A stretch of DNA of 64,000 bases from a virus, in the IMG/VR virus record IMGVR_UViG_3300025121_000776, positions 1-64,000 of that record. The stretch is one strand, 5' to 3'. Each line of letters begins with the position of its first letter. The stretch's first letter is position 1. Shown piece after piece: positions 1-64,000 of this stretch. The translations under genes were made by a program, and so were the position numbers. The notes beneath the pieces were generated by a model. The model saw nothing but the letters and a program-made list of their open reading frames with translations. It had not been told where the DNA came from and searched no databases.

Positions 1-1
1 A

Positions 2-157
2 GCATATTCAAACATAAACGGAGAAAAATTCAATTTTTCAACAAAATATTTAAATGATAGATATTTGATTAATAGTATAATAGACTATAATTTAGTAGAT
101 TTTTCAAATATTTTCGGATGCCATCAAGAATTAGAATTTAAATTTAAAAAAATATAA
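2..157 (+). CDS. 3' end of an unidentified protein (truncated by window edge)
   Basis: An open frame runs from the window edge to a TAA at 155-157 and encodes the last 51 residues of a protein that starts outside the window. The end of the protein reads FGCHQELEFKFKKI. The next gene starts 1 nt after this stop, the same tight packing as in the rest of the glycan block, so this is probably a real gene of that operon. Nothing in the visible part identifies a family. By position it is likely another glycan enzyme, but this is only inference. Confidence 0.6.
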   Translation, partial: AYSNINGEKFNFSTKYLNDRYLINSIIDYNLVDFSNIFGCHQELEFKFKKI

Positions 158-158
158 T

Positions 159-956
159 ATGAAATTTGTTTCCAACCATTATGTTGCACCAGCCCCATCG
201 TCAATAGAATACGATATACATCCTTTTAAAATTATAGTTCCATTTTATAATGCGGCCAATTTCTTAGAACAGTGTATTAACTCAGCTATTACACAAAAAT
301 ATCCAAACTACAAAGTTATTTTTATTGATGATGCATCTACAGATAACTCCTGGGATTTATTACCACACAGCAATGAAATAACTATTTGCATAAAGAATGA
401 GAAGAATGTAACCGCACTTCCAAATATTCACAAGGCAATAATGGAATATTGTGAACCAAATGACATTGTAGTTTTGCTTGATGGGGATGATTGGTTGCCA
501 AACAAAAATGTACTTAAAATTTTAAATGAAAATTATTGTAGAAATGATTGTTGGATAACTTATGGACAAGCTTCATGGACAGATGGAAGAAGGGGTTTCG
601 CTTCAGAATATTCTCAAATAGAATTTGATAATCTAAGAAAAGCGAACTTTAGAATTTCTCACATAAGAACATTTAAAGCAGGATTATATCAGAAAATAAA
701 AGAACAAGACTCAGATTTTTCTTGTTTAAAAGATAAAAATGGTGATTTTTATAGAATGACATATGATGTGGCGATAATGTGGCCAATAATGGAAATGGCT
801 GGGCTTAGTAGAGTTAAATTCATTGATGAAATATTATACATCTACAATCGAAACAATCCCATTAGTGATGATAAAATGAATCAACAATTGCAATGGGATA
901 TTCATAAAGAAATTTCTCTAAAACAATCATTTAAAAAAATAGAAAATTATGTTTGA
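159..956 (+). CDS. Glycosyltransferase family 2 (GT-A fold)
   Basis: 265 residues. The N-terminal GT2 signature is clear: a beta strand plus PFYNAANFLEQCINSA at about residues 27-44, then VIFIDDASTD with the nucleotide-binding Asp. The metal-binding acidic cluster LDGDDW is near residues 107-112. Such enzymes transfer a sugar from a nucleotide-sugar donor to a growing glycan or protein, normally in the cytosol. Donor and acceptor cannot be read from the sequence. It is followed, with an 8-nt overlap, by another glycosyltransferase and resembles the protein at 1817-2563, including the shared ending motif of an acidic patch and a YIYN segment. Confidence 0.9.
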   Translation: MKFVSNHYVAPAPSSIEYDIHPFKIIVPFYNAANFLEQCINSAITQKYPNYKVIFIDDASTDNSWDLLPHSNEITICIKNEKNVTALPNIHKAIMEYCEPNDIVVLLDGDDWLPNKNVLKILNENYCRNDCWITYGQASWTDGRRGFASEYSQIEFDNLRKANFRISHIRTFKAGLYQKIKEQDSDFSCLKDKNGDFYRMTYDVAIMWPIMEMAGLSRVKFIDEILYIYNRNNPISDDKMNQQLQWDIHKEISLKQSFKKIENYV

Positions 957-1815
957 TTATAAAAAAATAGCAGAAGATAATATAGTTATCATTAAGAATC
1001 CAGAAGAAATATGTGATATTAATTTTTTGATTCCAGTTCGTGGAAGAAGAGAATTTGCAAAACCAATGTATAATAGTTTTTTAAAAGCAAAAGAAAAGTC
1101 AAAACTTAATATTGTATACACAGTAATAGAACATTCTTATATTGCAGAACATGCAAAATTTTGTAAAGATAATAAAATTAACTATATTTGGATTAAATGT
1201 GAAGAAAGTGAACTGTTTAACAAATGCCTATCTTACAATATGGGAGCTTTATATTCAAATATATCTAAATATTTCATTTTTCACGATGTAGATTGCCTTA
1301 TACAATCGGACTTTTTTAACAAAGTAGAATCAAACATTTATAACAATAAATGTAAGGCACTACAATGTTTTCAACAAAGACGTGTCTTGTATTGTGACAT
1401 TGATTTAACAAATGAAATTATTCAAGAAAAAATAAACATAGATGATTTAAGTCTAGGATTTAAAGGAGTAGATTTGCCTAGATTAGGAGGTAAGGTGATG
1501 CTTGGAGCTCCAGGGGGGTCTATAATGGTAGAAAGAGGTTTGTTTTTTGACGTAGGTGGTTATGATGCAGATTTATTTTTAGCTAATTCTCCAGAAGATT
1601 CATATTTTTGGGAAAAAATTGACACTTGGGATAAAATGCATGTAGCCGAAAGTCCCCCAATAGATATTTTTCATATGTATCATCCTCCAACTTATTTCAG
1701 TAATCCATTTATTAATGAAATGAAAGCTATATATGAAGAATTTAAAAATAAATCATCTTTCGAAAAGATAAAACAAATAATAGTGAAAAGCGAACACATA
1801 AAAAAATTCTTATAA
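949..1815 (+). CDS. GT7-like glycosyltransferase (galactosyltransferase-type C-terminal domain)
   Basis: 288 residues. An IPVRGRR segment near residues 26-32 is followed by the DxD-type motif FHDVDCL at about 111-117. The typical GT7 acceptor-side pattern GGSIMVERGLFFDVGGYDADL is then followed by SPEDSYFW near residues 190-225. In this family the HDVD Asp residues bind metal and nucleotide sugar, and the GG...ED segment binds the acceptor and supplies the catalytic acid. The start codon overlaps the previous gene by 8 nt (ATGTTTGA), suggesting coupled translation. The sugar transferred is unknown; Gal or HexNAc are the usual substrates of the family. Confidence 0.8.
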   Translation: MFDYKKIAEDNIVIIKNPEEICDINFLIPVRGRREFAKPMYNSFLKAKEKSKLNIVYTVIEHSYIAEHAKFCKDNKINYIWIKCEESELFNKCLSYNMGALYSNISKYFIFHDVDCLIQSDFFNKVESNIYNNKCKALQCFQQRRVLYCDIDLTNEIIQEKINIDDLSLGFKGVDLPRLGGKVMLGAPGGSIMVERGLFFDVGGYDADLFLANSPEDSYFWEKIDTWDKMHVAESPPIDIFHMYHPPTYFSNPFINEMKAIYEEFKNKSSFEKIKQIIVKSEHIKKFL

Positions 1816-1816
1816 A

Positions 1817-2563
1817 ATGGAAGAAAATCATTTTACGATAATTATAGACGCATGTAATCATGAAAAGTGGATTGAGCAATGTTTAAACACAGCCTTAAAT
1901 CAAAAATATAAAAACTATGAAGTAATTCTCGTTGATGCAAAATCTACAGACAAAACTTTTGAAATAGCAAAAAGATATTCTGAAGAATATTCAAGTTTAA
2001 AAATATTTCAAAATGAAACTCGTGTACCACAAATAGCAAACATGTTATGGTTAACAAAGCTTTCGAAACCAAATACAATTTGTGTTAGTTTAGATGGAGA
2101 CGATTATTTAAATGGAGGTAAGGTATTAAATAAACTTAACAATATTTATAATTCTGGAGATGTTTGGATGACTTACGGAACGTATTGTGAATTTCCATAT
2201 AGAAGTGTTTCTCATATTTACCATGCATATCCAGATAGTGTGATTGCAAGCAATGGATTTAGGGAACACCAATGGCTTGGGTCACACCTAAGAACATATC
2301 GAAGAGAACTTTTCCTTTTAATAGATGAAAAAGACTTCAAATTTAGCGATGGGCGTTGGTTAGATACAGCTGGCGATTTAGCTTTCCAATTTCCAATGCT
2401 TGAAATGTCTGCAGAAAAATCTAGATATATTTCAGAAATTTTATATATTTATAATGTGGCAAATCAAAATAGTGATGGAAATACAAACGCTCCAAGACAA
2501 AGAGAGGTAGAGGCTGTAGTACGAGCAAAAGTAAAATACCAAAGAATCGAAAAAATATATTAG
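1817..2563 (+). CDS. Glycosyltransferase family 2
   Basis: 248 residues of a GT-A domain. FTIIIDACNHEKWIEQCLNTAL is at the N terminus, VILVDAKSTDKT holds the nucleotide-binding Asp, and the metal-binding cluster LDGDDY is at about residues 91-96. The middle contains a WMTYG segment also present, as WITYG, in the protein at 159-956, so the two are probably paralogues within the same operon. The start lies 1 nt after the preceding TAA. Donor and acceptor are unknown. Confidence 0.88.
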   Translation: MEENHFTIIIDACNHEKWIEQCLNTALNQKYKNYEVILVDAKSTDKTFEIAKRYSEEYSSLKIFQNETRVPQIANMLWLTKLSKPNTICVSLDGDDYLNGGKVLNKLNNIYNSGDVWMTYGTYCEFPYRSVSHIYHAYPDSVIASNGFREHQWLGSHLRTYRRELFLLIDEKDFKFSDGRWLDTAGDLAFQFPMLEMSAEKSRYISEILYIYNVANQNSDGNTNAPRQREVEAVVRAKVKYQRIEKIY

Positions 2564-2566
2564 AAT

Positions 2567-3283
2567 ATGATAGTTGGAAACGGAATGTTGGCAAATGCAT
2601 TTAATCAATATATAAATGATGACAAAATCATTATATTCGCATCTGGAGTGTCTAATTCAAAAGAGCAGAATGATAAAGAGTTTGAAAGGGAATTTGAGCT
2701 GCTAAAATCTTTTTCTGTAACACATAAAAAACTGGTATACTTTAGTACATGTAGTATATTTGATGAAAGTCTTTTAGCTTCTAAATACATAAAACATAAA
2801 ATAAAAACAGAGACATTTATAGAAAAGAGCTTCAAAAATTATTTAATCTTAAGATTGCCAAATGTTGTTGGTAAAACAAATAATGCAAACACCTCTTTTA
2901 ATTATTTTAAAAACAAAATTTTGAAAGGGGAACGTTTGGAATTGCAAGAAAACGCCACACGGTATTTCATAGACATTGATGATTTAGCTGCTATTTTACC
3001 TTATATTATTTCTGACGAAAAAGAATTCAATAAAAGTATAAATATTTGTTTTAACAATAAAATTAATGTTATAAATTTAGTCTTATTGCTTGAAAGTTTT
3101 CTTGAAACAAGAATAGATAAGTCCCCAATTGAAGGCGGAAAAGATTACAATGTAGATAATTTATATTTTATGAACATTGTAGGTGATAAAAAAATTAAAA
3201 TAAACAAAGAATATAATAATAACTTAATAAAAAAATATCTAAAAACTAATTATGGGAACAATTATTTACACAGAAATATATAA
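2567..3283 (+). CDS. Atypical NAD(P)-binding short-chain dehydrogenase/epimerase-like protein
   Basis: 238 residues. The N terminus IVGNGMLANAF is a degenerate glycine-rich Rossmann motif. A strand ending in VYFSTCSIFD (residues ~62-71) is followed by SKYIKHK, a plausible Ser-Tyr-xxx-Lys active-site arrangement of extended SDR enzymes. LRLPNVVG then follows, as in nucleotide-sugar epimerases and reductases of the RmlD/WcaG type. It is shorter than the usual 280-340 residues, so the substrate domain is reduced. It probably reduces or epimerises a sugar nucleotide made by neighbouring genes; the substrate is unknown. It overlaps the next gene by 32 nt. Confidence 0.6.
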   Translation: MIVGNGMLANAFNQYINDDKIIIFASGVSNSKEQNDKEFEREFELLKSFSVTHKKLVYFSTCSIFDESLLASKYIKHKIKTETFIEKSFKNYLILRLPNVVGKTNNANTSFNYFKNKILKGERLELQENATRYFIDIDDLAAILPYIISDEKEFNKSINICFNNKINVINLVLLLESFLETRIDKSPIEGGKDYNVDNLYFMNIVGDKKIKINKEYNNNLIKKYLKTNYGNNYLHRNI

Positions 3284-4136
3284 TTGCGGTCTTATTGGCA
3301 AAAAATGTCTTGAAAGTTTTTTTAAATATCACCCAGATATTAAAATCTATGTTGCTGGAACATGTAAAGATTTTAAAGAATTGGGAAAATTTAAAAACAT
3401 AGAATACATAGATTTTACAGGCGATATTAATCTTTTAAATATGTACAAAAACGCAGGTCATTTGGGGACTGCATATATATTTTCAAAAGTTTTAAAAAAC
3501 GAATACGGAGATTATAATAAAATAATACATTTTGATAGTGATGTTATATTTCGTGCAGAATGTTTAAGTTATATATTAGATAAGTTTAGTGAAGGTTACG
3601 ATTTAATAGGACCACGAAGATTGTATGAAAAAAATGAAGCAAATAAAAGCGGACAATATGATGGAATATCCGATGTTGTTGGCACATATTTTTTTGGATA
3701 TAACAATAAAAAAATAACAAACTTTGACTTTAACACAATACATCAAATGGTTGTTGGATATCATAATCCTATTGGATTTCCCGCTATTGATTTTTTTGAC
3801 CCCATATCATTTGATATTTTAAAAAATGGTGGAAAAATATATCATCTGGATTATGAAAAATTTGGGTCTCCAAATGAAAACGCAAACTGGCACAACAAAT
3901 ATGGAGAATTAAATAAAATTATGGATTTTGGAGATAACATAATCCATTTTGCAGGCGTTGGGTCGGGTCAAAATTTTACAAAAAACGGAAATGGTAATGT
4001 TCCATATACATATAGTGAATGGGCAAAGGAAAGATATTCGTTGTATATGAAGCTACTTTATAATGAAGAAATTGGAATTGGGTATAACAAAAATGTGTAT
4101 AAAACTATAAAAGAAGCGCTAAAGGATTTATTATAA
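3252..4136 (+). CDS. Probable GT-A glycosyltransferase
   Basis: 294 residues. The metal-binding motif HFDSDVIF lies at about residues 93-100, preceded by the usual strand and a helix with YIFSKVL. The N terminus (IYTEIYNCGLIGKKCLESFFKYHP) looks like the first beta-alpha unit of a GT-A fold. Late conserved-looking blocks are HQMVVGYHNPIGFPAIDFFDP and NIIHFAGVGSGQ. I cannot assign a CAZy family. The start overlaps the preceding gene by 32 nt, and the next ATG in frame would remove the first strand, so the overlapping start is preferred. Confidence 0.65.
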   Translation: MGTIIYTEIYNCGLIGKKCLESFFKYHPDIKIYVAGTCKDFKELGKFKNIEYIDFTGDINLLNMYKNAGHLGTAYIFSKVLKNEYGDYNKIIHFDSDVIFRAECLSYILDKFSEGYDLIGPRRLYEKNEANKSGQYDGISDVVGTYFFGYNNKKITNFDFNTIHQMVVGYHNPIGFPAIDFFDPISFDILKNGGKIYHLDYEKFGSPNENANWHNKYGELNKIMDFGDNIIHFAGVGSGQNFTKNGNGNVPYTYSEWAKERYSLYMKLLYNEEIGIGYNKNVYKTIKEALKDLL

Positions 4137-4164
4137 ATTTTCTTAATAAATATATTAATAAAAT
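4137..4164 (+). other. AT-only imperfect hairpin between glycosyltransferase genes
   Basis: ATTTT-C-TTAATA, a 4-nt loop, then TATTAA-T-AAAAT: an 11-bp stem with one C/T mismatch, in the 45-nt gap before the GT10 gene that starts at 4182. It has no GC base pairs and no T-tract, so it is not a classical terminator. It could be a weak processing or regulatory structure, or chance in AT-rich DNA. Confidence 0.3.
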
Positions 4165-4181
4165 CAAACACAGCCAACAGC

Positions 4182-4982
4182 ATGAAAACCATTAAAGTAT
4201 ATTGTAGTTTTGGTTGGACTTTTGATTTTGAGCATGAAAAACAAATTGAATTATTTGTGGACATGTATCAGTGCCAATTGGCAAGTAATGATGCTGTAAA
4301 AGTTTTACTTCTTATAGAATCATCCGCAATAATTAAAAACATCATTGAGTCAGCAATTCAAAATCATCATTTATTTGATTATATACTAACTTTTGATGAA
4401 GATGTCTTGAAAAGTTGCAAAAACGCTTATCTTTTTGAGTATGGTACAACATTTCTAAAAGACCCATTTGAATTCACGGAAAAAAAATTTAGTGTATCTA
4501 CAGTAGTTGGTGGAAAGAATGAAACAACAGGACACCTTATGAGGCATAAGTTATGGGAAAGACAAGAACAAATAAAAATTCCTAAAGATTTTTTTTTAAG
4601 CGGAACTTTCCCTGGAGAAATTAAACACGCAAGAAACACACAAACGCTGGGAGTTGAAAAAAACATTTTATTTGACAGCCAATTCCACATAGCAATAGAA
4701 AATATAAAAAGAGATTATTATTTTACAGAAAAGCTTATCGATTGTTTAAAAACAAAAACAATTCCAATATATTATGGAAGCAAGGAAATTGGAAACTACT
4801 TTAATAAGGAAGGAATGTATATTGTCAATAGTGTTGATGAAATAATTGATGTATGTAATAATTTAACGGAAAACACATATAATGAAAAAATTAAATTTAT
4901 TGAAGAAAATTTTGAGAAAAGCAAAAGATTCTGGGACTATAAAGAAGCTATAAAAAACAAACTAAAAGAATTAATTAAATAA
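4182..4982 (+). CDS. GT10-type fucosyltransferase-like glycosyltransferase (copy 1)
   Basis: 266 residues. The hallmark of GT10 (alpha-1,3/1,4-fucosyltransferase family) is near residues 164-195: FDSQFHIAIEN, then YYFTEKLIDCL and TIPIYYG. In characterised relatives this region binds GDP-fucose, with the EN and TEK residues contacting the donor. The protein is shorter than bacterial FucT enzymes and lacks heptad repeats. A second copy lies at 20879-21673 with the same core. GDP-sugar enzymes (gmd and an fcl-like gene) are encoded at 22511-25693, so a GDP-fucose or GDP-colitose donor is plausible. Acceptor unknown. Confidence 0.8.
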   Translation: MKTIKVYCSFGWTFDFEHEKQIELFVDMYQCQLASNDAVKVLLLIESSAIIKNIIESAIQNHHLFDYILTFDEDVLKSCKNAYLFEYGTTFLKDPFEFTEKKFSVSTVVGGKNETTGHLMRHKLWERQEQIKIPKDFFLSGTFPGEIKHARNTQTLGVEKNILFDSQFHIAIENIKRDYYFTEKLIDCLKTKTIPIYYGSKEIGNYFNKEGMYIVNSVDEIIDVCNNLTENTYNEKIKFIEENFEKSKRFWDYKEAIKNKLKELIK

Positions 4983-4985
4983 AAC

Positions 4986-5900
4986 ATGAAAAAATACAAA
5001 GTAATATGTTTTATAAATTCAGCAGGAATAAATGTTATTTTAAAAAACATAGAAGACACGATGAATTCAATAAAAAATAACATTAATGTTGAGTTTGGGT
5101 TTTATATATGTACAGATACAGAAGATAGAAAAAAAACAATAGACAACATAGTAAAAAAAAACAATCTTAGTAATGTCGTTATTGAGATTGTAGTTAAAAC
5201 CAAAAGTTGGGCTAAAAACTTTAATGAGTTTTTTATAAAATACAAAGATGACGCCGATTATATTTTATGCTCTCATGATGATTTAATTATAAGAACTTTT
5301 GATTTTTTCAATATTACAATGAATGAAATTAGTGGCCATGAAGATGAAATAGGATGGATTGCTTATACATCTGATTCATATTACAGAATATCAAACATAT
5401 CTGTTTGTCAAACCGCTAGAGAAATGTTTTGCAAAGATAGATTTACTTGGCCAAAAACATACGAATTACATAAAATGGAAACTTCTTATAATAAAGATTA
5501 TTTAGATATGCCCCAAAGAACATGTAAAGTTGCTGGGTTTTTCTTGCACTTAAATTTAATAAAAACAGAAAATTTAGAAAAAATAGGATTGTGTCCAGAA
5601 TGGGGAAATTATACATTATTAACAGATGAACATTGGTCTCTTGCAACTTTGGTAAAAAATATGTGGACAGTTTGGGTTCCTCAAGTTTTTTATGACCACC
5701 CCATTAGAGGAAATGAAAGAGTCTTTGTTGGTATACAAAATCAAGCACAAACAGAATCTCAATTTTATAATTTATGGGGATTTGATTATCAATCACCATT
5801 ATCCGATGAAAAAATAAAAGAAGTATGTAACAAGTTTCAAAACACAAACATTGGGTTTTTTAACGATAAAAATACCTATAACTATCAATATTTAAAATAA
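4986..5900 (+). CDS. Probable GT-A glycosyltransferase
   Basis: 304 residues. A first strand YKVICFINSAG and helix are followed by YILCSHDDLII near residues 92-102, where the HDD acidic cluster occupies the place of the DxD metal site. WIAYTSDSYY and VAGFFLHLNLI follow, resembling GT2-like proteins that act on polysaccharides. LLTDEHWSLATLV near residue 210 could supply the catalytic base region. No close family assignment is possible from the sequence alone. It lies 3 nt after the GT10 gene in the same transcription direction. Confidence 0.6.
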   Translation: MKKYKVICFINSAGINVILKNIEDTMNSIKNNINVEFGFYICTDTEDRKKTIDNIVKKNNLSNVVIEIVVKTKSWAKNFNEFFIKYKDDADYILCSHDDLIIRTFDFFNITMNEISGHEDEIGWIAYTSDSYYRISNISVCQTAREMFCKDRFTWPKTYELHKMETSYNKDYLDMPQRTCKVAGFFLHLNLIKTENLEKIGLCPEWGNYTLLTDEHWSLATLVKNMWTVWVPQVFYDHPIRGNERVFVGIQNQAQTESQFYNLWGFDYQSPLSDEKIKEVCNKFQNTNIGFFNDKNTYNYQYLK

Positions 5901-5914
5901 TAAACTTTAAAATT

Positions 5915-6652
5915 ATGAAATTACAATTAGAAAATATCATAGATAAACATATTGGACAAAAATGTATTGTGGCAGCACAAGGACCAAGTCTTAATCAATA
6001 CTTAGATAAATTAAGTTCTTTAAAAGATGTGGGGTATACACTTATTTCATGTAACTCATGGCAAGAATTTCACCCAAGTTGTTCTCCTCATTATTGTGTT
6101 TTGGCCAACAATGTAGAAACATGTAAAAGCAAGCTTGATTTGGTTAATCATCATAACATAACGTTAATTTATGCAGATACTGTTGATTTAGTAGACCAAG
6201 ATTGGTTAGAAAAAAATTTAAAAGTTGACTTTTTACCATACGACCAAAGACATTTTGATGGGAAAGAATGTGTTGATTGCAGAACAAGAGCGGGGTGTGA
6301 AAAATATTTTGACCCAAAACGCTTAACAATACAAGAGCAATTACAAAAATATACTGGATTTGATAAACATTATGATTGCGGTAGCACAGTCGCACTACAT
6401 ATGGTAGCAGTTGCCATTTTAATGGGGTTTTCAGATATTTATCTCACGGGGTTAGATTTTAATTACCGTATTGGATATGCATCAAATCTAAGTAATATTC
6501 CAGTCTCAGATTTAAATCATTTTGATATTTATGGTAAAGGAATTTTAGAAGATATGGAAATTATTGCCAAATCAGCTGAAAAAAAAGGTGTTAAAATATA
6601 TAATTTAAATAAAAATTCACACTGGAAAATTTTTAATTATATTGAAATTTAA
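5915..6652 (+). CDS. DUF115/Maf-like glycosyltransferase-family protein
   Basis: 245 residues. The N-terminal motif QKCIVAAQGPSLNQYLDKL (residues ~15-33) is the xGPSL signature of the DUF115/MptE-like group, which includes Maf glycosyltransferases that attach nonulosonic acids to flagellin and which resembles the GxGPSL start of GT42 sialyltransferases. The C-terminal half has GSTVALHMVAVAILMGFSDIYLTGLDFNY, where the GS and Asp are typical of the fold. A Cys-rich patch (CVDCRTRAGC, ~125-134) is unusual. With CMP-nonulosonate genes at 7510 and 12761, transfer of a sialic-acid-like sugar is a reasonable guess but is inference. Confidence 0.65.
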   Translation: MKLQLENIIDKHIGQKCIVAAQGPSLNQYLDKLSSLKDVGYTLISCNSWQEFHPSCSPHYCVLANNVETCKSKLDLVNHHNITLIYADTVDLVDQDWLEKNLKVDFLPYDQRHFDGKECVDCRTRAGCEKYFDPKRLTIQEQLQKYTGFDKHYDCGSTVALHMVAVAILMGFSDIYLTGLDFNYRIGYASNLSNIPVSDLNHFDIYGKGILEDMEIIAKSAEKKGVKIYNLNKNSHWKIFNYIEI

Positions 6653-6653
6653 T

Positions 6654-6684
6654 TTTGAAATTATGTAAATATTTCATATTATTG
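6654..6684 (+). promoter_or_regulatory. Candidate Bacteroidota-type promoter before the 6716 gene
   Basis: TTTG at 6654-6657, a 19-nt spacer, then TATTATTG at 6677-6684: one mismatch from the Bacteroidota consensus TTTG-N19-TAnnTTTG. It sits in the 63-nt gap before the methyltransferase gene at 6716 and could restart transcription for the CMP-nonulosonate part of the operon. Confidence 0.35.
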
Positions 6685-6715
6685 CAACAGCAAATCTTAA
6701 AAACAAGTTTTACAT

Positions 6716-7510
6716 ATGAAAAAGCATATAAATTTAATTGCATATGACAATTATGAAACAATTGACTCCAAAGAGGCTATTGAAAAATATAGAAAAGAAA
6801 AGATAAATGGGGTGAAAGGGTCAATTGAGTTTATACAAAACATTTTTTTAAAAAAACAAATTGACAAACTAAATGTTTTAGAAATTGGTTCTGGAAACTC
6901 AAAAGTACTATACGCATTAGAAGAACATGCTATATTAAATAGTGGAATAGGTATAGAGGTCAGCAAAAGCAGATTCGAATTTGCAGAAAAGTGGAAGCGT
7001 GACATGAATTTTAATAAAACTACTAATATAAATAAAAATATTTTTGATATAAATTTTGAAAAAATTAAAAATATTGATTTATGTATAGGATTTGATTTAG
7101 TTTTTCAATTTTTTCTTCCAATGGGCGAAAATTTTGATTATAACATTTTAAAAAAAATTTATAATTCATTAAAAACTGATGGGGTTTTAATTCTAGAATT
7201 ATCAAATTTAACTCAAATGAAAAATAAAAAAACATGGGACGAATTTTATGAGCCAGACCCATGGAGATTTTCTTTGTGGAACTGTCAATATGATGAAGAA
7301 AAGGAGTTTTTACAGTGGGACAAATATTTTATTCACAGAACCGAAGCAAAAATAGATAAAACATCAATTGTATTAAAGCAATATTCAAAAAAACAAATAG
7401 AAACACTTCTTAAATCTGTTGGATTTAAAAACATAAGTTTCTGTGGAAATTTAAATGATGACAAGTATGTTGGAAAAGAATTTGAGTTTGTAGTAATGGG
7501 AGAAAAATAA
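6716..7510 (+). CDS. SAM-dependent class I methyltransferase
   Basis: 264 residues. SAM-binding motif I VLEIGSGNSKVLYALEE is at about residues 45-62, followed by an acidic residue at the end of strand 2 (GIGIEVSKSR) and the FDLVFQFF and LKTDGVLILELSNL motifs of Rossmann-type methyltransferases. The C-terminal part (RTEAKIDKTSIVLKQYSKKQIETLLKSVGFKNI) matches the usual end of small-molecule methyltransferases. It probably methylates a sugar or sugar precursor, judging only by its position. Its TAA shares one base with the next ATG (TAATG), so translation is likely coupled with the neuA-like gene. Confidence 0.82.
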   Translation: MKKHINLIAYDNYETIDSKEAIEKYRKEKINGVKGSIEFIQNIFLKKQIDKLNVLEIGSGNSKVLYALEEHAILNSGIGIEVSKSRFEFAEKWKRDMNFNKTTNINKNIFDINFEKIKNIDLCIGFDLVFQFFLPMGENFDYNILKKIYNSLKTDGVLILELSNLTQMKNKKTWDEFYEPDPWRFSLWNCQYDEEKEFLQWDKYFIHRTEAKIDKTSIVLKQYSKKQIETLLKSVGFKNISFCGNLNDDKYVGKEFEFVVMGEK

Positions 7511-8178
7511 TGGTTACTTTAATTTTAGCAAGAGGTGGCAGCAAAAGAGTGCCAAATAAAAACATTTTAAAAATAGGAAAATACCCATTAATAGCATTTC
7601 CAATAATGGCTGCTATAAAACTTGGGCATGACGTCTACGTTTCAACAGACAGTATTAAAATTAGAAATGTTGCAAAAAAATATGGAGCAAAAGTGATTGA
7701 TAGACCACCTCACCTATCAACTAGCTCTTCTTTGGACATAGACGCCTTTAGGCACTTTGTGTCAGAAACAGGAATAATAGAGGATATTTTACATCTTAGA
7801 GCCACAACTCCTCTTGTAAATAATGATGAATTAGAAAAAATTATTTCTTTTTTTCAAAAAAACAAGGATGTTTGCACTTCTTTAAGAACTGCACACGAAT
7901 CATCTGAAACGGCTTATAAGTTTTTTAAAAAAAATGGAATTTATTGGAATGGATTATTTAATAAAAGTGGAGAATATTACAATAAACCAGGTCAAGAATT
8001 GCCAAAAACATTTGTCCCAAATGGATATGCCGATATTGTAAGACCGTTATATTTTATGAAAAACGAAAATTTACATGGCAACAAAATACTTTCTTACATT
8101 ACTGAGTTTGCTCCAGAAGTAGATATTATAAGAGATTTTGAATATTTAAAATTCTATTACAAAAAATATTATGTATAA
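7510..8178 (+). CDS. neuA: CMP-nonulosonic acid (sialic-acid-type) synthetase
   Basis: 222 residues, the normal length of the catalytic domain. The N terminus ILARGGSKRVPNKNI is the CTP-binding signature of NeuA/PseF/LegF enzymes, and VYVSTDS and LHLRATTPLV match further conserved blocks of the cytidylyltransferase family. The enzyme would activate a nonulosonic acid (sialic, legionaminic, pseudaminic or related) with CTP to make the CMP-sugar donor. The presumed partner synthase is at 12761-13585. The gene starts at the last base of the preceding stop and overlaps the aminotransferase gene by 8 nt. The exact sugar cannot be told from the sequence. Confidence 0.85.
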   Translation: MVTLILARGGSKRVPNKNILKIGKYPLIAFPIMAAIKLGHDVYVSTDSIKIRNVAKKYGAKVIDRPPHLSTSSSLDIDAFRHFVSETGIIEDILHLRATTPLVNNDELEKIISFFQKNKDVCTSLRTAHESSETAYKFFKKNGIYWNGLFNKSGEYYNKPGQELPKTFVPNGYADIVRPLYFMKNENLHGNKILSYITEFAPEVDIIRDFEYLKFYYKKYYV

Positions 8179-9499
8179 ATTCACAGAAAAGCCTTTTAAA
8201 ACACAAAGGATAAATACAAAAAACAGAACTATTGTTACTGACATCCCAGCTCAAGATACCATTGATATAATTGAAAAATGTAAACAATTTGAGCCATCAT
8301 CTATGAACAATCAATTGCCAATAGTTTGGGACAGAGCTAAGGATTATCAAATTTTTGATAATTCTGGAAACGTTTGGATTGATTTCACTTCGGGAATTTT
8401 TGTAACAAACGTTGGACATTCGCATCCGAAAGTAAAAGAGGCGATAATAAAAACGGTTGAAAAAGATTTGTTAAACGCATATTATTATCCGACAAAAGAA
8501 CGTGCTGAATTTGGAGAGTTGCTTATAAAAAAAACTGGATTTGAAAAAGTTTTCTTTTTATCTACTGGGTCAGAAGCAGTAGAAGCAGCCATAAAGATGT
8601 CAATTAAATATACAAAAAAGAAAAGAGTTTTATCATTTACGCAATCATTTCATGGCAAAACAATGGGAGCTCAATTGGTTGGAGGAAAGCAAAAAGAAAA
8701 AGAGTGGATTCCAACAAATTCTTATGTAACTCATATTTCATTCCCTTATCCATGGATTTTAGAAGAAAAAAAAATGACTGGTAAAGAGTTTTTTACCCAA
8801 ACATTTGAGAATATAAACCCAAAAGAATTTTCAGCTGTCATAACAGAACCATATCAAGGGTGGTGTGCAGCTTTCCTTCCTAAAGATTATGCCCAAGAAT
8901 TAAGAAAATGGTGTACAAAAAATGAGGTATTGCTTATCGTAGATGAAGTCCAATCTGGGTTTGGAAGAACGGGTAAATTGTTTGCCTATGAACATTTTGA
9001 AATAAAACCAGACATAATAACCTGTGGAAAAGGAATATCTTCAAGTTTGCCAGTTTCAGCAGTTCTTACAAGTTTTGATATTGCAGAGGTTTGTGATTCT
9101 TTGAATAGTACTCATGGTGGAAATCCAATTGGAATTGCAGCTTCCCATGCATCTTTGATGGTTTTATTTGAAGAAAACTTAATCGTTAAATCTAAAACAA
9201 AAGGAGAACTTTTAAATAAGCTTCTTTTGCAATGGAAAAAAGAAATGCCAAATAATGTGACAAAAGTATATTGCAAAGGTTTATTGGCCAGTGTTTTTAT
9301 AGAATCAGAACTTGGTGAAAATGATGTTTTTGTAGATAAGCTAATTGAGGTAGCCATGAGAAAAGGTCTTATGTCTGTAAGAACATGCAGCGGAACATTA
9401 AAAATAGGTCCTCCATTATCTATTCCAGAAGATGCATTAATTGAAGGTGTTGAAATTTTAAAAGAAAGCTTAAAAGAATGTTTAGACATGTTGGTATAG
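8171..9499 (+). CDS. Class-III (GabT/HemL-type) PLP aminotransferase
   Basis: 442 residues, full length for the family. Visible landmarks are WIDFTSGIFVTNVGHSHP, STGSEAVEAAIKM (PLP phosphate loop), IVDEVQSGFGRTGK (Asp contacting the PLP nitrogen) and DIITCGKGIS, whose Lys at residue 287 should form the Schiff base. Such enzymes move an amino group to an aldehyde or keto group, or act as aminomutases. In many bacterial glycan loci, class-III aminotransferases accompany NeuA- and NeuB-type genes (spore-coat SpsF-like and nonulosonate loci), which fits its place after the neuA-like gene. Substrate unknown. Confidence 0.85.
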   Translation: MYKFTEKPFKTQRINTKNRTIVTDIPAQDTIDIIEKCKQFEPSSMNNQLPIVWDRAKDYQIFDNSGNVWIDFTSGIFVTNVGHSHPKVKEAIIKTVEKDLLNAYYYPTKERAEFGELLIKKTGFEKVFFLSTGSEAVEAAIKMSIKYTKKKRVLSFTQSFHGKTMGAQLVGGKQKEKEWIPTNSYVTHISFPYPWILEEKKMTGKEFFTQTFENINPKEFSAVITEPYQGWCAAFLPKDYAQELRKWCTKNEVLLIVDEVQSGFGRTGKLFAYEHFEIKPDIITCGKGISSSLPVSAVLTSFDIAEVCDSLNSTHGGNPIGIAASHASLMVLFEENLIVKSKTKGELLNKLLLQWKKEMPNNVTKVYCKGLLASVFIESELGENDVFVDKLIEVAMRKGLMSVRTCSGTLKIGPPLSIPEDALIEGVEILKESLKECLDMLV

Positions 9500-9903
9500 T
9501 GGTAAAAGATTTAGAAAAACAATTAATGTTTTATAAAGACTTTTTAGGTTTAGAAATTTATTATGACGAAATTGAGAGCGGCGAATTCTTATCTTTTATA
9601 TTAAATAGTCCTAATTCTAAAGCTAGAATAATAAAATTGGGAAAAAACAAAGAGACAATTGTAGAATTATTAAAATTCTCAAATGTACATTTCCTTAATT
9701 TTTCTAAGAAAACATTATGCAAACAAAATAATATTACCCATTTTGCTTTAACAGTTGGCGGCTTAGATGAGTTGTTTTTGGAATTGTCAGAAAAAAAAGT
9801 TGTCTTTGTAAGTAAGCCAAAAATATCTATTGATGGGAAATGTAAAGTTTGTTTTTGTCGAGATTTTGAAGGTAATTTTATAGAGTTAGTTGAAAAATTA
9901 TGA
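9478..9903 (+). CDS. VOC/glyoxalase-fold metalloenzyme-like protein
   Basis: 141 residues forming two beta-alpha-beta-beta-beta modules. The first begins FRHVGIVVKDLEKQLMFYKDFLGL and the second THFALTVGGLDELFLEL; the protein ends DFEGNFIELVEKL. His4, the His of THFAL and the Glu of FIELVE are in the positions of vicinal-oxygen-chelate metal ligands. Members include glyoxalase I, epimerases and dioxygenases. In a glycan operon an epimerase or isomerase is conceivable, but no substrate can be named. It overlaps the aminotransferase by 22 nt and the next gene by 4 nt (ATGA). Confidence 0.75.
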   Translation: MFRHVGIVVKDLEKQLMFYKDFLGLEIYYDEIESGEFLSFILNSPNSKARIIKLGKNKETIVELLKFSNVHFLNFSKKTLCKQNNITHFALTVGGLDELFLELSEKKVVFVSKPKISIDGKCKVCFCRDFEGNFIELVEKL

Positions 9904-11288
9904 AAATTTTATTAGTAGTCTATGATAATGGGTCTCATATTCATTGGTTTCCGCAGGGTATAGCTTACATTGCAGCTGCTTTAAAAAAAAATCATGAGGT
10001 TAAAATTTACAACCAGGACATACATCATTATCCCGAAGAACATTTAACAAATTATCTAAATGAAAATAAATTTGATTTAATCGGAATAGGAGTTATAGGA
10101 GGGTATTATCAGTATATAAAACTTTTAAAATTATCAAAAGCCATAAACAATTCTATTAATCGACCATATTTTGTAATAGGGGGTCATGGTCCATCTGCCG
10201 ACCCAGAGTATTTTTTAAAAAAAACAAGAGCAGATTTTGTTGTTGTTGGAGAGGGAGAAGAAACAATTGTAGAATTAGCAGAGGAATTAGAAAAAAAAAT
10301 AAAGAAGTTTGAAAATATTGATGGAGTTGCGTTTTGGAAGAAATCTAAGATAGTAATTAATAAGAGAAGACAAGTTGTTAAAAATATTGATTTATTACCA
10401 CTTCCCGCATATGATTTATTTCCTATAGAGCACTATAGACTTTCGCAAGAGCCAAATTCAAGTGGCACTGATTTTGTCATTCCAATTTTAACTGGAAGAG
10501 GTTGTCCGTTTACTTGCAATTTTTGTTATAGAATGGATAAAGGCTTTAGAGTTAGAAACAATAATGCTATTATCGAAGAAATTAAATTCTTGAAAAAAAA
10601 ATATAATATAAATTATTTTTCTTTTAGCGATGAGCTTTTAATGTCTTCTAAAAAAAGAGTTATTAGCTTATGTGAAGATATCATAAAAGAAAATTTAAAT
10701 ATTAAATGGAATTGCAATGGAAGGTTAAATTATGCAACCAAAGATGTTGTTGAAATTATGAAGAAGGCTGGGTGTGTTTTTATTAATTATGGAATTGAGT
10801 GTTATGATGATGAAATTTTGAAAATAATGAATAAAAAACTAACAGTAGAGCAAATAAAAACTGGAATTGAAAACACATTAGAAGTTGGAATAAGTCCTGG
10901 CTTTAATATAATATTTGGAAATATTAATGAGGATACAAATACTTTAAATAAAGGTGTTGAATTTTTACTAGAGCATGATGATTGTTCACAAATAAGGACA
11001 ATTAGACCAGTTACTCCCTATCCAGGAAGCCCTTTGTATTATTATGCAATAGAAAATGGCATGCTAAAAGATTGTGAAGATTTTTATGAACATAAACACA
11101 CGAATTCAGATTTATTAAGTGTAAATTTTACAAAATTAACGGATGAAGAGTTTTATAAAGCTATTTATCAAGCAAATGAAAAATTGCTAAACAATTATAT
11201 AGAAAAAACTAAAGAGAAAAATAAAAAAACATTAGACTCTTTATATAAAAGTAAAAATGCAGAATTCAGAGGATTTAGAAAAGTATAA
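9900..11288 (+). CDS. Cobalamin-binding radical SAM enzyme
   Basis: 462 residues. The N-terminal ~150 residues form a B12-binding-type Rossmann domain (FPQGIAYIAAALKKNHEV; DLIGIGVIGGYYQYI; FVIGGHGPSADPEYF; VVVGEGEETIVELAEEL). The radical SAM cluster motif is GRGCPFTCNFCY, with Cys202, Cys206 and Cys209 binding the 4Fe-4S cluster. The C-terminal part has the elongator-like YGIECYDDEILKIMNK segment seen in B12-radical SAM enzymes. Known relatives methylate unactivated carbons or phosphorus, or rearrange substrates. In this operon a sugar modification is likely, but the reaction is unknown. A related gene at 18929-20882 is broken. Confidence 0.85.
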   Translation: MKILLVVYDNGSHIHWFPQGIAYIAAALKKNHEVKIYNQDIHHYPEEHLTNYLNENKFDLIGIGVIGGYYQYIKLLKLSKAINNSINRPYFVIGGHGPSADPEYFLKKTRADFVVVGEGEETIVELAEELEKKIKKFENIDGVAFWKKSKIVINKRRQVVKNIDLLPLPAYDLFPIEHYRLSQEPNSSGTDFVIPILTGRGCPFTCNFCYRMDKGFRVRNNNAIIEEIKFLKKKYNINYFSFSDELLMSSKKRVISLCEDIIKENLNIKWNCNGRLNYATKDVVEIMKKAGCVFINYGIECYDDEILKIMNKKLTVEQIKTGIENTLEVGISPGFNIIFGNINEDTNTLNKGVEFLLEHDDCSQIRTIRPVTPYPGSPLYYYAIENGMLKDCEDFYEHKHTNSDLLSVNFTKLTDEEFYKAIYQANEKLLNNYIEKTKEKNKKTLDSLYKSKNAEFRGFRKV

Positions 11289-11327
11289 TTAATAAAACAA
11301 GAAAAAAAAGAAAGATAAAAAAATAGC

Positions 11328-11930
11328 ATGGATAATTTAAAAACAATAGATACTAGATTATCTGACCACATTAGAATGGTTATAGATATTATGAAAAATG
11401 ATAAAATAACTAAAACAATTAGTTCCACTGCTGAAACTATTATTAAAGCTTTAAAAACAAAAAAAAAGGTATTAATATGCGGTAACGGCGGCTCTGCTGC
11501 CGATGCTCAACATATTGCCGCTGAGTTATCTGGCAGATTTAGATTTGATAGAAAACCTTTGTTTGCTGAAGCATTACACACTAATAGCTCTTACTTAACT
11601 GCGGTTGCTAATGATTATGGTTATGAGTTTATATATTCTAGACTATTAGAATGCATGAGTAATTCTGGTGATATACTAATTGGAATTTCCACTTCTGGAA
11701 ATTCTAAGAACATTATAAATGCTATGATTGAAGCTAGAAAACAAAATATGATTATCGTTTCATTAACTGGTGAAACTTTTAATGAAATGGATAAGTTAGC
11801 TGATTATTCAATTAAAATTCCATCTACCGATATTGCCAGAATTCAAGAAGGACATATATTGGCTGGCCATATAATATGCGAGATAATAGAAAATAAACTT
11901 TTTAATAATGAATACAAACGGACTAACTAA
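11328..11930 (+). CDS. gmhA: Sedoheptulose-7-phosphate isomerase
   Basis: 200 residues, close to the usual ~190-200. This is a single SIS domain with the signature VLICGNGGSAADAQHIAAELSGRF (residues ~46-69), then ALHTNSSYLTAVANDYGYEFIYSR, GISTSGNSKNI, and the C-terminal RIQEGHILAGHIICE that carries the metal or catalytic Glu/His residues of GmhA. The enzyme converts sedoheptulose 7-phosphate to D-glycero-D-manno-heptose 7-phosphate, the first step towards ADP- or GDP-heptose. The later heptose genes (kinase, phosphatase, nucleotidyltransferase) are not in the window. The pathway must be completed elsewhere in the phage, by the host, or the enzyme acts on another ketose phosphate. Confidence 0.9.
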   Translation: MDNLKTIDTRLSDHIRMVIDIMKNDKITKTISSTAETIIKALKTKKKVLICGNGGSAADAQHIAAELSGRFRFDRKPLFAEALHTNSSYLTAVANDYGYEFIYSRLLECMSNSGDILIGISTSGNSKNIINAMIEARKQNMIIVSLTGETFNEMDKLADYSIKIPSTDIARIQEGHILAGHIICEIIENKLFNNEYKRTN

Positions 11931-12705
11931 CATAAACATCGAGCTAACTAATAAATGCAACAAAAGTTGCTGGATGTGTGGAAGAAGAAAACTAGAAAAG
12001 AAAATGCCAGATTTCAAAAACTTTTACAACAAAGAGATGGATTTCTCTTTGTTGGAAAAAATCTCTAAAGAAACTCCTTTTGGAATCACCGTTCAACTCC
12101 ACAATAACGGAGAACCACTTCTATATTCAAGATTTGGAGATGCTGTGAATTTATTTAATAACCAAATAGTAAATATTGTAACAAATGGAAAATTGCTTTT
12201 AAAAAAATATGATGAAATAGTTGAAAACTTAGACACTTTATCTATTTCCGTTTTTGAGAATGATATAGAAAGTGAAAAACAATTTGAAATAATTAAAAAA
12301 TTTTTAAAGAAAAAAGGCAGCAAAAGCCCCTATACGACTCTTAGGCTTGTTGGTAATGTCGAGAGACAAAAATATGAAAACCTAAATACTCAAATAATAA
12401 GTAGGACTCTCCATTCTCCAATGGGAAGTTTTGAATATAGAAGAGACCCAACAGTTCCAGAAACGGGTATTTGTCTAGATTTTCTTAATCATCTAGCAAT
12501 TAATTTTGAAGGTAATGTTTCTATTTGCGTAAGATTCGACCCTAATAAACTTGGAGTCATAGGAAATGTTAAAGAAAATACCCTGCAAGAAATATGGAAC
12601 AGCGAAAAAAGAATGGAGTGGAAATTATCCCACATCAAAGGGGAAAGAAACAAAGTTCCACTTTGTTCTTATTGTAAATTTTGGGGAATACCCACTGGAA
12701 ATTAA
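11908..12705 (+). CDS. Radical SAM protein with SPASM-like C-terminal cluster domain
   Basis: 265 residues. The radical SAM motif CNKSCWMC is at Cys17, Cys21 and Cys24, followed by LHNNGEPLLYSRF (SAM-contacting GE). The C-terminal region has NFEGNVSICVRFDPNKLGVIGNVKENTLQEIWNSEK and CSYCKFWG, matching the SPASM/twitch pattern with Cys ligands for an auxiliary Fe-S cluster. SPASM enzymes modify peptides or act as dehydrogenases and epimerases on sugars and aminoglycosides. Here a sugar- or glycoprotein-tailoring role fits the neighbours. It overlaps gmhA by 23 nt. Substrate unknown. Confidence 0.85.
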   Translation: MNTNGLTNINIELTNKCNKSCWMCGRRKLEKKMPDFKNFYNKEMDFSLLEKISKETPFGITVQLHNNGEPLLYSRFGDAVNLFNNQIVNIVTNGKLLLKKYDEIVENLDTLSISVFENDIESEKQFEIIKKFLKKKGSKSPYTTLRLVGNVERQKYENLNTQIISRTLHSPMGSFEYRRDPTVPETGICLDFLNHLAINFEGNVSICVRFDPNKLGVIGNVKENTLQEIWNSEKRMEWKLSHIKGERNKVPLCSYCKFWGIPTGN

Positions 12706-12715
12706 AAAAGAGTTG

Positions 12716-12759
12716 ATTTATAATTTTTTTTTAATTATCTTTAAAAAAAAATTATAAAT
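12716..12759 (+). promoter_or_regulatory. Perfect 19-bp AT-only inverted repeat abutting the neuB-like start codon
   Basis: ATTTATAA-T9-AA at 12716-12734, a 6-nt loop (12735-12740), and the exact reverse complement TT-A9-TTATAAAT at 12741-12759. The ATG of the next gene is at 12761. The stem has no G or C and would cover the ribosome-binding region, so it may control translation or transcription of the nonulosonate synthase. Two other sugar genes (21713 and 24662) have the same arrangement. Confidence 0.6.
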
Positions 12760-12760
12760 T

Positions 12761-13585
12761 ATGAAAAATAAAGTGTTTTTAATTGCAGAAATTGGACTGA
12801 ATCACAACGGGGATATAGATTTAGCCAAAAAACTAATTACTAAAGCAAAAAATTCGGGAGCTGACGCTGTTAAATTCCAAAAAAGAACAATAGATTCAGT
12901 CTATTCAAAAGAAGAGCTAGATAAACCAAGAGAATCTCCTTGGGGAACAACAACAAGACAGCAAAAGGAAGGTTTGGAATTTTCTATTGAACAATATATT
13001 GAGCTCGAAAAATATTCCAAAGACCTTTCTCTGGATTTTATAGTTTCATGTTGGGATGAAAATAGTTTAGATTTAATAGAAAAAAACTTAAATGTAAAAT
13101 ATCATAAAATTGCTTCTGCTATGTTAACTGACAAAAGCTTTTTAGACAAAATAAATGAAACTAAAAAACCAGTTATTGTTTCAGTTGGAATGAGTACAGA
13201 AGAAGAAATTAAAAACGCAGTAAATCAATTATATAATGTCGAATACATTTTATCTTGCACTAGTACATACCCTACAAAAAAAGAAGAAGTTAATTTAAAA
13301 GCTATTTCGTCACTTAAAAATATGTTTCCAGATAAAAAAATAGGATTTTCGAACCACTACAACGGCCTTATGGCTTGCTTTGGAGCTACAGCTTTTGGTG
13401 CTGAATGTATTGAGTTTCACATTACGTTAGATAGAACTATGTATGGTTCTGACCAAGCAGCCTCAGTAGAGCGCTCTGAAGACTTAATTGAAGGTATAAG
13501 GACAATGCAGAAACTTTTAGGTGATGGAGTAATAAAGATATATGATTCAGAAATTCCAATTTTACAAAAATTAAGAAAAAAATAA
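12761..13585 (+). CDS. neuB: N-acetylneuraminate synthase-type nonulosonic acid synthase
   Basis: 274 residues. The TIM-barrel NeuB domain is complete to sight: FLIAEIGLNHNGD (residues ~6-18), GADAVKFQKRT, KIASAMLTDKSFLDKI, VIVSVGMSTEEEI, ILSCTSTYPT, IGFSNHYNG and the C-terminal FHITLDRTMYGSDQAASVE. It condenses phosphoenolpyruvate with a hexosamine (ManNAc for sialic acid, or a 6-deoxy-diamino sugar for legionaminic or pseudaminic acid). Typical NeuB enzymes are about 340-350 residues and end in an antifreeze-like SAF domain; this one stops right after the barrel. The downstream start at 13590 leaves no room for it. It pairs with the neuA-like gene at 7510. Confidence 0.88.
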   Translation: MKNKVFLIAEIGLNHNGDIDLAKKLITKAKNSGADAVKFQKRTIDSVYSKEELDKPRESPWGTTTRQQKEGLEFSIEQYIELEKYSKDLSLDFIVSCWDENSLDLIEKNLNVKYHKIASAMLTDKSFLDKINETKKPVIVSVGMSTEEEIKNAVNQLYNVEYILSCTSTYPTKKEEVNLKAISSLKNMFPDKKIGFSNHYNGLMACFGATAFGAECIEFHITLDRTMYGSDQAASVERSEDLIEGIRTMQKLLGDGVIKIYDSEIPILQKLRKK

Positions 13586-13589
13586 TGTA

Positions 13590-15071
13590 ATGAAAAAGAT
13601 TTTAGTTATTATAGGACAACACAGAAGCGGAACCTCTATGTTGTCTGGTTCGCTAGAATTAGCAGGTGGATGGTTGGGAATAAATTACCAATTTGAAGCT
13701 GACCAGTATAATCAGAAAGGATATTTTGAAAACAAATGGACTGATGAGTTTAACAATAGAGTGCTTAGAAGGCTTCACTGTGACTGGCATCATGTTACAC
13801 ATATTCCAGACAATTGGTTAGACCATGGATTTAACGATTTATACAACGAATTAATAGAGTATATAGCTTATGATTTAAGCCATTTACCAGAAAACAAATT
13901 TTATGTAATTAAAGACCCTAGAATTTCTTTGATTTTACCAATATACCTTAAAGCATTTGACAGTTTAAATATTGATGCCAAATTTATCTTTTCAGACAGA
14001 GAAACAGAGGAAATAGTAAATTCAATTTTTCACAGAGATGGTTTAGAAAAAAACATGGTAAGAAATGCAGTTATTAATCACAGACATTATGCTAAAAAAC
14101 ATTTAAAAGAAGGCGACTATATATGGACAAATACATTTTCAAATATGTTTTATAGACCAGATAAATTTTTAAAATTCATCAAAGAAAAATTTAATATTCC
14201 TATGGATGTTTCCCCAGAAGCATTAAAGAATATAAGTCAATTTGTAGATGTAAATTTAAAAAATCATAATAAAGGGAAAAATTGTAAAGTAATCGCAACA
14301 TATTTTGGACCTAGAAGAACTCAAATTTCATATCACAAAGAAAGTAATGTAAAGGGAATTATTGATAAAGTCTCTGGAGAAGAATCAAGCCTACGAGCCA
14401 TAAAAGAGCTTATTGAAAATGAAAGAAAAATTGATTCTGGAGTATTCATGGATACAATAATCGTAAATCATGATATATCTGAATTAGTAGAAATTCCAAA
14501 AGCTAAAAGTTATTTAGAGGAAATTGACGGTACTCCAACTCTAAATGGTGTGATAAAAATCATAAATAGACCATGGAATAAAGGAATTGGGGGAAGTTTT
14601 GGCTCGTTTGATTATGCGTTTCAGCATTTTAAAAATGATTATGAATATTGGTTTTTCACTGAAGATAATGTTATTCAAATAGAAAACAATTACTTTAAGG
14701 CGTGTATAGAACAATTAAAAGAAGATATCACTATTGGATTTGTTTGTGCATATAGATATACAACACTTGCTGAAAATAAACATGAAAAATCTCATTGCCA
14801 TGGTGGATGTGGAGCAACTCATATTGACAAACTAAACATAATTAATAAAGAATTAGGACATTTGCCTTATTTTGAGTTACCATATACAACTCAAATGACA
14901 CAATATGCCAAAAATGAATCTGCTTTTAATTTTGTAAGTGGACAATGGTATGGCAAATTTGAAGAAATTGGCGAAGTTAATTTTACAAATGCATATATTC
15001 AAGCAGGATATAAATTAAAAGATATTAATTTTGATTTAAAACTTTGTCGTTATTATCTTGATTATTATTAA
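13590..15071 (+). CDS. Sulfotransferase-like domain fused to a GT-A glycosyltransferase-like domain
   Basis: 493 residues. Residues ~1-215 look like a PAPS-dependent sulfotransferase: the P-loop-like GQHRSGTSMLSG at 9-20 corresponds to the 5'-phosphosulfate-binding loop, and IKDPRISLILPIYLKAF plus FIFSDRETEEIVNSIFHRDG fit later conserved blocks. Residues ~230-493 are homologous to the whole next protein (15093-15842). They share a CKVIATYFGPRR/CKVITTVFLGRK start, a GSFGSFDYAF/GRSFGGYNYAF segment, and an acidic FTEDN/FTEDD motif at about 356-360. The fusion could sulfate and glycosylate the same glycan. It could also be a multidomain transferase whose first domain has another role. Confidence 0.7.
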   Translation: MKKILVIIGQHRSGTSMLSGSLELAGGWLGINYQFEADQYNQKGYFENKWTDEFNNRVLRRLHCDWHHVTHIPDNWLDHGFNDLYNELIEYIAYDLSHLPENKFYVIKDPRISLILPIYLKAFDSLNIDAKFIFSDRETEEIVNSIFHRDGLEKNMVRNAVINHRHYAKKHLKEGDYIWTNTFSNMFYRPDKFLKFIKEKFNIPMDVSPEALKNISQFVDVNLKNHNKGKNCKVIATYFGPRRTQISYHKESNVKGIIDKVSGEESSLRAIKELIENERKIDSGVFMDTIIVNHDISELVEIPKAKSYLEEIDGTPTLNGVIKIINRPWNKGIGGSFGSFDYAFQHFKNDYEYWFFTEDNVIQIENNYFKACIEQLKEDITIGFVCAYRYTTLAENKHEKSHCHGGCGATHIDKLNIINKELGHLPYFELPYTTQMTQYAKNESAFNFVSGQWYGKFEEIGEVNFTNAYIQAGYKLKDINFDLKLCRYYLDYY

Positions 15072-15092
15072 TTTTTTGATTATTTTTATAAA

Positions 15093-15842
15093 ATGAAAGT
15101 TTGTAAAGTAATAACAACTGTTTTTTTAGGTAGAAAAATTAGGGAAGATACCACAAGGTGTGGCGTTCCAAGAGGATTGTTTAATCATTCTCAAAATTTT
15201 CCTACCCCACAATCTGTGATTGAATTATTAAAACTAACAATTATTTTAGAAGAAAAATCTTATTCAGGAACAGAAACTGATATTGTTATAGTAAACAATG
15301 ATGTTGATTTTAAAGAAGGAAATGAGTTTTTAAAATCTATTGATGGTAAAAAAATTAGCAATGGAATAATACGAGTTTTTTTTCGAGAAAATTTTGGTCG
15401 CTCTTTTGGAGGCTACAATTATGCTTTTAATATTTTAAAAAATGAGTATGATTACTTTATTTTTACAGAAGACGATATAATAATCCACCGTACAAATTAT
15501 GCAATTAGAGCAATAGAGTTGTTTAATAGCGAAAAAAACATAGGTGCTGTAGCATACCAATCAACATCTATTCAGCACTATAATAAAGTAGCCTCACAAG
15601 AGCACATTCACATACACGGGGGAGTTTGTCTCTCAAGTACAAAAGTTTTAAAAAAGGTGTGTGGTAAATTGGGAAGTTTACCACATTGCAAACAAGGTGA
15701 TTCACAATCGTATGAAGATATAATTGTAAATGGGGAGATAGCATTTACAAATGAAATTTATAAATTAGGTTATGACTTAGTGAATGTCGATGAAAAATTT
15801 TATGACTATGCTTATGATTATATGAGAAACATAATTTTATAA
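15093..15842 (+). CDS. GT-A glycosyltransferase-like protein, paralogue of the fused domain upstream
   Basis: 249 residues. The likely metal-binding motif is FTEDDIIIH at residues 124-132. GRSFGGYNYAFNIL and HIHGGVCLSSTKVLKKV match the same blocks in the C-terminal half of the protein encoded at 13590-15071, so the pair arose by duplication or by fusion of one copy to a sulfotransferase domain. The absence of the sulfotransferase part here supports two separable functions. Donor and acceptor unknown. It begins 21 nt after the fusion gene. Confidence 0.6.
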   Translation: MKVCKVITTVFLGRKIREDTTRCGVPRGLFNHSQNFPTPQSVIELLKLTIILEEKSYSGTETDIVIVNNDVDFKEGNEFLKSIDGKKISNGIIRVFFRENFGRSFGGYNYAFNILKNEYDYFIFTEDDIIIHRTNYAIRAIELFNSEKNIGAVAYQSTSIQHYNKVASQEHIHIHGGVCLSSTKVLKKVCGKLGSLPHCKQGDSQSYEDIIVNGEIAFTNEIYKLGYDLVNVDEKFYDYAYDYMRNIIL

Positions 15843-15844
15843 AA

Positions 15845-16633
15845 ATGAATAAACTATCAATATGTATTCCAACTTACAATAAAGAAGGGACAAAACACAA
15901 CGAATCATACAACAATATTACAATGTTGTTAGATTTATTTGAAAGTATTGCAATACAAACATTTAAAGATTATGAAACTATAATTTCAGACCACTCTATT
16001 GATGATAGTGTTAAAGCAATTTGTGACGAATGGAAAGAAATAATAAATATAAAATATTACAAATTCGAAGAAAAATATGGTAGTTGTGAGGCAAATTTAA
16101 ATAATGCAATGAGAAAAGCAACGGGGAAATATATCAAACCAATGTTACAGGATGATTTTTTTTATAACTCAACTGCTTTAGAAAAAATGGTTGCTGCTAT
16201 GGAAAACGGGACTGATGGCTGGGTGGTTGCAGGTAGCGTTTGTATTAACGAAAATGCAAAAAAAAATTTTTACGGTTACCTTGTTCCAAAAATTGTTTCT
16301 AAAGAAGAAATGCTAGAGGGCAATAATTACATGGGAGGCCCATCTGTTATTATGCACAAAAACGAAGATACATTCTATGATGAGTGTTTAATTTGGTTAA
16401 TGGATGTAGAATTTTATTGTAGATTGCTTGATAAATATGGTAACCCATACTTCATAGAAGATACTTTCACTGTTAGTAGAATTAGAGCAGATGGAATATC
16501 AAATACAATGATTTCTTCTGGTATAATAGAAGATGAAAAGAAATATTGTTCCGACAAACTGCATTCTTCTTTAAAAAACATAGAACAATATCCAGCTATT
16601 TATGAAAGAGTTAAAAACAATAAAATAATATAA
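15845..16633 (+). CDS. Glycosyltransferase family 2
   Basis: 262 residues. LSICIPTYNKEGTKHN at the N terminus, IAIQTFKDYETIISDHSIDDSV, then NAMRKATGKYIKPMLQDDFFYN near residues 85-108 give the GT2 pattern of nucleotide-binding Asp and DD metal site. The LMDVEFYCRLLDKYGNPYFIEDTFTVSRI region carries the catalytic-base-like D/E cluster. It lies 2 nt after the previous gene and 2 nt before a methyltransferase-like gene. The sugar is unknown. Confidence 0.85.
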   Translation: MNKLSICIPTYNKEGTKHNESYNNITMLLDLFESIAIQTFKDYETIISDHSIDDSVKAICDEWKEIINIKYYKFEEKYGSCEANLNNAMRKATGKYIKPMLQDDFFYNSTALEKMVAAMENGTDGWVVAGSVCINENAKKNFYGYLVPKIVSKEEMLEGNNYMGGPSVIMHKNEDTFYDECLIWLMDVEFYCRLLDKYGNPYFIEDTFTVSRIRADGISNTMISSGIIEDEKKYCSDKLHSSLKNIEQYPAIYERVKNNKII

Positions 16634-16635
16634 AA

Positions 16636-17178
16636 ATGTCATCATACGAAAAAAATGATTTTTATTCTGATTTTTCTCAGATAATTTTAAAGATAAATCC
16701 GCAATTAATTGTGGAATTTGGCATTCTAGATGGATACTCTTTGGATGCTTTTGTTGATTGTAGAAACGAAGTGTGTGAAATTCATGCTTATGATTTGTTT
16801 GATGATTTCCCATTTAATGCAGCAGATTTTAGTACCATACAAAAAATATATGGACACTTTAAAAATATAAAAATAGAAAAATTAGATTTTTATAAAGGGG
16901 TCGATAGATATAAAGATGAATCAATAGACATTCTTCATGTTGATATCGCAAACAATGGAGATGTATATAAGTTTGCAATTGAAAATTATATGAAAAAAAT
17001 TAAAAAAGGGGGAGTTATGTTATTAGAGGGAGGGTCAAAAGAAAGAGATGAGGTTGAATGGATGAATAAATTTAGCAAAAGAAAGATAAATCCATATATA
17101 GAAAGTATAAAAGATAACTTTGACATATCCATAATAGAAAAATTTCCATCAGTAACAATAATAAAAAACAAGTCTTAA
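16636..17178 (+). CDS. Class I SAM methyltransferase-like protein
   Basis: 180 residues. LIVEFGILDGYSLDAFVD (residues ~19-37) resembles motif I of the methyltransferase-24 type found in glycan loci, followed by IHAYDLFDDFPF, SIDILHVDIANNGDVYKFAIENYMKKIKKGGVMLLEGG. The HVDI Asp and the EGG segment take the places of metal- or substrate-binding residues in O-methyltransferases of that group. The protein is short but complete for the core fold. It likely O-methylates a sugar; substrate unknown. Confidence 0.65.
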   Translation: MSSYEKNDFYSDFSQIILKINPQLIVEFGILDGYSLDAFVDCRNEVCEIHAYDLFDDFPFNAADFSTIQKIYGHFKNIKIEKLDFYKGVDRYKDESIDILHVDIANNGDVYKFAIENYMKKIKKGGVMLLEGGSKERDEVEWMNKFSKRKINPYIESIKDNFDISIIEKFPSVTIIKNKS

Positions 17179-17179
17179 A

Positions 17180-18373
17180 ATGAAAAAACCAGAAAATAAA
17201 ATACCTTTATTTAAGGTGTATATGAGCGAAGACGTTATTAAACCTCTATCAGAAGTTTTAATGTCTGGATATATAGGACAGGGGGCAAAAGTAGAAGAAT
17301 TTGAAAAAATTTTAAAAGAATACCTGCAAAATTATTTAGTTGTAACAACAAATGCTGGAACTTCTGCTGCGCATTTAGCATTAAGATTGTTAAAAAATCC
17401 AGCTGAAAATACTGAATCATATTTTGGAACAGCGTTTATTTCAAAAAAATGGTCTGGAATAAATGATGGCGATGAGGTTCTTGCGACTCCGCTGACCTGC
17501 ACGGCATCAAATTTTCCAGCTTTAGCAAACGGAATGAGAATAAAGTGGGTTGATGTAGATTCAAATACTTGTAACATGGATTTAGAAGATTTGGCAAGAA
17601 AAATAACTCACAAAACAAAGATTATAATTCCAGTTCACTGGGGCGGATACCCAAACGATTTAGACAAAATAAAAGAAATTCAAGAAAAAGCAGAACATAT
17701 GTTTGGATTTAAACCAGCTGTCATAGAAGATTGTGCCCACGCATTTGGCTCAACTTATAAAAACAAAAAAATTGGAAACCATGGCAATGCTTGTTTCTTC
17801 AGCTTTCAAGCAATAAAACATTTAACTACTGGGGATGGCGGAGCATTAGTCTTACCGCACAAAGAATTATATGATAGAGCAAAATTATTAAGATGGTATG
17901 GAATTGATAGAGAAACGAATTCTAAAGATTTTAGATGTGAAGATGATATCGCAGAATGGGGATACAAATTTCATATGAATGATATTAATGCAACTATTGG
18001 AATTCACAATTTTCCACACGCATTAGAGGTTGTAAAAAAACATCAAGAAAATGCTAATTTTTATAATGAAAATTTAAAAAATGTTCCTGGAGTCACATTA
18101 ATGGAAAACAGCCCAGACAGAAAATCATCCTATTGGATTTATACAATAAAAGTAGAAAAACGTGATATGTTTATGGATTATATGAAAGAATGTAACATTA
18201 TGGTTAGTAGGGTTCACGAAAGAAATGATAAACATTCTTGTGTTAAAGAATTCAAAGCTATTCTACCAAATTTAGATAAACTTACACAGGAGATGATTTG
18301 TATTCCAGTAGGATGGTGGATTACATCAGAAGAAAGGCAATATATTGTTGATTGTATTAAAAAAGGGTGGTAA
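17180..18373 (+). CDS. DegT/DnrJ/EryC1/StrS-family PLP sugar aminotransferase
   Basis: 397 residues, full length. Landmarks are VTTNAGTSAAHLALRLL (PLP phosphate loop), DGDEVLATPLTCTASNFPAL, VIEDCAHAFGSTY (Asp contacting the PLP nitrogen) and FSFQAIKHLTTGDGGAL, with Schiff-base Lys213. This family transaminates 3- or 4-keto nucleotide sugars. Lys213 distinguishes it from the DegT relative at 23436, which has His there. The N-terminal insertion EYFGTAFISKKWSGINDG is unusual. The keto-sugar substrate could be made by the Gmd or SDR enzymes of the block, but which one cannot be told. Confidence 0.88.
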   Translation: MKKPENKIPLFKVYMSEDVIKPLSEVLMSGYIGQGAKVEEFEKILKEYLQNYLVVTTNAGTSAAHLALRLLKNPAENTESYFGTAFISKKWSGINDGDEVLATPLTCTASNFPALANGMRIKWVDVDSNTCNMDLEDLARKITHKTKIIIPVHWGGYPNDLDKIKEIQEKAEHMFGFKPAVIEDCAHAFGSTYKNKKIGNHGNACFFSFQAIKHLTTGDGGALVLPHKELYDRAKLLRWYGIDRETNSKDFRCEDDIAEWGYKFHMNDINATIGIHNFPHALEVVKKHQENANFYNENLKNVPGVTLMENSPDRKSSYWIYTIKVEKRDMFMDYMKECNIMVSRVHERNDKHSCVKEFKAILPNLDKLTQEMICIPVGWWITSEERQYIVDCIKKGW

Positions 18374-18389
18374 TTAAATAAAAAATAAA

Positions 18390-18926
18390 GTGGAACAATT
18401 TACTGGATTAAAGCACCCAATACAAAATTATCCGTTTAGACAAGCTTTAGGCGTGGTAAAATACTTGATACCATATATAAAAAATAAATCTGTATGTGAT
18501 TTAGGTTGTGGATGTGGAGACATCCTTGTGGAAATGCAGAAACATGCCAAGTCAATAGTTGGAATTGAAAATGATTTAAGATTTAAACAAGCAATAGAGG
18601 ATGTTGAAGAAGAAAGGAAATTTATTATATGGGGCGATTTGTTTGAAGTGGATATTCCAAAATGTGACGTTTACTTTATTTGGATATCATCAGATAAAAA
18701 GATGAATGAAAAAATAATAAACCTATTAGAAGAAGGTGTTATAATAATTGACCCTACAATTAGATTGGATTTATTTTCAGGAAATAAAAATTTAGAATTG
18801 ATTGATACAATTGAGTGCAGTTATGATGAAAGTGAGTATATCGGATTTGATGATATTATTATTGACGGAAATCCATTCCCCTCAATTGGAGAGCGCAAAT
18901 TCAAAATTTATAAAAAAATTTCCTAA
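18390..18926 (+). CDS. Small class I SAM methyltransferase (GTG start)
   Basis: 178 residues. Motif I is VCDLGCGCGDILVEM (residues ~34-48), followed by IVGIENDLRFKQAIEDV (acidic end of strand 2) and a DLFEVDIPKCDVYFIW segment in the motif IV region. The start is GTG at 18390 because no ATG lies near the N terminus of the domain, and a stop precedes it closely. The C-terminal half is divergent and substrate recognition cannot be judged. It ends 2 nt before the GTG start of the broken radical SAM gene. Confidence 0.7.
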   Translation: MEQFTGLKHPIQNYPFRQALGVVKYLIPYIKNKSVCDLGCGCGDILVEMQKHAKSIVGIENDLRFKQAIEDVEEERKFIIWGDLFEVDIPKCDVYFIWISSDKKMNEKIINLLEEGVIIIDPTIRLDLFSGNKNLELIDTIECSYDESEYIGFDDIIIDGNPFPSIGERKFKIYKKIS

Positions 18927-18928
18927 GT

Positions 18929-19141
18929 GTGTCAAAAAAATACTCAATACAACTAGTTCAGTTTAATAACAAATATGGTTCACAAGTTTACCTACCATAT
19001 AGCATTGGGATTTTATCTAGTTATGCTTTAGCAGATAAGGAAATTTTAGACAAATTTGAATTTAAAGAATTTATTTCTATTATAGAAAGTGTTCCCGACT
19101 TAGTAAAAAAAATAGGACATTCTTGGAATTTCTTGTTATAA
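18929..19141 (+). pseudogene. 5' fragment of a frameshifted cobalamin-binding radical SAM gene
   Basis: Begins with GTG and encodes MSKKYSIQLVQFNNKYGSQVYLPYSIG, the usual start of a B12-binding domain, through VPDLVKKI. It then runs into a different frame (GHSWNFLL) and stops at 19141. Removing one G of the GG pair at 19115-19116 restores VKKIDILGISCYNWNWELSLKLAEE, which continues directly into the 19167 fragment. The restored protein is about 650 residues. Either the gene is inactivated or the extra base is an assembly error. A programmed +1 shift is possible, but I see no slippery site at that point; the run of eight A lies just upstream and does not give the right frame. Confidence 0.8.
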
Positions 19142-19166
19142 TTGGAATTGGGAATTAAGTTTAAAA

Positions 19167-20882
19167 TTGGCAGAAGAAGTAAGAAAAACAAATCCCAATT
19201 GTTTAATAATTATGGGTGGTCCACAAATTCCTAATGAAATTTCTAATTTTTTTGAACTACACCCATTTGCTGATATTGCTGTGCATGGAGAGGGAGAAGT
19301 GACTTTTCATGAAATATTAAAAAAATATTCTTCAGACCTAAGCAATCTTAAAAAAATACCTGGAACCACATTTTATGACAGAAAAAATAATAAAGTTATA
19401 AAATCTTTACACAGGGATATAATTTCTGACCTTAATATTATACCCTCACCTTACTTAAGTGGAATATTTGACAAGTTGTTGGATGATAGAGAATATGCAT
19501 GGATGATAACCTGGGAAACTAATCGTGGATGTCCGTTTAAATGTACTTTTTGCGATTGGGGTTCGGCCACAGAATCTAAAGTTAGAAAATTTGATAACGA
19601 TAGATTATTAAAAGAATTGGATTATTTTTCAGAAAAAAAAGTTGAACTTATATTTGGAGCAGATGCTAATTTTGGCATATTCAAAAGAGATAAAGAATAC
19701 GCAATAAGAATGGCCGACAACAAAGAGAAGTGTGGATATCCAAAACAATTTAGAGTTTGTTTTACAAAGAACTCTACAGATAAAGTTTTTGAGTTATCTC
19801 AAATTTTTGATAAAGCTAGAATGAACAAAGGGGTGTCAATAAGTATGCAGTCCTTAAACACACAAACTTTACAAAACATCCAAAGGACAAATATAAAAAT
19901 GGATTTTTTCAATGAGTTGCAAAAAAGATATAATGCGCATGGGCTTACTACATATACTGAATTGATTTTACCACTTCCAGGAGAAACTTATGAATCATTT
20001 ATTGATGGAATAGATTTACTTCTTGACAATTCACAACATTCTGGAATTGTTGTTTATAATTGTGTGGTAATGCCAAACGCAAAGATGGGAAATGCGCAAT
20101 ACAAAGAGAAATTCGGCTTAAAAACAACAAAAATCCCCATCTTCCAAGCTCACTCTGATTTTAAAAATTCATTTGATGTAATAGAAAAAGAAGAACTTGT
20201 TATTGAAACTAAAACTATGAATAAGTTTGATTATATAAAGTCTTTTAAGTATAGTTGGATAGTTCAGAGCATGCATATGTTGGGGACTTTGCAAATTGTT
20301 GCCATTGTATTTAGATATCATTTTGGAATTAAATATTCAGAATTTTATAAAGGAATTTTAGAATATGGAAAATTAAATCCCCAGACTATAATTGGAAAGG
20401 AAATTAAAAAAATTGATGAAATATTAAATGGAGTATTGGGTGGAAATGGGTTTGAACAAGAGATTGAAGAGTTTGAATCTATAGTTTGGCCACCAGAAGA
20501 AGCTACATATTTAAGAGTTTCTGAAAATATTGACAATTTTTATTCAGAAATAGGAGATTTTCTGTACAAAAAGTATCACAACCTTTTTAAAGACAATGAA
20601 ATTCTAAACGATATATTAAAATATCAAAAAATAATAAATGTAAGATTTGACAACCAATCTAATAAAACAATTTCTTTATCTTATGACATTCATAATTTTT
20701 TTGAAGATTGTAGAGTGGGAATTTTTAATGAACTCGAAAAAAAAGAAGTCAGCATCTCAATTTTTCCAAGCACATCATTTAAAAACAAAAAAGACTTTTC
20801 AAGAGAAGTCGTTTGGTATGGGAGAAAAGGAGGAAAATTTTTCCACTCAGCAAAAGAAATAACAAAAGTTAACACAATATGA
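19167..20882 (+). pseudogene. 3' part of frameshifted cobalamin-binding radical SAM gene
   Basis: 571 residues counted from a TTG at 19167, though the homologous frame is open from 19116. The end of the B12-binding domain (CLIIMGGPQIPNE; ADIAVHGEGEVTFHEIL) is followed by the radical SAM motif NRGCPFKCTFCDWG (Cys122, Cys126, Cys129 from this start). YTELILPLPGETYESFIDG and a long C-terminal domain follow. Without the upstream fragment the cobalamin domain lacks its first strands, so the protein is probably not a full B12 enzyme as it stands. The remaining frame is intact over 1.7 kb, which argues for a very recent mutation or a sequencing error. The stop overlaps the next ATG (ATGA). Confidence 0.8.
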
Positions 20883-21673
20883 AACAGATTATAAATTCTT
20901 ACACATATCCAGACTTCCCAAATATAGAAGTTGATTATAAAAAACAAATAAGATTTTTTGTTGATGGGTTTGAGGGCTATTACGTAAATGAAGATAGTTT
21001 TAAAATACTAATGGTAAAAGAGGTTGAAGAAATATGTAAACTTAAAAAAGTTGTAATAGAAAATCAACATATGTTTGACGCTATATTAACTTATGATGAA
21101 GATATTTTAAATAATTGTAAACATTCATATTTTATGCCATTTGGTACCACCTGGATTCACGATTATAAGTTTCCAGAAAAAAAATTCCAAGTATCAAATA
21201 TTACAGGACACAAAGAATTTACAAATGGACATTTGTTGAGAAAAAAAATACATTATAAACAAAAAAGCATAACAACCCCAACAGATTTTTATATAAGTAA
21301 ATTTCTTGGAGTAGAAAATTTTAATAATAACAAAATACTTGGAGAGTTTAAAGACCCCCTTTTTGACTCACAATTTCATATTTGCATAGAGAACTCAAGG
21401 CAGAAAAATTGTTTTACAGAAAAAGTAATGGATTGTTTTGTTACAAAAACAGTTCCCATATACTGGGGATGTCCAAATATTGGAGATTTTTTTGACACAG
21501 ACTCAATTTTCATCGTTAATAATTTTAAAGAGATTATAGACTGTTGCAACAACTTAACATCAGAAACTTATCAAAATATGCTTCCGTCAATAGAAAAAAA
21601 CCTTGAGCTATCAAAAAACTATTCTGATTCAGTCGATAATATTAAAAAAATACTCAAAAAGATTTTATATTAA
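20879..21673 (+). CDS. GT10-type fucosyltransferase-like glycosyltransferase (copy 2)
   Basis: 264 residues. FDSQFHICIENSRQKNCFTEK at about residues 161-181, then DCFVTKTVPIYWG, is the GT10 donor-binding signature. It is a paralogue of the protein at 4182-4982, sharing the order ILTYDEDIL, PFGTTW, EKKFQVS, GHLLR and the tail IDCCNNL. It is translationally coupled to the radical SAM gene by a 4-nt overlap. It lies directly before a GT11-type gene and the GDP-fucose/colitose genes, which makes a GDP-6-deoxyhexose donor likely. Confidence 0.82.
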   Translation: MKQIINSYTYPDFPNIEVDYKKQIRFFVDGFEGYYVNEDSFKILMVKEVEEICKLKKVVIENQHMFDAILTYDEDILNNCKHSYFMPFGTTWIHDYKFPEKKFQVSNITGHKEFTNGHLLRKKIHYKQKSITTPTDFYISKFLGVENFNNNKILGEFKDPLFDSQFHICIENSRQKNCFTEKVMDCFVTKTVPIYWGCPNIGDFFDTDSIFIVNNFKEIIDCCNNLTSETYQNMLPSIEKNLELSKNYSDSVDNIKKILKKILY

Positions 21674-21711
21674 AAATAATTTTTATTATATTCTATAAAA
21701 ATTATTTTTAA
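21670..21711 (+). promoter_or_regulatory. Perfect 17-bp AT-only inverted repeat abutting the GT11 start codon
   Basis: Left arm TTAAAAATAATTTTTAT at 21670-21686, an 8-nt loop (21687-21694), and the exact reverse complement at 21695-21711. The ATG follows at 21713 and the left arm starts inside the stop region of the GT10 gene. It has no GC pairs. It may occlude the initiation region or act as an RNA-end or processing structure between the two fucosyltransferase-like genes. Confidence 0.6.
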
Positions 21712-21712
21712 T

Positions 21713-22501
21713 ATGGATAAAGTATCTGCAAAACTTAAGGGCGGATTGTGTAATTACATGTTTCAAATAGCATGTGCGTATTCTTATTCTATAAAAAACA
21801 ACAAAGAGTGTTTTTTTACAACAGATGATTCTGTGGTAAGGCACAATCATGTAGATAATTATAAAAACAATGTTTTAAATAATGTAGTTTTTCTTAACAC
21901 CTACAACTTCAATTCTTTTGCAAAGTATAATGAGCCTCATTATTACTATACAGAAATTCCTAGTTTTAATGATAATGTATATTTAGATGGAGATTTTCAA
22001 AGTGAAAAACACTTTAAGAAAAATGAAAAAGAAATTAAAACACTTTTTTCTTACCCCAACGAAGTAGTAAGTAAAATTGTAAACAAATGGGAGCATTTAC
22101 TAAAAAAAGAAACATGTTCTATTCACATAAGAAGAGGAGATTATCTAAAATATCAAGATGCTTATACAATTTTGGGTTTAGATTATTATTTAAAAGCGTC
22201 TGAACAAATGCCAGAAAATAGTATTTTTCTCATTTTTTCCGATGATTTACAATGGTGTAAAGACAATTTTCCAGAAATTCCAGAAAAATTTATTTTTATA
22301 GAGTCACAAAAGGATTATGAAGATTTATTGCTCATGTCTTTGTGTAAAAATAACATAATTTCAAATTCATCATTTTCTTGGTGGGCAGCCTGGCTTAACT
22401 CAAATGAAAATAAAATTGTCATAGCTCCAAATAAATGGTTTAGTGTTAAGTCTTCTTATAATACTAAAGATTTGTATTGTGATAATTGGATAAAATTATA
22501 A
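21713..22501 (+). CDS. GT11-type (alpha-1,2-fucosyltransferase family) glycosyltransferase
   Basis: 262 residues. The family pattern is complete: KLKGGLCNYMFQIACAYS at the N terminus, SIHIRRGDYLK (the HxRxGD-type GDP-binding motif) near residues 139-149, LIFSDDLQWCKDNF, and NNIISNSSFSWWAAWLN near residues 219-236. Bacterial members add fucose in alpha-1,2 linkage, and some relatives use GDP-colitose. It is slightly shorter than the usual ~290 residues. Together with Gmd and the Fcl/ColC-like protein encoded just downstream, it forms a possible make-and-transfer unit for a GDP-6-deoxyhexose. Confidence 0.88.
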   Translation: MDKVSAKLKGGLCNYMFQIACAYSYSIKNNKECFFTTDDSVVRHNHVDNYKNNVLNNVVFLNTYNFNSFAKYNEPHYYYTEIPSFNDNVYLDGDFQSEKHFKKNEKEIKTLFSYPNEVVSKIVNKWEHLLKKETCSIHIRRGDYLKYQDAYTILGLDYYLKASEQMPENSIFLIFSDDLQWCKDNFPEIPEKFIFIESQKDYEDLLLMSLCKNNIISNSSFSWWAAWLNSNENKIVIAPNKWFSVKSSYNTKDLYCDNWIKL

Positions 22502-22510
22502 ATTAAATAT

Positions 22511-23434
22511 ATGAAAGCAATAGTAACAGGCTCAAATGGGCTTTTAGGCTCAGCGTTAAAAAACAATTTAGGAGAGGGACATATTTATCACACTAGACAA
22601 AATTGTGATTTATTAAGAACAAACGAGGTAAATTCTTATTTCTCAGAATTAAGCAGTAAAAATCCCCCAGATACAATTATACATTGTGCAGCAAGAGTTG
22701 GGGGCGTACAAGCCAATATGGATAATAATAAAGGCTTTTTCTTAGAAAATCTTTATATAAATAATGCCATAATTGGCGCAGCAGTTGTTTATGATTATAA
22801 AAATGTTGTAAATATTTTATCTACCTGTATTTTTCCAGACAAAGAGGTTATATATCCACTGACCGCAGACCAAATTGATAACGGGACTCCCCACCCATCA
22901 AATCATGGCTATTCTTATTCAAAAAGACTTTTATATCATTCCACAAGATACTGCAGAGAGGTTACGGGAAACAATTGGATTTCTATTATTCCAAATAATA
23001 TTTATGGAGAAAATGATAACTTTAATTTAGAAAAAGGTCACCTGGTTCCTGCTTTAATAAGAAAAGCGCATGAGGCATCTATTTCTGGGGAAGATTTTAT
23101 TGTATGGGGAGATGGAACTCCATTGAGACAATTTTTATATTCAGATGACCTGGCAAAAGTTATTTTGTGGGCTATTGAAAATTGGGATTCTGGCGTTCCT
23201 ATGATGGCTGTAAACGAAACTGAGTATTCTATTAAACAAATCGTAGATGTCATCGCAAATCGCTTTAAAATAAGCCAGGATAGAATTAAATATGATATTA
23301 CCAAACCAAAAGGACAATTTAGAAAACCAGCCAAGTCAGATATCCCAAAAGAATTCAAACTTACAGGAATTGAAGAAGGGTTAAACAAAACAATAGATTG
23401 GTATTTAAAAAACATAAATAACTTTAGAAAATAA
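22511..23434 (+). CDS. fcl: GDP-L-fucose synthase family epimerase/reductase (Fcl/WcaG, possibly ColC-like)
   Basis: 307 residues, the usual length. The NADPH-binding VTGSNGLLGSAL is at residues 5-16. HCAARVGGVQANMDN is typical of the family, STCIFP is at Ser104-Thr105-Cys106, the YxxxK pair is Tyr134/Lys138, and DNFNLEKGHLVPALIRK contains the His that pairs with Cys in 5-epimerisation. Fcl converts GDP-4-keto-6-deoxymannose to GDP-L-fucose. The related ColC performs the same C5 epimerisation and C4 reduction on the 3-deoxy compound to give GDP-L-colitose. Because a ColD-like gene is next, either product is possible. Confidence 0.85.
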   Translation: MKAIVTGSNGLLGSALKNNLGEGHIYHTRQNCDLLRTNEVNSYFSELSSKNPPDTIIHCAARVGGVQANMDNNKGFFLENLYINNAIIGAAVVYDYKNVVNILSTCIFPDKEVIYPLTADQIDNGTPHPSNHGYSYSKRLLYHSTRYCREVTGNNWISIIPNNIYGENDNFNLEKGHLVPALIRKAHEASISGEDFIVWGDGTPLRQFLYSDDLAKVILWAIENWDSGVPMMAVNETEYSIKQIVDVIANRFKISQDRIKYDITKPKGQFRKPAKSDIPKEFKLTGIEEGLNKTIDWYLKNINNFRK

Positions 23435-23435
23435 T

Positions 23436-24602
23436 ATGGCAAAAATTACTTTAGTAAGCGATACAATTAACAGGGAAGATGTTAATGCTTTAATAGAATG
23501 GTTACAACAAGACCCAATTCCAAGGCTAACAAAAGGTGACCTCACCGTTTCGTTAGAAAAAAAATGGGCAAAAAAAGTTGGAACAAAATATTCTGTATTT
23601 GTAAACTCTGGTTCATCGGCTATTTTGTTATTATTAGCAGCGTTAAAAGAAACTGGAAAATATAGCAACAAAATAATATGTCCAACCCTTAGCTGGATAA
23701 CAGATATAAGTTCTCCTATATTACTTGGATTTGAACCTATATTGTGTGATTGCAATTTGGAAGATTTATCTTGTGATTTAAACAATTTAGAACAAATATT
23801 CAAAGAAAACCAGGGCGATAAACCAATGCTGTTTATTTCTGTATCTCCTTTAGGAATAGTGCCTAAGATGAAAGAAATTCTAGAATTGTGTGAAAAATAT
23901 AATGTAAAATTATTAGAAGATAATTGTGAAAGTATGGGGTCTAAATATAGTGGGCAGATGCTTGGCTCATTTGGTTTAGCATCTGTTTATAGTATGTATT
24001 TTGGACACCATATCTCAACAATTGAAGGGGGTCTTATAAATACCAGTGATGATGAACTAAATACGATTTTGTTAGCAATGAGAAGTCATGGATGGAATAG
24101 AGATTTGTCATCTGAAGCCAAACAAAGCTTAAAAAAAGAATGGAATACTTCTGACTTTGACGAATTGTATTGTTTTTATTATCCAGGATTAAATCTACGT
24201 TCCACAGACGTTCAAGCATTTATTGGATTAAGGGCAATAGAAAAATTAGATTCTTATAGCGTGCTTCGCAATAGAAATTTTTGCTATTATCAAGATTTAA
24301 TAAAAAATAATAAGCTTAAGCTAGAAAATAGAGAAAGCTCATTTATTTCAAATCTTGGATACCCAGTAATTCACAAAGAAAGAAATGCTATTGTGGATGA
24401 ATTACAAAAAAACAAGATAGAAGCTAGACCATTAATAGCAGGCTCAATAGCTAATAAGCCGTTCTGGATAAAAAGATATGGAAAAACTACATTCCCGAAT
24501 GCAGATATAGTAGATAAGTTTGGACTTTATTTACCAAATCATCAAGATTTATCTTTGGAAGACATAACTTTTATTTCAAATATTATTAATAAATTTTCCT
24601 AA
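23436..24602 (+). CDS. colD: ColD-like GDP-4-keto-6-deoxymannose 3-dehydratase (DegT family with His at the Lys position)
   Basis: 388 residues with the DegT fold: [16 protein letters not shown] (phosphate loop), [32 protein letters not shown]. The Schiff-base position reads [13 protein letters not shown], so His191 stands where aminotransferases have Lys (K213 in the neighbour gene at 17180). Among known members this substitution marks dehydratases that use PMP: ColD (GDP-4-keto-6-deoxymannose 3-dehydratase) and RfbH/E1. No RfbH-type 2Fe-2S Cys motif is seen, which favours ColD. Gmd, encoded just downstream, makes its substrate. The likely product route is GDP-L-colitose. Confidence 0.8.
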
Positions 24603-24632
24603 TTTTATCTTTAATTTATTATTTTCTGTTGC

Positions 24633-24662
24633 TATATTTTAATTGTTTAAACATAAAATATA
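24633..24662 (+). promoter_or_regulatory. 9-bp AT-only hairpin overlapping the gmd start codon
   Basis: TATATTTTA at 24633-24641 pairs with TAAAATATA at 24654-24662; the last base is the A of the gmd ATG. The 12-nt loop contains the small palindrome GTTTAAAC. It is weaker than the perfect hairpins before the genes at 12761 and 21713 but has the same placement against the start codon. Confidence 0.4.
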
Positions 24663-25693
24663 TGCAAAAGAAAGTTTTAATATTTGGAATTACAGGTCAA
24701 GATGGTTCGTATTTATCTGAATTGCTATTAGAAAAAAATTATGAAGTTCATGGAGTGATTAGAAGAAGTAGTTCTTTTAACACAAGAAAAATAGACCACA
24801 TTTACGATAAATTAAAATTACATTACGGAGATGTAACTGACCCCCTTGTAATTTCTAATCTACTTGATAAAATACGCCCAGATGAAGTTTATAATCTTGC
24901 CGCACAATCACATGTTCAAGTGTCTTTTGAAATTCCGTATTATACGGGGCAAGTAGATGCAATAGGAACGTTAAACATTTTAGAAGCAATAAAAAACCAT
25001 TGCCCCAAATCAAAGTTTTACCAAGCATCAACTTCCGAGCTCTTTGGCAAAGTTCAAGAAACTCCACAAAAAGAAACAACTCCATTTTATCCAAGAAGTC
25101 CATATGGTGTAGCAAAGTTATACGGATATTGGATTGTAAAAAACTTTAGAGAAGCTTATGGAATGTTTGCGTGCAACGGAATTCTATTTAATCATGAAAG
25201 TCCAAGGCGTGGATTGACTTTTGTCACCAGGAAAATTACATCCGAATTAGTAAGAATAAAGTACGGTGACAAAACTACTACATTAAAACTTGGAAACTTA
25301 GAGGCACAAAGAGACTGGGGGCACGCAAAAGAATACGTGGAAGGAATGTGGAGAATGTTACAACAAAACGAACCAGAAGATTTTGTATTGGCTACTGGAA
25401 AACTCTGTTCCGTTAGACAATTCATTGAACTTGCTGCAAAAGAATTGGATTATGAGATTGAATGGATAGGTGATGGAATAGATGAAAAAGGATATGACAA
25501 AATAACTGGTAAATTATTAGTTGAGATTGACCCAAAATATTTTAGACCAACAGAAGTTGACTTGCTTTTGGGAGACGCTACCAAAGCAAAAGAGAAGTTG
25601 GGCTGGGAACCAAAAATAAAATTTGAAGACTTGGTTAAAGAAATAATAAAAGGCGACATTGAACAACTTGTAAATTATGGAAAAATAGAATAA
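24662..25693 (+). CDS. gmd: GDP-mannose 4,6-dehydratase
   Basis: 343 residues from the ATG at 24662. The frame is open 11 codons further up to a TTG, but the Rossmann strand starts at this ATG. Family features are all present: [16 protein letters not shown] (G9, G12, G15), [11 protein letters not shown] (NADP-binding Arg), [40 protein letters not shown] (Tyr-xxx-Lys), NHESPRRG and [14 protein letters not shown]. It converts GDP-D-mannose to GDP-4-keto-6-deoxy-D-mannose, the branch point to fucose, colitose, perosamine or rhamnose. Enzymes for the fucose and colitose branches lie directly upstream. It is the last gene of the glycan block. Confidence 0.95.
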
Positions 25694-25695
25694 AT

Positions 25696-25726
25696 TTTGT
25701 ATTTCTATTTTTATTTTATATATTTG
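25696..25726 (+). promoter_or_regulatory. Bacteroidota-type promoter before the metallophosphoesterase gene
   Basis: TTTG at 25696-25699, a 19-nt spacer, and TATATTTG at 25719-25726 fit the Bacteroidota consensus TTTG-N19-TAnnTTTG exactly. The ATG of the next gene is at 25747. It would be read by the host primary sigma factor and therefore act early. Confidence 0.65.
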
Positions 25727-25746
25727 CCCAAATAAAAACAATAGAC

Positions 25747-27306
25747 ATGAAATTTAAAGACTTAACAGAAAACGACATTAATTATGCAAGAAAAATTTAT
25801 AAAGACAATTCTTTATCTTGGGACACAAGAATGTTAACGCTAATGAATTTTTTTAATAAAGGAGAGCGCACTGTAAGGAAATGGTGTTCTGAAAAATTAG
25901 GCTTTGCCGAAAAAAACGAAGTACTTCCAGAGCAACTAGAAGTTGCAAAACAAAAACAACATGATGTAAGTAAAAAAAGATTTTTGATTACTGCGGCACA
26001 AAATGCAACCAAAATAAATGTAGGGTTTTGGAAAAATTTGCAAGTATATGCAGAACATATTGGAGCAGAAATTTTAGTAATTCCATATAGATATCACAAT
26101 CCCACTAGTATTATTTTAGAAACAGATAAAAAACAAGAGTGGTGGGATGATAAAATTATTCCATATTTAACTTTAAATAGACATGACCTAAACAATAAAT
26201 TAACTGTACTTAGCAACGTTAAGATTCAGCCTACTGCAATGCTTCCATTGCAAAATCTCGAATCACTTTGTAGAGAGTCGTGTATAGTAGGGCATCCTAG
26301 AGTGCATATGAAATCTTTACCAGTTATAGATGATAAACCAAGAATTATGTTTACAACTGGCAATTTAACTAAACCAAATTTCACCGATTCAAAAATTGGG
26401 CATATTTCAGAATTTCATTTAACATATGGCGCTGTAATTGTAGAAATAAAAGATGAAGAAACTTTTTATGCAAGACAAATAACTGCAAAAGATAATGGCA
26501 ATTTTAATGATTTATATTGGAATGTTAATGATGGAAAAGTAACAAGAAATCACGAAGTATCAGCGGTAATTAAAGGTGATATACATTATGGAGCTCATGA
26601 CGAAAAGGTTATTAATAGGTCATTTTCAGAATTGATTCCTAAATTAAATCCTAAAGAAATATTTTTACACGATTTAGCAGACTTTAAAAGCATTAATCCA
26701 CACGAAGAAAAAAACTGGATTCAACAATATAGAAATGAAGTAGAAGAAGTAAGTTCATTAAAGAATGAAATTGAAAAAATACTAAATTTCTTAGATACTA
26801 TTAAAAAATATAACTTAGTTATTGTTTTTTCTAATCACGATAACTTCCTTGATAGATTTATTATCAACGCAGACCCTAAAAAAAATATAAAGAATGCATT
26901 TGAGTTTATTGAATACGCAAAAGTTTTATTAGAAAATAAGGCTCCAAACGGACTTCTGGGGTATATAATAAATCAAAAATTTCCAAATATTAAATGTTTA
27001 CCCAGAGACGGTTCATATAAAGTAAAGGGGTGGGAATTAAGTAAACATGGAATGGATGGTGCAGGAGGGTCTAAAGGAGGTATTCAACAATTTAAACGCC
27101 TAAACACAAAAATTGTAACTGCTCACTCACACGGTGTAGCAAGATTTGATGGTGCGGTACAAGTTGGATGTAATTGTAAATTAAGACAGGGCTATAATCA
27201 TGGAGCATCTGATTGGGTACACTCAGATGTTATCATTCATAACGATGGAAAGTGCCAAACTATTTTATATATCGGAAAAAACGCAGAATTTACTACTTTT
27301 GAATAA
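25747..27306 (+). CDS. Calcineurin-like metallophosphoesterase
   Basis: 519 residues. The C-terminal ~250 residues carry metal-binding motifs in order: GDIHYGAHDEK (residues ~277-287), FLHDLADF, FSNHDNFLDRF (~366) and TAHSHGVARFDG with His460 and His462. The N-terminal ~70 residues include a helix-turn-helix-like stretch, RTVRKWCSEKLGF, and the middle (~75-270) is a separate region of unknown fold. Phage members include DNA nucleases of the SbcD/Mre11 type and T5 A1-like transfer proteins. Which of these applies here is unknown. It has its own host-type promoter and overlaps the 3' end of an antisense endonuclease gene by 14 nt. Confidence 0.75.
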   Translation: MKFKDLTENDINYARKIYKDNSLSWDTRMLTLMNFFNKGERTVRKWCSEKLGFAEKNEVLPEQLEVAKQKQHDVSKKRFLITAAQNATKINVGFWKNLQVYAEHIGAEILVIPYRYHNPTSIILETDKKQEWWDDKIIPYLTLNRHDLNNKLTVLSNVKIQPTAMLPLQNLESLCRESCIVGHPRVHMKSLPVIDDKPRIMFTTGNLTKPNFTDSKIGHISEFHLTYGAVIVEIKDEETFYARQITAKDNGNFNDLYWNVNDGKVTRNHEVSAVIKGDIHYGAHDEKVINRSFSELIPKLNPKEIFLHDLADFKSINPHEEKNWIQQYRNEVEEVSSLKNEIEKILNFLDTIKKYNLVIVFSNHDNFLDRFIINADPKKNIKNAFEFIEYAKVLLENKAPNGLLGYIINQKFPNIKCLPRDGSYKVKGWELSKHGMDGAGGSKGGIQQFKRLNTKIVTAHSHGVARFDGAVQVGCNCKLRQGYNHGASDWVHSDVIIHNDGKCQTILYIGKNAEFTTFE

Positions 27307-28573
27307 CTCCATATTCAATTAATTTATTTTCTATATCTTTTATTTCATTAATTACTATTAAGAGAATATTGTTGTTATTACAGTATTCTTTTTTTATCTT
27401 ATCATGTCTTACTGTATACTCTAAAGATTTGTCCCCTCCAAAGAAACTTATAGGAGAATAATGCTGAATTCCGTTAAATTCGATGCAACAATTACTTTTT
27501 GGTAAATAAAAGTCAAATGGCAATAAACCTTTGTCTTTACAGTTATTGAATTTATGCTGAGATAAAAAACATATGTTATTTTTATTTAAGAAGTTTCTTA
27601 TTAGCTTTTCTCCAACAGATTCTTTGCAAATAGGGCATCCACATGCAGCGAGATGTGTGCCAGCAACCTGTTCAAAAATTCCATGCTTTTTACAAATTAT
27701 TTTTATTTTACTTATATTGTTCTTATACACAGATACGGAGTAATCATATTTTTCTCCATGTATTAATTTTGATTTATTTACAAATTCATCTGTTGTTAAT
27801 TTTTTTGTTTTGGAACATTGTATACATCCGTGTTTTTTTAAGTGTTTTGATGCTTTTTGTTTAAAATTTCCATGCTTCGGGCATATTATAATTACTTTAT
27901 CATCCATCGTTTTATAATTTACTAAAAAATAATTGTATTTAAAATTATGAATTAAATTTGCTTTTTTAATAAACTCTTCTTTGCTTAAGGGATAATTTGG
28001 AGAGCATTTTTTACAACCTACTTTATCATTTGTGTGAGAATTCGCTCTCACCAAAAAGTTTCCATGTATAGGACATGTGATTGTAATTTTTTTGTCTCCA
28101 CTTGTATATATAGATAAGGAATAATCATATTTATCTCCGTGAATTTTTTTCGATTTCTTTATGAAATCTTCAGATGTCATTTTATTATTACCAGCACACT
28201 TTTGACACCCGCTACCAAGTAGATGCCTATGTGGAGTTTGCTTAAATACTCCATGAGTTTTGCACATTATTTCAACTTTACTTTTATTGCTTTTATATAT
28301 GACTAATGAATAATCATATTTTTCTCCATGAATTTTTTTTGATTTTTTTATAAATTCATAAGTTGTTAAAAATTTATTTAAAGTGCATTTTTTACATCCA
28401 CATCCTTGATTAATGTGATAATCTGGGATTTGTTCAAATATTCCATGAGTTTTACAGATGATTTTTATTTTTTTATGGCTATTTTCATATTCAGTTAAAG
28501 AATAATCGTATCTGTCTCCATGTACTTTTTTTGCTCTTAAAACAAAGTCTTGTGTTGTTAATTTTTTAGGCAT
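27293..28573 (-). CDS. Endonuclease with five treble-clef-like repeats and a VSR-like/EDxHD nuclease domain
   Basis: About 426 residues. Five repeats of ~59 residues each have the pattern (S/T)-x-x-(D/E)-F-(I/V)-x-K-(A/S)-x-x-(I/V)-H-x-x-(R/K)-Y-(D/N)-Y followed by C-x2-H-G-x-F ... H ... G-C-x2-C, a likely zinc-binding treble clef as in DUF723-type phage nucleases. The last ~100 residues are the nuclease: LPFDFYLPKSNCCIEFNGIQHY, with Asp/Glu/Gln-His positions like VSR and EDxHD homing enzymes. The ATG at 28573 is preferred over GTG at 28582 because AAAGGTGA lies 7-8 nt upstream. It overlaps the preceding small gene by 8 nt. Probably a mobile homing-type endonuclease. Confidence 0.82.
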   Translation of the reverse strand: MPKKLTTQDFVLRAKKVHGDRYDYSLTEYENSHKKIKIICKTHGIFEQIPDYHINQGCGCKKCTLNKFLTTYEFIKKSKKIHGEKYDYSLVIYKSNKSKVEIMCKTHGVFKQTPHRHLLGSGCQKCAGNNKMTSEDFIKKSKKIHGDKYDYSLSIYTSGDKKITITCPIHGNFLVRANSHTNDKVGCKKCSPNYPLSKEEFIKKANLIHNFKYNYFLVNYKTMDDKVIIICPKHGNFKQKASKHLKKHGCIQCSKTKKLTTDEFVNKSKLIHGEKYDYSVSVYKNNISKIKIICKKHGIFEQVAGTHLAACGCPICKESVGEKLIRNFLNKNNICFLSQHKFNNCKDKGLLPFDFYLPKSNCCIEFNGIQHYSPISFFGGDKSLEYTVRHDKIKKEYCNNNNILLIVINEIKDIENKLIEYGVIQK

Positions 28574-28730
28574 GATATTCACCTTTCATTTTGTTAAAAT
28601 GCTCAATTAACAACCACTCAATAAATTTAGATTTGTTTTTAATTTCTTCTAAATGAATGTATAATTCATTAGGAATTCTCACAGCAATCGTTTGTTTTTG
28701 TTTTTCTAAATCAATTTTCTTTCTTCCCAT
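28566..28730 (-). CDS. Ribbon-helix-helix-like small DNA-binding protein, upstream partner of the endonuclease
   Basis: 54 residues, ATG at 28728-28730. After a basic MGRKKIDLEKQK start, the sequence QTIAVRIPNELYIHLEEIKNKSKFIEWLLIEH has the beta strand (alternating T-I-A-V-R-I), the helix A and the turn-helix B (NKSKFI) of Arc/CopG/MetJ proteins. Its last codons overlap the endonuclease start by 8 nt and contain that gene's AAAGG sequence, so the two are co-translated. A regulator that limits endonuclease expression is the natural guess. Confidence 0.65.
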   Translation of the reverse strand: MGRKKIDLEKQKQTIAVRIPNELYIHLEEIKNKSKFIEWLLIEHFNKMKGEYHA

Positions 28731-28752
28731 AATAAATATTATTAATGTTTAC

Positions 28753-28760
28753 TATAAATA
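28753..28760 (-). promoter_or_regulatory. TATTTATA motif before the small RHH-like gene
   Basis: TATTTATA read on the minus strand, 22 nt before the ATG at 28730. This is the same sense-oriented motif found before the structural transcription units. It may be a late promoter that drives the RHH-endonuclease pair. Confidence 0.35.
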
Positions 28761-28795
28761 GAAGTAAAAAATAAAAACAGAACAGGTCGTGTAAA

Positions 28796-28930
28796 TTATT
28801 TTTGTTTTTTTTCTATATATTCTTTTAAAAGCCTAATTATCAATTTACTTTTATTAAAGTCACCTTCTTCTAATTTTTTTATAGTTTCTGGAGATAAAGT
28901 GATACTTAATTTCATAGTTTCGTTTTTCAT
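28796..28930 (-). CDS. Second ribbon-helix-helix-like small protein
   Basis: 44 residues, ATG at 28928-28930, stop at 28796-28798. MKLSITLSPETIKKLEEGDFNKSKLIIRLLKEYIEKK gives strand MKLSITL, helix SPETIKKLEE, turn and helix NKSKLIIRLLKEYI, a minimal RHH fold. It lies 65 nt upstream of the other RHH-like gene in the same direction. A promoter-like TTTTG-N20-TATATTTA reads towards it from about 28983 down to 28951 on the minus strand. The protein is tiny and could be a repressor or an antitoxin-like protein; no toxin is seen next to it. Confidence 0.55.
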   Translation of the reverse strand: MKNETMKLSITLSPETIKKLEEGDFNKSKLIIRLLKEYIEKKQK

Positions 28931-28988
28931 AGATTTATTTTATTTTAAATATAATTAAAAAACTTATAAAATACAAAATATTTTTAAT

Positions 28989-29017
28989 AAGCCTTTACAT
29001 TCGTGAAGGCTTTTTTT
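28989..29017 (+). terminator. Intrinsic terminator with TTCG loop
   Basis: Stem AAGCCTT..CA, loop TTCG, TG-AAGGCTT with a 2-nt bulge (28989-29012), followed by a run of T to 29017. The T-tract lies only on the plus-strand side, so it stops transcription coming from the metallophosphoesterase direction, although that gene ends 1.7 kb upstream. Confidence 0.75.
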
Positions 29018-29050
29018 ATTTTTCTCATAATTAATTAAAAAATTAAATTT

Positions 29051-29278
29051 ATGAAGAATAGTGAAAAGTCAATTAATGGCAAAAGAATTTTTATCGTTTA
29101 TACAAATGTGGGAAATCTATCGGATACCGAAATTCTACCCTACATGGGAAAAGCAAAATTAGCATTTAAAGAAATAGAAAAATTTGATGATGCAATTGTC
29201 ATTTATATTCCCATTAGAGGCGAAAACAGTAGGTGGAAACCATTTTTTGCTAAAATAAAATATTATGAGAAACGATAA
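29051..29278 (+). CDS. Small protein of unknown function
   Basis: 75 residues, one compact domain of predicted alpha/beta type: KRIFIVYTNVGNLSDTEILPYM, then KLAFKEIEKFDDAIVIYIPIRGENSRWKPFF. No family recognised. It is the first gene after the 28989-29017 terminator and overlaps the next gene by 14 nt, so it starts a new transcription unit that runs into virion genes. A role in head or neck assembly is only a guess from position. Confidence 0.6.
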   Translation: MKNSEKSINGKRIFIVYTNVGNLSDTEILPYMGKAKLAFKEIEKFDDAIVIYIPIRGENSRWKPFFAKIKYYEKR

Positions 29279-29645
29279 AATTATTAATGAAATTAGAATA
29301 AGATTAGGTGCTCCAACGATTGCAATCGAGTTGATTGATGAGCAAATCAAAGAAGCTATTAGAATTGCCAAGGAAGAATTTACATTCATTACATCATCTG
29401 TTGGAATAACTCCAAGGTTAGGAGTAAAAAACATCTGGATAAAAAGATATACCTTGGCAGTTTGCAAAGAAATGCTTGGTAGAATTAGGGGAAAATTCGA
29501 AAAAATTCCTATGTCAGAAAATGGAAATGAGATGGATGCAAAAGCTCTCTTAAAAGAATCTACAGATGAAAAAAACCTTTTATTCAGAATGTGTATAAAC
29601 CAAACTCCAGAGCAGTTTATATTGCTTGGGAAAGATAAAATATAA
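29265..29645 (+). CDS. Putative virion (neck/connector-region) protein
   Basis: 126 residues. INEIRIRLGAPTIAIELIDEQIKEAIRIAKEEFTF at the N terminus and RYTLAVCKEMLGRIRGKFEKIPMSENGNEMDAKALLKES resemble small conserved structural proteins of T4-like and cyanophage-type myoviruses, where a helical bundle ends in an LGxIRxKF motif. I cannot name the T4 counterpart with certainty. It is followed 9 nt later by the HAD-like gene, and all genes to 35851 run the same way. Confidence 0.45.
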   Translation: MRNDKIINEIRIRLGAPTIAIELIDEQIKEAIRIAKEEFTFITSSVGITPRLGVKNIWIKRYTLAVCKEMLGRIRGKFEKIPMSENGNEMDAKALLKESTDEKNLLFRMCINQTPEQFILLGKDKI

Positions 29646-29654
29646 AAATAAATC

Positions 29655-30434
29655 ATGAAAAAATTAGGAATCGCAATTGATGGCGTTATAAGAAATTATC
29701 TTGATGCATTTGACAAACAGTATAGAAAAGCATTTATTCATAATGCAAACATTGTTCAAATGGATGAAGAATTTCAATTTAAAGACCCGACTGAAAAAGA
29801 CTTAGAGGAGGCAACAAAAAGAATTGAAGAAAAAACAAAGGAGTTAATTTCTTTGCCAGTGGACTCACTTGATTTACTTAACCACTATCAATTCAATGAA
29901 ATCAAAGAATTTGAAAATGAAAATGCATTTAAAACCCCAGAAGACTCCGAATTCAACAATTTTAATATGGAAACAGAGTTCAAAAATAGAATTCTAACTC
30001 CGCAGGAAGCACTGCACAAATTTATGTATGAAAAGTACCCTTTTAGAATTTTCGGAGATTCAGAAGAATATCAGAACGCAATGAGTCACTTTAATAGGAT
30101 TCAAGCATATGGGTTGCAACACAATCTATTTGAAACTATTCTTATCACAGACTTAAAAGCTAACGCTGTGACTGCAAATTATTTTTTCTTACATAAAACT
30201 GGCTGTAGAGCAAAAAGCGTACAAGTTGCAAAGGATAATGTAGATAAATGGAATTTTTGTGACGTTCTAGTTGATGCATCTCCAGAGGCATTTCAAAATA
30301 AACCAGATGGAAAAATATCTATTAAAATAGAAAGATTATTTAATCAATATGATGAAGCAGATTATTCGCTTAAGCATCTTAAAGATTTGAATAATGAAAT
30401 GTTACTTAAAAAATTATTTATTGTCAATGGATAA
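29655..30434 (+). CDS. HAD-superfamily-like protein with an altered nucleophile motif
   Basis: 259 residues. The N terminus GIAIDGVIRNY has the second Asp and Gly of the HAD motif I (hhhDxDGT) but Ala7 in place of the nucleophilic Asp. ILITDLKANAVTANYFFLHKTGCRAKSVQ and KWNFCDVLVDASPEAF near the C terminus resemble motifs II-IV of haloacid-dehalogenase-type phosphatases. Residues ~75-135 are an acidic cap-like insertion. The fold is likely HAD, but phosphatase activity is doubtful. HAD-like proteins occur beside structural genes in other myoviruses, where they may be structural or regulatory. Confidence 0.5.
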   Translation: MKKLGIAIDGVIRNYLDAFDKQYRKAFIHNANIVQMDEEFQFKDPTEKDLEEATKRIEEKTKELISLPVDSLDLLNHYQFNEIKEFENENAFKTPEDSEFNNFNMETEFKNRILTPQEALHKFMYEKYPFRIFGDSEEYQNAMSHFNRIQAYGLQHNLFETILITDLKANAVTANYFFLHKTGCRAKSVQVAKDNVDKWNFCDVLVDASPEAFQNKPDGKISIKIERLFNQYDEADYSLKHLKDLNNEMLLKKLFIVNG

Positions 30435-31122
30435 TTTTGCAAAAAGATACAAATATTTAGTTAAATATCCTTTAAACGAGGAAATGACAATTTCGCCAAG
30501 CTTCCAAAATAATGTTTTTGAGAAGAATGATGCACGGAAAAGCATTGCTTTAGAAGTTGGAGTTGATGATGAAAATAAAGAACAAAATAGAATTAATCTT
30601 ATTTTACAATTTAGCAATGCAAGTGGTTATAAAGAATTGGTTTTTTATTTTAATGTAACTGATGAAGAAAACAGCAAAACAACAGTTGTTCCAGCCGCTA
30701 TATATGATAAAAATATTGTAAAAAGACATCTTCCAAAAGAACTGTTAGGTAAAAATGTTTTTAGAGATAAAATAAATGAAATGTTTAAAATACTTATAAT
30801 TATGGAAAAACCAGATTACTTTTTTATGGAATCATATGAAGACTTCAAAGATTACAAACAAATATCTTATTACGAACAATTAATAAAATTGATTACAGAC
30901 AATGGGTATGAAATAGAAAAACAAGGAGTTAATATTAACAAAAAATATTATTGGAAATTTGTAAACAAAGTTATTTTAGAAACCGAAGAATATAAAGACA
31001 AAATTAAAAATGAAGATTTTATACCTTGCAGAAACAATGTTCCTGATTATTGGGAAAAGATGGATGAGCTTTGTGAAGCGTCTTTAATAAGAAAAAACGC
31101 TAAAGAATCTACAGAAAAATAA
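30427..31122 (+). CDS. Protein of unknown function in virion operon
   Basis: 231 residues from the ATG at 30427, which overlaps the preceding gene by 8 nt as elsewhere in this genome. An ATG 33 nt earlier would lengthen the overlap to 41 nt and adds a segment unlike a domain start. Mixed alpha/beta composition, with LILQFSNASGYKELVFYFNVTDEE and YYEQLIKLITDNGYEIEKQGVNINKKYYWKF. No signal peptide or membrane segment. No recognised family. Confidence 0.6.
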   Translation: MDNFAKRYKYLVKYPLNEEMTISPSFQNNVFEKNDARKSIALEVGVDDENKEQNRINLILQFSNASGYKELVFYFNVTDEENSKTTVVPAAIYDKNIVKRHLPKELLGKNVFRDKINEMFKILIIMEKPDYFFMESYEDFKDYKQISYYEQLIKLITDNGYEIEKQGVNINKKYYWKFVNKVILETEEYKDKIKNEDFIPCRNNVPDYWEKMDELCEASLIRKNAKESTEK

Positions 31123-31155
31123 ATATAATTTATATAATCAATTAAAAACAATAAT

Positions 31156-32238
31156 ATGAAAAAAATTAAAGATTCAGCAAAAGCTGAAATGAAAAAAGCA
31201 GTTCAAAAAGAACTGTCAAGAATAATGGCAAAACAAATTGCAAAAGAAGACTTTTTTAAAGAAATGGTACAAGAAATAGTATCAGATTTTTTTGAAGAAG
31301 ATGCAATTAAGGAAACAGCTATTCCACACCCAGAACAACCATGGAATTGGGGCACAACTACACCAGAAAGATTAAAGCTTTTGGCTGGAATAAAAAAGGG
31401 CGAATTAAAAGATGAGTTTTCTAAAATTATTAACAAAAATCTTAATAGCGAAGAAAAGGAATATTTTGAACAAATAGCTGATTCCCCCAATATCAAAAAC
31501 TCACCAGACTTCAATAGGCTAATTAAAAGAAAAAACTCAAATGTTCTTTTTACAGATGAGCAAATGAGAACTTTATTTGACCCAGCCCGTTTGGCTGAAA
31601 AAGAAAAAGCACAATCTAGCTACTCAAATGATATTGTTTTTGGAAAAGCAAATCCGCAAAACATAAACAAACTTAGTGGTTTTGTAAAAGACCAGGCAAT
31701 TGAAGATTATTCACGAATTAACTACACGCAAGAAGTTAAAGATAATTTATTTGATTACATTAAAAATAACAAATCTTCTTTAGAGGCAACACATGAACAA
31801 TTCCACATTAATCCCATTAATTCAATGGAAAGGTATCATGTAACAAATAAAAAAAATTTACATCTAGATAAAACTGAGGTGGCCTATAAATTCAACAGAG
31901 GAGCTTATAATATAAATCCAGAGCACTTTTCTTTTAATGTAGAAATAAAAACAAATACAAAAACAAACATTAAGGCTGTACTGTTAAACGATGTTTATTT
32001 AAAAGGAGAATATTTTCCTCATGGACACATTACTTTTGATGATGTGACAAAGCTTTTAGATATAGCACAGCAAATTTATTCTGATACAATAATTTGTCCT
32101 CTTTCAGAAACTCGCATAGAAGAAACTCAAGTAGAAAGAGTTAATAGAATTAAAAAACCAAGACGTAGCATAGTTTCAGCAAGTTTTAAATCATCGAAAC
32201 CTAAAAAAATCAATAAAAAAGAAAGAAAAGTTAAATAA
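31156..32238 (+). CDS. Protein of unknown function, possible virion protein
   Basis: 360 residues. The N-terminal 50 residues are a charged, probably helical region rich in Lys and Ala (KAEMKKAVQKELSRIMAKQIAKEDFF). A Pro/Trp segment PHPEQPWNWGTTTPERLKLLAG near residue 60 is distinctive. The C-terminal tail is strongly basic (KKPRRSIVSASFKSSKPKKINKKERKVK at the very end), suggesting nucleic-acid contact or packing in the virion. No family recognised. Its 33-nt upstream gap holds TTTATA-type AT-rich sequence. Confidence 0.6.
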   Translation: MKKIKDSAKAEMKKAVQKELSRIMAKQIAKEDFFKEMVQEIVSDFFEEDAIKETAIPHPEQPWNWGTTTPERLKLLAGIKKGELKDEFSKIINKNLNSEEKEYFEQIADSPNIKNSPDFNRLIKRKNSNVLFTDEQMRTLFDPARLAEKEKAQSSYSNDIVFGKANPQNINKLSGFVKDQAIEDYSRINYTQEVKDNLFDYIKNNKSSLEATHEQFHINPINSMERYHVTNKKNLHLDKTEVAYKFNRGAYNINPEHFSFNVEIKTNTKTNIKAVLLNDVYLKGEYFPHGHITFDDVTKLLDIAQQIYSDTIICPLSETRIEETQVERVNRIKKPRRSIVSASFKSSKPKKINKKERKVK

Positions 32239-32298
32239 CCGTTTATTTTACTTTAAAAAATAAATATAATTAATTTAAATAACTGAAAAAAATATCAT

Positions 32299-33483
32299 AT
32301 GGAAGAACAAGTGATTGAAAAAACTCAGATAGACCACAATGAATTGGTTGAATCTGTAATTGAAAAAGTAAGAACTAATAAATCAAAGTATTATTTTTAC
32401 TGCCCACCTCTTAATACTGCAAGTGGCGGAATTGGAGTACTAATTAAATTAGCTAGAATTTTAAAAACTGAGGGTTATGATTCTAAAATCGTATTTGAGC
32501 CCAGACAAGACCAAAAGGCTTCTTATGAGGAATCAAAAAAACACAATAAGCAAGTTGATATTTTTGAAAAGTTTAATCCAACTTGGTTAGATTTCGATTA
32601 TTCTGATATCGAATTTCTTCCTTTGGGAGATAAGGCAATTACTTACAATGATGGTACAAAACAAGAATGTGCTGCTTTAAATGTAAACCCAGAAGATTTT
32701 TTCATTATTCCAGAAGGGTTTCCAAATGTAATGAAAAAAACTATGCAGGTTGCATGTAAAAAAATCGTTTTAGCACAAAGTTGGTTTTATGTCCTTAACG
32801 CCTTAAATACTGGTGAAAACTGGCAAAGTATGGGTGCCTTTGATGTAATTTCTGTTTCGGCTGCAATTACTGAATATTTAAATACTGTTATGCCTGGCTT
32901 AAAAATTAAAAACTTTTCGCAAGGAATTAATAGAAAAATATTTAAAGTTCCTGGAAAAAAATCCAACAAATATCCAATGATTGGATTCATGGGAAGTAGA
33001 GGGCAAGAAAATCAAATGAAAACTTTTAATATTATTAAAACTTTTCAAGCTTTTTATCCACACTTAAGATGGGTTAGATTTATTCAATTAGGAGGATTGT
33101 CTAAAAAAGATTTCGCAGAGAGATTATCAAGTTGCGCATTTGTTTTATACACAGATGATATTGCTGGATTTGGGACTCTTCCTTTAGAGGCGATGGCAAC
33201 TGGAACACACGTTGTTGGGTGGAATGCATATGGAGGAAAAGAGTATGTTACCGCAGAAAATGGATTTTGGACTGTGAATGGAGATATTTTTCAGACAGCA
33301 GAAATTTTAGGCATCGCTATTGATAAATGGTTAAATGGAGAATTGGATGCTGAAGAAATTCAAGAATCATATGAAAAAACCTTATCAAAATACACAGAAG
33401 AAGGTGAAAAAGAAAATATTTTACAAATTATTAACCAATATAAAAACGAAAGAATCAATGAACTTGAAGGACTTAAAAAATAG
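32299..33483 (+). CDS. GT4-like (GT-B fold) glycosyltransferase in the virion operon
   Basis: 394 residues. The N-terminal glycine loop is PPLNTASGGIGVLIKLARILKTEGYDSKIVF (residues ~36-66). The C-terminal donor domain has IGFMGSRGQENQMKTFNIIKTF and the family signature AGFGTLPLEAMATGTHVVGWNAYGGKEYV near residues 290-318, where the Glu binds the nucleotide sugar. It has an added charged C-terminal tail. It is over 6 kb from the glycan block, directly before a GT2-like gene and the sigma factor, and might glycosylate virion proteins or DNA. Substrate unknown. Confidence 0.78.
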   Translation: MEEQVIEKTQIDHNELVESVIEKVRTNKSKYYFYCPPLNTASGGIGVLIKLARILKTEGYDSKIVFEPRQDQKASYEESKKHNKQVDIFEKFNPTWLDFDYSDIEFLPLGDKAITYNDGTKQECAALNVNPEDFFIIPEGFPNVMKKTMQVACKKIVLAQSWFYVLNALNTGENWQSMGAFDVISVSAAITEYLNTVMPGLKIKNFSQGINRKIFKVPGKKSNKYPMIGFMGSRGQENQMKTFNIIKTFQAFYPHLRWVRFIQLGGLSKKDFAERLSSCAFVLYTDDIAGFGTLPLEAMATGTHVVGWNAYGGKEYVTAENGFWTVNGDIFQTAEILGIAIDKWLNGELDAEEIQESYEKTLSKYTEEGEKENILQIINQYKNERINELEGLKK

Positions 33484-34396
33484 CAATGTACTTGTCGCTA
33501 TATATATAGATGACTTAAGTAATTTAACAACTTTAGAAGAAACTTTTTATAGTATTTCTAAACAAACACACCCAATAGATTTGTTGGTGTTACATCCAGA
33601 ATTTTCAGAAGACCAACTTAATTCTTTAAAAGAAGCGCTAACCAATCCGAAAATTGTTTTGAGAAAACAAAATGAAAAAAGGGAATTTGAAGAAGAAATT
33701 TTAACAACCGATGAAAAAATTAATTATTTTTTATCAGTTTCTACCGCTGAGTCATTTTCTAAAATATTCAATGATGGATTTAATATCGCCTTAGAAAATG
33801 AATATGAATTCTATTCTGTTATAGAAACAAATGATGTAGTCGGGTTAAATTGGTATTCTCATGCAAATATTTATGCAAAAGAAAACGAAAACATTTCTAT
33901 CTTTTTTCCAATCATTAGGAATACCGTAAATGGAGTTTTTAGTAGTTTAATAAACGAAGCTCCGTGGGCTGAAGGAATGGCTGAAGAGGCAGGAAAAGTA
34001 GATTCAAATTTATTGTCAAGATTTAATTGTATTATTCCACTAAGCGCTATATTCAAAATAAGTATCCTTAAAGAGTACAGTGAACAAAAGCATGATGGAA
34101 AATATTACCCATTTAAAGAAAGTTTAAAAATAAGTCATTATTATGAATTTCTTATGAGGATGGTTTATAATGATGTGAAAGCCATGTGTGTTCCAAGAAT
34201 TGGATACGAGTTTAAAGTAAAAAATTCTGAAACCTTCAAACATACAGGTTGCAAAATTCCTCAAAACTTATCACAAATTCCTATTGATAAAGGTGGAATA
34301 ACACCAGCAGAGGGTAGTTTTTGGATGAGCTTAGCTAAAAAAGAATACTTTTTTGACGAAGATAGGAATAAGGTTTATGAAGAAGCTAAACAGTAA
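33458..34396 (+). CDS. GT2-like glycosyltransferase-fold protein in the virion operon
   Basis: 312 residues from the ATG at 33458, which overlaps the GT4-like gene by 26 nt. An upstream frame extension lies wholly inside that gene and is basic low-complexity, so it is rejected. LVAIYIDDLSNLTTLEETFYSISKQTHPIDLLVLHPEFSEDQLNSL matches the first half of a GT-A domain. The acidic position that should bind metal reads YSVIETNDVVGLNWYSHANIY, so the DxD is not canonical. It may be a divergent transferase partnered with the GT4-like protein. Confidence 0.55.
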   Translation: MNLKDLKNSNVLVAIYIDDLSNLTTLEETFYSISKQTHPIDLLVLHPEFSEDQLNSLKEALTNPKIVLRKQNEKREFEEEILTTDEKINYFLSVSTAESFSKIFNDGFNIALENEYEFYSVIETNDVVGLNWYSHANIYAKENENISIFFPIIRNTVNGVFSSLINEAPWAEGMAEEAGKVDSNLLSRFNCIIPLSAIFKISILKEYSEQKHDGKYYPFKESLKISHYYEFLMRMVYNDVKAMCVPRIGYEFKVKNSETFKHTGCKIPQNLSQIPIDKGGITPAEGSFWMSLAKKEYFFDEDRNKVYEEAKQ

Positions 34397-35423
34397 AAAA
34401 AAGTCAGAGCAAGACTTTGATAAGGTTTGTGAAAAAGATTCTGTACTTTTTTTAAATGAAGGAACTGAAGAAAGAGTTAATTTAGGTGAAGAATTAAAGT
34501 TACATAATGATTTAACAAAAGAGCCATCTAACTCTTTATCTGAAGACCTTGAAGATGAAGAGTTAATTTTAGAATCTGACATTAGAGCTGAGGCAGATGA
34601 GTTAATACTTGACGAAAAAAGCATCAAAACATATTGGACCGATGAAACTGAAGATGGAATTGTTGAGTTTTTATATTTGAATGAGTTTTTTTATGAAAAC
34701 AGAATAAAAGAAGAACACGAAGATGCAGTAAAAGAGAAGCGACCAGTAAATAAATCTTATTGTAGGGATATGGAAATGAAAATGGAGGCAGTCTTGCAAA
34801 TACAAGACCGTTATTCTCAAAGGGAAAAAATATTTAGACAAAAAATAGAAACTCCTCTTAGAAAATTGGTAGAAAACATTCTTTTTAATTATAGGTTGTT
34901 TATCCCAGATTCAGATTCGAAAACTCAGCAAAAAGATTGTTTTACTTTTTTATATCTCAAGTTTTCAAATTTTAATCCCTGGCGAAAAACAAAATCGTTT
35001 TCATATTTTGGCACAATAGCAAAACATTATTTTTTAGGAAATAAAAAAGAATATTCTAAAAATGTAAAGATTCTATATGATTATGATACAAACAAAGAGG
35101 AAGCTGATAATAAAAAAATAGAAGACCCAAAGCCATATGCAAAAGAGGATACGTCATTAGATTTGTTTAATTTCATTATAAACTCCATAGAAACCGAACT
35201 AAACAAAAATTCTTTATCAAAAAATGACCAAAAGGTTGGAGATGCAATCATTCAAATATTTAAAAATCACGAAATTTTGGGGGTTTACAACAAAAATCAG
35301 GTTTATCAACTAATAAAAGAAAACACAGGGCTAGAAACAAAGGATATTACATATTCTTTGCACAGATTCAGAATAGTATATAAAGTATTAAAACAAGAAT
35401 TTGTACAAAAAAAAGAAGATTAA
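34377..35423 (+). CDS. gp55-like late sigma factor (sigma-70 region 2-like)
   Basis: 348 residues from the ATG at 34377, overlapping the preceding gene by 20 nt. The N-terminal ~110 residues are acidic and probably disordered. Residues ~160-222 contain LVENILFNYRLF, FLYLKFSNFNPWRKTKSFSYFGTIAKHYFLG: the Phe-x-Pro and K-(S/A)-F-S-Y-F-x-T-I-A-(K/R)-x-Y pattern typical of phage T4 gp55-type and related sigma region 2 proteins. A helical C-terminal part (IIQIFKNHEILGVYNKNQVYQLIKENTGLETKDITYSLHRFRIVYKVL) could be an HTH. It would redirect host RNA polymerase to late genes. The next transcription unit starts with the candidate late motif at 35441. Confidence 0.7.
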   Translation: MKKLNSKKKSEQDFDKVCEKDSVLFLNEGTEERVNLGEELKLHNDLTKEPSNSLSEDLEDEELILESDIRAEADELILDEKSIKTYWTDETEDGIVEFLYLNEFFYENRIKEEHEDAVKEKRPVNKSYCRDMEMKMEAVLQIQDRYSQREKIFRQKIETPLRKLVENILFNYRLFIPDSDSKTQQKDCFTFLYLKFSNFNPWRKTKSFSYFGTIAKHYFLGNKKEYSKNVKILYDYDTNKEEADNKKIEDPKPYAKEDTSLDLFNFIINSIETELNKNSLSKNDQKVGDAIIQIFKNHEILGVYNKNQVYQLIKENTGLETKDITYSLHRFRIVYKVLKQEFVQKKED

Positions 35424-35440
35424 TATTTTTTTTTTAGCCA

Positions 35441-35450
35441 TATATTTATA
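35441..35450 (+). promoter_or_regulatory. Candidate late promoter TATATTTATA
   Basis: TATATTTATA 14 nt before the ATG at 35465, directly after the sigma-factor gene. No TTTG-type -33 element is present, as expected for gp55-type late promoters that use only a -10-like box. Confidence 0.5.
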
Positions 35451-35464
35451 TAAAAATTAAAACT

Positions 35465-35851
35465 ATGGCTGAAAAATTAGAAATTTCAAAAGATGGCTAC
35501 TTAAATCTAGTAAAAAGAGTTTTCGACAATAAGCTTGAAGAACGAGAACTTGCTTTAGATAGATATAGAAAAGCCGATGACCAAATGGAATCTGCTGAGC
35601 AATTTATGCTAATGGGAAAAAATGCTGTTGCTTTTTTAAACTTAGCATCAATTTCCACAAACGATTTAGCAGCTCTTGCCAAAGAAATAAAAAGCATTGT
35701 TTATAAAAGTGAGGGGGGCGATGATGCTGGCTTTAACTTGTCAGATGAATGGAAAGATGCTATTAGCGAAAAAATAGAGGAAGCTGAAAAGCGAAGTACA
35801 AGAAGAGATGATATTGAAAATGATGAACCACAATCAATCCCTTTAAAATAA
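35465..35851 (+). CDS. Small helical protein of unknown function
   Basis: 128 residues, largely helical and charged: ISKDGYLNLVKRVFDNKLEERELALDRYRKADDQMESAEQFMLMGKNAVAFLNLASISTNDLAALAKEIKSIVY, then an acidic tail. It starts a late-type transcription unit (motif at 35441-35450) and shares its last base with the next start (TAATG). Similar position to small scaffold- or chaperone-type genes, but no family is recognised. Confidence 0.6.
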   Translation: MAEKLEISKDGYLNLVKRVFDNKLEERELALDRYRKADDQMESAEQFMLMGKNAVAFLNLASISTNDLAALAKEIKSIVYKSEGGDDAGFNLSDEWKDAISEKIEEAEKRSTRRDDIENDEPQSIPLK

Positions 35852-37320
35852 TGGCATATACAATTCCTTTAGACCAGCCCCTAAGTGAAACTCAAGCTAA
35901 ATTAATTGCTCAAGTTGGGTCAATGAAAAATCTTGCTGATTTGCCTTTTTTGAAAAAATTTAAAACCTTTTTTAAACAGGGAGATGGCATGTCTTTATTT
36001 GATTATTTAATGAAAGTTTTAAGGTCAATGGGTATTGACTCTCAAATTTTATTATCAGCTTTCCTTAATGATTTATTTAGAACCGAAAAGCTAGTTGAGT
36101 TGATTTTAAGAGCAGTGAGTCAGTTGGCTACGGTTGCAAAAGTTAAATTAAATCAAGACCCAAGTATTATATTTATCATTCCAACTGGAACTATGACAAA
36201 TGATGAAAAAAAAGCATTATCTGATATAAATTACAATTGGTTAAATTCTGGACTTATAAAACAAACTTTGACAACACTTGTAGGTGTTGTCAAAATTAGA
36301 ATTATTCAAGAACTTATGATTCTAATTTTTGGAAAACCGAAAAAAAACGAAGCTGCTTTTGGTAGTGACAACGCATTAACTTATAACCAAACAAGATTCA
36401 GTGAACTTATGGACGAGGCGGTTTGTGGAAGTTCAATCTTTAGTGTATCAAGTTCAGCAAATGTTAGAAATGAAGATTTAGAATATAATAGACTTAAAAA
36501 AATAGAACAAATACAAAATGGAAATCTTTCATTTAAGGTGACTTGCCAAGGCGTTGAAATCACTTTGCCAGATGACCCAATGTATTTATTTAGAGATGCT
36601 CCACCAGGAATTATGGGCTCTCAGCCAGTAACTCCACAAGAAGCAATGACAAATGTATTTAACATTGTCGGAAATCAAATTCAAAAAGGAACATCTGGGG
36701 ATAGCAGCCAATCAAATGCAAGCTCTGGGGCAAAAAGTTTTACTCAAAGTTTTCTTGAAACTTTAGTTACTTCTATAACAACTTTGTTAAAACCAATTTT
36801 TTTAGGAATAACAGCTATGGTACCAGGTTCGCCTGCATCAATGGGGATTACTGGAGATGCCTATGATATGTTAAAAGATGGTTTGTTAATGTTTATATTT
36901 AACAATTCTACACAACCAAACTATGGAGGTCTTGAGACAATAGATTATCACCCATATTCAAGTTGTGATATTTTAAGAAATAAATTAGATAAAAACAACT
37001 TAGATGATACTCAGAAGAAAAAAACAGCTTTAACAACTATATTGTGTAATTTAATTTTAAACATGGTTTTGGGGTTTATTTTAGCATATGTTCTTGAAAA
37101 AGTTAAAAAATTAATTGTAAAATATATAGTTAAAAGAGCACAAGAAAGGATAAAGAGAAAAATTGAAAAAATGAAAGCTAAATTAGACGAAAAAACTGGT
37201 GGAAGGCAAAGAAGAAAAGTGGAAAAATCTGCGAGACAAGTTAAATTAATGAAGAAAGTTATTCCTGTGTTAAGTGTTGCAAAAAATTCAGTTATTAACA
37301 ATATAAATATCAATTCTTAA
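35851..37320 (+). CDS. Probable virion protein with hydrophobic segments
   Basis: 489 residues. The N-terminal part is helical (MKNLADLPFLKKFKTFFKQGDGMSLFDYLMKVLRSMGIDSQILLSAF). The middle includes TCQGVEITLPDDPMYLFRDAPPG and a Ser/Gly-rich linker (SGDSSQSNASSGAKS, ~residues 290-304). A strong hydrophobic helix TILCNLILNMVLGFILAYVLEKV is at about 395-418, followed by a highly basic region. This layout (membrane-active helix plus basic tail) is seen in virion proteins that interact with membrane or DNA during ejection, but no family match is claimed. Confidence 0.55.
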   Translation: MAYTIPLDQPLSETQAKLIAQVGSMKNLADLPFLKKFKTFFKQGDGMSLFDYLMKVLRSMGIDSQILLSAFLNDLFRTEKLVELILRAVSQLATVAKVKLNQDPSIIFIIPTGTMTNDEKKALSDINYNWLNSGLIKQTLTTLVGVVKIRIIQELMILIFGKPKKNEAAFGSDNALTYNQTRFSELMDEAVCGSSIFSVSSSANVRNEDLEYNRLKKIEQIQNGNLSFKVTCQGVEITLPDDPMYLFRDAPPGIMGSQPVTPQEAMTNVFNIVGNQIQKGTSGDSSQSNASSGAKSFTQSFLETLVTSITTLLKPIFLGITAMVPGSPASMGITGDAYDMLKDGLLMFIFNNSTQPNYGGLETIDYHPYSSCDILRNKLDKNNLDDTQKKKTALTTILCNLILNMVLGFILAYVLEKVKKLIVKYIVKRAQERIKRKIEKMKAKLDEKTGGRQRRKVEKSARQVKLMKKVIPVLSVAKNSVINNININS

Positions 37321-37323
37321 TTT

Positions 37324-37740
37324 ATGGCATTTATAAATATAGACCCCAGTTTAGATATTGCAGAAGAAATTGCTGATTTATTAATGACTTTCATTAGTGA
37401 TAGTGTTGAATTTAATAGAAATTTGACAGTTTACGAAATATTGGCTCAAAAAATAAGACCAGGTTTAAATTCTGAAATTTTAGCAAACTCAATCGTTTCA
37501 AGATTTAAAGAAATTGGAATACCAACTGGACCTCTTGTTAATGGCGCTACAAATGTTATGGAAGCTTTTGTGGTTATTATATGTGAAGAGATTATTAATA
37601 CTTTACAAGATGATATGAGGGTTGATATTGGTATTTTTCCAGGTGGAACCGTTAATGCAAATGGTGCTAATGCTGGAGGACCAGTTGTTTCTATTGGAAC
37701 AACCATAACTGCACAACAAGGAATTGGAATAGCAAGATAA
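37324..37740 (+). CDS. Putative virion protein
   Basis: 138 residues. The N-terminal two-thirds are helical (DIAEEIADLLMTFISDSVEFNRNLTVYEILAQKIRPGL). The C-terminal part is Gly/Ala/Thr-rich beta-like sequence (GGTVNANGANAGGPVVSIGTTITAQQGIGIAR), as in small baseplate or tail-tip proteins. It lies 3 nt after the preceding gene and 1 nt before the coiled-coil gene. No family recognised. Confidence 0.5.
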   Translation: MAFINIDPSLDIAEEIADLLMTFISDSVEFNRNLTVYEILAQKIRPGLNSEILANSIVSRFKEIGIPTGPLVNGATNVMEAFVVIICEEIINTLQDDMRVDIGIFPGGTVNANGANAGGPVVSIGTTITAQQGIGIAR

Positions 37741-37741
37741 T

Positions 37742-37969
37742 ATGGATAAAAAAACTAAAGCGGAACTTCTCGAAGAGGTTAGGAATTTAGCAGACAAGCA
37801 TGCTGAATTAAAATCAACAATTACAGAAATGCTTGACGAGGCAGAAAAAAAGAAGCTTGAATATGATAAAATTATTGAATTAAAGTCGATAGTTACAGAA
37901 ATATTAAGCGAGATAGACAAAATAGAATTAGAATATAGCAGAGTTGTTGAGGAAATTAAAAAAAATTAA
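37742..37969 (+). CDS. Small coiled-coil protein
   Basis: 75 residues, almost entirely predicted coiled coil: heptad-like hydrophobics through KAELLEEVRNLADKHAELKSTITEMLDEAEKKKLEYDKIIELKSIVTEILSEIDKIELEY. LKSTITEMLDE and LKSIVTEILSE form an internal repeat about 25 residues apart. Probably an assembly or structural accessory protein between tail genes. Function unknown. Confidence 0.6.
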   Translation: MDKKTKAELLEEVRNLADKHAELKSTITEMLDEAEKKKLEYDKIIELKSIVTEILSEIDKIELEYSRVVEEIKKN

Positions 37970-37971
37970 TT

Positions 37972-39315
37972 ATGCCAGGAATTGACAGTATATCAAAAAG
38001 CAGCTTACAAAAGAACGGAGTAGGAGATTATAGTGCAAATATTGGAAGCGATAGAGCAATTTATCCAGCTATAGTTGTTCCATATGGCACAAATGATAAT
38101 TCAGAACAAAATAGAATAAGGGCAAGAATTGTTGAAGTGGATGAAAATGGAAAAATAAAAGGAAAAACAGATTCAACTCCTAAAGCTGCAGATGGAATAG
38201 AAAACTATAACAATTATTCTGGCAAAGACAGAGGAATAAATGATGAAAATCTTGTTTTGTGTATTCCGCTTTTGCCAGAATTTTTTCACGTAAGGCCACA
38301 AGTCGGGGAAATGGTTTTTGTTATTTTAGAAAATCCCAAAGATACCGCTGGAGCAAGATATTGGATTGGCCCTATTATATCATCTAAACTTAAATTAGAG
38401 TCTCAATTATATGAAGATGCCGTTAAAATATTTAACAAAACGGATTTTATCTCAAATACTAAAACCAGTAGTTCTATTGAATTAACAAACCTTCTTCCTA
38501 GCGAATCTGACGTAGCATTGCAAGGTAGAAATGATGCGGATTTGATGCTTAAAAACAGAGAGCTATTACTTGTTTCTGGAAAATTTAATAATAGAAAAAG
38601 TGGAAATTTAACTATAAACACAGATTCTCCTTCTTTTCTAAGACTTAAACAATTTGATAATTTAAATATACAAACACCAATTCCTCCACCTTCTGTTATA
38701 ATTTATGGTATTAGCGCCGATGTAATGATAGACACAAATGGTTTATTTATAGGAACAATTGTCGTAACACATTTAACAAGTAACGGAGAATTAAAAAGAG
38801 AAACAAACTCTTATTCAAATAGAAAATTTATTATTGATTGGCTAAAAGAAAAAATTAAAGAGGCAAAAGAAAAATATAAAGGGTGGAAATTTTCTTCTAA
38901 TGCTGATGAATTTAAAACGGAACCAGCAAATGCTAACATAAAACCAACGCCTACTCCAACTACATCGCCACCAACAAGTAATCAGCAATTGTTACAAAAA
39001 TTTTCTCAAGCGACATTATTGTCAACCAATATTAACATTTATTCTCCGAGGGGGAAATTTAGAGGAAATGATTTAAAAAATTTTGAAAAAAATGCAGATT
39101 TAAAATCTTTTGGTGAATTTGCAGACACATTACATCCAGCTATTTTTGGAGACGAAGTAGTTAGATTGTTTGATATTATAATTAAACTGTTATTAACACA
39201 CATTCACACACCTCAAATGCCCCTTTTAACAACTGCATTAGCCGATGAGTTAAAAAAATACACAGTAGACGGATATCTACAGAATCTATTATCTTATCAT
39301 GTTAGAATTAATTAA
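37972..39315 (+). CDS. gp5-like baseplate hub/spike protein (OB-fold N-terminal domain)
   Basis: 447 residues. Residues ~25-140 fit the OB-fold of T4 gp5-like hub proteins: IYPAIVVPYG, QNRIRARIVEVDENG, LVLCIPLLPEFFHVRPQVGEMVFVILENP, RYWIGPIIS. The middle has a beta-rich region with repeated NLTINTDSPSFLRLKQF-like strands. A Thr/Pro linker (KPTPTPTTSPPTS) is at about 323-335, and a C-terminal domain of ~100 residues follows. No lysozyme catalytic motif is visible, so this is a hub or spike without obvious muramidase. It overlaps the opposite-strand gene by 4 nt. Confidence 0.65.
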   Translation: MPGIDSISKSSLQKNGVGDYSANIGSDRAIYPAIVVPYGTNDNSEQNRIRARIVEVDENGKIKGKTDSTPKAADGIENYNNYSGKDRGINDENLVLCIPLLPEFFHVRPQVGEMVFVILENPKDTAGARYWIGPIISSKLKLESQLYEDAVKIFNKTDFISNTKTSSSIELTNLLPSESDVALQGRNDADLMLKNRELLLVSGKFNNRKSGNLTINTDSPSFLRLKQFDNLNIQTPIPPPSVIIYGISADVMIDTNGLFIGTIVVTHLTSNGELKRETNSYSNRKFIIDWLKEKIKEAKEKYKGWKFSSNADEFKTEPANANIKPTPTPTTSPPTSNQQLLQKFSQATLLSTNINIYSPRGKFRGNDLKNFEKNADLKSFGEFADTLHPAIFGDEVVRLFDIIIKLLLTHIHTPQMPLLTTALADELKKYTVDGYLQNLLSYHVRIN

Positions 39316-40742
39316 AATGGTTTTATAACTCTAAAATCCAATCGCTCTGGCATAACTCTACTGGTACCCATTTCATTAATTTTAAAACTTATTTGATATG
39401 TTTGATTTTGTAAAAACCACGAAGCATCTATATCAAAATAATTCGTTTTACAATCATCTATAACAGCTTGATTAACTTCAGTCCACGGAATTATTTCATT
39501 TAGACTATTCATTATTATTCTATATTGTAATGAATATGATGTTGATGGCTTGTTTGTACTAAAATTCACTCTTAAATCACAGTAAACTCTTATTTTATCG
39601 TCTTGATGAAGAATTGCACCTTGTTCTAACCCATAAGGTTCAAGAACATATTCGTTTATAGTTGGTATATTAGATGTAAAATAATTGTTTTGTATCTGAA
39701 ATGTTTGTGAAATGTTTTGATTATCATAATTGCTAAAACTTACATTATTCCAAACATCTGTATATTTTTGTCCAGCAGTTGCTGCAGACATCCAAACATT
39801 TATATAATAAGTTCCTGTACACAATTGACTTGGAGTTAAACCAGAATATCCAGATACAATTGTGTTTCCTAATTTTATATCAACTGTAACAGCTGTCAGA
39901 TTTGCAATGTTTACAAAATTATGACCGCTAAAAGTATACAAAAATAGATTAGATGGTCTATTGTTGGCAACTTGTTTTCTATCATCTTGAATAACTTGAC
40001 TATAACCAACTTCAATGAATGGTTTAAATGCTGTGTTTGTTTTTTCTGTAAAAAAAGAAGAAATATATCTTGTATCTGTACTGAGTAATTCATAATCTGT
40101 TCTGTAAGCTATACCAAAACCATAATTTTCAGAACCACCACTTAACCAATTTCTCACTATATCTGTAACATCAAAATCTATATCTTCATTACCAAGGTCA
40201 AAGTGTTGAGTAGAATAAAACGTTACTGCAGTTGAGGCTGTGGGATTTGTAAACACACCTGGGTCATCCCAATCACTCGTAGATGTTGCTGATATCCAGT
40301 TGGAAACTCCAGAATACATTGGATTTCCATTTTGCTTAACGATATAATATTCTTGCATTAAATCATAGCCTCTACCTTCTTCCCAATCTTTGTTTATAGG
40401 GAAACAAATTAAATCAAAAGAAGTGGCAATTTTTTTTCTTAAAATATCATGCTCATATTCATCTTCAAGAATAGAATCTTTTGGAATTGAGTTTTCTAAT
40501 TTTAATTTATATGAAGTTATAAAAGATTCGTTTATTTCTTTTATGCTCATTTTTTGTTGTAGATTAGTTAAATCAAATTTAACTAAAAATCTACTTATTG
40601 AATTTCTTTTATCTGGTGCAGTATCAGTTCCTCCGCCACCATACCATAAATCTGTAACAGCATTTTGACCAGAGTTTAATGAACTAAAGCTGCTACTAGC
40701 AATTGTATTGCTTTTTGAAGGGTAAATTCTAAAAATTGACAT
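39312..40742 (-). CDS. Virion protein with DNRLRE-like carbohydrate-binding domain
   Basis: 476 residues on the minus strand. The N-terminal ~230 residues resemble the DNRLRE/jelly-roll family: SRFLVKFDLTNL (residues ~49-60), then FDVTDIVRNWLSGGSENYGFGIAYR (~170-195), the typical DVT-x-x-V-x-x-W-x-x-G-x-x-N-x-G signature. The C-terminal part is beta-rich with a possible Ig-like arrangement. Such domains bind glycans in secreted proteins. In this tail cluster it is likely a fibre or baseplate decoration protein that contacts the host surface. It stands alone, antisense to its neighbours, with its own TATTTATA motif at 40756. Confidence 0.65.
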   Translation of the reverse strand: MSIFRIYPSKSNTIASSSFSSLNSGQNAVTDLWYGGGGTDTAPDKRNSISRFLVKFDLTNLQQKMSIKEINESFITSYKLKLENSIPKDSILEDEYEHDILRKKIATSFDLICFPINKDWEEGRGYDLMQEYYIVKQNGNPMYSGVSNWISATSTSDWDDPGVFTNPTASTAVTFYSTQHFDLGNEDIDFDVTDIVRNWLSGGSENYGFGIAYRTDYELLSTDTRYISSFFTEKTNTAFKPFIEVGYSQVIQDDRKQVANNRPSNLFLYTFSGHNFVNIANLTAVTVDIKLGNTIVSGYSGLTPSQLCTGTYYINVWMSAATAGQKYTDVWNNVSFSNYDNQNISQTFQIQNNYFTSNIPTINEYVLEPYGLEQGAILHQDDKIRVYCDLRVNFSTNKPSTSYSLQYRIIMNSLNEIIPWTEVNQAVIDDCKTNYFDIDASWFLQNQTYQISFKINEMGTSRVMPERLDFRVIKPF

Positions 40743-40755
40743 TTTGTTTTTTTAT

Positions 40756-40763
40756 TATAAATA
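40756..40763 (-). promoter_or_regulatory. Candidate late promoter TATTTATA (minus strand)
   Basis: TATTTATA read on the minus strand, 13 nt before the ATG at 40742, in a divergent intergenic region shared with the gp25-like gene. Confidence 0.45.
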
Positions 40764-40826
40764 TCTTACTTTATTGTTTTTTTGGCATGCATAATAATAA
40801 ATATAAATGTTTATTTTTTTTTGGAT

Positions 40827-40836
40827 AATATTTATA
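40827..40836 (+). promoter_or_regulatory. Candidate late promoter AATATTTATA (plus strand)
   Basis: AATATTTATA 19 nt before the ATG of the gp25-like gene at 40856. It pairs with the minus-strand motif at 40756 to give a divergent promoter region. Confidence 0.45.
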
Positions 40837-40855
40837 TTAAAATAACAATAAAGCT

Positions 40856-41236
40856 ATGGAATCACTAGGAATAAAATTCCCATTTACTGAAACATATGAC
40901 GGTGGAATAATAGGAGTCACGCAGACTGATATTCAAAAAACAAAATCTGATTTATTAGCGTTTCTTGTACTTAAAAGAGGACAAAGGCCTATGCACAATT
41001 CTTTATATTCCCCTATATATGATTATATAATGGAGGTTTGGGATGAGATGACTGAAACAAGTTTAAATGATGATTTGAGACAGAAACTCAATGATTTTTT
41101 TCCAGAAATAGAGGTTAATAATATTGCTTATAGCTTTGAAGAGGCAGAAAATCTCTTACATATAACTATTTATTATACAATTATTGACTTAAAAGTAAAA
41201 GATAATGTTTCTTTGGACTTAGTTCTTGAATCTTAA
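40856..41236 (+). CDS. gp25-like baseplate wedge protein
   Basis: 126 residues, the usual size for the T4 gp25/GPW family. SLGIKFPFTETYDGGIIGVTQTDIQKTKSDLLAFLVLKRGQRPMHNSLYSPIYDYIME has the family core, in which the L-x-T/K-x-x-G-x-R-x-M-x-x-x-x-G/Y-S motif follows two short strands. It forms part of the inner baseplate wedge that attaches to the sheath in contractile tails. It is immediately followed by the gp6/J-like gene, the order seen in many myoviruses. Confidence 0.85.
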   Translation: MESLGIKFPFTETYDGGIIGVTQTDIQKTKSDLLAFLVLKRGQRPMHNSLYSPIYDYIMEVWDEMTETSLNDDLRQKLNDFFPEIEVNNIAYSFEEAENLLHITIYYTIIDLKVKDNVSLDLVLES

Positions 41237-41249
41237 AAAAAAATAAAAA

Positions 41250-43151
41250 ATGGCAAATTTAAATTTAAACGCACAATTTTCTCAATCTGCAGTTGGAATC
41301 AAACAAGTAAATTACTTAAGTAGAGACTTTCAAACTATTAGAACAGATTTAATTAATTATTTAAAAGCTTTTTTTCCAGAGCAATGGCAAGATTTTAATG
41401 TTGCATCTCCAGGAATGGCACTTTTAGAACTTAATGCTTATGTTGGTGACTTATTGTCTTTTTCTATTGATAAAAAATATAACGAACTTTTCCTTGATGG
41501 AGTGCAACAAAGAAGTGCTGTTTATAGAATGGCAAAAACATTCGGATTTAAAGTTCCTGGAACAAGACCATCTCTTACGATTGTAGATATTACTATAGAG
41601 GTTCCTACAACTGCAAATGGTCCAGATTATAGTTATACTCCACTTCTTAGAGCTGGATTACAAATTAGAGGCGGGGGACAAACATTTGAAACAGTTTATG
41701 ATATAGATTTTGCAAACGATTTTAGTGAAGACGGAAGAACAAATAGAACAATACAACCCGTTCTTAATGGAAATCAAGACCTTATAAAATACAGAATTTT
41801 AAAAAGAGAAGTTGTAAAAGCTGGAGTTACAAAAATTTTAAAAATAGAAGTCGCATCTGGAGACCAAAAGCCTTTTATGCAATTTACATTGCCAGAAACA
41901 AATGTATTAGAAATAACAGATGTAATTATTGAATCTGGGGTTGGACTTAATAGAACTCCATCTTACGAAGATTTCCACGATTCAAGCAAAAGATATTGGG
42001 AAGTTGATTATTTAGCAACAGATAAAATTTTTGTAAATGATGACAATGAGATTACAACTAGTGGAATAAAAATTGGAAAATATTTGGAAATTTCAAAAAG
42101 ATTTATAAAAGAATTTATGTCAGATGGAAGTTGTAAATTAACTTTCGGAGGTGGGTCTGAAAATTATGATTCCTATTCAGATTATTTGCAAAACTTAACA
42201 AATACAAATGGGTGTACAACGATGACAGACCTTAATGTGTCTTCATTACTACTTAATCCATCACTTGGGGAAATGGTGCCAGGAAATTGTACAATATATA
42301 TAAAATATAGAATTGGCGGAGGAATATTAAGTAATATAGGGTCTAATGTTTTACAGTCTGTAAGCAATGTAAATGGTATAATTTTAGGCACTGATGCTTC
42401 ATTAAATCAAGCCGTATTATCTTCAATAAGAGCCAATAACCCAATTCCAGCAATCGGAGGAAGAGGACTTCCAACTGTAAGCGAAATTAAAAACTTCATA
42501 TCTTCAAATTTTGCATCGCAAGATAGATGTGTAACCTTAGAAGATTATATTTCAAGAGCATATCAAATCCCAGGAAAATTTGGCGCCCCATTTAGAGTTC
42601 ATGGCATTGTAGATGACAACAAAGTTATTTTATATATTTTAACAATGGATGCTAATGGAAAACTTAATGCTATTTCTACAGGAGAAATAAAAAGGAATTT
42701 GGTAACCTATATAATTCCATACAGAATGATTAATGATTTTGTAGAAATTAATGATGGAAAATTTATTAATCTTAGTGTTGAAGCTGATTTATTTATTGAT
42801 AAAACATATAACGCAAGTGAAGTAAAATTAAATGCTATACTTAAAATTAAAGAATTTTTTACAACAGATAATTGGCAAATGAACCAACATATTTACGTTT
42901 CACAATTAACAGATATTTTAAGAGAAGTGCCTGGTGTTATAAATGTAGTTGATGTGAGATTTTTTAATTTAGAGGGTGGTCCATACTCCACAGTATTGTG
43001 CTCTCAAGCAACAGGCGGAAGAACTCAAGATGTTAATTTAGGAGTTTATAGCACACAAATAGAATATGTTGATAATGCTATATACAGTACACCTCTTTCT
43101 ATGTTTGAAATTCGATATAGTGAAAAGGATATAAAAGTTCGTGCAAGTTAA
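41250..43151 (+). CDS. gp6-like baseplate wedge protein (baseplate J family)
   Basis: 633 residues. The N terminus QVNYLSRDFQTIRTDLINYLKAFFPEQWQDFNVASPGMALLELNAYVGDLLSFSIDKKYNELFLDGVQQRSAVYRMAKTFGF, given here only to show position (residues ~18-98), is the classic gp6/J-like start. The C-terminal part has the domain RCVTLEDYISRAYQIPGKFGAPFRVH and the family's INDFVEINDGKFINLSVEADLFID and DILREVPGVINVVDVRFFN segments. It dimerises to form the inner baseplate ring in T4. Confidence 0.9.
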   Translation: MANLNLNAQFSQSAVGIKQVNYLSRDFQTIRTDLINYLKAFFPEQWQDFNVASPGMALLELNAYVGDLLSFSIDKKYNELFLDGVQQRSAVYRMAKTFGFKVPGTRPSLTIVDITIEVPTTANGPDYSYTPLLRAGLQIRGGGQTFETVYDIDFANDFSEDGRTNRTIQPVLNGNQDLIKYRILKREVVKAGVTKILKIEVASGDQKPFMQFTLPETNVLEITDVIIESGVGLNRTPSYEDFHDSSKRYWEVDYLATDKIFVNDDNEITTSGIKIGKYLEISKRFIKEFMSDGSCKLTFGGGSENYDSYSDYLQNLTNTNGCTTMTDLNVSSLLLNPSLGEMVPGNCTIYIKYRIGGGILSNIGSNVLQSVSNVNGIILGTDASLNQAVLSSIRANNPIPAIGGRGLPTVSEIKNFISSNFASQDRCVTLEDYISRAYQIPGKFGAPFRVHGIVDDNKVILYILTMDANGKLNAISTGEIKRNLVTYIIPYRMINDFVEINDGKFINLSVEADLFIDKTYNASEVKLNAILKIKEFFTTDNWQMNQHIYVSQLTDILREVPGVINVVDVRFFNLEGGPYSTVLCSQATGGRTQDVNLGVYSTQIEYVDNAIYSTPLSMFEIRYSEKDIKVRAS

Positions 43152-43171
43152 TGGTTATAATAAAATTGTAA

Positions 43172-46100
43172 ATGCAAGAAGAAATTTTAATAAATAAAAG
43201 CCGATTAGGCACAACTATTCATTTTTTTAATACGGATATTAATGAAAACAACTATTCTGTTTCCACAATACCCGCTATTGTTAAAATAAATAGCAATTTA
43301 GATGTGCCAATAGAATTAAATGCTTACGATGGCGTTTTTTTAACTGGAACTAATTCAACTGTTTTGTGGAAAAGAAATGCTGAGCAAAACTTTGAATTTG
43401 ACACCTTTTTGCCTAATTTAAATTACATCACTGGTAGAACTTTTTCACAAGTCTCTGAAATTGTATTATCTAATTCTAAAAAGGATTTAATGAGAAATAA
43501 ATTTATAAACTCAATGAATTCTCTTTTTACTGCAGGTACTACAACATATGTTTTCTTTGAAGATATAGAAATTGACGATTTGTTTGTAAATATTAAATTA
43601 GAAAGAACCTTTGACGTGCTTAATACATTGAACATTTATAATAAAGTTGACGGTGAACTTACTAAAAGAGAATCTCCTATAGGAGTTGTTTTTGGAAAAC
43701 TAGAAGCTATACAAAAGCTTTCAGATGCAAATGGAAATAAATTAAGAATTCCTTTAAGAAATGTTCCAATAGGAGTTTTTGTGCCATCAGACGATTACCC
43801 AGACCCAAACACAATGGATGATGATGGCAACAGATTAAGATTAAATTATAAAACTTTTCCTGTGACTAAATCCGAACAGTATTTTAACCCAGAATCTTTT
43901 GATATTGATAATAAATTTTTGATTGACATTCCTTTAAATGGGATTAGTCCTCACCCAACATTTCAAAATGTTGTGTATACTAATCAAAATGGAGAATTTA
44001 TTTTGCATGATGTTGAAATTGGGGGGCAGATTTTGTTTTTCGAAGTTGATTTATTAAAACAAGGTTTAACAAAGGATGAAGTTGCACTAAATTTCTTTCC
44101 ATATCCACCTTCTTTTGAAAATGTTTCTATTGATACAATTCCTCATTATTTTTATAGAGCAATTCCCATTGACGTTGTTCCAAGCTGGGGAGTATCTTTT
44201 CAAACTGGATACACTGAAGTTGATGTTGCTGTAAATTTGGACTTGAGAAAATGGACTACATATATTATTCCTCCAGTTACATATAATAATTTTCCAATAG
44301 ATTCTGCAGAATATCAAGAAATATCAAGAGCTCCTCTTACTGTAAAAATTAGAGATATGAGTAGATTCAATGCGTTAAATGCTGTTTCTACCGATATTAA
44401 TTTAAAATCAGAAACATATCCATCGAAACAAATTCAAATGGTGGAAATTGAAAATATAATTGACAAAAACGCTGACCAGCAATGGGAGTGGGCAAATGAA
44501 TTTTCTCAAATAAAAGATAAGGCATTATTTTACACATATGGATATCATGCTATAAAATTACCAGCTAATATTTATGATGATGAAAATTATAAAACCGATT
44601 TATCTGGAAATCCCAAAATAAATGAATATTCACAAGGAGTTTGGTTGTGTGGTTATCAACTTAAAGTATATTTAACCGCAGAAAACACATATTACAGAAC
44701 AACGGGGATGGAAGTTGGATACCATCAAGTTTCACCAAATCCTTGGTTTGATAGAGACCACTTTCATTGTTGTTTAAATGATAATATTAACGCTTATTCT
44801 AATAGTACCATTGATAATGGATTTGGAGTTATGGGAGTTGGAATTGGAACATTTCCATATGAAAAGGTTTGGTCAAAAAATTATCCAACAAAATATTCAA
44901 TCCCCAAAAAACCATTAATCGCAAATTTTACCAATCCATATACAGGAAGAACGTATATAGAAACTCCCGTGTGGAAAGATGGAGACTTAATACTTGGAAA
45001 TTCATATGAAGTCGCTAATGGGTTTGGACTAGGTTGGAACGATAATGTAATCCAATATACAGATTTTGCTACAGATGTTATAGGGGCAGCTGGAAATGCT
45101 GATATGTACAAATATGAGCCAGTAGGAAATGATATTGCTGGGTGTTATGTAAATGGATATACCCCAGATTTCGATTGGGCTGGACTTGGAGCTACATCAA
45201 ATGTCATAAATGCAGAAAAATATCAAAGAACAGAAGCTGGATATGGATATTTTTTATACCCATCAAGTTTACCAAGAATAATAACATATCCATGGTATTA
45301 CGATGGTCTTCATATTAACGAAACAGATTATGTACTTCACAATGGAAGTAATACAACACATGATGATGCTGTAAATTTAGGATATAATAATATTTCTGCA
45401 TGGGCTCATCACTATCATTCTTTTAGTGTATTAAACAAAGGAAAAAGTATAGCAATGGATTTAAGCAATAAATCTCTTCCAGACGACTTCCCAATAATTA
45501 ACGACAGACTTAATATATATAGAATAATTGATGGGAGACATAGATTGCCATACACTACAAAACAGAAAAGTATTTCAACTTATGCAAGGTTACATTTTGG
45601 GGGATATGCTAATAGATTTTTTTCATTAACAGTTACAAATTTAGGAGAGGGAAATGCATCCCTTAAAAACACTCTTAATTATGGAGGAGTCCCAATAAAG
45701 TTATTTAATCCAAATATGCCAGTAGAAACTCATTATTTTGGAAGCTCTTTTGTTTTAAAACCAAATGGGTATTTTAGTGTGTTTTATGGAGATAACACTA
45801 CTGGAATAGAATTAACTATGGCATTTACTGCAATGGATTTTCCTGGAAATAGCAACTACAGCGATATAGATAATCAATATACAAAAACAAAGTATTTAAT
45901 AGGTATAACCGCAAGTGAACCTCTTGATAGTACTATGTATACATTAGGAGGCCATATAGAAATACCTTGGAATGTACAAGCATTACAAAGTAATGCTATT
46001 CTAAATTGGATGGTTGTCTCAGACACCGAAGGTGGAGACAACGGAAGATTGTATGCTGGAGTTGCTGCGGGAACTGGTTGCCAAGGAGGCGATTGTAAGA

Positions 46101-46180
46101 TATCTACTATATCTATTATACAATATACTGACACCCCTGACCACCCGCTCAATAATAGTCCTTATTATATAAATGATTAA
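43172..46180 (+). CDS. Large baseplate/tail structural protein
   Basis: 1002 residues, beta-rich, with no signal peptide. It follows the gp6-like gene where T4-type phages encode the large wedge protein (gp7). A stretch VFGKLEAIQKLSDANGNKLRIPLRNVPIGVFVPSD near residues 172-210 and NGEFILHDVEIGGQILFFEVDLLKQGLTKDEVALNFFPYP (~270-310) resemble a carboxypeptidase-regulatory-like or wedge domain of other Bacteroidota phages. The C-terminal half is rich in Gly, Asn, Tyr and Trp, as in host-facing tail proteins. A gp7-equivalent role is inferred from order and size only. Confidence 0.6.
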   Translation: MQEEILINKSRLGTTIHFFNTDINENNYSVSTIPAIVKINSNLDVPIELNAYDGVFLTGTNSTVLWKRNAEQNFEFDTFLPNLNYITGRTFSQVSEIVLSNSKKDLMRNKFINSMNSLFTAGTTTYVFFEDIEIDDLFVNIKLERTFDVLNTLNIYNKVDGELTKRESPIGVVFGKLEAIQKLSDANGNKLRIPLRNVPIGVFVPSDDYPDPNTMDDDGNRLRLNYKTFPVTKSEQYFNPESFDIDNKFLIDIPLNGISPHPTFQNVVYTNQNGEFILHDVEIGGQILFFEVDLLKQGLTKDEVALNFFPYPPSFENVSIDTIPHYFYRAIPIDVVPSWGVSFQTGYTEVDVAVNLDLRKWTTYIIPPVTYNNFPIDSAEYQEISRAPLTVKIRDMSRFNALNAVSTDINLKSETYPSKQIQMVEIENIIDKNADQQWEWANEFSQIKDKALFYTYGYHAIKLPANIYDDENYKTDLSGNPKINEYSQGVWLCGYQLKVYLTAENTYYRTTGMEVGYHQVSPNPWFDRDHFHCCLNDNINAYSNSTIDNGFGVMGVGIGTFPYEKVWSKNYPTKYSIPKKPLIANFTNPYTGRTYIETPVWKDGDLILGNSYEVANGFGLGWNDNVIQYTDFATDVIGAAGNADMYKYEPVGNDIAGCYVNGYTPDFDWAGLGATSNVINAEKYQRTEAGYGYFLYPSSLPRIITYPWYYDGLHINETDYVLHNGSNTTHDDAVNLGYNNISAWAHHYHSFSVLNKGKSIAMDLSNKSLPDDFPIINDRLNIYRIIDGRHRLPYTTKQKSISTYARLHFGGYANRFFSLTVTNLGEGNASLKNTLNYGGVPIKLFNPNMPVETHYFGSSFVLKPNGYFSVFYGDNTTGIELTMAFTAMDFPGNSNYSDIDNQYTKTKYLIGITASEPLDSTMYTLGGHIEIPWNVQALQSNAILNWMVVSDTEGGDNGRLYAGVAAGTGCQGGDCKISTISIIQYTDTPDHPLNNSPYYIND

Positions 46181-48167
46181 TAAAATGGACGAAAGAAAAA
46201 AAACATTATTAGGAAATAAAGACATATTATCAAGGAAAACACAAGACTTTTATGTTGATGTAAATCTTTCTATAGATAATAGGGAAATTATACCATATAA
46301 GTATGATAATATATTTGATTTAACAAAATTTTACAACAAAGAAAGAAATGAATGCAGAAGTTTTGTTATATATGGGATAATAGATTCTTATGTTTGTGAC
46401 TGTAATAATTTAACTATAAAAATATATGATAGCACATCACTATATTCAAACCTTTTGTCAACTGTACAAACTCAAGATATAGTATCAACTCAAATGCAAT
46501 TTCCAAATATTTATGGTAGACTTAAAGGAAAATATATAATTGATAATATTCCTGTAAACTATACTGGATATTCAGTATTTTTAAAACTTGAATCTACAGA
46601 TAGTTTTATAAATCAACAAATTCAAGACAATGTATTTGAACAGCAATTAATTTTTACAACCTTAACGATGAGTAGTTCTGGAGAAAAAGTAGTTGAAAAA
46701 CTTAATTATGGATTGAATGAGGCTGTTACAGATTGTGATGGAAATGTTTTTGAAATAAATAACGATTTTGATTTTTTTTATAATAAGCATTGGATTAAAA
46801 AGAATTTATCAGTTTCAAATTTAAATAGAATCTGGATTGGTAACGAAGAAACAAAATTTTGTGAAACGCAGCAGAATCCAATATATCATGGGAGAACTGT
46901 ATATGGTGTTTTTAATACTGGATATTTCGCATATGGAGAAGTAATGGAGGTTTACGAAATAAACACATCTTCAACAGGAAATTATGAGCCAAATACAGGA
47001 ACAACTCATTATATTCCCCATGTTCCAAGTAATGGATTGTGTCCAACAACTGATACATATAGTTTTACATTTGAACGTGTATTTTCTGCAGCAACTGGAA
47101 ATCTTATTTGGACAGCATCAATAATATGGCCATATGAAAATGCTGTTAATATTTTCCCTTTAAATCCAAACTCAAATGGGTATCCATATTATGAAACACA
47201 ACTTATGAAAACAGAACCAGTTTCTGGAATTAACATTTATAATAGTTACATTAATACTTATTGGGATTTTTTGTATTTCAGATATCAAAATGGTCAACAA
47301 TTTACTGGAGATACATTTAATTTTAATATAACGCAAAACACAATAATTGAGGGAGTTTATCAAGAAATTTGCCCATTATCTTTATATGTAAATCCTGTTT
47401 TTATAAACCCAAATTATTTTTCAGAACCAGCTGCGCCATATAGCTCTGTAACCTACAATCAAAACTCTGGGCAAAACCATGTTAATAAAAAAACGAAATT
47501 TTCTAATGGAGAACAGGTTCAAGTAATTATATCACAGCCTTATTATTATATAGATGATTTTAATATTACTGGGTCAAGTTTAGTTCAAAACAATTATACT
47601 CCTAGTAACTTTGCGTCTTTTATGATGATGATGACTGAGGATACTTATGTTGATTTATTTTATAAGAAATTTCTTACTCTTGATGTGGTTACTGCAACGA
47701 CTGTATCTAAAACACATTATGGGCACAATCAAGATTTAACAGGCACAGCCACAGGTGGATTGAAACTTGATATATTCACTCCAGTATTACCTTCAACCCA
47801 ACAATCAACCACTGGACAAGTAATGCTTCCATCGGGGTATACGATGTCTCCTCTTAATTTATTTGACCAATCACAAGTTTATATTTCGACACAATCAAAT
47901 TGGTGGCCACAAATAAACCCCAAGGTAGGAGAAATTTATACAGCAAAAACGCAATCGTGGGAAGGAGTTTTTGTACTTAATCAAGGAGGCGGGTCTACTT
48001 TCTATGATATTTATGAAGAAATGCCAGGAACATGGTTTTTTACTGGAACCACAGCAGGCGGGGCAACTATTATTCCTTCTTCTCCAAACTTATTGCATAT
48101 TTATGTTACAGGAAACACAGAGGCTATAATTACTTGGATTTTTACTCCAGCACCACACAATATATAA
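46173..48167 (+). CDS. Putative tail/baseplate virion protein
   Basis: 664 residues. The first ATG (46173) overlaps the preceding stop by 8 nt; a second in-frame ATG at 46185 is also possible. The N-terminal 120 residues are charged with a YDNIFDLTKFYNKERNECRSFVIYGIIDSYVCDCNNL segment. The rest is beta-rich with many Tyr, Thr, Asn and Gly residues, typical of fibres or baseplate periphery. No enzymatic motif seen. Part of a run of structural genes between 40856 and 51608. Confidence 0.55.
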   Translation: MINKMDERKKTLLGNKDILSRKTQDFYVDVNLSIDNREIIPYKYDNIFDLTKFYNKERNECRSFVIYGIIDSYVCDCNNLTIKIYDSTSLYSNLLSTVQTQDIVSTQMQFPNIYGRLKGKYIIDNIPVNYTGYSVFLKLESTDSFINQQIQDNVFEQQLIFTTLTMSSSGEKVVEKLNYGLNEAVTDCDGNVFEINNDFDFFYNKHWIKKNLSVSNLNRIWIGNEETKFCETQQNPIYHGRTVYGVFNTGYFAYGEVMEVYEINTSSTGNYEPNTGTTHYIPHVPSNGLCPTTDTYSFTFERVFSAATGNLIWTASIIWPYENAVNIFPLNPNSNGYPYYETQLMKTEPVSGINIYNSYINTYWDFLYFRYQNGQQFTGDTFNFNITQNTIIEGVYQEICPLSLYVNPVFINPNYFSEPAAPYSSVTYNQNSGQNHVNKKTKFSNGEQVQVIISQPYYYIDDFNITGSSLVQNNYTPSNFASFMMMMTEDTYVDLFYKKFLTLDVVTATTVSKTHYGHNQDLTGTATGGLKLDIFTPVLPSTQQSTTGQVMLPSGYTMSPLNLFDQSQVYISTQSNWWPQINPKVGEIYTAKTQSWEGVFVLNQGGGSTFYDIYEEMPGTWFFTGTTAGGATIIPSSPNLLHIYVTGNTEAIITWIFTPAPHNI

Positions 48168-48178
48168 ATTGATAAATC

Positions 48179-49048
48179 ATGAATCTTAATAAATCATATA
48201 TAAAAAAGAAGTTATACTTAAAACCAGTATTAACCATGTCTTCAAAAGATAAGGACAATGCGTTCTATATTGATGTTTTGTTAACAAAAACATTTGAAAT
48301 AATAGATTACGTTGATACTAAAAAGAATGAGAAAATATATACAATAGAAAGACAACAAATAAATCCGTATTATATCAACTTTGGATTTTTTAATACCACC
48401 AACAGAATAAAAGCAAACAAAGGAAAAGATTTAAATTCAGATATGATAAATTATTTAAGAAAGACCTATTCTCAAGAATATATAGTTGATTCTTACCAAA
48501 TATTATATATTAGAAAATTATCTGAAACTTATACAAATAATAATCCAAATGACCCTCTTAACAATTATTTGCAATTTATTATTGATGTTCCTTCTCGAAA
48601 ATTAGACCTTCCATCTTTAAATGGGCAATTATTGAGAAAATTTAGGTTATCTGGAACATCATATTATGATGGAGTTTATATTTATGATTCTTATTTAAAA
48701 GACCCTGCCCCAGATAATACAATTTCTATACTTATGTGTAAGCCAGATAAACCATTGCAAGGCAATTCGTTTACATATAATAACTGGAATTATGTTGCGG
48801 TAGACCCTAATATAGCAACAATACAAATTATAAATGACAGATTAAATAGTACCACAGAAGAAGCACATTTTGATGACCCCAACTGGGATATTAAAACGTG
48901 GTTTAATGATGTTGGATACAATAAAATGCTTTTAAACAAAGATGTAACAACTGGTGATAATGAAATAGAAAAATTAGAAAAATTAAATCTTGACTCAAGC
49001 AGTATAGTATCTAAAGCTTATTTTTTTCCTATACCTATAAATAAATAA
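48179..49048 (+). CDS. Putative virion protein
   Basis: 289 residues with a charged N terminus (NLNKSYIKKKLYLKPVLTMSSKDKDNAFYIDVLLTKTFEIIDYVDTKKNEK) and a mixed alpha/beta body. Blocks such as YLQFIIDVPSRKLDLPSLNGQLLRKFRLSGTSYYDGVYIYDSY suggest a beta sandwich. Position between large tail genes points to a baseplate or fibre-attachment component. No family recognised. Confidence 0.5.
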   Translation: MNLNKSYIKKKLYLKPVLTMSSKDKDNAFYIDVLLTKTFEIIDYVDTKKNEKIYTIERQQINPYYINFGFFNTTNRIKANKGKDLNSDMINYLRKTYSQEYIVDSYQILYIRKLSETYTNNNPNDPLNNYLQFIIDVPSRKLDLPSLNGQLLRKFRLSGTSYYDGVYIYDSYLKDPAPDNTISILMCKPDKPLQGNSFTYNNWNYVAVDPNIATIQIINDRLNSTTEEAHFDDPNWDIKTWFNDVGYNKMLLNKDVTTGDNEIEKLEKLNLDSSSIVSKAYFFPIPINK

Positions 49049-49050
49049 AG

Positions 49051-50697
49051 ATGGAACAAGTCCACGAAATATTATTAAATAGATTTTTTAGCGCAGAAAC
49101 TGCAACTATAAATATTGATGGAATTTTGCAATATTCTAATGAATATTATTTAAATCCAACTGGAGTAGCAGATGAGGTTGTAGACTTCTCAAATGTAAGA
49201 GGGTTTTTATCTAATGAAAACAACCAAAAGATTGTAAAAGCATATTTTTCTTTTATAACTTCTTCTACGATAATGAATTCTTTAATTCCTCCTGCATTCG
49301 CCCCAACCGCAGCATTTAAAGATATATATTACGATGATGAAAAATTAGCAAATTCTTTTAATAATTTCTATAATTCATCAATTGCGAGAGGACAAGACTC
49401 AAGTTTTTTGGTAAATCCAGATATTACAAAAAACTCTATTTCTAATCAATTATTAGCAGGAGATGGAAAAGAAAATATAACACAAACTGTTTATCATAAT
49501 AATTATTATTGGCAAAGTCCAATTCCAGCCACACCTGCTTATTCTCCAGAAAAACACCCATTTACCGCTGTAACTTTAAGTATAAATGATGGTGATAGAA
49601 ATTTAAATGGAGAAGAAAGATTTGTAGAAAAATCTTTAGGGCAAAATTATTATATAAATGTTTTTTTAGAAAAAAACTATACTCAAATGTCAAAAATAAG
49701 CTTTGAGGTGTGCGAAGACTTTGTTTTTAAAGTAATTAACAATAATTCTACTTTTTCTCAAAACACAATAGATAAAATAAAGCATGATGATTATTTTAAA
49801 TCAACAACTAAGGGGATTGATAACTATGATTTGCAGACAACAGAATCTCATTCATTACATCCAAGTACAAGTGGAGAGATAAATTTAGGTTATGATAATT
49901 ATAATAGTTATGATAGTTATTATTATCAAGGAAATGGTATTGTGGTAAACGGAGTAACTGGAACGCCACTAATTCAATGTTTTGTTGACCCAAATTTTAA
50001 AATAAATGAAAACGAAATATGGTCAGATGATATAAATATTCAAAATGTTGTTATATCTAATTCCGCAAATAAAATAATGAACTTAAATAGTTTAATAAAA
50101 ATTGATGCGTCTTTAATACAAAACAGCGATTTATTACAAACAGATTTTGTTGTTTTAGTTATAAGTACAATTTTATTTAATAATAGTGATTTTAAACTTA
50201 GTGGGTCTCTTGCTTTGAGCAAGCAAGGAACTGTGTATAAAAATTATTTAAAGGATGTTGATTTTTCAGTAACAAATAACAATCAAACGGCATCAATGTC
50301 TATTTCAAGTGATGTTGTAATAGAAAATTTTAACCCGAATAATATGCCAACTCAAGCTGTAAACTTTATAAACTCTATATATTTAGCTGGTTTGCATATC
50401 GAAAAAATAAAAAAAGTATTTATACAAGACCCAGATTATTATGTAAATGTTTTTTCTGTATTTACAAATTTAGCACAATTAGATTTGTTTTTAAAAATAG
50501 AAGAGTTGCCCGCAAATGAATTTAACTACAGGTTGCTTAATTATGATTATATTTTAGAAAAAAAGGTTGATAGAAATTATAAAAAAGATTATGTGGATTT
50601 AGAAAATTTTATTCCATTTTTTGAACCGATATCAATAAGTAAAAATTCTTTAATTAAACCAGATTCAGAATTTGCAACTTCAAACAAGATAATATAA
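49051..50697 (+). CDS. Putative virion protein
   Basis: 548 residues. The N-terminal region HEILLNRFFSAETATINIDGILQYSNEYYLNPTG and a central low-complexity patch rich in Tyr, Asn and Ser (GYDNYNSYDSYYYQGNG, residues ~280-296) are distinctive. The remaining sequence is beta-rich with NSANKIMNLNSLIKIDASL and PADE-type loops. No catalytic motif. Last long gene before the 50730 transcription start. Function unknown beyond likely tail structure. Confidence 0.5.
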   Translation: MEQVHEILLNRFFSAETATINIDGILQYSNEYYLNPTGVADEVVDFSNVRGFLSNENNQKIVKAYFSFITSSTIMNSLIPPAFAPTAAFKDIYYDDEKLANSFNNFYNSSIARGQDSSFLVNPDITKNSISNQLLAGDGKENITQTVYHNNYYWQSPIPATPAYSPEKHPFTAVTLSINDGDRNLNGEERFVEKSLGQNYYINVFLEKNYTQMSKISFEVCEDFVFKVINNNSTFSQNTIDKIKHDDYFKSTTKGIDNYDLQTTESHSLHPSTSGEINLGYDNYNSYDSYYYQGNGIVVNGVTGTPLIQCFVDPNFKINENEIWSDDINIQNVVISNSANKIMNLNSLIKIDASLIQNSDLLQTDFVVLVISTILFNNSDFKLSGSLALSKQGTVYKNYLKDVDFSVTNNNQTASMSISSDVVIENFNPNNMPTQAVNFINSIYLAGLHIEKIKKVFIQDPDYYVNVFSVFTNLAQLDLFLKIEELPANEFNYRLLNYDYILEKKVDRNYKKDYVDLENFIPFFEPISISKNSLIKPDSEFATSNKII

Positions 50698-50708
50698 AAA
50701 TTTTAAAT

Positions 50709-50716
50709 TATTTATA
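50709..50716 (+). promoter_or_regulatory. Candidate late promoter TATTTATA
   Basis: TATTTATA, 13 nt before the ATG at 50730. AATTTTA at 50699 and TAAAATT at 50723-50729 also flank it as a loose 7-bp inverted repeat ending at the ATG. Confidence 0.45.
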
Positions 50717-50729
50717 AAAAAATAAAATT

Positions 50730-51608
50730 ATGGCAGTAGGAATTTACGGAACGAAGAAATTGGCAGACATAGATTATAATGACTTAGACATTCTATATGC
50801 ATTTGCCCCAAACAGAGAAACAGTAACGGATAATCAATTAAATCCATTATTTTCCACTATATCAAGTAGTGATTTTGCAAAAATGTTCGGTGCAGATGGC
50901 GCCTATAAATTAAAACTTCCAGCAACTACATTTAATAAATTGGGATTTTATGTGGTTTTAATAAAACCCAAGACTTTTGAGACTAATATAATAGATTGTT
51001 CTTTTATAGTGACTGAGACAAACGAAGACATACAAATTTCAAGAAAAGGTATAGTTATTCCAAAATTACAATTTCAGGGCACTGGAAGCTTAATAGGTTA
51101 TCAAATTGAGTACTTTGATGATAATGGAATTAAAATTAAAAACTTTCATAAAATTATAACTGGAAGTGACTCTGTAAGTCCTGCTCAAAACACAAATCAA
51201 CAAATGGCAGGTTCAACAACAAGTTATTCATTAAATGACAGCGGAGATTCTTTGTTTCTTACTTTAACTCCAGACGAAATTAGTCTTATATCAAATACAG
51301 CAAGGGCTGACCTTGGAAAAGCTGGCCAAAAAATTCTTATCTCAAATACATTTTTTGACCCAACAATGTTGGAAATAGAAATGGTTGACCAAACAATAAA
51401 AACGTTGAGCTACGGTATTTTTGGAAACTCTACAAAAGATATGGAAACTGGATTATTCTCCATATTTGATGAAAACAATAATCTTTATAAACAATATAAT
51501 TTGTTAACTAGAAAAAAAGTGTTCTCAAATGGTAACGTTGACTATAAAGAAGGTAGAACAATTATTAACTATAATCAAACCTTTAATGATTTGTCACAAA
51601 ATCAATAA
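50730..51608 (+). CDS. Putative virion protein
   Basis: 292 residues. The start MAVGIYGTKKLADIDYNDLDILYAFAPNRETV and the beta-rich middle (FYVVLIKPKTFETNIIDCSFIVTETNEDIQISRKGIVIPKLQFQGTGSLIGYQIEYFDD) look structural, like baseplate or tail-tube-associated proteins of other flavophages. No known family. It has its own late-type motif at 50709 and is the last plus-strand gene before the minus-strand tail genes. Confidence 0.5.
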   Translation: MAVGIYGTKKLADIDYNDLDILYAFAPNRETVTDNQLNPLFSTISSSDFAKMFGADGAYKLKLPATTFNKLGFYVVLIKPKTFETNIIDCSFIVTETNEDIQISRKGIVIPKLQFQGTGSLIGYQIEYFDDNGIKIKNFHKIITGSDSVSPAQNTNQQMAGSTTSYSLNDSGDSLFLTLTPDEISLISNTARADLGKAGQKILISNTFFDPTMLEIEMVDQTIKTLSYGIFGNSTKDMETGLFSIFDENNNLYKQYNLLTRKKVFSNGNVDYKEGRTIINYNQTFNDLSQNQ

Positions 51609-51627
51609 AAAGCCCCAAATTCTGGGT
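51606..51627 (-). terminator. Minus-strand intrinsic terminator at a convergent junction
   Basis: Read on the minus strand: CCCA-GAATT-TGGG followed by GC and five T. It lies between the plus gene ending at 51608 and the minus gene ending at 51635. The stem is short (4 bp plus partial flanks), so strength is uncertain. Confidence 0.4.
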
Positions 51628-51634
51628 CAGTTCA

Positions 51635-52024
51635 CTATGTGTAGTTATATCCAGCAGTCCAATAAAATGTTCCTGTTCCTCCTCGATAAATAAATGAAAG
51701 GACGTCTTGAACTCCTATTCCAGTAGTGAATAAAATTGTTCCAGCGCCACCATTTACAACTTTACTTGTAGCAGGTAAAGTTAGTGAATAATTTCCTGCC
51801 CCCCCTTGTTCAACAATTATGTTTCCATAATCTCCGTCAGAAACATTTGTTATTGATAAAATTCTTGTTGCCGCAAGAGTTATTTCTGCATTTTTTCCTA
51901 AAGAATAATCCCATATTATCGTTGCGGCATCTGTAAGTGTTTGGAAGGTTTGTGAACTAAAGGCATTGTTTATAGCAATTCTTCCTTGGTCATAAGTATA
52001 TCCAGTTTGTATTAATTCAGCCAT
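51635..52024 (-). CDS. Small tail-fibre-like virion protein
   Basis: 129 residues. AATIIWDYSLGKNAEITLAATRILSITNVSDGDYGNIIVEQGGAGNYSLTLPATSKVVNGG is the repeated beta pattern common in phage tail-fibre and tip domains, where ITLAATRILS and NYSLTLPA form successive strands. The end, GGTGTFYWTAGYNYT, resembles the C-terminal tips of such proteins. It could be a receptor-binding tip or a short fibre. It has its own TATTTATA motif and a terminator-like hairpin after its stop. Confidence 0.55.
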   Translation of the reverse strand: MAELIQTGYTYDQGRIAINNAFSSQTFQTLTDAATIIWDYSLGKNAEITLAATRILSITNVSDGDYGNIIVEQGGAGNYSLTLPATSKVVNGGAGTILFTTGIGVQDVLSFIYRGGTGTFYWTAGYNYT

Positions 52025-52036
52025 TTTTCTTTTTTT

Positions 52037-52044
52037 TATAAATA
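52037..52044 (-). promoter_or_regulatory. Candidate late promoter TATTTATA (minus strand)
   Basis: TATTTATA on the minus strand, 12 nt before the ATG at 52024. Confidence 0.45.
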
Positions 52045-52091
52045 GTTAGAATATTTTATTTAAAGTAGTAATTACCTAATGTGTCAAAAAA

Positions 52092-53801
52092 TTAAACAAA
52101 ATAGTTTTCATTAGCCATTTTATCCCATGTGTCAACATTATTGCTCCACAACAATTTTAATCTAAATGACAAAGATGTATCTCCAGTTATACTTATTACC
52201 CTACTATCTTGCTGATATCCTCTGTAATATGTATTAAGAGCGTATGTTCCAGCCTCTAAGCTATCAAATAAATAATTTCCCAAAGAATCTGTTGATTGAG
52301 TTACATAACTTGTGTTTGGATAAATTAACTGTATAGTTGCTCCAGTAACCGTACTTCCAGAAACAGTACCACTTAAAATAAAACTATCAAGAGTTGTTAT
52401 ACCATAATCTAAATAATCTGGATATTCTAATTTTGGTAAAGCATCTACATACGGACTATCAGATTCAACTGAAATATAAGTGTTAAACGCATTATAAGAG
52501 GTTGTGGCACTGTTTATATCAGAAAAGGTAACAACTCTTTGTTTAACTCCAAATAAGTTTATAAGTTCTTTAACATTGCCTATTCTATATAGAAATGTTT
52601 TTCCAGGTGACAAAGACACAGACATTTTTCTTATTACGTCTGTTGTTTTTTGTGTTATTGACCAAGGTTCTACATCTGTTCCCAGCATTTCATTAGTGCT
52701 CAATCGAGTATCTTCTTTGGAAATTGGATATGAGTATACCGTTCCACTAAACGTTGTATCTCCAGTATTATAAACAACCTGTAATACAAAATTATCTCCG
52801 TCATCTGTTTCAGACCATCTCCATGTTGGAGAAAAAGTAGTTAACTGCCCAGAAACCAAAGGTGATTCCCATTTTGGCTTATTAGGAATTAAAAAATATG
52901 TAAAAAAATTTCCCACAACACTTACTCCAGAGAATGTACCTGCAGTTATAGTGTGTGCTCTATTTAAAGTAGTTTCTGTAAAATCCTTTTGATAATCTAT
53001 TAGAATAAGATTTTTGTTTGAATCTATTTGATAAAACTCTGTATAATCAGCTCCCTGCTCTCTTTGAAAGTTAAATTGAGTTGTAATAAAATATTGTGCA
53101 TAATCTTGGAATAATTGGAATTTATAATCACCTTTTTTCTTTTGATATTCATCTAAAAATAAATTATAGACATCAGTCGTAATACCAGTTGTGGTAGCTG
53201 TAATGGTTAAAATTGGATTTTCCAACAAACTTCTTATTGGCGCTAATTTATCATTATTATCAGTACTACTAATTTTTGAGGGGAAAAGTTTTGGCGCTGA
53301 TTTTTGAGTTGTATTTGTTTTTGATGTTGTTCTACTGGTAGATGTTGTTTTTATGCTGCCACTTTCATCAGTAAAAGTTTCTTTAATTTCCTCTGTCGAA
53401 CTATCTTCAATTTCTTCTATGCTTTTTCTTATTATTTCAGATGCATATTTAGAAAATTCATCATATGGAATTCTATAAATGTTATGCTTGATAGTTGTAC
53501 CAGTTCCAAAACTTATTGTGTTTGCAGTAAATACAAAACGAATAAAAGGTCTTGATATATTAGTGAAAATTGAATAAATATCTTGATTATAATAATTTGG
53601 TGTACCACCCATTGTATAATATAACGGAGTATCAAAAGTAAAATATGAAGCACCATATTGACTAACATCAATAAATTTATTAATATAAAAACTTTCTGCA
53701 GAGCTAATAGTTGTGCTATTTCCAAATGGAGAATTGCCAGAATGTTTCTGAATTTCTTTCTTAAGAAAAGTTTGAAGAGTTGTATTGTATATTAATGGCA
53801 T
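52092..53801 (-). CDS. Tail/baseplate structural protein with carboxypeptidase-regulatory-like domain
   Basis: 569 residues. Near the C terminus (~residues 485-545) LSGTVSGSTVTGATIQLIYPNTSYVTQSTDSLGNYLFDSLEAGTYALNTYYRGYQQDSRVI fits a carboxypeptidase-regulatory-like Ig fold (G-x-V...A-x-V...T-x-x-x-G-x-Y-x-F-x-x-L-x-x-G-x-Y). The middle contains a Ser/Thr-rich linker (TSTSRTTSKTNTTQKSAPKLFPSK, ~155-180). The N-terminal part is beta-rich. A distal tail or fibre component is likely. It lies 11 nt after the large gene encoded upstream on the same strand. Confidence 0.6.
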   Translation of the reverse strand: MPLIYNTTLQTFLKKEIQKHSGNSPFGNSTTISSAESFYINKFIDVSQYGASYFTFDTPLYYTMGGTPNYYNQDIYSIFTNISRPFIRFVFTANTISFGTGTTIKHNIYRIPYDEFSKYASEIIRKSIEEIEDSSTEEIKETFTDESGSIKTTSTSRTTSKTNTTQKSAPKLFPSKISSTDNNDKLAPIRSLLENPILTITATTTGITTDVYNLFLDEYQKKKGDYKFQLFQDYAQYFITTQFNFQREQGADYTEFYQIDSNKNLILIDYQKDFTETTLNRAHTITAGTFSGVSVVGNFFTYFLIPNKPKWESPLVSGQLTTFSPTWRWSETDDGDNFVLQVVYNTGDTTFSGTVYSYPISKEDTRLSTNEMLGTDVEPWSITQKTTDVIRKMSVSLSPGKTFLYRIGNVKELINLFGVKQRVVTFSDINSATTSYNAFNTYISVESDSPYVDALPKLEYPDYLDYGITTLDSFILSGTVSGSTVTGATIQLIYPNTSYVTQSTDSLGNYLFDSLEAGTYALNTYYRGYQQDSRVISITGDTSLSFRLKLLWSNNVDTWDKMANENYFV

Positions 53802-53812
53802 TTTTTAAATTT

Positions 53813-56260
53813 TTAATTGGTAATTACTTGCTCGTTTACAAAATTTTCAGATGTCTCACTTATAGAAATATTTGTTATAGTTACAGCAGGAACATTAGTG
53901 TTTATATAATTTTCATTAACAAAACAATTTATAGAACATATACTTAAATTTGCACTATGTGTGTTTATAATATTTACACCAATATCTGCTATATTTATTG
54001 AATTGCTCAAAGTGTCTATATATCCAATATTAATTGATATAGGAGATTTACTAACAGCAATTGTTGGTGTAAATATAAAATTAATATTTACAGGAGCTAA
54101 TTGTGGATTTAAATCATCTGGAAAACCCTTTCGAAACATAGACCCTCTATCAATTCCTTCTCTATAAACAAATCTTTGTCTATGGAAAACGGGGTTTTTA
54201 TATGTAGTTGAAACGCCTTCGTCAAAAATTGTTGTTGCTGGAACTAATTGCAATACATAATCTCCCAATTGAACTTCTAATAATTCTAAATATGCTTCTA
54301 ATCTACCAATTGTTAAATGACTATTTGCTGGATAAGTCGCATAATAATAGGCTAAATAAATGTTTTCTAATTCTGGATAACTCCAGGTTGTATGTACTTG
54401 AGAATTTGTTTTTCTCGTTGTCGGGTCAATTGAATTTGTATAAACATAATCTATATACTGACTTAGAGTCATAGCTGTCACATTAATTGGAGAAACATCA
54501 TCGCAAGTAAATGTTAAATATTCAAATGGTACAGTTAGCGAACTAAAAGATGGACATCCGCTGCCCCAACTCCAACAACTACATGGTTCTTGATAAAACT
54601 CAAAAACATCACATTCAACAGCAAGTGATGGCTCAAATCTAATTGTAGCCTCTTTTGTGTTTACAACGTTTCTTGTTCCATAGATTGTATCTCCAGTTTG
54701 TGTTTTAATATTATCTATTCTTGCTATTGGATTAAATTCTGGCATCCATTGAGTAATGTATTTATCTCCATCGCCCCTACCAAACCCCCCTTCTTGAAAT
54801 ACATAGGTACTAGCATCATATTTAATATACCCGTCACTATCTATTTTATCATTTAAATCTGGAATTTGTTGTGTAATATCATAAACAAACTCATTGAAAT
54901 TAATTAAACAATCTGGGGCACCCAATAATTTAAAAATAAACATAATTGCATCCCTGGTTCCTTTTTTCTTATACAGCCAAACTAGATTTACTAAAATTCT
55001 TCTCCAAATTTCCACATTGAAATATGAGAAAGAATTTGATTGCGAATCTAAATCTGATGTTAAATAATCAAGTAAATCCAACTCACTAAATCCATCAGCA
55101 AGTTTCCATCCCAAAAGTTGACTTAATTTAAGCATGAATTTTTGAGGAACAGTTTCTTCGTTGTTATATTCTACACTATGTGCATAAGCTATAGCATCTA
55201 TGTAGTTTTTAAGTTTATCAAACTCATATGCATAAGTTTGAACTATTGTTCTATATATTTGTCCATCAGAATCTAATTCTAAATAATTTTCTGGAATAAC
55301 AGTTTTTATAAAAATATCAGTTTTTTCATCATCAACTTTTTCAGCGGCAAGCAATAAATTATCTCTAAAAGTTTCAAATTCAGCTCCATACGAATTTGGA
55401 GCAAACCCATCAATAGTTCTTGGCCACAAAAAGCTTTGGTTAAATGAATCATCTTGAGGAGTTTCTATTGCTGGAATTAAAAATGTACATCCACTTACTC
55501 CGCCCATTAACAATTGAGTTTCTAAAGATGTGATTGACTTATTGTAATCATACACTCTTTCTTTTGTGGGCCTTATATAAACAGCATTATCATAAGTTGT
55601 AATACTATTTCCATCCATTAACCACTCTTTTACCTCAAAATACATATATGTTCCAGAAAGAGAGTAGTTGCTTATAGAAAAAACATCTGTTCCCCCGCTT
55701 AATTGTATACAAAATTTGCCATAATCATAAGGCAAGCTTAAATTATTTTCTGTTACAGCAGATGTTAATGCGATTTCTCCTTGATTTGTTATTCCAGAAA
55801 TTGGAATTTTAAATATAGAAGTTTTTTCAAGTGTAATTCCATTGTAATTTTCTACGTAATCATAAATATTATTAGTTCCACCACTACACAAAATAGCATA
55901 AGGAAAGTTTTCAATTATTCTATTAATCGCAGTTGCAACATTAGTATAAAAAGAAGAAAAATAAGAATAGCTTTTTGGATTATTTTTAGGTAAATTTAAT
56001 TCATTATGCTGTACAAACGAGCTTGTTGCGTTATTTGTAAAATTTACAGCATTTAAAGTTTCTAAGTTATCAAATGTTCCAAATTGAGAATGTTGCGTAT
56101 TAGCGGTAAGCGTATTTAACGTATAATCTCTCTCAATAGTAAAATCACCAAAACTAAATATAGCCTCAGATTTTGAAGCTACCAGTCTTTTTTCTTGTCC
56201 TGGTCTATAATTTATAGACAGCGTTGTAGCTGAATTTGGTATTGTGCTAAAAATAGGCAT
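53813..56260 (-). CDS. Large baseplate protein with tail-protein-I-like segment
   Basis: 815 residues. The central region (~residues 365-455) has QKFMLKLSQLLGWKLADGFSELDLLDYLTSD, then VEIWRRILVNLVWLYKKKGTRDAIMFIFKLLGAP, the K-x-K-G-T-x-x-A-x-x-x-x-x-x-x-x-G pattern of phage tail protein I/baseplate proteins. N- and C-terminal parts are beta-rich. A Cys-rich loop CDVFEFYQEPCSCWSWGSGCPSF near residue 550 is unusual for a cytoplasmically assembled protein. Likely an outer baseplate wedge component. It starts a minus-strand late unit (motif at 56276). Confidence 0.65.
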   Translation of the reverse strand: MPIFSTIPNSATTLSINYRPGQEKRLVASKSEAIFSFGDFTIERDYTLNTLTANTQHSQFGTFDNLETLNAVNFTNNATSSFVQHNELNLPKNNPKSYSYFSSFYTNVATAINRIIENFPYAILCSGGTNNIYDYVENYNGITLEKTSIFKIPISGITNQGEIALTSAVTENNLSLPYDYGKFCIQLSGGTDVFSISNYSLSGTYMYFEVKEWLMDGNSITTYDNAVYIRPTKERVYDYNKSITSLETQLLMGGVSGCTFLIPAIETPQDDSFNQSFLWPRTIDGFAPNSYGAEFETFRDNLLLAAEKVDDEKTDIFIKTVIPENYLELDSDGQIYRTIVQTYAYEFDKLKNYIDAIAYAHSVEYNNEETVPQKFMLKLSQLLGWKLADGFSELDLLDYLTSDLDSQSNSFSYFNVEIWRRILVNLVWLYKKKGTRDAIMFIFKLLGAPDCLINFNEFVYDITQQIPDLNDKIDSDGYIKYDASTYVFQEGGFGRGDGDKYITQWMPEFNPIARIDNIKTQTGDTIYGTRNVVNTKEATIRFEPSLAVECDVFEFYQEPCSCWSWGSGCPSFSSLTVPFEYLTFTCDDVSPINVTAMTLSQYIDYVYTNSIDPTTRKTNSQVHTTWSYPELENIYLAYYYATYPANSHLTIGRLEAYLELLEVQLGDYVLQLVPATTIFDEGVSTTYKNPVFHRQRFVYREGIDRGSMFRKGFPDDLNPQLAPVNINFIFTPTIAVSKSPISINIGYIDTLSNSINIADIGVNIINTHSANLSICSINCFVNENYINTNVPAVTITNISISETSENFVNEQVITN

Positions 56261-56275
56261 TTAATTTTTATTTTT

Positions 56276-56283
56276 TATAAATA
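56276..56283 (-). promoter_or_regulatory. Candidate late promoter TATTTATA (minus strand)
   Basis: TATTTATA on the minus strand, 15 nt before the ATG at 56260, in the divergent gap with the gene at 56399. Confidence 0.45.
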
Positions 56284-56374
56284 TTAGCAAAAAAGATTTA
56301 AAAATAAACTATAACAGTTTTTCATTGCATTAACTATTTATTTTAAAAAAAAGTTTGAATATTTTTTATTTGAT

Positions 56375-56382
56375 TATTTATA
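56375..56382 (+). promoter_or_regulatory. Candidate late promoter TATTTATA
   Basis: TATTTATA, 16 nt before the ATG at 56399. Together with the minus-strand motif at 56276 it makes the 138-nt gap a divergent late promoter region. Confidence 0.45.
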
Positions 56383-56398
56383 AGAAAAAATTAATAAA

Positions 56399-58432
56399 AT
56401 GAGTTATTTAGTTCAAGAACCATCAAATTTCATAAACATCAAACTCACCGACACTGGAAGAAGGTTGTTGTCTTTGGGAGCATTAACTTTCAACAAAATA
56501 ATTCTTTCTGATAGAGAAATCAACTATAGTATGGGAAGAAGCGGTTATGACCTTTGTCACAATAGAGTTTTATCTCCAAAAGATGACCAACCGAAATTTA
56601 ATTTTAATTTTGACGCATCAACCCCAGCTACAATAAATGGACAAAACTTAACAAGTGCCAGACAAATTGTAACAGCCATGACAAATTCTATTGGGTTTTT
56701 TTCTGGTGGTTCTGGCGGCTTTTTTATAAAAACAACCGCTTCAGAAGGACAAGGAGAACCTTTAGGGGTAGCTGAAATAGATTATTCTTTAACTATTCCA
56801 AGTGGTGGAACTGAAATTTATTTTACTGCAGGAGGATATTCTGCAAACACAGGAAATTTGGTTTATATTCCTTGGGAACCACCACAATATAGCGGAATAA
56901 CAAATTCTGGAAGTACTATTTTTAGTGGAAGACCAAATGTTTCTCTTTGGTACAGAGTTCAAGGAAGAAGTGGCTTAAAATTAGATTTAGATAGAAGTAC
57001 TCCAAATTTTGGAAATTCATCTATTGCTGGCTCAACACAAAAAATTAAAGCATATTTTTATCCGTTTGGGGAAGTTGAAGATTATTATGGGTCTGGAGTA
57101 ACAACTAATTGTGGAATTTGGAATATGAATATTATAAGAACATCTTCTGAAATAGGCACAACAGTTGCAATGAGTGGATACACAACTTATGGGTCTATAG
57201 ACTTTAATGGAACAAAACAATATCTTGGATTTGATAATGAAACAAAAGCTTTTGGAATAATACATTACACAAACAAATATTCTGGAAACACTTATGCAGA
57301 ACAACTTGTACCTGGTACAGTTAAATTAGAAATTCCAAACATAATGTGGCATAAATATTTTTCTACACAAGTAGGACAAGAAATGAGTTATGGAATCACT
57401 TTATATGATTCTTATGGAAATAATATATTCGATAATGTGGCTCAAACAAGTTATAAAGAATTAAGAGATGGAATTTCAAGCACCTCTAATGTTGTAGGAA
57501 GAGTTTATTATAAATTAAAAATTATCATCATAACCGACCAAGAATTATTAACGGTATTAACATATAAATCAAATAGAAATTATACATTACCAAAAGTTAA
57601 TTTAAATTTAATGCCCTCTAACTCAGTAGCAAATGCAACTGGATTATGTAAAACAGATTATTCTTACTATGTAACATATGTAACTTATAGTAACACTTAT
57701 TTAAGCGGGACAAGTTATGGATATCCACAAAGTCTACCATGCTCATATGTCGAAAGAATAGATGGGCAAACCGATTCTAATGACATGGGTTCTGTTTTAG
57801 CGGTAAGTTTTCCTTCTTTTGCATTTCCTTTTATGAGAAATTCCGCAAACTTAGAAACACTAAGTGGAACTGGTTGGAACGCAAATTCTATACAAATATT
57901 ATTGCAAGAAATCACAACATCTGCAACAACTTTGGTTGGCGACTTACCAACAGGTAATTGGAAATTAATTTCTAATGGAATTGGAAATGGAATTTATACT
58001 GGAGAAACTGGACAAAACACAATTGCCCCACAAAGCTTACAAAGTCATGCGTTTATGATTACTCAACAAGATTATGATTCTGGAACAACTTATTCTTTAA
58101 TTGGGCAATTTTCAGCATTTACGTCAAATATAGATTTTGCAGCATCTAGCGGATTAACTTTTGGAAATGAAACATTTTTCTATGGTAATTTAACAACAGG
58201 AATTCAAGCAAACGTTTTCAAAACTATAATTACAGTATTTGCTAGAAATGATGAATTTAATTCATCTACATACAATTCAACATTTAATTCTTTATATGAT
58301 GAAAATACTTTTATTACAGAGATAGGAATATTAAATGCCAATGACGAATTGGTTGCTGTAGCAAAACCTTCATATCCCATAAAGAAAAATGAATCAAGAT
58401 ATTTAGCATTTCAATTAGAATTAGATTTTTAA
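56399..58432 (+). CDS. Large virion protein, paralogue family of the 56-61 kb cluster
   Basis: 677 residues. The N terminus NFINIKLTDTGRRLLSLGALTFNKIILSDREINYSMG is a pattern also present in the next gene (YLTEKGRNYLF...FKITYFSMSDPDTNY). The C terminus FITEIGILNANDELVAVAKPSYPIKKNESRYLAFQLELDF is closely matched by the end of the protein at 59639-60841. The body is Gly/Ser/Thr/Tyr-rich beta structure. Probably an abundant tail, sheath-decoration or fibre protein. Function not known. Confidence 0.6.
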   Translation: MSYLVQEPSNFINIKLTDTGRRLLSLGALTFNKIILSDREINYSMGRSGYDLCHNRVLSPKDDQPKFNFNFDASTPATINGQNLTSARQIVTAMTNSIGFFSGGSGGFFIKTTASEGQGEPLGVAEIDYSLTIPSGGTEIYFTAGGYSANTGNLVYIPWEPPQYSGITNSGSTIFSGRPNVSLWYRVQGRSGLKLDLDRSTPNFGNSSIAGSTQKIKAYFYPFGEVEDYYGSGVTTNCGIWNMNIIRTSSEIGTTVAMSGYTTYGSIDFNGTKQYLGFDNETKAFGIIHYTNKYSGNTYAEQLVPGTVKLEIPNIMWHKYFSTQVGQEMSYGITLYDSYGNNIFDNVAQTSYKELRDGISSTSNVVGRVYYKLKIIIITDQELLTVLTYKSNRNYTLPKVNLNLMPSNSVANATGLCKTDYSYYVTYVTYSNTYLSGTSYGYPQSLPCSYVERIDGQTDSNDMGSVLAVSFPSFAFPFMRNSANLETLSGTGWNANSIQILLQEITTSATTLVGDLPTGNWKLISNGIGNGIYTGETGQNTIAPQSLQSHAFMITQQDYDSGTTYSLIGQFSAFTSNIDFAASSGLTFGNETFFYGNLTTGIQANVFKTIITVFARNDEFNSSTYNSTFNSLYDENTFITEIGILNANDELVAVAKPSYPIKKNESRYLAFQLELDF

Positions 58433-58445
58433 AAAAATTTTTTAA

Positions 58446-58455
58446 TATATTTATA
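58446..58455 (+). promoter_or_regulatory. Candidate late promoter TATATTTATA
   Basis: TATATTTATA, 14 nt before the ATG at 58470: same sequence and same spacing as the copy at 35441. Confidence 0.5.
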
Positions 58456-58469
58456 AAAAAAAATAAATT

Positions 58470-58910
58470 ATGGGGCAAATATTATCATCAGATACAGTTT
58501 ATGCAGTAGCATACTTAACAGAAAAGGGAAGAAATTATCTTTTTGACCCAATGGGGTCTAATAGATTCGTAGAGCAAATTATAGGTGGAAATACAGTAAC
58601 AATAGATTTATTTAAAATCACTTATTTCTCAATGTCTGACCCAGATACAAATTATAACTTAACATCTGGAGTGCTATTGGAAACTGGCGACATTATAGAT
58701 GTTTCTGGAAAAAATGAAGGATGTATTAAAGGTACTTTAACTGGAGAAGAAATTAATTTAATTTCTTATAACGGAGTAGTTGGAGGGAATATTAATAATG
58801 ACCCAGTTGATATTCCAGCAGACGCACCAGTAGAAATTACAGTAGATTATACAGATGTTCAATTTCCATTGTCTATTGATATCATACCTTCAGCCCCAAC
58901 TGCAAATTAA
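58470..58910 (+). CDS. Small virion protein
   Basis: 146 residues. VYAVAYLTEKGRNYLFDPMGSNRFV...DLFKITYFSMSDPDTNYNLTSGVLLETGDIIDVSG matches the N-terminal pattern of the protein at 56399 (a T-x-x-G-R-x-x-L motif followed by an acidic SD/DPD element). The C-terminal ~40 residues are acidic and Pro-rich (NNDPVDIPADAPVEITVDYTDVQF). Probably a structural protein of the same assembly. Confidence 0.55.
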   Translation: MGQILSSDTVYAVAYLTEKGRNYLFDPMGSNRFVEQIIGGNTVTIDLFKITYFSMSDPDTNYNLTSGVLLETGDIIDVSGKNEGCIKGTLTGEEINLISYNGVVGGNINNDPVDIPADAPVEITVDYTDVQFPLSIDIIPSAPTAN

Positions 58911-58927
58911 TTAACAACAAATAAATT

Positions 58928-59611
58928 ATGGCAACAAGTCTAAATACAACTAATTTAAATTCAGTAAGTGCTGTTTTAACAAAAAACGCAATATCTGAAA
59001 GTACAATAAATAGAGATTTGGCATCTCAATTAAGTTCGGCAACAAAAAAACAGTCAAATGGTGACCCTACATCATTGCTTACTTATGCAATGAAGTTCAC
59101 AAGCTATGATATGACTGTTCCAACAAAACAAAAAATTATTCCAGAAACATTTACAATGAATGCTTGCTTTCCTGGATTAAAAAATCTTAGCGTTACTCCT
59201 CCAATTTATGTTTTACAATTTCCAGGAACATCATTTGGACTTATATTTTTCTTTCCCAATAGCAATGACGTAAAATCTTATGATGAGTTTCGTTTTGGCT
59301 TTGGAGAAGTAGATGCTACTTATGATATTGGATGGAGAGTTTATAAAACAAGGGTTTCAGATGTTTATAAACAAGTTTTTACAACTTGGTGTATGACATT
59401 GCCAAATAATGTTTCCGACCTAGCAACTACTCCAGGAGTTTCATCTAAATCAAAAACAATTACATCTGAATTGAGTAAAATGGAAAAAACACTTAACTTT
59501 TCAGTGGCTGGAGCTTCCACTGGCGATAGAGGGGTAAAAAACATCTCAGTTAGATTTAATTATATTCCAGGTTCTGTACCAACAGTTCCACCAGTATCAA
59601 CAATAGCATAA
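58928..59611 (+). CDS. Putative virion protein
   Basis: 227 residues. The N-terminal 45 residues are Ser/Thr/Asn-rich (TSLNTTNLNSVSAVLTKNAISESTINRDLASQLSSATKKQS), followed by a beta-rich domain with FPGTSFGLIFFFPNSNDVKSYDEFRFGFGEVDATYDIGWRVYKTRVS, and a Pro-rich end (GSVPTVPPVSTIA). No motif of known function. Co-transcribed with its neighbours; an abundant small structural protein is plausible. Confidence 0.55.
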   Translation: MATSLNTTNLNSVSAVLTKNAISESTINRDLASQLSSATKKQSNGDPTSLLTYAMKFTSYDMTVPTKQKIIPETFTMNACFPGLKNLSVTPPIYVLQFPGTSFGLIFFFPNSNDVKSYDEFRFGFGEVDATYDIGWRVYKTRVSDVYKQVFTTWCMTLPNNVSDLATTPGVSSKSKTITSELSKMEKTLNFSVAGASTGDRGVKNISVRFNYIPGSVPTVPPVSTIA

Positions 59612-59638
59612 AAACAAGAATAAATAAAAATCAAAAAT

Positions 59639-60841
59639 ATGCCACAAGAAATTAATAAATGCGCAGTAAATAATACAATTTCATTAAGAAAAGAAGTTGC
59701 TTCATCTGTATCGCTTTCCAATTCTCAAATTTCATATACTTTAGCAGATAGAACAGCTGTAAGCGTAAAATATGGGAATTATTTTACTGCATTTAATATT
59801 CCTCATATAGGGAATAATCAAATATTTTATAGTGGAGGAAGTGTTGCTTCCGCAGCAAGAGCCCACCCAGAATTATTTCAACTTAATGTTGATAAAATTG
59901 TAATAATTCCAATTGGAGTAAATCATTTTAATGAATATATTGATGGAAGGTCAATTACGTTAACAGTTCCACAGTGGGGCGGAACTTCTAAAACTGTAAT
60001 ATCAAGTTTTTATTCAGATGAACAAAGAACTTTAAAAAAAGCTGACTCCCCATTACCTCAATACTTTGGTCCAAAAAATGTAGCATTTCTATTTTCAAAT
60101 GATATAAATACTCCATATACAGGAACTTCTAACGCTGGAGCTATAACTCATAATTTAGCAGCATGGAACCCAACAACTGACTATAGAGATAGACCATCTG
60201 CTGTTGCATATTCTCAATTAGAAACATCAGATTTAAACACTGACACAAGAGCTTGGACTGTTGCAAAAAAAGCAGTAGCAGTTAATCAAGCATATCCAAA
60301 ATCACTTCTTGCATCTCAAGACCTTTTAAATGGGTATAATTATGACATTCCAGTTGGATTTGTTTGTTTAGATAAAGGATTTATTATACTTACACATCCA
60401 GAAATTATAAACGATATTCCTTGGACTTCTGGAAGTACAAGTTGTGTTCCTGGTTATGATAATGGAAGTTTAATGACAAATGATGGAGAAAATGTTATAA
60501 TAGGCTCAAATGCTGGCGCAACAAGCGCAACTACAAGTATTGTTTTTACAAGCACAACATCAACTTTAAATTTTGTTGATATGAGCGTAAGATATATGAC
60601 ATCTGTGTTATGTATAGCAATGCCAAAAACATTTTTTATATCAAAAAATCCAACATGGCCATTGCAAAGAAATTTAATAGAGGCAAGTCCTAATGGAAAT
60701 CAAAATTTTGATTCTATTTTTGTCACTCAAATTGGTTTATATAATGCTATGGAAGAATTAATTGCTGTCGCCAAACTTGATAGACCAGTTGAAAAAACAT
60801 ATGATAACATCATGACGTTTAATCTAGAAATTGACGTTTAA
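59639..60841 (+). CDS. Virion protein, C-terminal paralogue of the 56399 protein
   Basis: 400 residues. The last ~45 residues (FVTQIGLYNAMEELIAVAKLDRPVEKTYDNIMTFNLEIDV) align with the end of the 56399-58432 protein, sharing the pattern IGxxNxxxELxAVAK, P-(I/V)-x-K and F-x-L-E-(I/L)-D. The N-terminal part (ISLRKEVASSVSLSNSQISYTLADRTAVSVKYGNYFTAFNIPHIGNNQIFYSGG) is unique. It is followed by a strong terminator, so it ends the structural unit. Confidence 0.6.
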   Translation: MPQEINKCAVNNTISLRKEVASSVSLSNSQISYTLADRTAVSVKYGNYFTAFNIPHIGNNQIFYSGGSVASAARAHPELFQLNVDKIVIIPIGVNHFNEYIDGRSITLTVPQWGGTSKTVISSFYSDEQRTLKKADSPLPQYFGPKNVAFLFSNDINTPYTGTSNAGAITHNLAAWNPTTDYRDRPSAVAYSQLETSDLNTDTRAWTVAKKAVAVNQAYPKSLLASQDLLNGYNYDIPVGFVCLDKGFIILTHPEIINDIPWTSGSTSCVPGYDNGSLMTNDGENVIIGSNAGATSATTSIVFTSTTSTLNFVDMSVRYMTSVLCIAMPKTFFISKNPTWPLQRNLIEASPNGNQNFDSIFVTQIGLYNAMEELIAVAKLDRPVEKTYDNIMTFNLEIDV

Positions 60842-60851
60842 TTATAAAATA

Positions 60852-60889
60852 AACAAAAAAAGGGAGGACAAAATTCTCCCTTTTTTTGT
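60852..60889 (+). terminator. Intrinsic terminator after the structural genes
   Basis: A-tract, GGGAG, a 9-nt loop, CTCCC and seven T. The flanking A and T runs extend the stem to about 14 bp and make it a terminator in both directions; the plus direction ends the gene at 59639. Confidence 0.8.
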
Positions 60890-60914
60890 TTAACCATTGA
60901 TTTTATTTTTTTAT

Positions 60915-60922
60915 TATTTATA
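60915..60922 (+). promoter_or_regulatory. TATTTATA motif before the RuvC-like gene
   Basis: TATTTATA, 24 nt before the ATG at 60947, further away than the other copies, so less certain. Confidence 0.35.
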
Positions 60923-60946
60923 TTTTTAATTATAAAATTAAAAACA

Positions 60947-61492
60947 ATGTTACTATCCTTAGACATCAGCTCAAGCTGCATCGGTTATTCAGTATTTAAC
61001 GAGAAAAATACTTTAATTGAATTAGATTATGTAAGTTTTGATAGCAAAGCATCTTTATTTCAGAGGTTGGAGTATTTTAAAGAGAAAATATCATATTTGT
61101 TAAAATTTGATATTACAGCAATTGCAATAGAAGAACCTTTGAAAAAATTTAAAGGAAAGTTTTCATCAGCAGAAACAATTGCTTTATTAAATTTCTTTAA
61201 CGGAATGATTAGCTCTTTTTTATATAGTCATTTTAAAATTGAACCCGTTTATTATAATGTAAACAATGCGAGAAAAGTCGTTTTCCCAACTCTTAAAATA
61301 ACAAAAGAGGGAGCATCTACAAAACACCAAATTTGGGAAGAGGTTGTAAAACTTGAACCACAAATAAATTGGAAATATGGTAAAATTAGCAGAAAATTAA
61401 TGGTCGAAAACTATGATATGGCCGATTCATATGTAGTTGGAAAGTGTTACATAAAAATGTTCGAGACACAAAACTCTAAAATATTAAAATAA
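60947..61492 (+). CDS. RuvC-like Holliday-junction resolvase/RNase H-fold nuclease
   Basis: 181 residues. LLSLDISSSCIGYSVF holds the first catalytic Asp (D6). AIAIEEPLKKF supplies E62 (or E63), and ENYDMADSYVVG near the C terminus supplies D157 and D160, matching the D-E-D-D order of RuvC-family nucleases. Phage members resolve branched DNA before packaging or during recombination. It sits alone between two terminators with the lipoprotein gene and before the primase, consistent with a DNA-metabolism module. Confidence 0.8.
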   Translation: MLLSLDISSSCIGYSVFNEKNTLIELDYVSFDSKASLFQRLEYFKEKISYLLKFDITAIAIEEPLKKFKGKFSSAETIALLNFFNGMISSFLYSHFKIEPVYYNVNNARKVVFPTLKITKEGASTKHQIWEEVVKLEPQINWKYGKISRKLMVENYDMADSYVVGKCYIKMFETQNSKILK

Positions 61493-61515
61493 CTTAAGAA
61501 TTTTGTGTTTTTTTT

Positions 61516-61525
61516 TATATTTATA
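61516..61525 (+). promoter_or_regulatory. TATATTTATA motif before the lipoprotein gene
   Basis: TATATTTATA, 33 nt before the ATG at 61559, within a 66-nt gap. An overlapping TATATTCG at 61522-61529, with TTTG at 61502-61505, is a near-match to the host-type promoter, so the assignment is ambiguous. Confidence 0.35.
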
Positions 61526-61558
61526 TTCGATTTAAACTTAACTTAAAATTTTTTAAAG

Positions 61559-61735
61559 ATGAAAAAACTATTAGTATTATTCGCAATTTCAGCAATTACA
61601 TTAACTTCATGTAATTCAACAGTGTCAACAGAGTCTGTAGAGGCTTCTATTGACTCGGTAATGGTAGCAGACACAACTTGTCTTAGTATAGACACATGCG
61701 CTGTAAAAGTAGATTCATGTGCTGTTGTAAAATAA
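61559..61735 (+). CDS. Small Cys-rich lipoprotein
   Basis: 58 residues. MKK plus a hydrophobic stretch LLVLFAISAITL is followed by a lipobox LTSC, with cleavage before Cys18. The mature part is ~41 residues, Ser/Thr/Asp-rich, with three evenly spaced Cys (TTCLS, DTCAV, DSCAV). It has its own promoter-like sequence and a perfect terminator hairpin right after the stop. Phage lipoproteins often block the receptor (as T5 Llp does) or act as outer-membrane spanins. Either is possible here; no homologue is recognised. Confidence 0.7.
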   Translation: MKKLLVLFAISAITLTSCNSTVSTESVEASIDSVMVADTTCLSIDTCAVKVDSCAVVK

Positions 61736-61755
61736 ATACAAATTTATTTAGCAAA

Positions 61756-61790
61756 CAAAAAACTCCCAAGTTAGACTTGGGAGTTTTTTG
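61756..61790 (+). terminator. Strong intrinsic terminator after the lipoprotein gene
   Basis: CAAAAAACTCCCAAG, loop TTAGA, and the exact complement CTTGGGAGTTTTTTG: a perfect 15-bp stem whose 3' arm ends in a run of T. Confidence 0.85.
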
Positions 61791-61805
61791 TTTTACCACT
61801 TTTTA

Positions 61806-61837
61806 CTTGGAAAATTCAATATTTTACAATACATTTG
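61806..61837 (+). promoter_or_regulatory. Bacteroidota-type promoter overlapping the primase leader
   Basis: CTTG at 61806-61809, a 20-nt spacer, and TACATTTG at 61830-61837 (exact TAnnTTTG). The primase ATG is at 61844, only 6 nt after the box, so the transcript would have almost no leader. Confidence 0.55.
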
Positions 61838-61843
61838 CAAATT

Positions 61844-62842
61844 ATGGAAGACCAAAAGTTTATTATATTATCAATACTTAAGAATTTTCTAGGAGAGCCA
61901 AAATCATCAAGAGACTTGGAGTCAAGAAAACAATGGGAGTTTAATTGCCCAAATCACTACTGTAGAAATGATAATAATAAATATAATTTAGCTTTTAACA
62001 CAGATGACAATATTTATAAATGCTGGAAATGCAAAGACAGCGGTATTATTCATAAATTAGTGTATAAATATGGGTCAGAAGCGGATAATAAAAAACTTAA
62101 GCTTATAATGCCAACATATACAGGTAGCTTTATAAATATTTTTAGAAAACCGTCAATAAATCACAATTTAATATCTTGTCCTCTTCCCGAAGGGTATACT
62201 CCTTTAACAAATACAATAAGCTCTTTAATGCATAAATTAGCGCTTGACTACGCAATTAATACAAGAAAACTTTCAGTACAGCAAATTGTAGAGCATAAAA
62301 TCGGGTATACAGAAATAGGGAACTATAGGAACAGAATAATAATTCCATCTTTTAATGAATATGGAAACATTAATTATTTCGAAGCCAGAGCGTTTCTAAA
62401 AGGCGCCAAACTTCCATATTATAAACCAGATAAAAAAGCATTTCTAGATAAAAACATTCCAGAAAAATATGATATAATATTTAACGAAAAAAATATAAAC
62501 TGGGATTTGCCAGTGTATTTGGTAGAGGGAGTGTTTGATATGTTCAGAATTCCGAATTCAATTCCTATGTTAGGAAAAACTCCATCATGGTTATTGCTTT
62601 CAAAACTTATTGAACATAATGCTACAATTATAATCTGCCTTGATGAAGATGCTTTTAGGGATAGTTTAGAAATTTATGAGAAACTTTCTTCTTTAGATTT
62701 GGATGTTTATTTTGTAGATTTAAAGGGGTTTTCTGATATTTCTTTCTGTTATGAAAACTTCGGGCAAAAAGCAGTTATAAATCTTTTAAAAACCAGAACA
62801 AAAATAGACTTTATGTATAAAATATCAAAAATATTAAATTAA
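61844..62842 (+). CDS. DNA primase with zinc ribbon and TOPRIM domain
   Basis: 332 residues from the ATG at 61844. The open frame continues 3 codons up to a TTG inside the promoter, which is rejected. The zinc-binding region has Cys35, His38, Cys40, Cys60 and Cys63 (CPNHYC and CWKC). The TOPRIM domain shows YLVEGVFDMF with Glu228 and ICLDEDAFRDS with Asp267 and Asp269, the metal-binding acidic residues. It would synthesise RNA primers for phage replication. It is shorter than DnaG and lacks a visible helicase-binding domain, like small T4 gp61-type or phage DnaG-like primases. It overlaps the antisense endonuclease by 4 nt. Confidence 0.85.
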   Translation: MEDQKFIILSILKNFLGEPKSSRDLESRKQWEFNCPNHYCRNDNNKYNLAFNTDDNIYKCWKCKDSGIIHKLVYKYGSEADNKKLKLIMPTYTGSFINIFRKPSINHNLISCPLPEGYTPLTNTISSLMHKLALDYAINTRKLSVQQIVEHKIGYTEIGNYRNRIIIPSFNEYGNINYFEARAFLKGAKLPYYKPDKKAFLDKNIPEKYDIIFNEKNINWDLPVYLVEGVFDMFRIPNSIPMLGKTPSWLLLSKLIEHNATIIICLDEDAFRDSLEIYEKLSSLDLDVYFVDLKGFSDISFCYENFGQKAVINLLKTRTKIDFMYKISKILN

Positions 62843-63390
62843 GCTTTTGTTTTTATAAACAATTTGCTTCTGGAATTTAGTTCGGCAAGCCTAAAATGCT
62901 CTTTGATTTCTAAAAACTTTTTATATTTTCTTTGCAATCCAATGTTATCCAATTCTATTGTTTTATAAATATACTCACCAAAGCTTAGTAATGATTTTTT
63001 GTTCGTAAATCTTAAACAAGATGATTTGTTGCCGTTTTTATTTATTGTCTTTTTTATTGTATAATTACAACCCTTCATCCCCATCAAATTTTCAAAATCT
63101 ACCCAACTCTGCTCATAAGAACCAGATATGGCATATTGCTTACAAAATCCATTTGGATTTGTATAAAAGCAACCATCTCCATCTGAAAATCCAAGAAAAA
63201 AATAACTTTTTAATTCATCTGGAACTTTACTTAAAATTTTTGTTGGAGAAACCAATGACTTTTTATCATAATCATTTTCTAATAAAAAATCATATATAAA
63301 TGGGTTTGTAGTTGATATTATTGTTGTTTCTTTCCATGATTCTTTTCGTTTACATTTATAATATTTCCATGTTCCAATAGAATTAAACAA
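62839..63390 (-). pseudogene. 3' part of a LAGLIDADG homing endonuclease split by an in-frame TAA
   Basis: 183 residues counted from a TTG at 63390, though the same frame continues upstream through a TAA at 63400-63402 into the 63723 fragment. The second LAGLIDADG motif YFFLGFSDGDGCF with its catalytic Asp lies near residue 63-75. CLRFTNKKSLLSFGEYIY and the basic C terminus fit the DNA-binding saddle. On its own this half has one motif and would need to dimerise. Together with the upstream half it forms a ~290-residue two-motif enzyme. Confidence 0.75.
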
Positions 63391-63399
63391 ATCTTTTAT

Positions 63400-63723
63400 T
63401 TACTCCATATCTTCGCTTACTATTTTTAAAACTGTAATACAAGAATTGTATCTTTTATCATGACCAATGTGCCCATCTGCCCACAAAAATCCCAATATGT
63501 AAGCAACTTCTGGACATTCTACTTTTATAATTTTATTATGATTTATATTAAATTTATCATTTTTTATATAAGATAAATTTAATTTTTGTACCATCCACTT
63601 AATATTACACTTAGTTCTTTTTAAAAAATCCATGCAATATTTAGTTTTCTTTTCCTTATAATTCTCTTTTAAAAAATTTATATCACTTTCTGTCCATTTC
63701 TCAGATTTAATGTGCTCTTTCAT
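63400..63723 (-). pseudogene. 5' part of the split LAGLIDADG homing endonuclease
   Basis: 107 residues from the ATG at 63721-63723, preceded by AAGGA-like sequence. The N-terminal ~60 residues (KWTESDINFLKENYKEKKTKYCMDFLKRTKCNIKWMVQKLNL) form an HTH/Myb-like DNA-binding region. Then comes the first LAGLIDADG motif VAYILGFLWADGHIG (catalytic Asp). The frame ends LKIVSEDME-stop and continues in the same frame as IKDLFNSIGTW, so a single base change to TAA interrupts the gene. Confidence 0.75.
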
Positions 63724-63731
63724 AATTATCC

Positions 63732-63911
63732 TTATTGATTATTTAGCATTTGTTCCATAGATTCTCTTACAAATTCAGATATTTTAATAATTTTTCCTCG
63801 TTGAACGCTTTGTTCAATTGTTTTTTTAACACATCTTTGATATAAATCATCGCTTAATCTAAATGTTAATGTTCTAAATTCTATCAATTTGCCTTCATTT
63901 TTGTTTTTCAT
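63732..63911 (-). CDS. Ribbon-helix-helix-like small protein upstream of the LAGLIDADG gene
   Basis: 59 residues, ATG at 63909-63911, stop at 63732-63734. FRTLTFRLSDDLYQRCVKKTIEQ, then ISEFVRESMEQML, gives the strand-helix-helix order of RHH proteins, with a basic loop VQRGKIIK between the helices. The stop is 8 nt before the endonuclease ATG. This repeats the organisation of the 28.5-kb module, although the proteins are only distantly similar. Confidence 0.6.
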   Translation of the reverse strand: MKNKNEGKLIEFRTLTFRLSDDLYQRCVKKTIEQSVQRGKIIKISEFVRESMEQMLNNQ

Positions 63912-63940
63912 AAAAATTGTTTTTAAATTATTTTGTCTTA

Positions 63941-63948
63941 TATAAATA
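63941..63948 (-). promoter_or_regulatory. TATTTATA motif before the RHH-like gene at the window end
   Basis: TATTTATA on the minus strand, 29 nt before the ATG at 63911. The remaining 52 bases of the window (63949-64000) show no gene start or hairpin that I can support. Confidence 0.3.
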
Positions 63949-64000
63949 TATTAAAAAAATTATAGAATATAAATATTTAAAGCAATTCTTTTAAAAATAA

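Follow-up and report, generated by a model that had tools for sequence, protein, structure and literature searches.

Paired ribbon-helix-helix-like genes before homing-type nucleases of unrelated classes in large phages: a putative portable repressor pair

We report here that small genes for ribbon-helix-helix (RHH)-like proteins stand directly before nucleases of unrelated classes in a phage genome and in related viral sequences. These assemblies are probably mobile, free-standing homing endonuclease units which bring along a portable pair of RHH repressors directed at the nuclease promoter. They recur, unrelated nucleases have been swapped behind similar RHH genes, RHH and nuclease genes were inserted together, the RHH genes are under purifying selection and the promoter region is conserved. 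The window, i.e. the whole stretch of 64,000 nt that was analysed, belongs to a virus record of 186,855 bp (G000, the window phage), which makes 559 kb together with a 372-kb relative (G001). The features are collected in Table 1.

Table 1. Features of the two window sites and of related cassettes.
Feature	Position or record	Strand	Evidence or remark
Cassette A, RHH1-RHH2-nuclease	27,293-28,930	(-)	One of three cassette copies in the window phage
RHH1, 44 aa, contains LSITLSPETIKKLEEGDFNKSKLIIRLLKEYI	28,796-28,930	(-)	Paralogues precede RHH2 in B, C and nearly every related dual cassette
RHH1-RHH2 gap, 65 nt: promoter box and putative operator	28,731-28,795	(-)	Signature, conservation
Signature TATTTATAGTAAACA in cassette A gap	28,746-28,760	(-)	
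RHH2, 54 aa, MGRKK...NKSKFIEWLLIEHF	28,566-28,730	(-)	CopG profile comparison, Pfam RHH-clan matches of relatives, model
Homing-type nuclease, 426 aa	27,293-28,573	(-)	phrog_559 2e-96; phrog_9084 'homing endonuclease' 3e-28; DUF723
T5-A1-type 'DNA transfer protein' gene	25,747-27,306	(+)	phrog_1745
Intrinsic-terminator-like hairpin, outer edge of cassette A insert	28,989-29,012	(+)	1 found versus 0.6 expected
RHH3, 59 aa, separate RHH-like family	63,732-63,911	(-)	AlphaFold2 pLDDT 80; Foldseek ParD RHH domains (weak); dN/dS
TATTTAT promoter-like box upstream of RHH3	63,942-63,948	(-)	
Broken LAGLIDADG gene, N-terminal part (107 aa)	63,400-63,723	(-)	phrog_4645 4e-8
LAGLIDADG reading frame, remainder	62,839-63,399	(-)	phrog_4645 2e-10; LAGLIDADG_3 3e-4
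Cassette B, RHH1-RHH2-Vsr-like nuclease (511 aa)	166,527-168,452	(+)	G000, outside window
Cassette C, RHH1-RHH2-Endo VII/HNH-like nuclease (255 aa)	174,921-173,619	(-)	G000, outside window
L206, dual cassette	G001		HNH
L207, dual cassette	G001		GIY-YIG (by motif, by eye)
L208, L014, dual cassettes	G001		Vsr-like
L209, single RHH	G001		GIY-YIG/NUMOD3
L150, RHH3	G001		LAGLIDADG
L155-L162, L168-L170			Endo VII/HNH-like (class by PHROG only)
L163 (=L014), L164, L165-L167, L172			Vsr-like
L151			LAGLIDADG (Pfam 9e-16)
L171, L173; L152-L154			GIY-YIG (L152-L154 weak, L152 below Pfam cut-off)
L211, dual cassette	G005		T5orf172
L210, single RHH	G005		GIY-YIG

The first-pass annotation placed an RHH-like gene immediately before a nuclease at both window sites, and this is what we find: the RHH2 stop overlaps the nuclease start in cassette A (8 nt shared, ATGCCTAA), and 8 nt separate RHH3 from the LAGLIDADG frame. 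The further RHH-like ORF that it listed at 28,796 is real and corresponds to the paralogue RHH1. The pairing of RHH and nuclease thus stands, but not as a single RHH gene, since the usual form consists of two paralogous RHH genes, in tandem or divergent. The cassette A nuclease combines treble-clef/DUF723 repeats with a C-terminus that is Vsr-like (EDxHD-type) by motif, from the pattern DFYLP…IEFNGIQHY recognized by eye. Both endonuclease frames were said to be antisense and to overlap the 3' end of a neighbour; the overlaps are there (14 nt with the DNA-transfer gene, 4 nt with the DNA-primase gene), but the LAGLIDADG frame is broken. An in-frame TAA at 63,400-63,402 interrupts it, so that 62,839-63,723, annotated earlier as one endonuclease gene, is ruled out as a single intact gene. 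At the same primase site of the 372-kb relative the LAGLIDADG gene is intact (294 aa) and its RHH protein is 91% identical to RHH3. No relation of RHH3 to the RHH1/RHH2 profile was detectable. The hairpin that borders the cassette A insert on its outer side, which has a similar counterpart at the matching position of L014, is probably the native terminator of the DNA-transfer gene, displaced by the insert.

Several lines agree on the nature of the small proteins. Each protein scores below the Pfam gathering cut-offs and Foldseek gives E > 1. An hhalign comparison of A3 with CopG gave P=1e-4 over 35 columns, and about half of the members have Pfam RHH-clan matches, the Pfam matches among 32 members being mainly to CcdA (12), RHH_3 (4) and RHH_1 (3), mostly weak. 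The structure models, which are of monomers, agree with the RHH prediction in that they place two helices after an extended N-terminus or strand. The nearest folds, each weak, are the ParD RHH domain for RHH3 and a TCP-DNA complex (7vp3) whose domain is described as RHH-type. Weak singly but concordant together, these profile and model data suggest that the small proteins belong to the RHH (MetJ/Arc) superfamily, whose dimers insert a two-stranded sheet into the major groove of DNA.

A profile scan with the RHH2 alignment against 2.9 million viral contigs returned 24 loci, 23 of them with a nuclease directly behind RHH2; in the lone exception two small genes come between RHH2 and a Vsr-like gene. 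Nearly all are tandem RHH1-RHH2 arrangements in which the nuclease starts a few nt from the RHH2 stop. Together with the strong positional enrichment, these loci support the proposal that RHH genes and unrelated nuclease classes form a recurring module in many phages. The 20 distinct dual-RHH cassettes carry Endo VII/HNH-like, Vsr-like, GIY-YIG, T5orf172 or LAGLIDADG nucleases, and catalytic domains of known homing classes are present (LAGLIDADG_3, GIY-YIG, T5orf172 and PHROG homing-endonuclease families). The extra cassettes of G001 and G005 came from whole-record searches and had no role in the choice of records. An RHH gene directly precedes a nuclease in 26 of 31 instances in these records, RHH1 and divergent partners being left aside.

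The reverse test started from nucleases: 134 loci fetched by nuclease sequence, with 5,001 ORFs, were searched with an iterated RHH profile whose seed sequences all came from the window phage. All 13 matches lie at the nuclease and none away from it. Eight end no more than 40 nt from where the nuclease begins, one is an RHH1 and four are divergent partners. The binomial calculation used nine adjacent matches, the strict count within 40 nt being eight, and the conclusion is unchanged. A first RHH gene divergent from the RHH-nuclease pair occurs in these four loci, in L015 and in LR756501, a public 735-kb phage found independently, where the nuclease lies 1 nt downstream of the divergent RHH pair. 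In tblastn against an annotated phage collection, RHH1 matched only LR756501 and its twin record (E=0.09), a true cassette, and neither RHH2 nor RHH3 gave any match. No relatives were found among GTDB genomes searched with the RHH2 alignment, nor among the plasmids searched. A few RHH relatives lie away from nucleases, at 55.7 kb in G005, 56.0 kb in G008, 5.8 kb in G019 and 32.9 kb in LR756501. It was also seen that one RHH gene of LR756501 precedes an Eco57I-type methylase. No Rfam family reached the gathering score in the window, hence no intron context was found there.

Within the window phage, a nuclease follows RHH2 in all three cassette copies, and the next gene is a nuclease for all four RHH2- or RHH3-position genes, although only about 7 of the roughly 290 ORFs were recognized as nuclease genes (P ~1e-7). 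Beyond the cassette members, no ORF of this genome has a clear RHH profile score. The 372-kb relative contains six RHH-nuclease units. The module is nevertheless optional, as several nucleases of the same phages have no RHH partner: an RHH gene stands in front of four of the ~7 nuclease genes in G000, leaving three without, and about eight lack one in G001. RHH control is therefore not essential for such nucleases.

Similar RHH genes are associated with unrelated nucleases. L206 and L208, both in G001, have RHH1/RHH2 that are 65/70% identical and nucleases that are unrelated; among the 20 dual cassettes, no nuclease matches one of another class; L211 was counted in this comparison as Vsr-like on account of its matching DUF723 repeats, though its catalytic domain is T5orf172. 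On the RHH1+RHH2 tree, which is built from a short alignment and has weak deep branches, 9 changes of nuclease class are required, against 9.8 when labels are shuffled, and monophyly is rejected by the AU test for all three of the larger nuclease classes. As far as these alignments tell, nucleases of one class do not group together on the RHH tree, and unrelated nucleases stand behind similar cassettes. Occupied and empty alleles were found reciprocally in the two related genomes. A 1,025-bp RHH+GIY-YIG insert of G001 is absent from G000, where its flanks abut at 104,334/104,335. Conversely, the G001 site that corresponds to cassette B of G000 is empty, with 57 nt between the two flanking genes. 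These reciprocal empty sites show that RHH and nuclease were inserted together.

For cassette A versus L014, dN/dS is 0.03 for RHH2, 0.17 for RHH1 and 0.32 for the nuclease; for L155 versus L157 it is 0.03 for RHH2 and 0.52 for the nuclease; and against L150 it is 0.10 for RHH3 and 0.20 for the broken LAGLIDADG. Judged from these ratios, the RHH genes are under strong purifying selection and the small proteins are real. Within the unit they are also under the tightest constraint in the compared pairs, except for the RHH2 of L206/L208 (0.46).

The gap between RHH1 and RHH2 is a distinctive element of the cassettes. In the 100-nt upstream stretches of the window phage, 25 of 45 TATTTAT occurrences lie 20-29 nt before start codons, so that this motif behaves as a phage promoter box. 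Each of the 16 dual cassettes examined has it at a distance of 15-36 nt upstream of RHH2, but it is the general promoter box of the window phage and not itself a specific operator. More specific is a 15-bp signature, TATTTATNRYAAACA, with eight occurrences in the 559 kb of G000 and G001, seven of which are the gaps of the seven dual cassettes; the eighth is upstream of an unrelated ORF. The reversed-pattern control gave no occurrence in the same 559 kb. Gap identity (46 nt) is 74-89% among A, B, C, L014 and L151, and 64-79% for the RHH2 coding DNA. A cross-phage promoter matrix ranked two of the three G000 cassettes only 10th and 14th of 204 TATTTAT sites, its discrimination being weak in an AT-rich genome such as this one. 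On this comparative evidence, the promoter/putative operator region travels with the RHH genes. Inverted repeats at p <= 0.05 are present in only 4 of 16 gaps (B, C, L162, L168); clear candidate palindromes, and the perfect TATTAGTAT-N6/7-ATACTAATA, were seen only in L162 and L168. No classical palindromic operator common to all 16 cassettes was found. If the RHH proteins act on the gaps of cassettes A (28,731-28,795), B and C, binding would be expected around TATTTATNRTAAACA.

In the mechanism that we propose, the unit is ordered RHH1, promoter/operator gap, RHH2 and nuclease, the last two genes overlapping or nearly so. RHH2 and nuclease would be expressed from the phage-type promoter within the gap, and RHH1 from a separate transcript, on the same strand or, in some relatives, divergently. 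Most likely, the RHH proteins dimerise, bind around the gap promoter and limit nuclease production. The selfish nuclease could then home into a co-infecting genome without building up and damaging the carrier phage. Units with a single RHH gene, such as RHH3-LAGLIDADG, are presumed to act likewise. Since the same small genes accompany several unrelated cutters, they resemble a control switch that is held in common and can be exchanged; control would act on promoter-adjacent DNA and not on the enzyme, so that one RHH pair could serve any nuclease, with nucleases being swapped behind it. We infer transcript structure, dimerisation, DNA binding, repression and benefit, the case for repression being built on fold, position, the conserved promoter region and evolutionary logic.

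The close association of RHH2 with its nuclease could also be read otherwise. The RHH proteins might be targeting or accessory DNA-binding subunits that attach close to the homing site, where they would guide or bridge the nuclease like built-in NUMOD or HTH modules. It would fit that the RHH2 gene nearly always overlaps or abuts the nuclease gene, that the nucleases are modular and that homing enzymes often have DNA-binding add-ons (NUMOD3/NUMOD1 in L209, L210 and L173). However, these nucleases already possess their own DNA-binding repeats or NUMODs, the promoter region co-travels with the RHH pair, and similar pairs occur with unrelated nucleases at unrelated sites, so that a guide role would have re-evolved each time. 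We regard such a role as unlikely. Protein size bears on a type II toxin-antitoxin-like function, in which RHH would neutralise the nuclease by direct contact and repress the operon. The RHH proteins are mostly 41-58 aa and, in most RHH1/RHH2, only a few residues follow helix 2, which leaves little space for a toxin-binding tail; a type II antitoxin-style toxin-binding C-terminal segment is absent in most RHH1/RHH2, the exception being the 89-aa RHH1 of cassette C. In profile and fold comparisons the closest relatives are RHH antitoxins (CcdA, ParD, CopG-type), and an RHH gene followed by its effector with overlap is a typical order. Still, the effectors here are homing-type nucleases, and one RHH type with nucleases of unrelated fold is hard to square with a specific inhibitory interface: presumably an antitoxin-like role, as much as a targeting one, would have been re-invented per nuclease. 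This makes the antitoxin-like function quite improbable.

That the RHH proteins regulate other phage genes and merely share insertion hot-spots with the nucleases seems very improbable. RHH-like genes are common in phages and a few relatives are not beside nucleases, but the RHH2 and nuclease genes overlap, the reciprocal empty sites lose both together, and the 134 nuclease loci hold no RHH match elsewhere. Cross-immunity, by which a resident RHH would silence an incoming unit that has the same operator, or give protection from it, and units with matching RHH would exclude one another, is equally remote. Cassettes with differing RHH1/RHH2 coexist (three in G000, four dual ones in G001), as like-excludes-like would have it; this argument is purely circumstantial, and L206 and L208 live in one genome while 65-70% alike and sharing the promoter signature. 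Promoter-directed repression thus remains our preferred reading. More tentatively, the dual-RHH cassette could be a portable regulatory unit that moves between unrelated selfish nucleases of large phages, where it would time the captured nuclease and possibly bring about mutual exclusion of units with like operators.

To our knowledge, only in a few cases of the T4 type is it understood in detail how selfish nucleases spare their carrier phage. If true, a repressor pair that is dedicated to the nuclease and swappable would be a general answer to nuclease harm and would explain how many nuclease classes are held in one phage. The RHH pair and the promoter signature also provide a sequence handle for new homing nucleases, divergent ones included, and the cassettes offer small natural candidate repressor-promoter pairs. 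No description of such a module was found in searches of the open-access literature (as distinct from subscription papers) on homing/HNH endonucleases with RHH, repressors or regulation.

Controller (C) proteins of restriction-modification systems are likewise small regulators located near a nuclease, which travel with it and time its expression. They are however HTH and not RHH proteins, and the cassettes have no methyltransferase partner, apart from the RHH gene before the methylase in LR756501. CcdA, ParD, CopG and Arc resemble the small proteins in size, strand-helix-helix order, gene position before the effector and probable autoregulation; here, the effectors are homing-type nucleases from varying families, there is little C-terminal tail and two RHH paralogues are present. 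The Seg and Mob endonucleases of T4 and the homing endonuclease genes of ICP1 share nuclease families, intergenic insertion, domain shuffling and the presence of several classes per phage, but no dedicated RHH partner is described for them (PMC2988022, PMC10448857); neither 'ribbon-helix-helix' nor 'RHH' occurs in the text of PMC10448857. I-TevI, from the td intron of T4, represses its own transcription via an operator that overlaps its late promoter (PMC2988022). The likeness would be that a homing unit holds down its own transcription at an operator overlapping a phage promoter. For the cassettes this is a prediction, and the candidate elements are the conserved gap with its promoter box and signature, with palindromes only in some. 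In I-TevI the DNA-binding domain of the nuclease itself is the repressor and the gene resides in an intron, whereas our candidates are separate RHH proteins in free-standing units, and the same RHH pair serves several nuclease classes. I-TevI is the nearest tested precedent; in the present units, the RHH proteins would do the repression.

A terminator-like hairpin stands about 1.7 kb past the 3' end of the T5-A1-type DNA transfer gene (25,747-27,306, +), which suggests that the insertion of cassette A, the RHH1-RHH2-nuclease group, separated the gene from its terminator. A comparable hairpin is present at the corresponding position of L014, a locus of the related 372-kb phage G001.

A TATTTAT box is found 20-29 nt ahead of the start codons of many genes, both in the window and in the whole record (G000); the majority of the genes so preceded are located past 35 kb. 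The box looks like a promoter class specific to this phage. One Vsr-like nuclease gene of G000 lacks an RHH gene but has the box and a CTTTTATTTCTGCA stretch, which resemble those of the cassette promoters.

Coordinates of hairpin, nuclease and RHH-related features
Record or locus	Position (strand)	Feature
Window	28,989-29,012 (+)	Terminator-like hairpin
Window	63,400-63,402	In-frame TAA in LAGLIDADG gene
G000	107,719-108,648 (-)	Vsr-like nuclease
L205 (G001)	1,042-2,431	Two successive Endo VII/HNH-like ORFs
L015	2,800-5,949	Divergent RHH pair, nuclease-like gene on each side
L271 (LR756501.1)	243,574-245,195	RHH gene and, 9 nt downstream, Eco57I-type DNA methylase gene
L213 (G019)	1,260-1,946	RHH-type N-terminus plus further domain of unknown function, away from nucleases
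L272 (LR756501.1)	32.6-33.0 kb	RHH-type N-terminus plus further domain of unknown function, away from nucleases

The tandem ORFs of L205 are probably decayed or fused cassettes. The first starts with MGRKK, as does RHH2, and a partial RHH match immediately precedes the second.

In the viral locus L015, one RHH gene is immediately followed by a DUF7487-type nuclease-like gene, and the other by two small genes and then a Vsr-like gene. L271, in a public 735-kb phage, is an RHH gene paired with a modification gene; a DUF7487-type nuclease-like gene lies on the opposite strand. The L213 and L272 fusions share the N-terminus KTYSIEESIY...NINKSSFIE. Finally, the TAA breaks the window's LAGLIDADG gene while the neighbouring RHH3 is intact, and a related phage (locus L150) carries an unbroken homologue of this LAGLIDADG gene.
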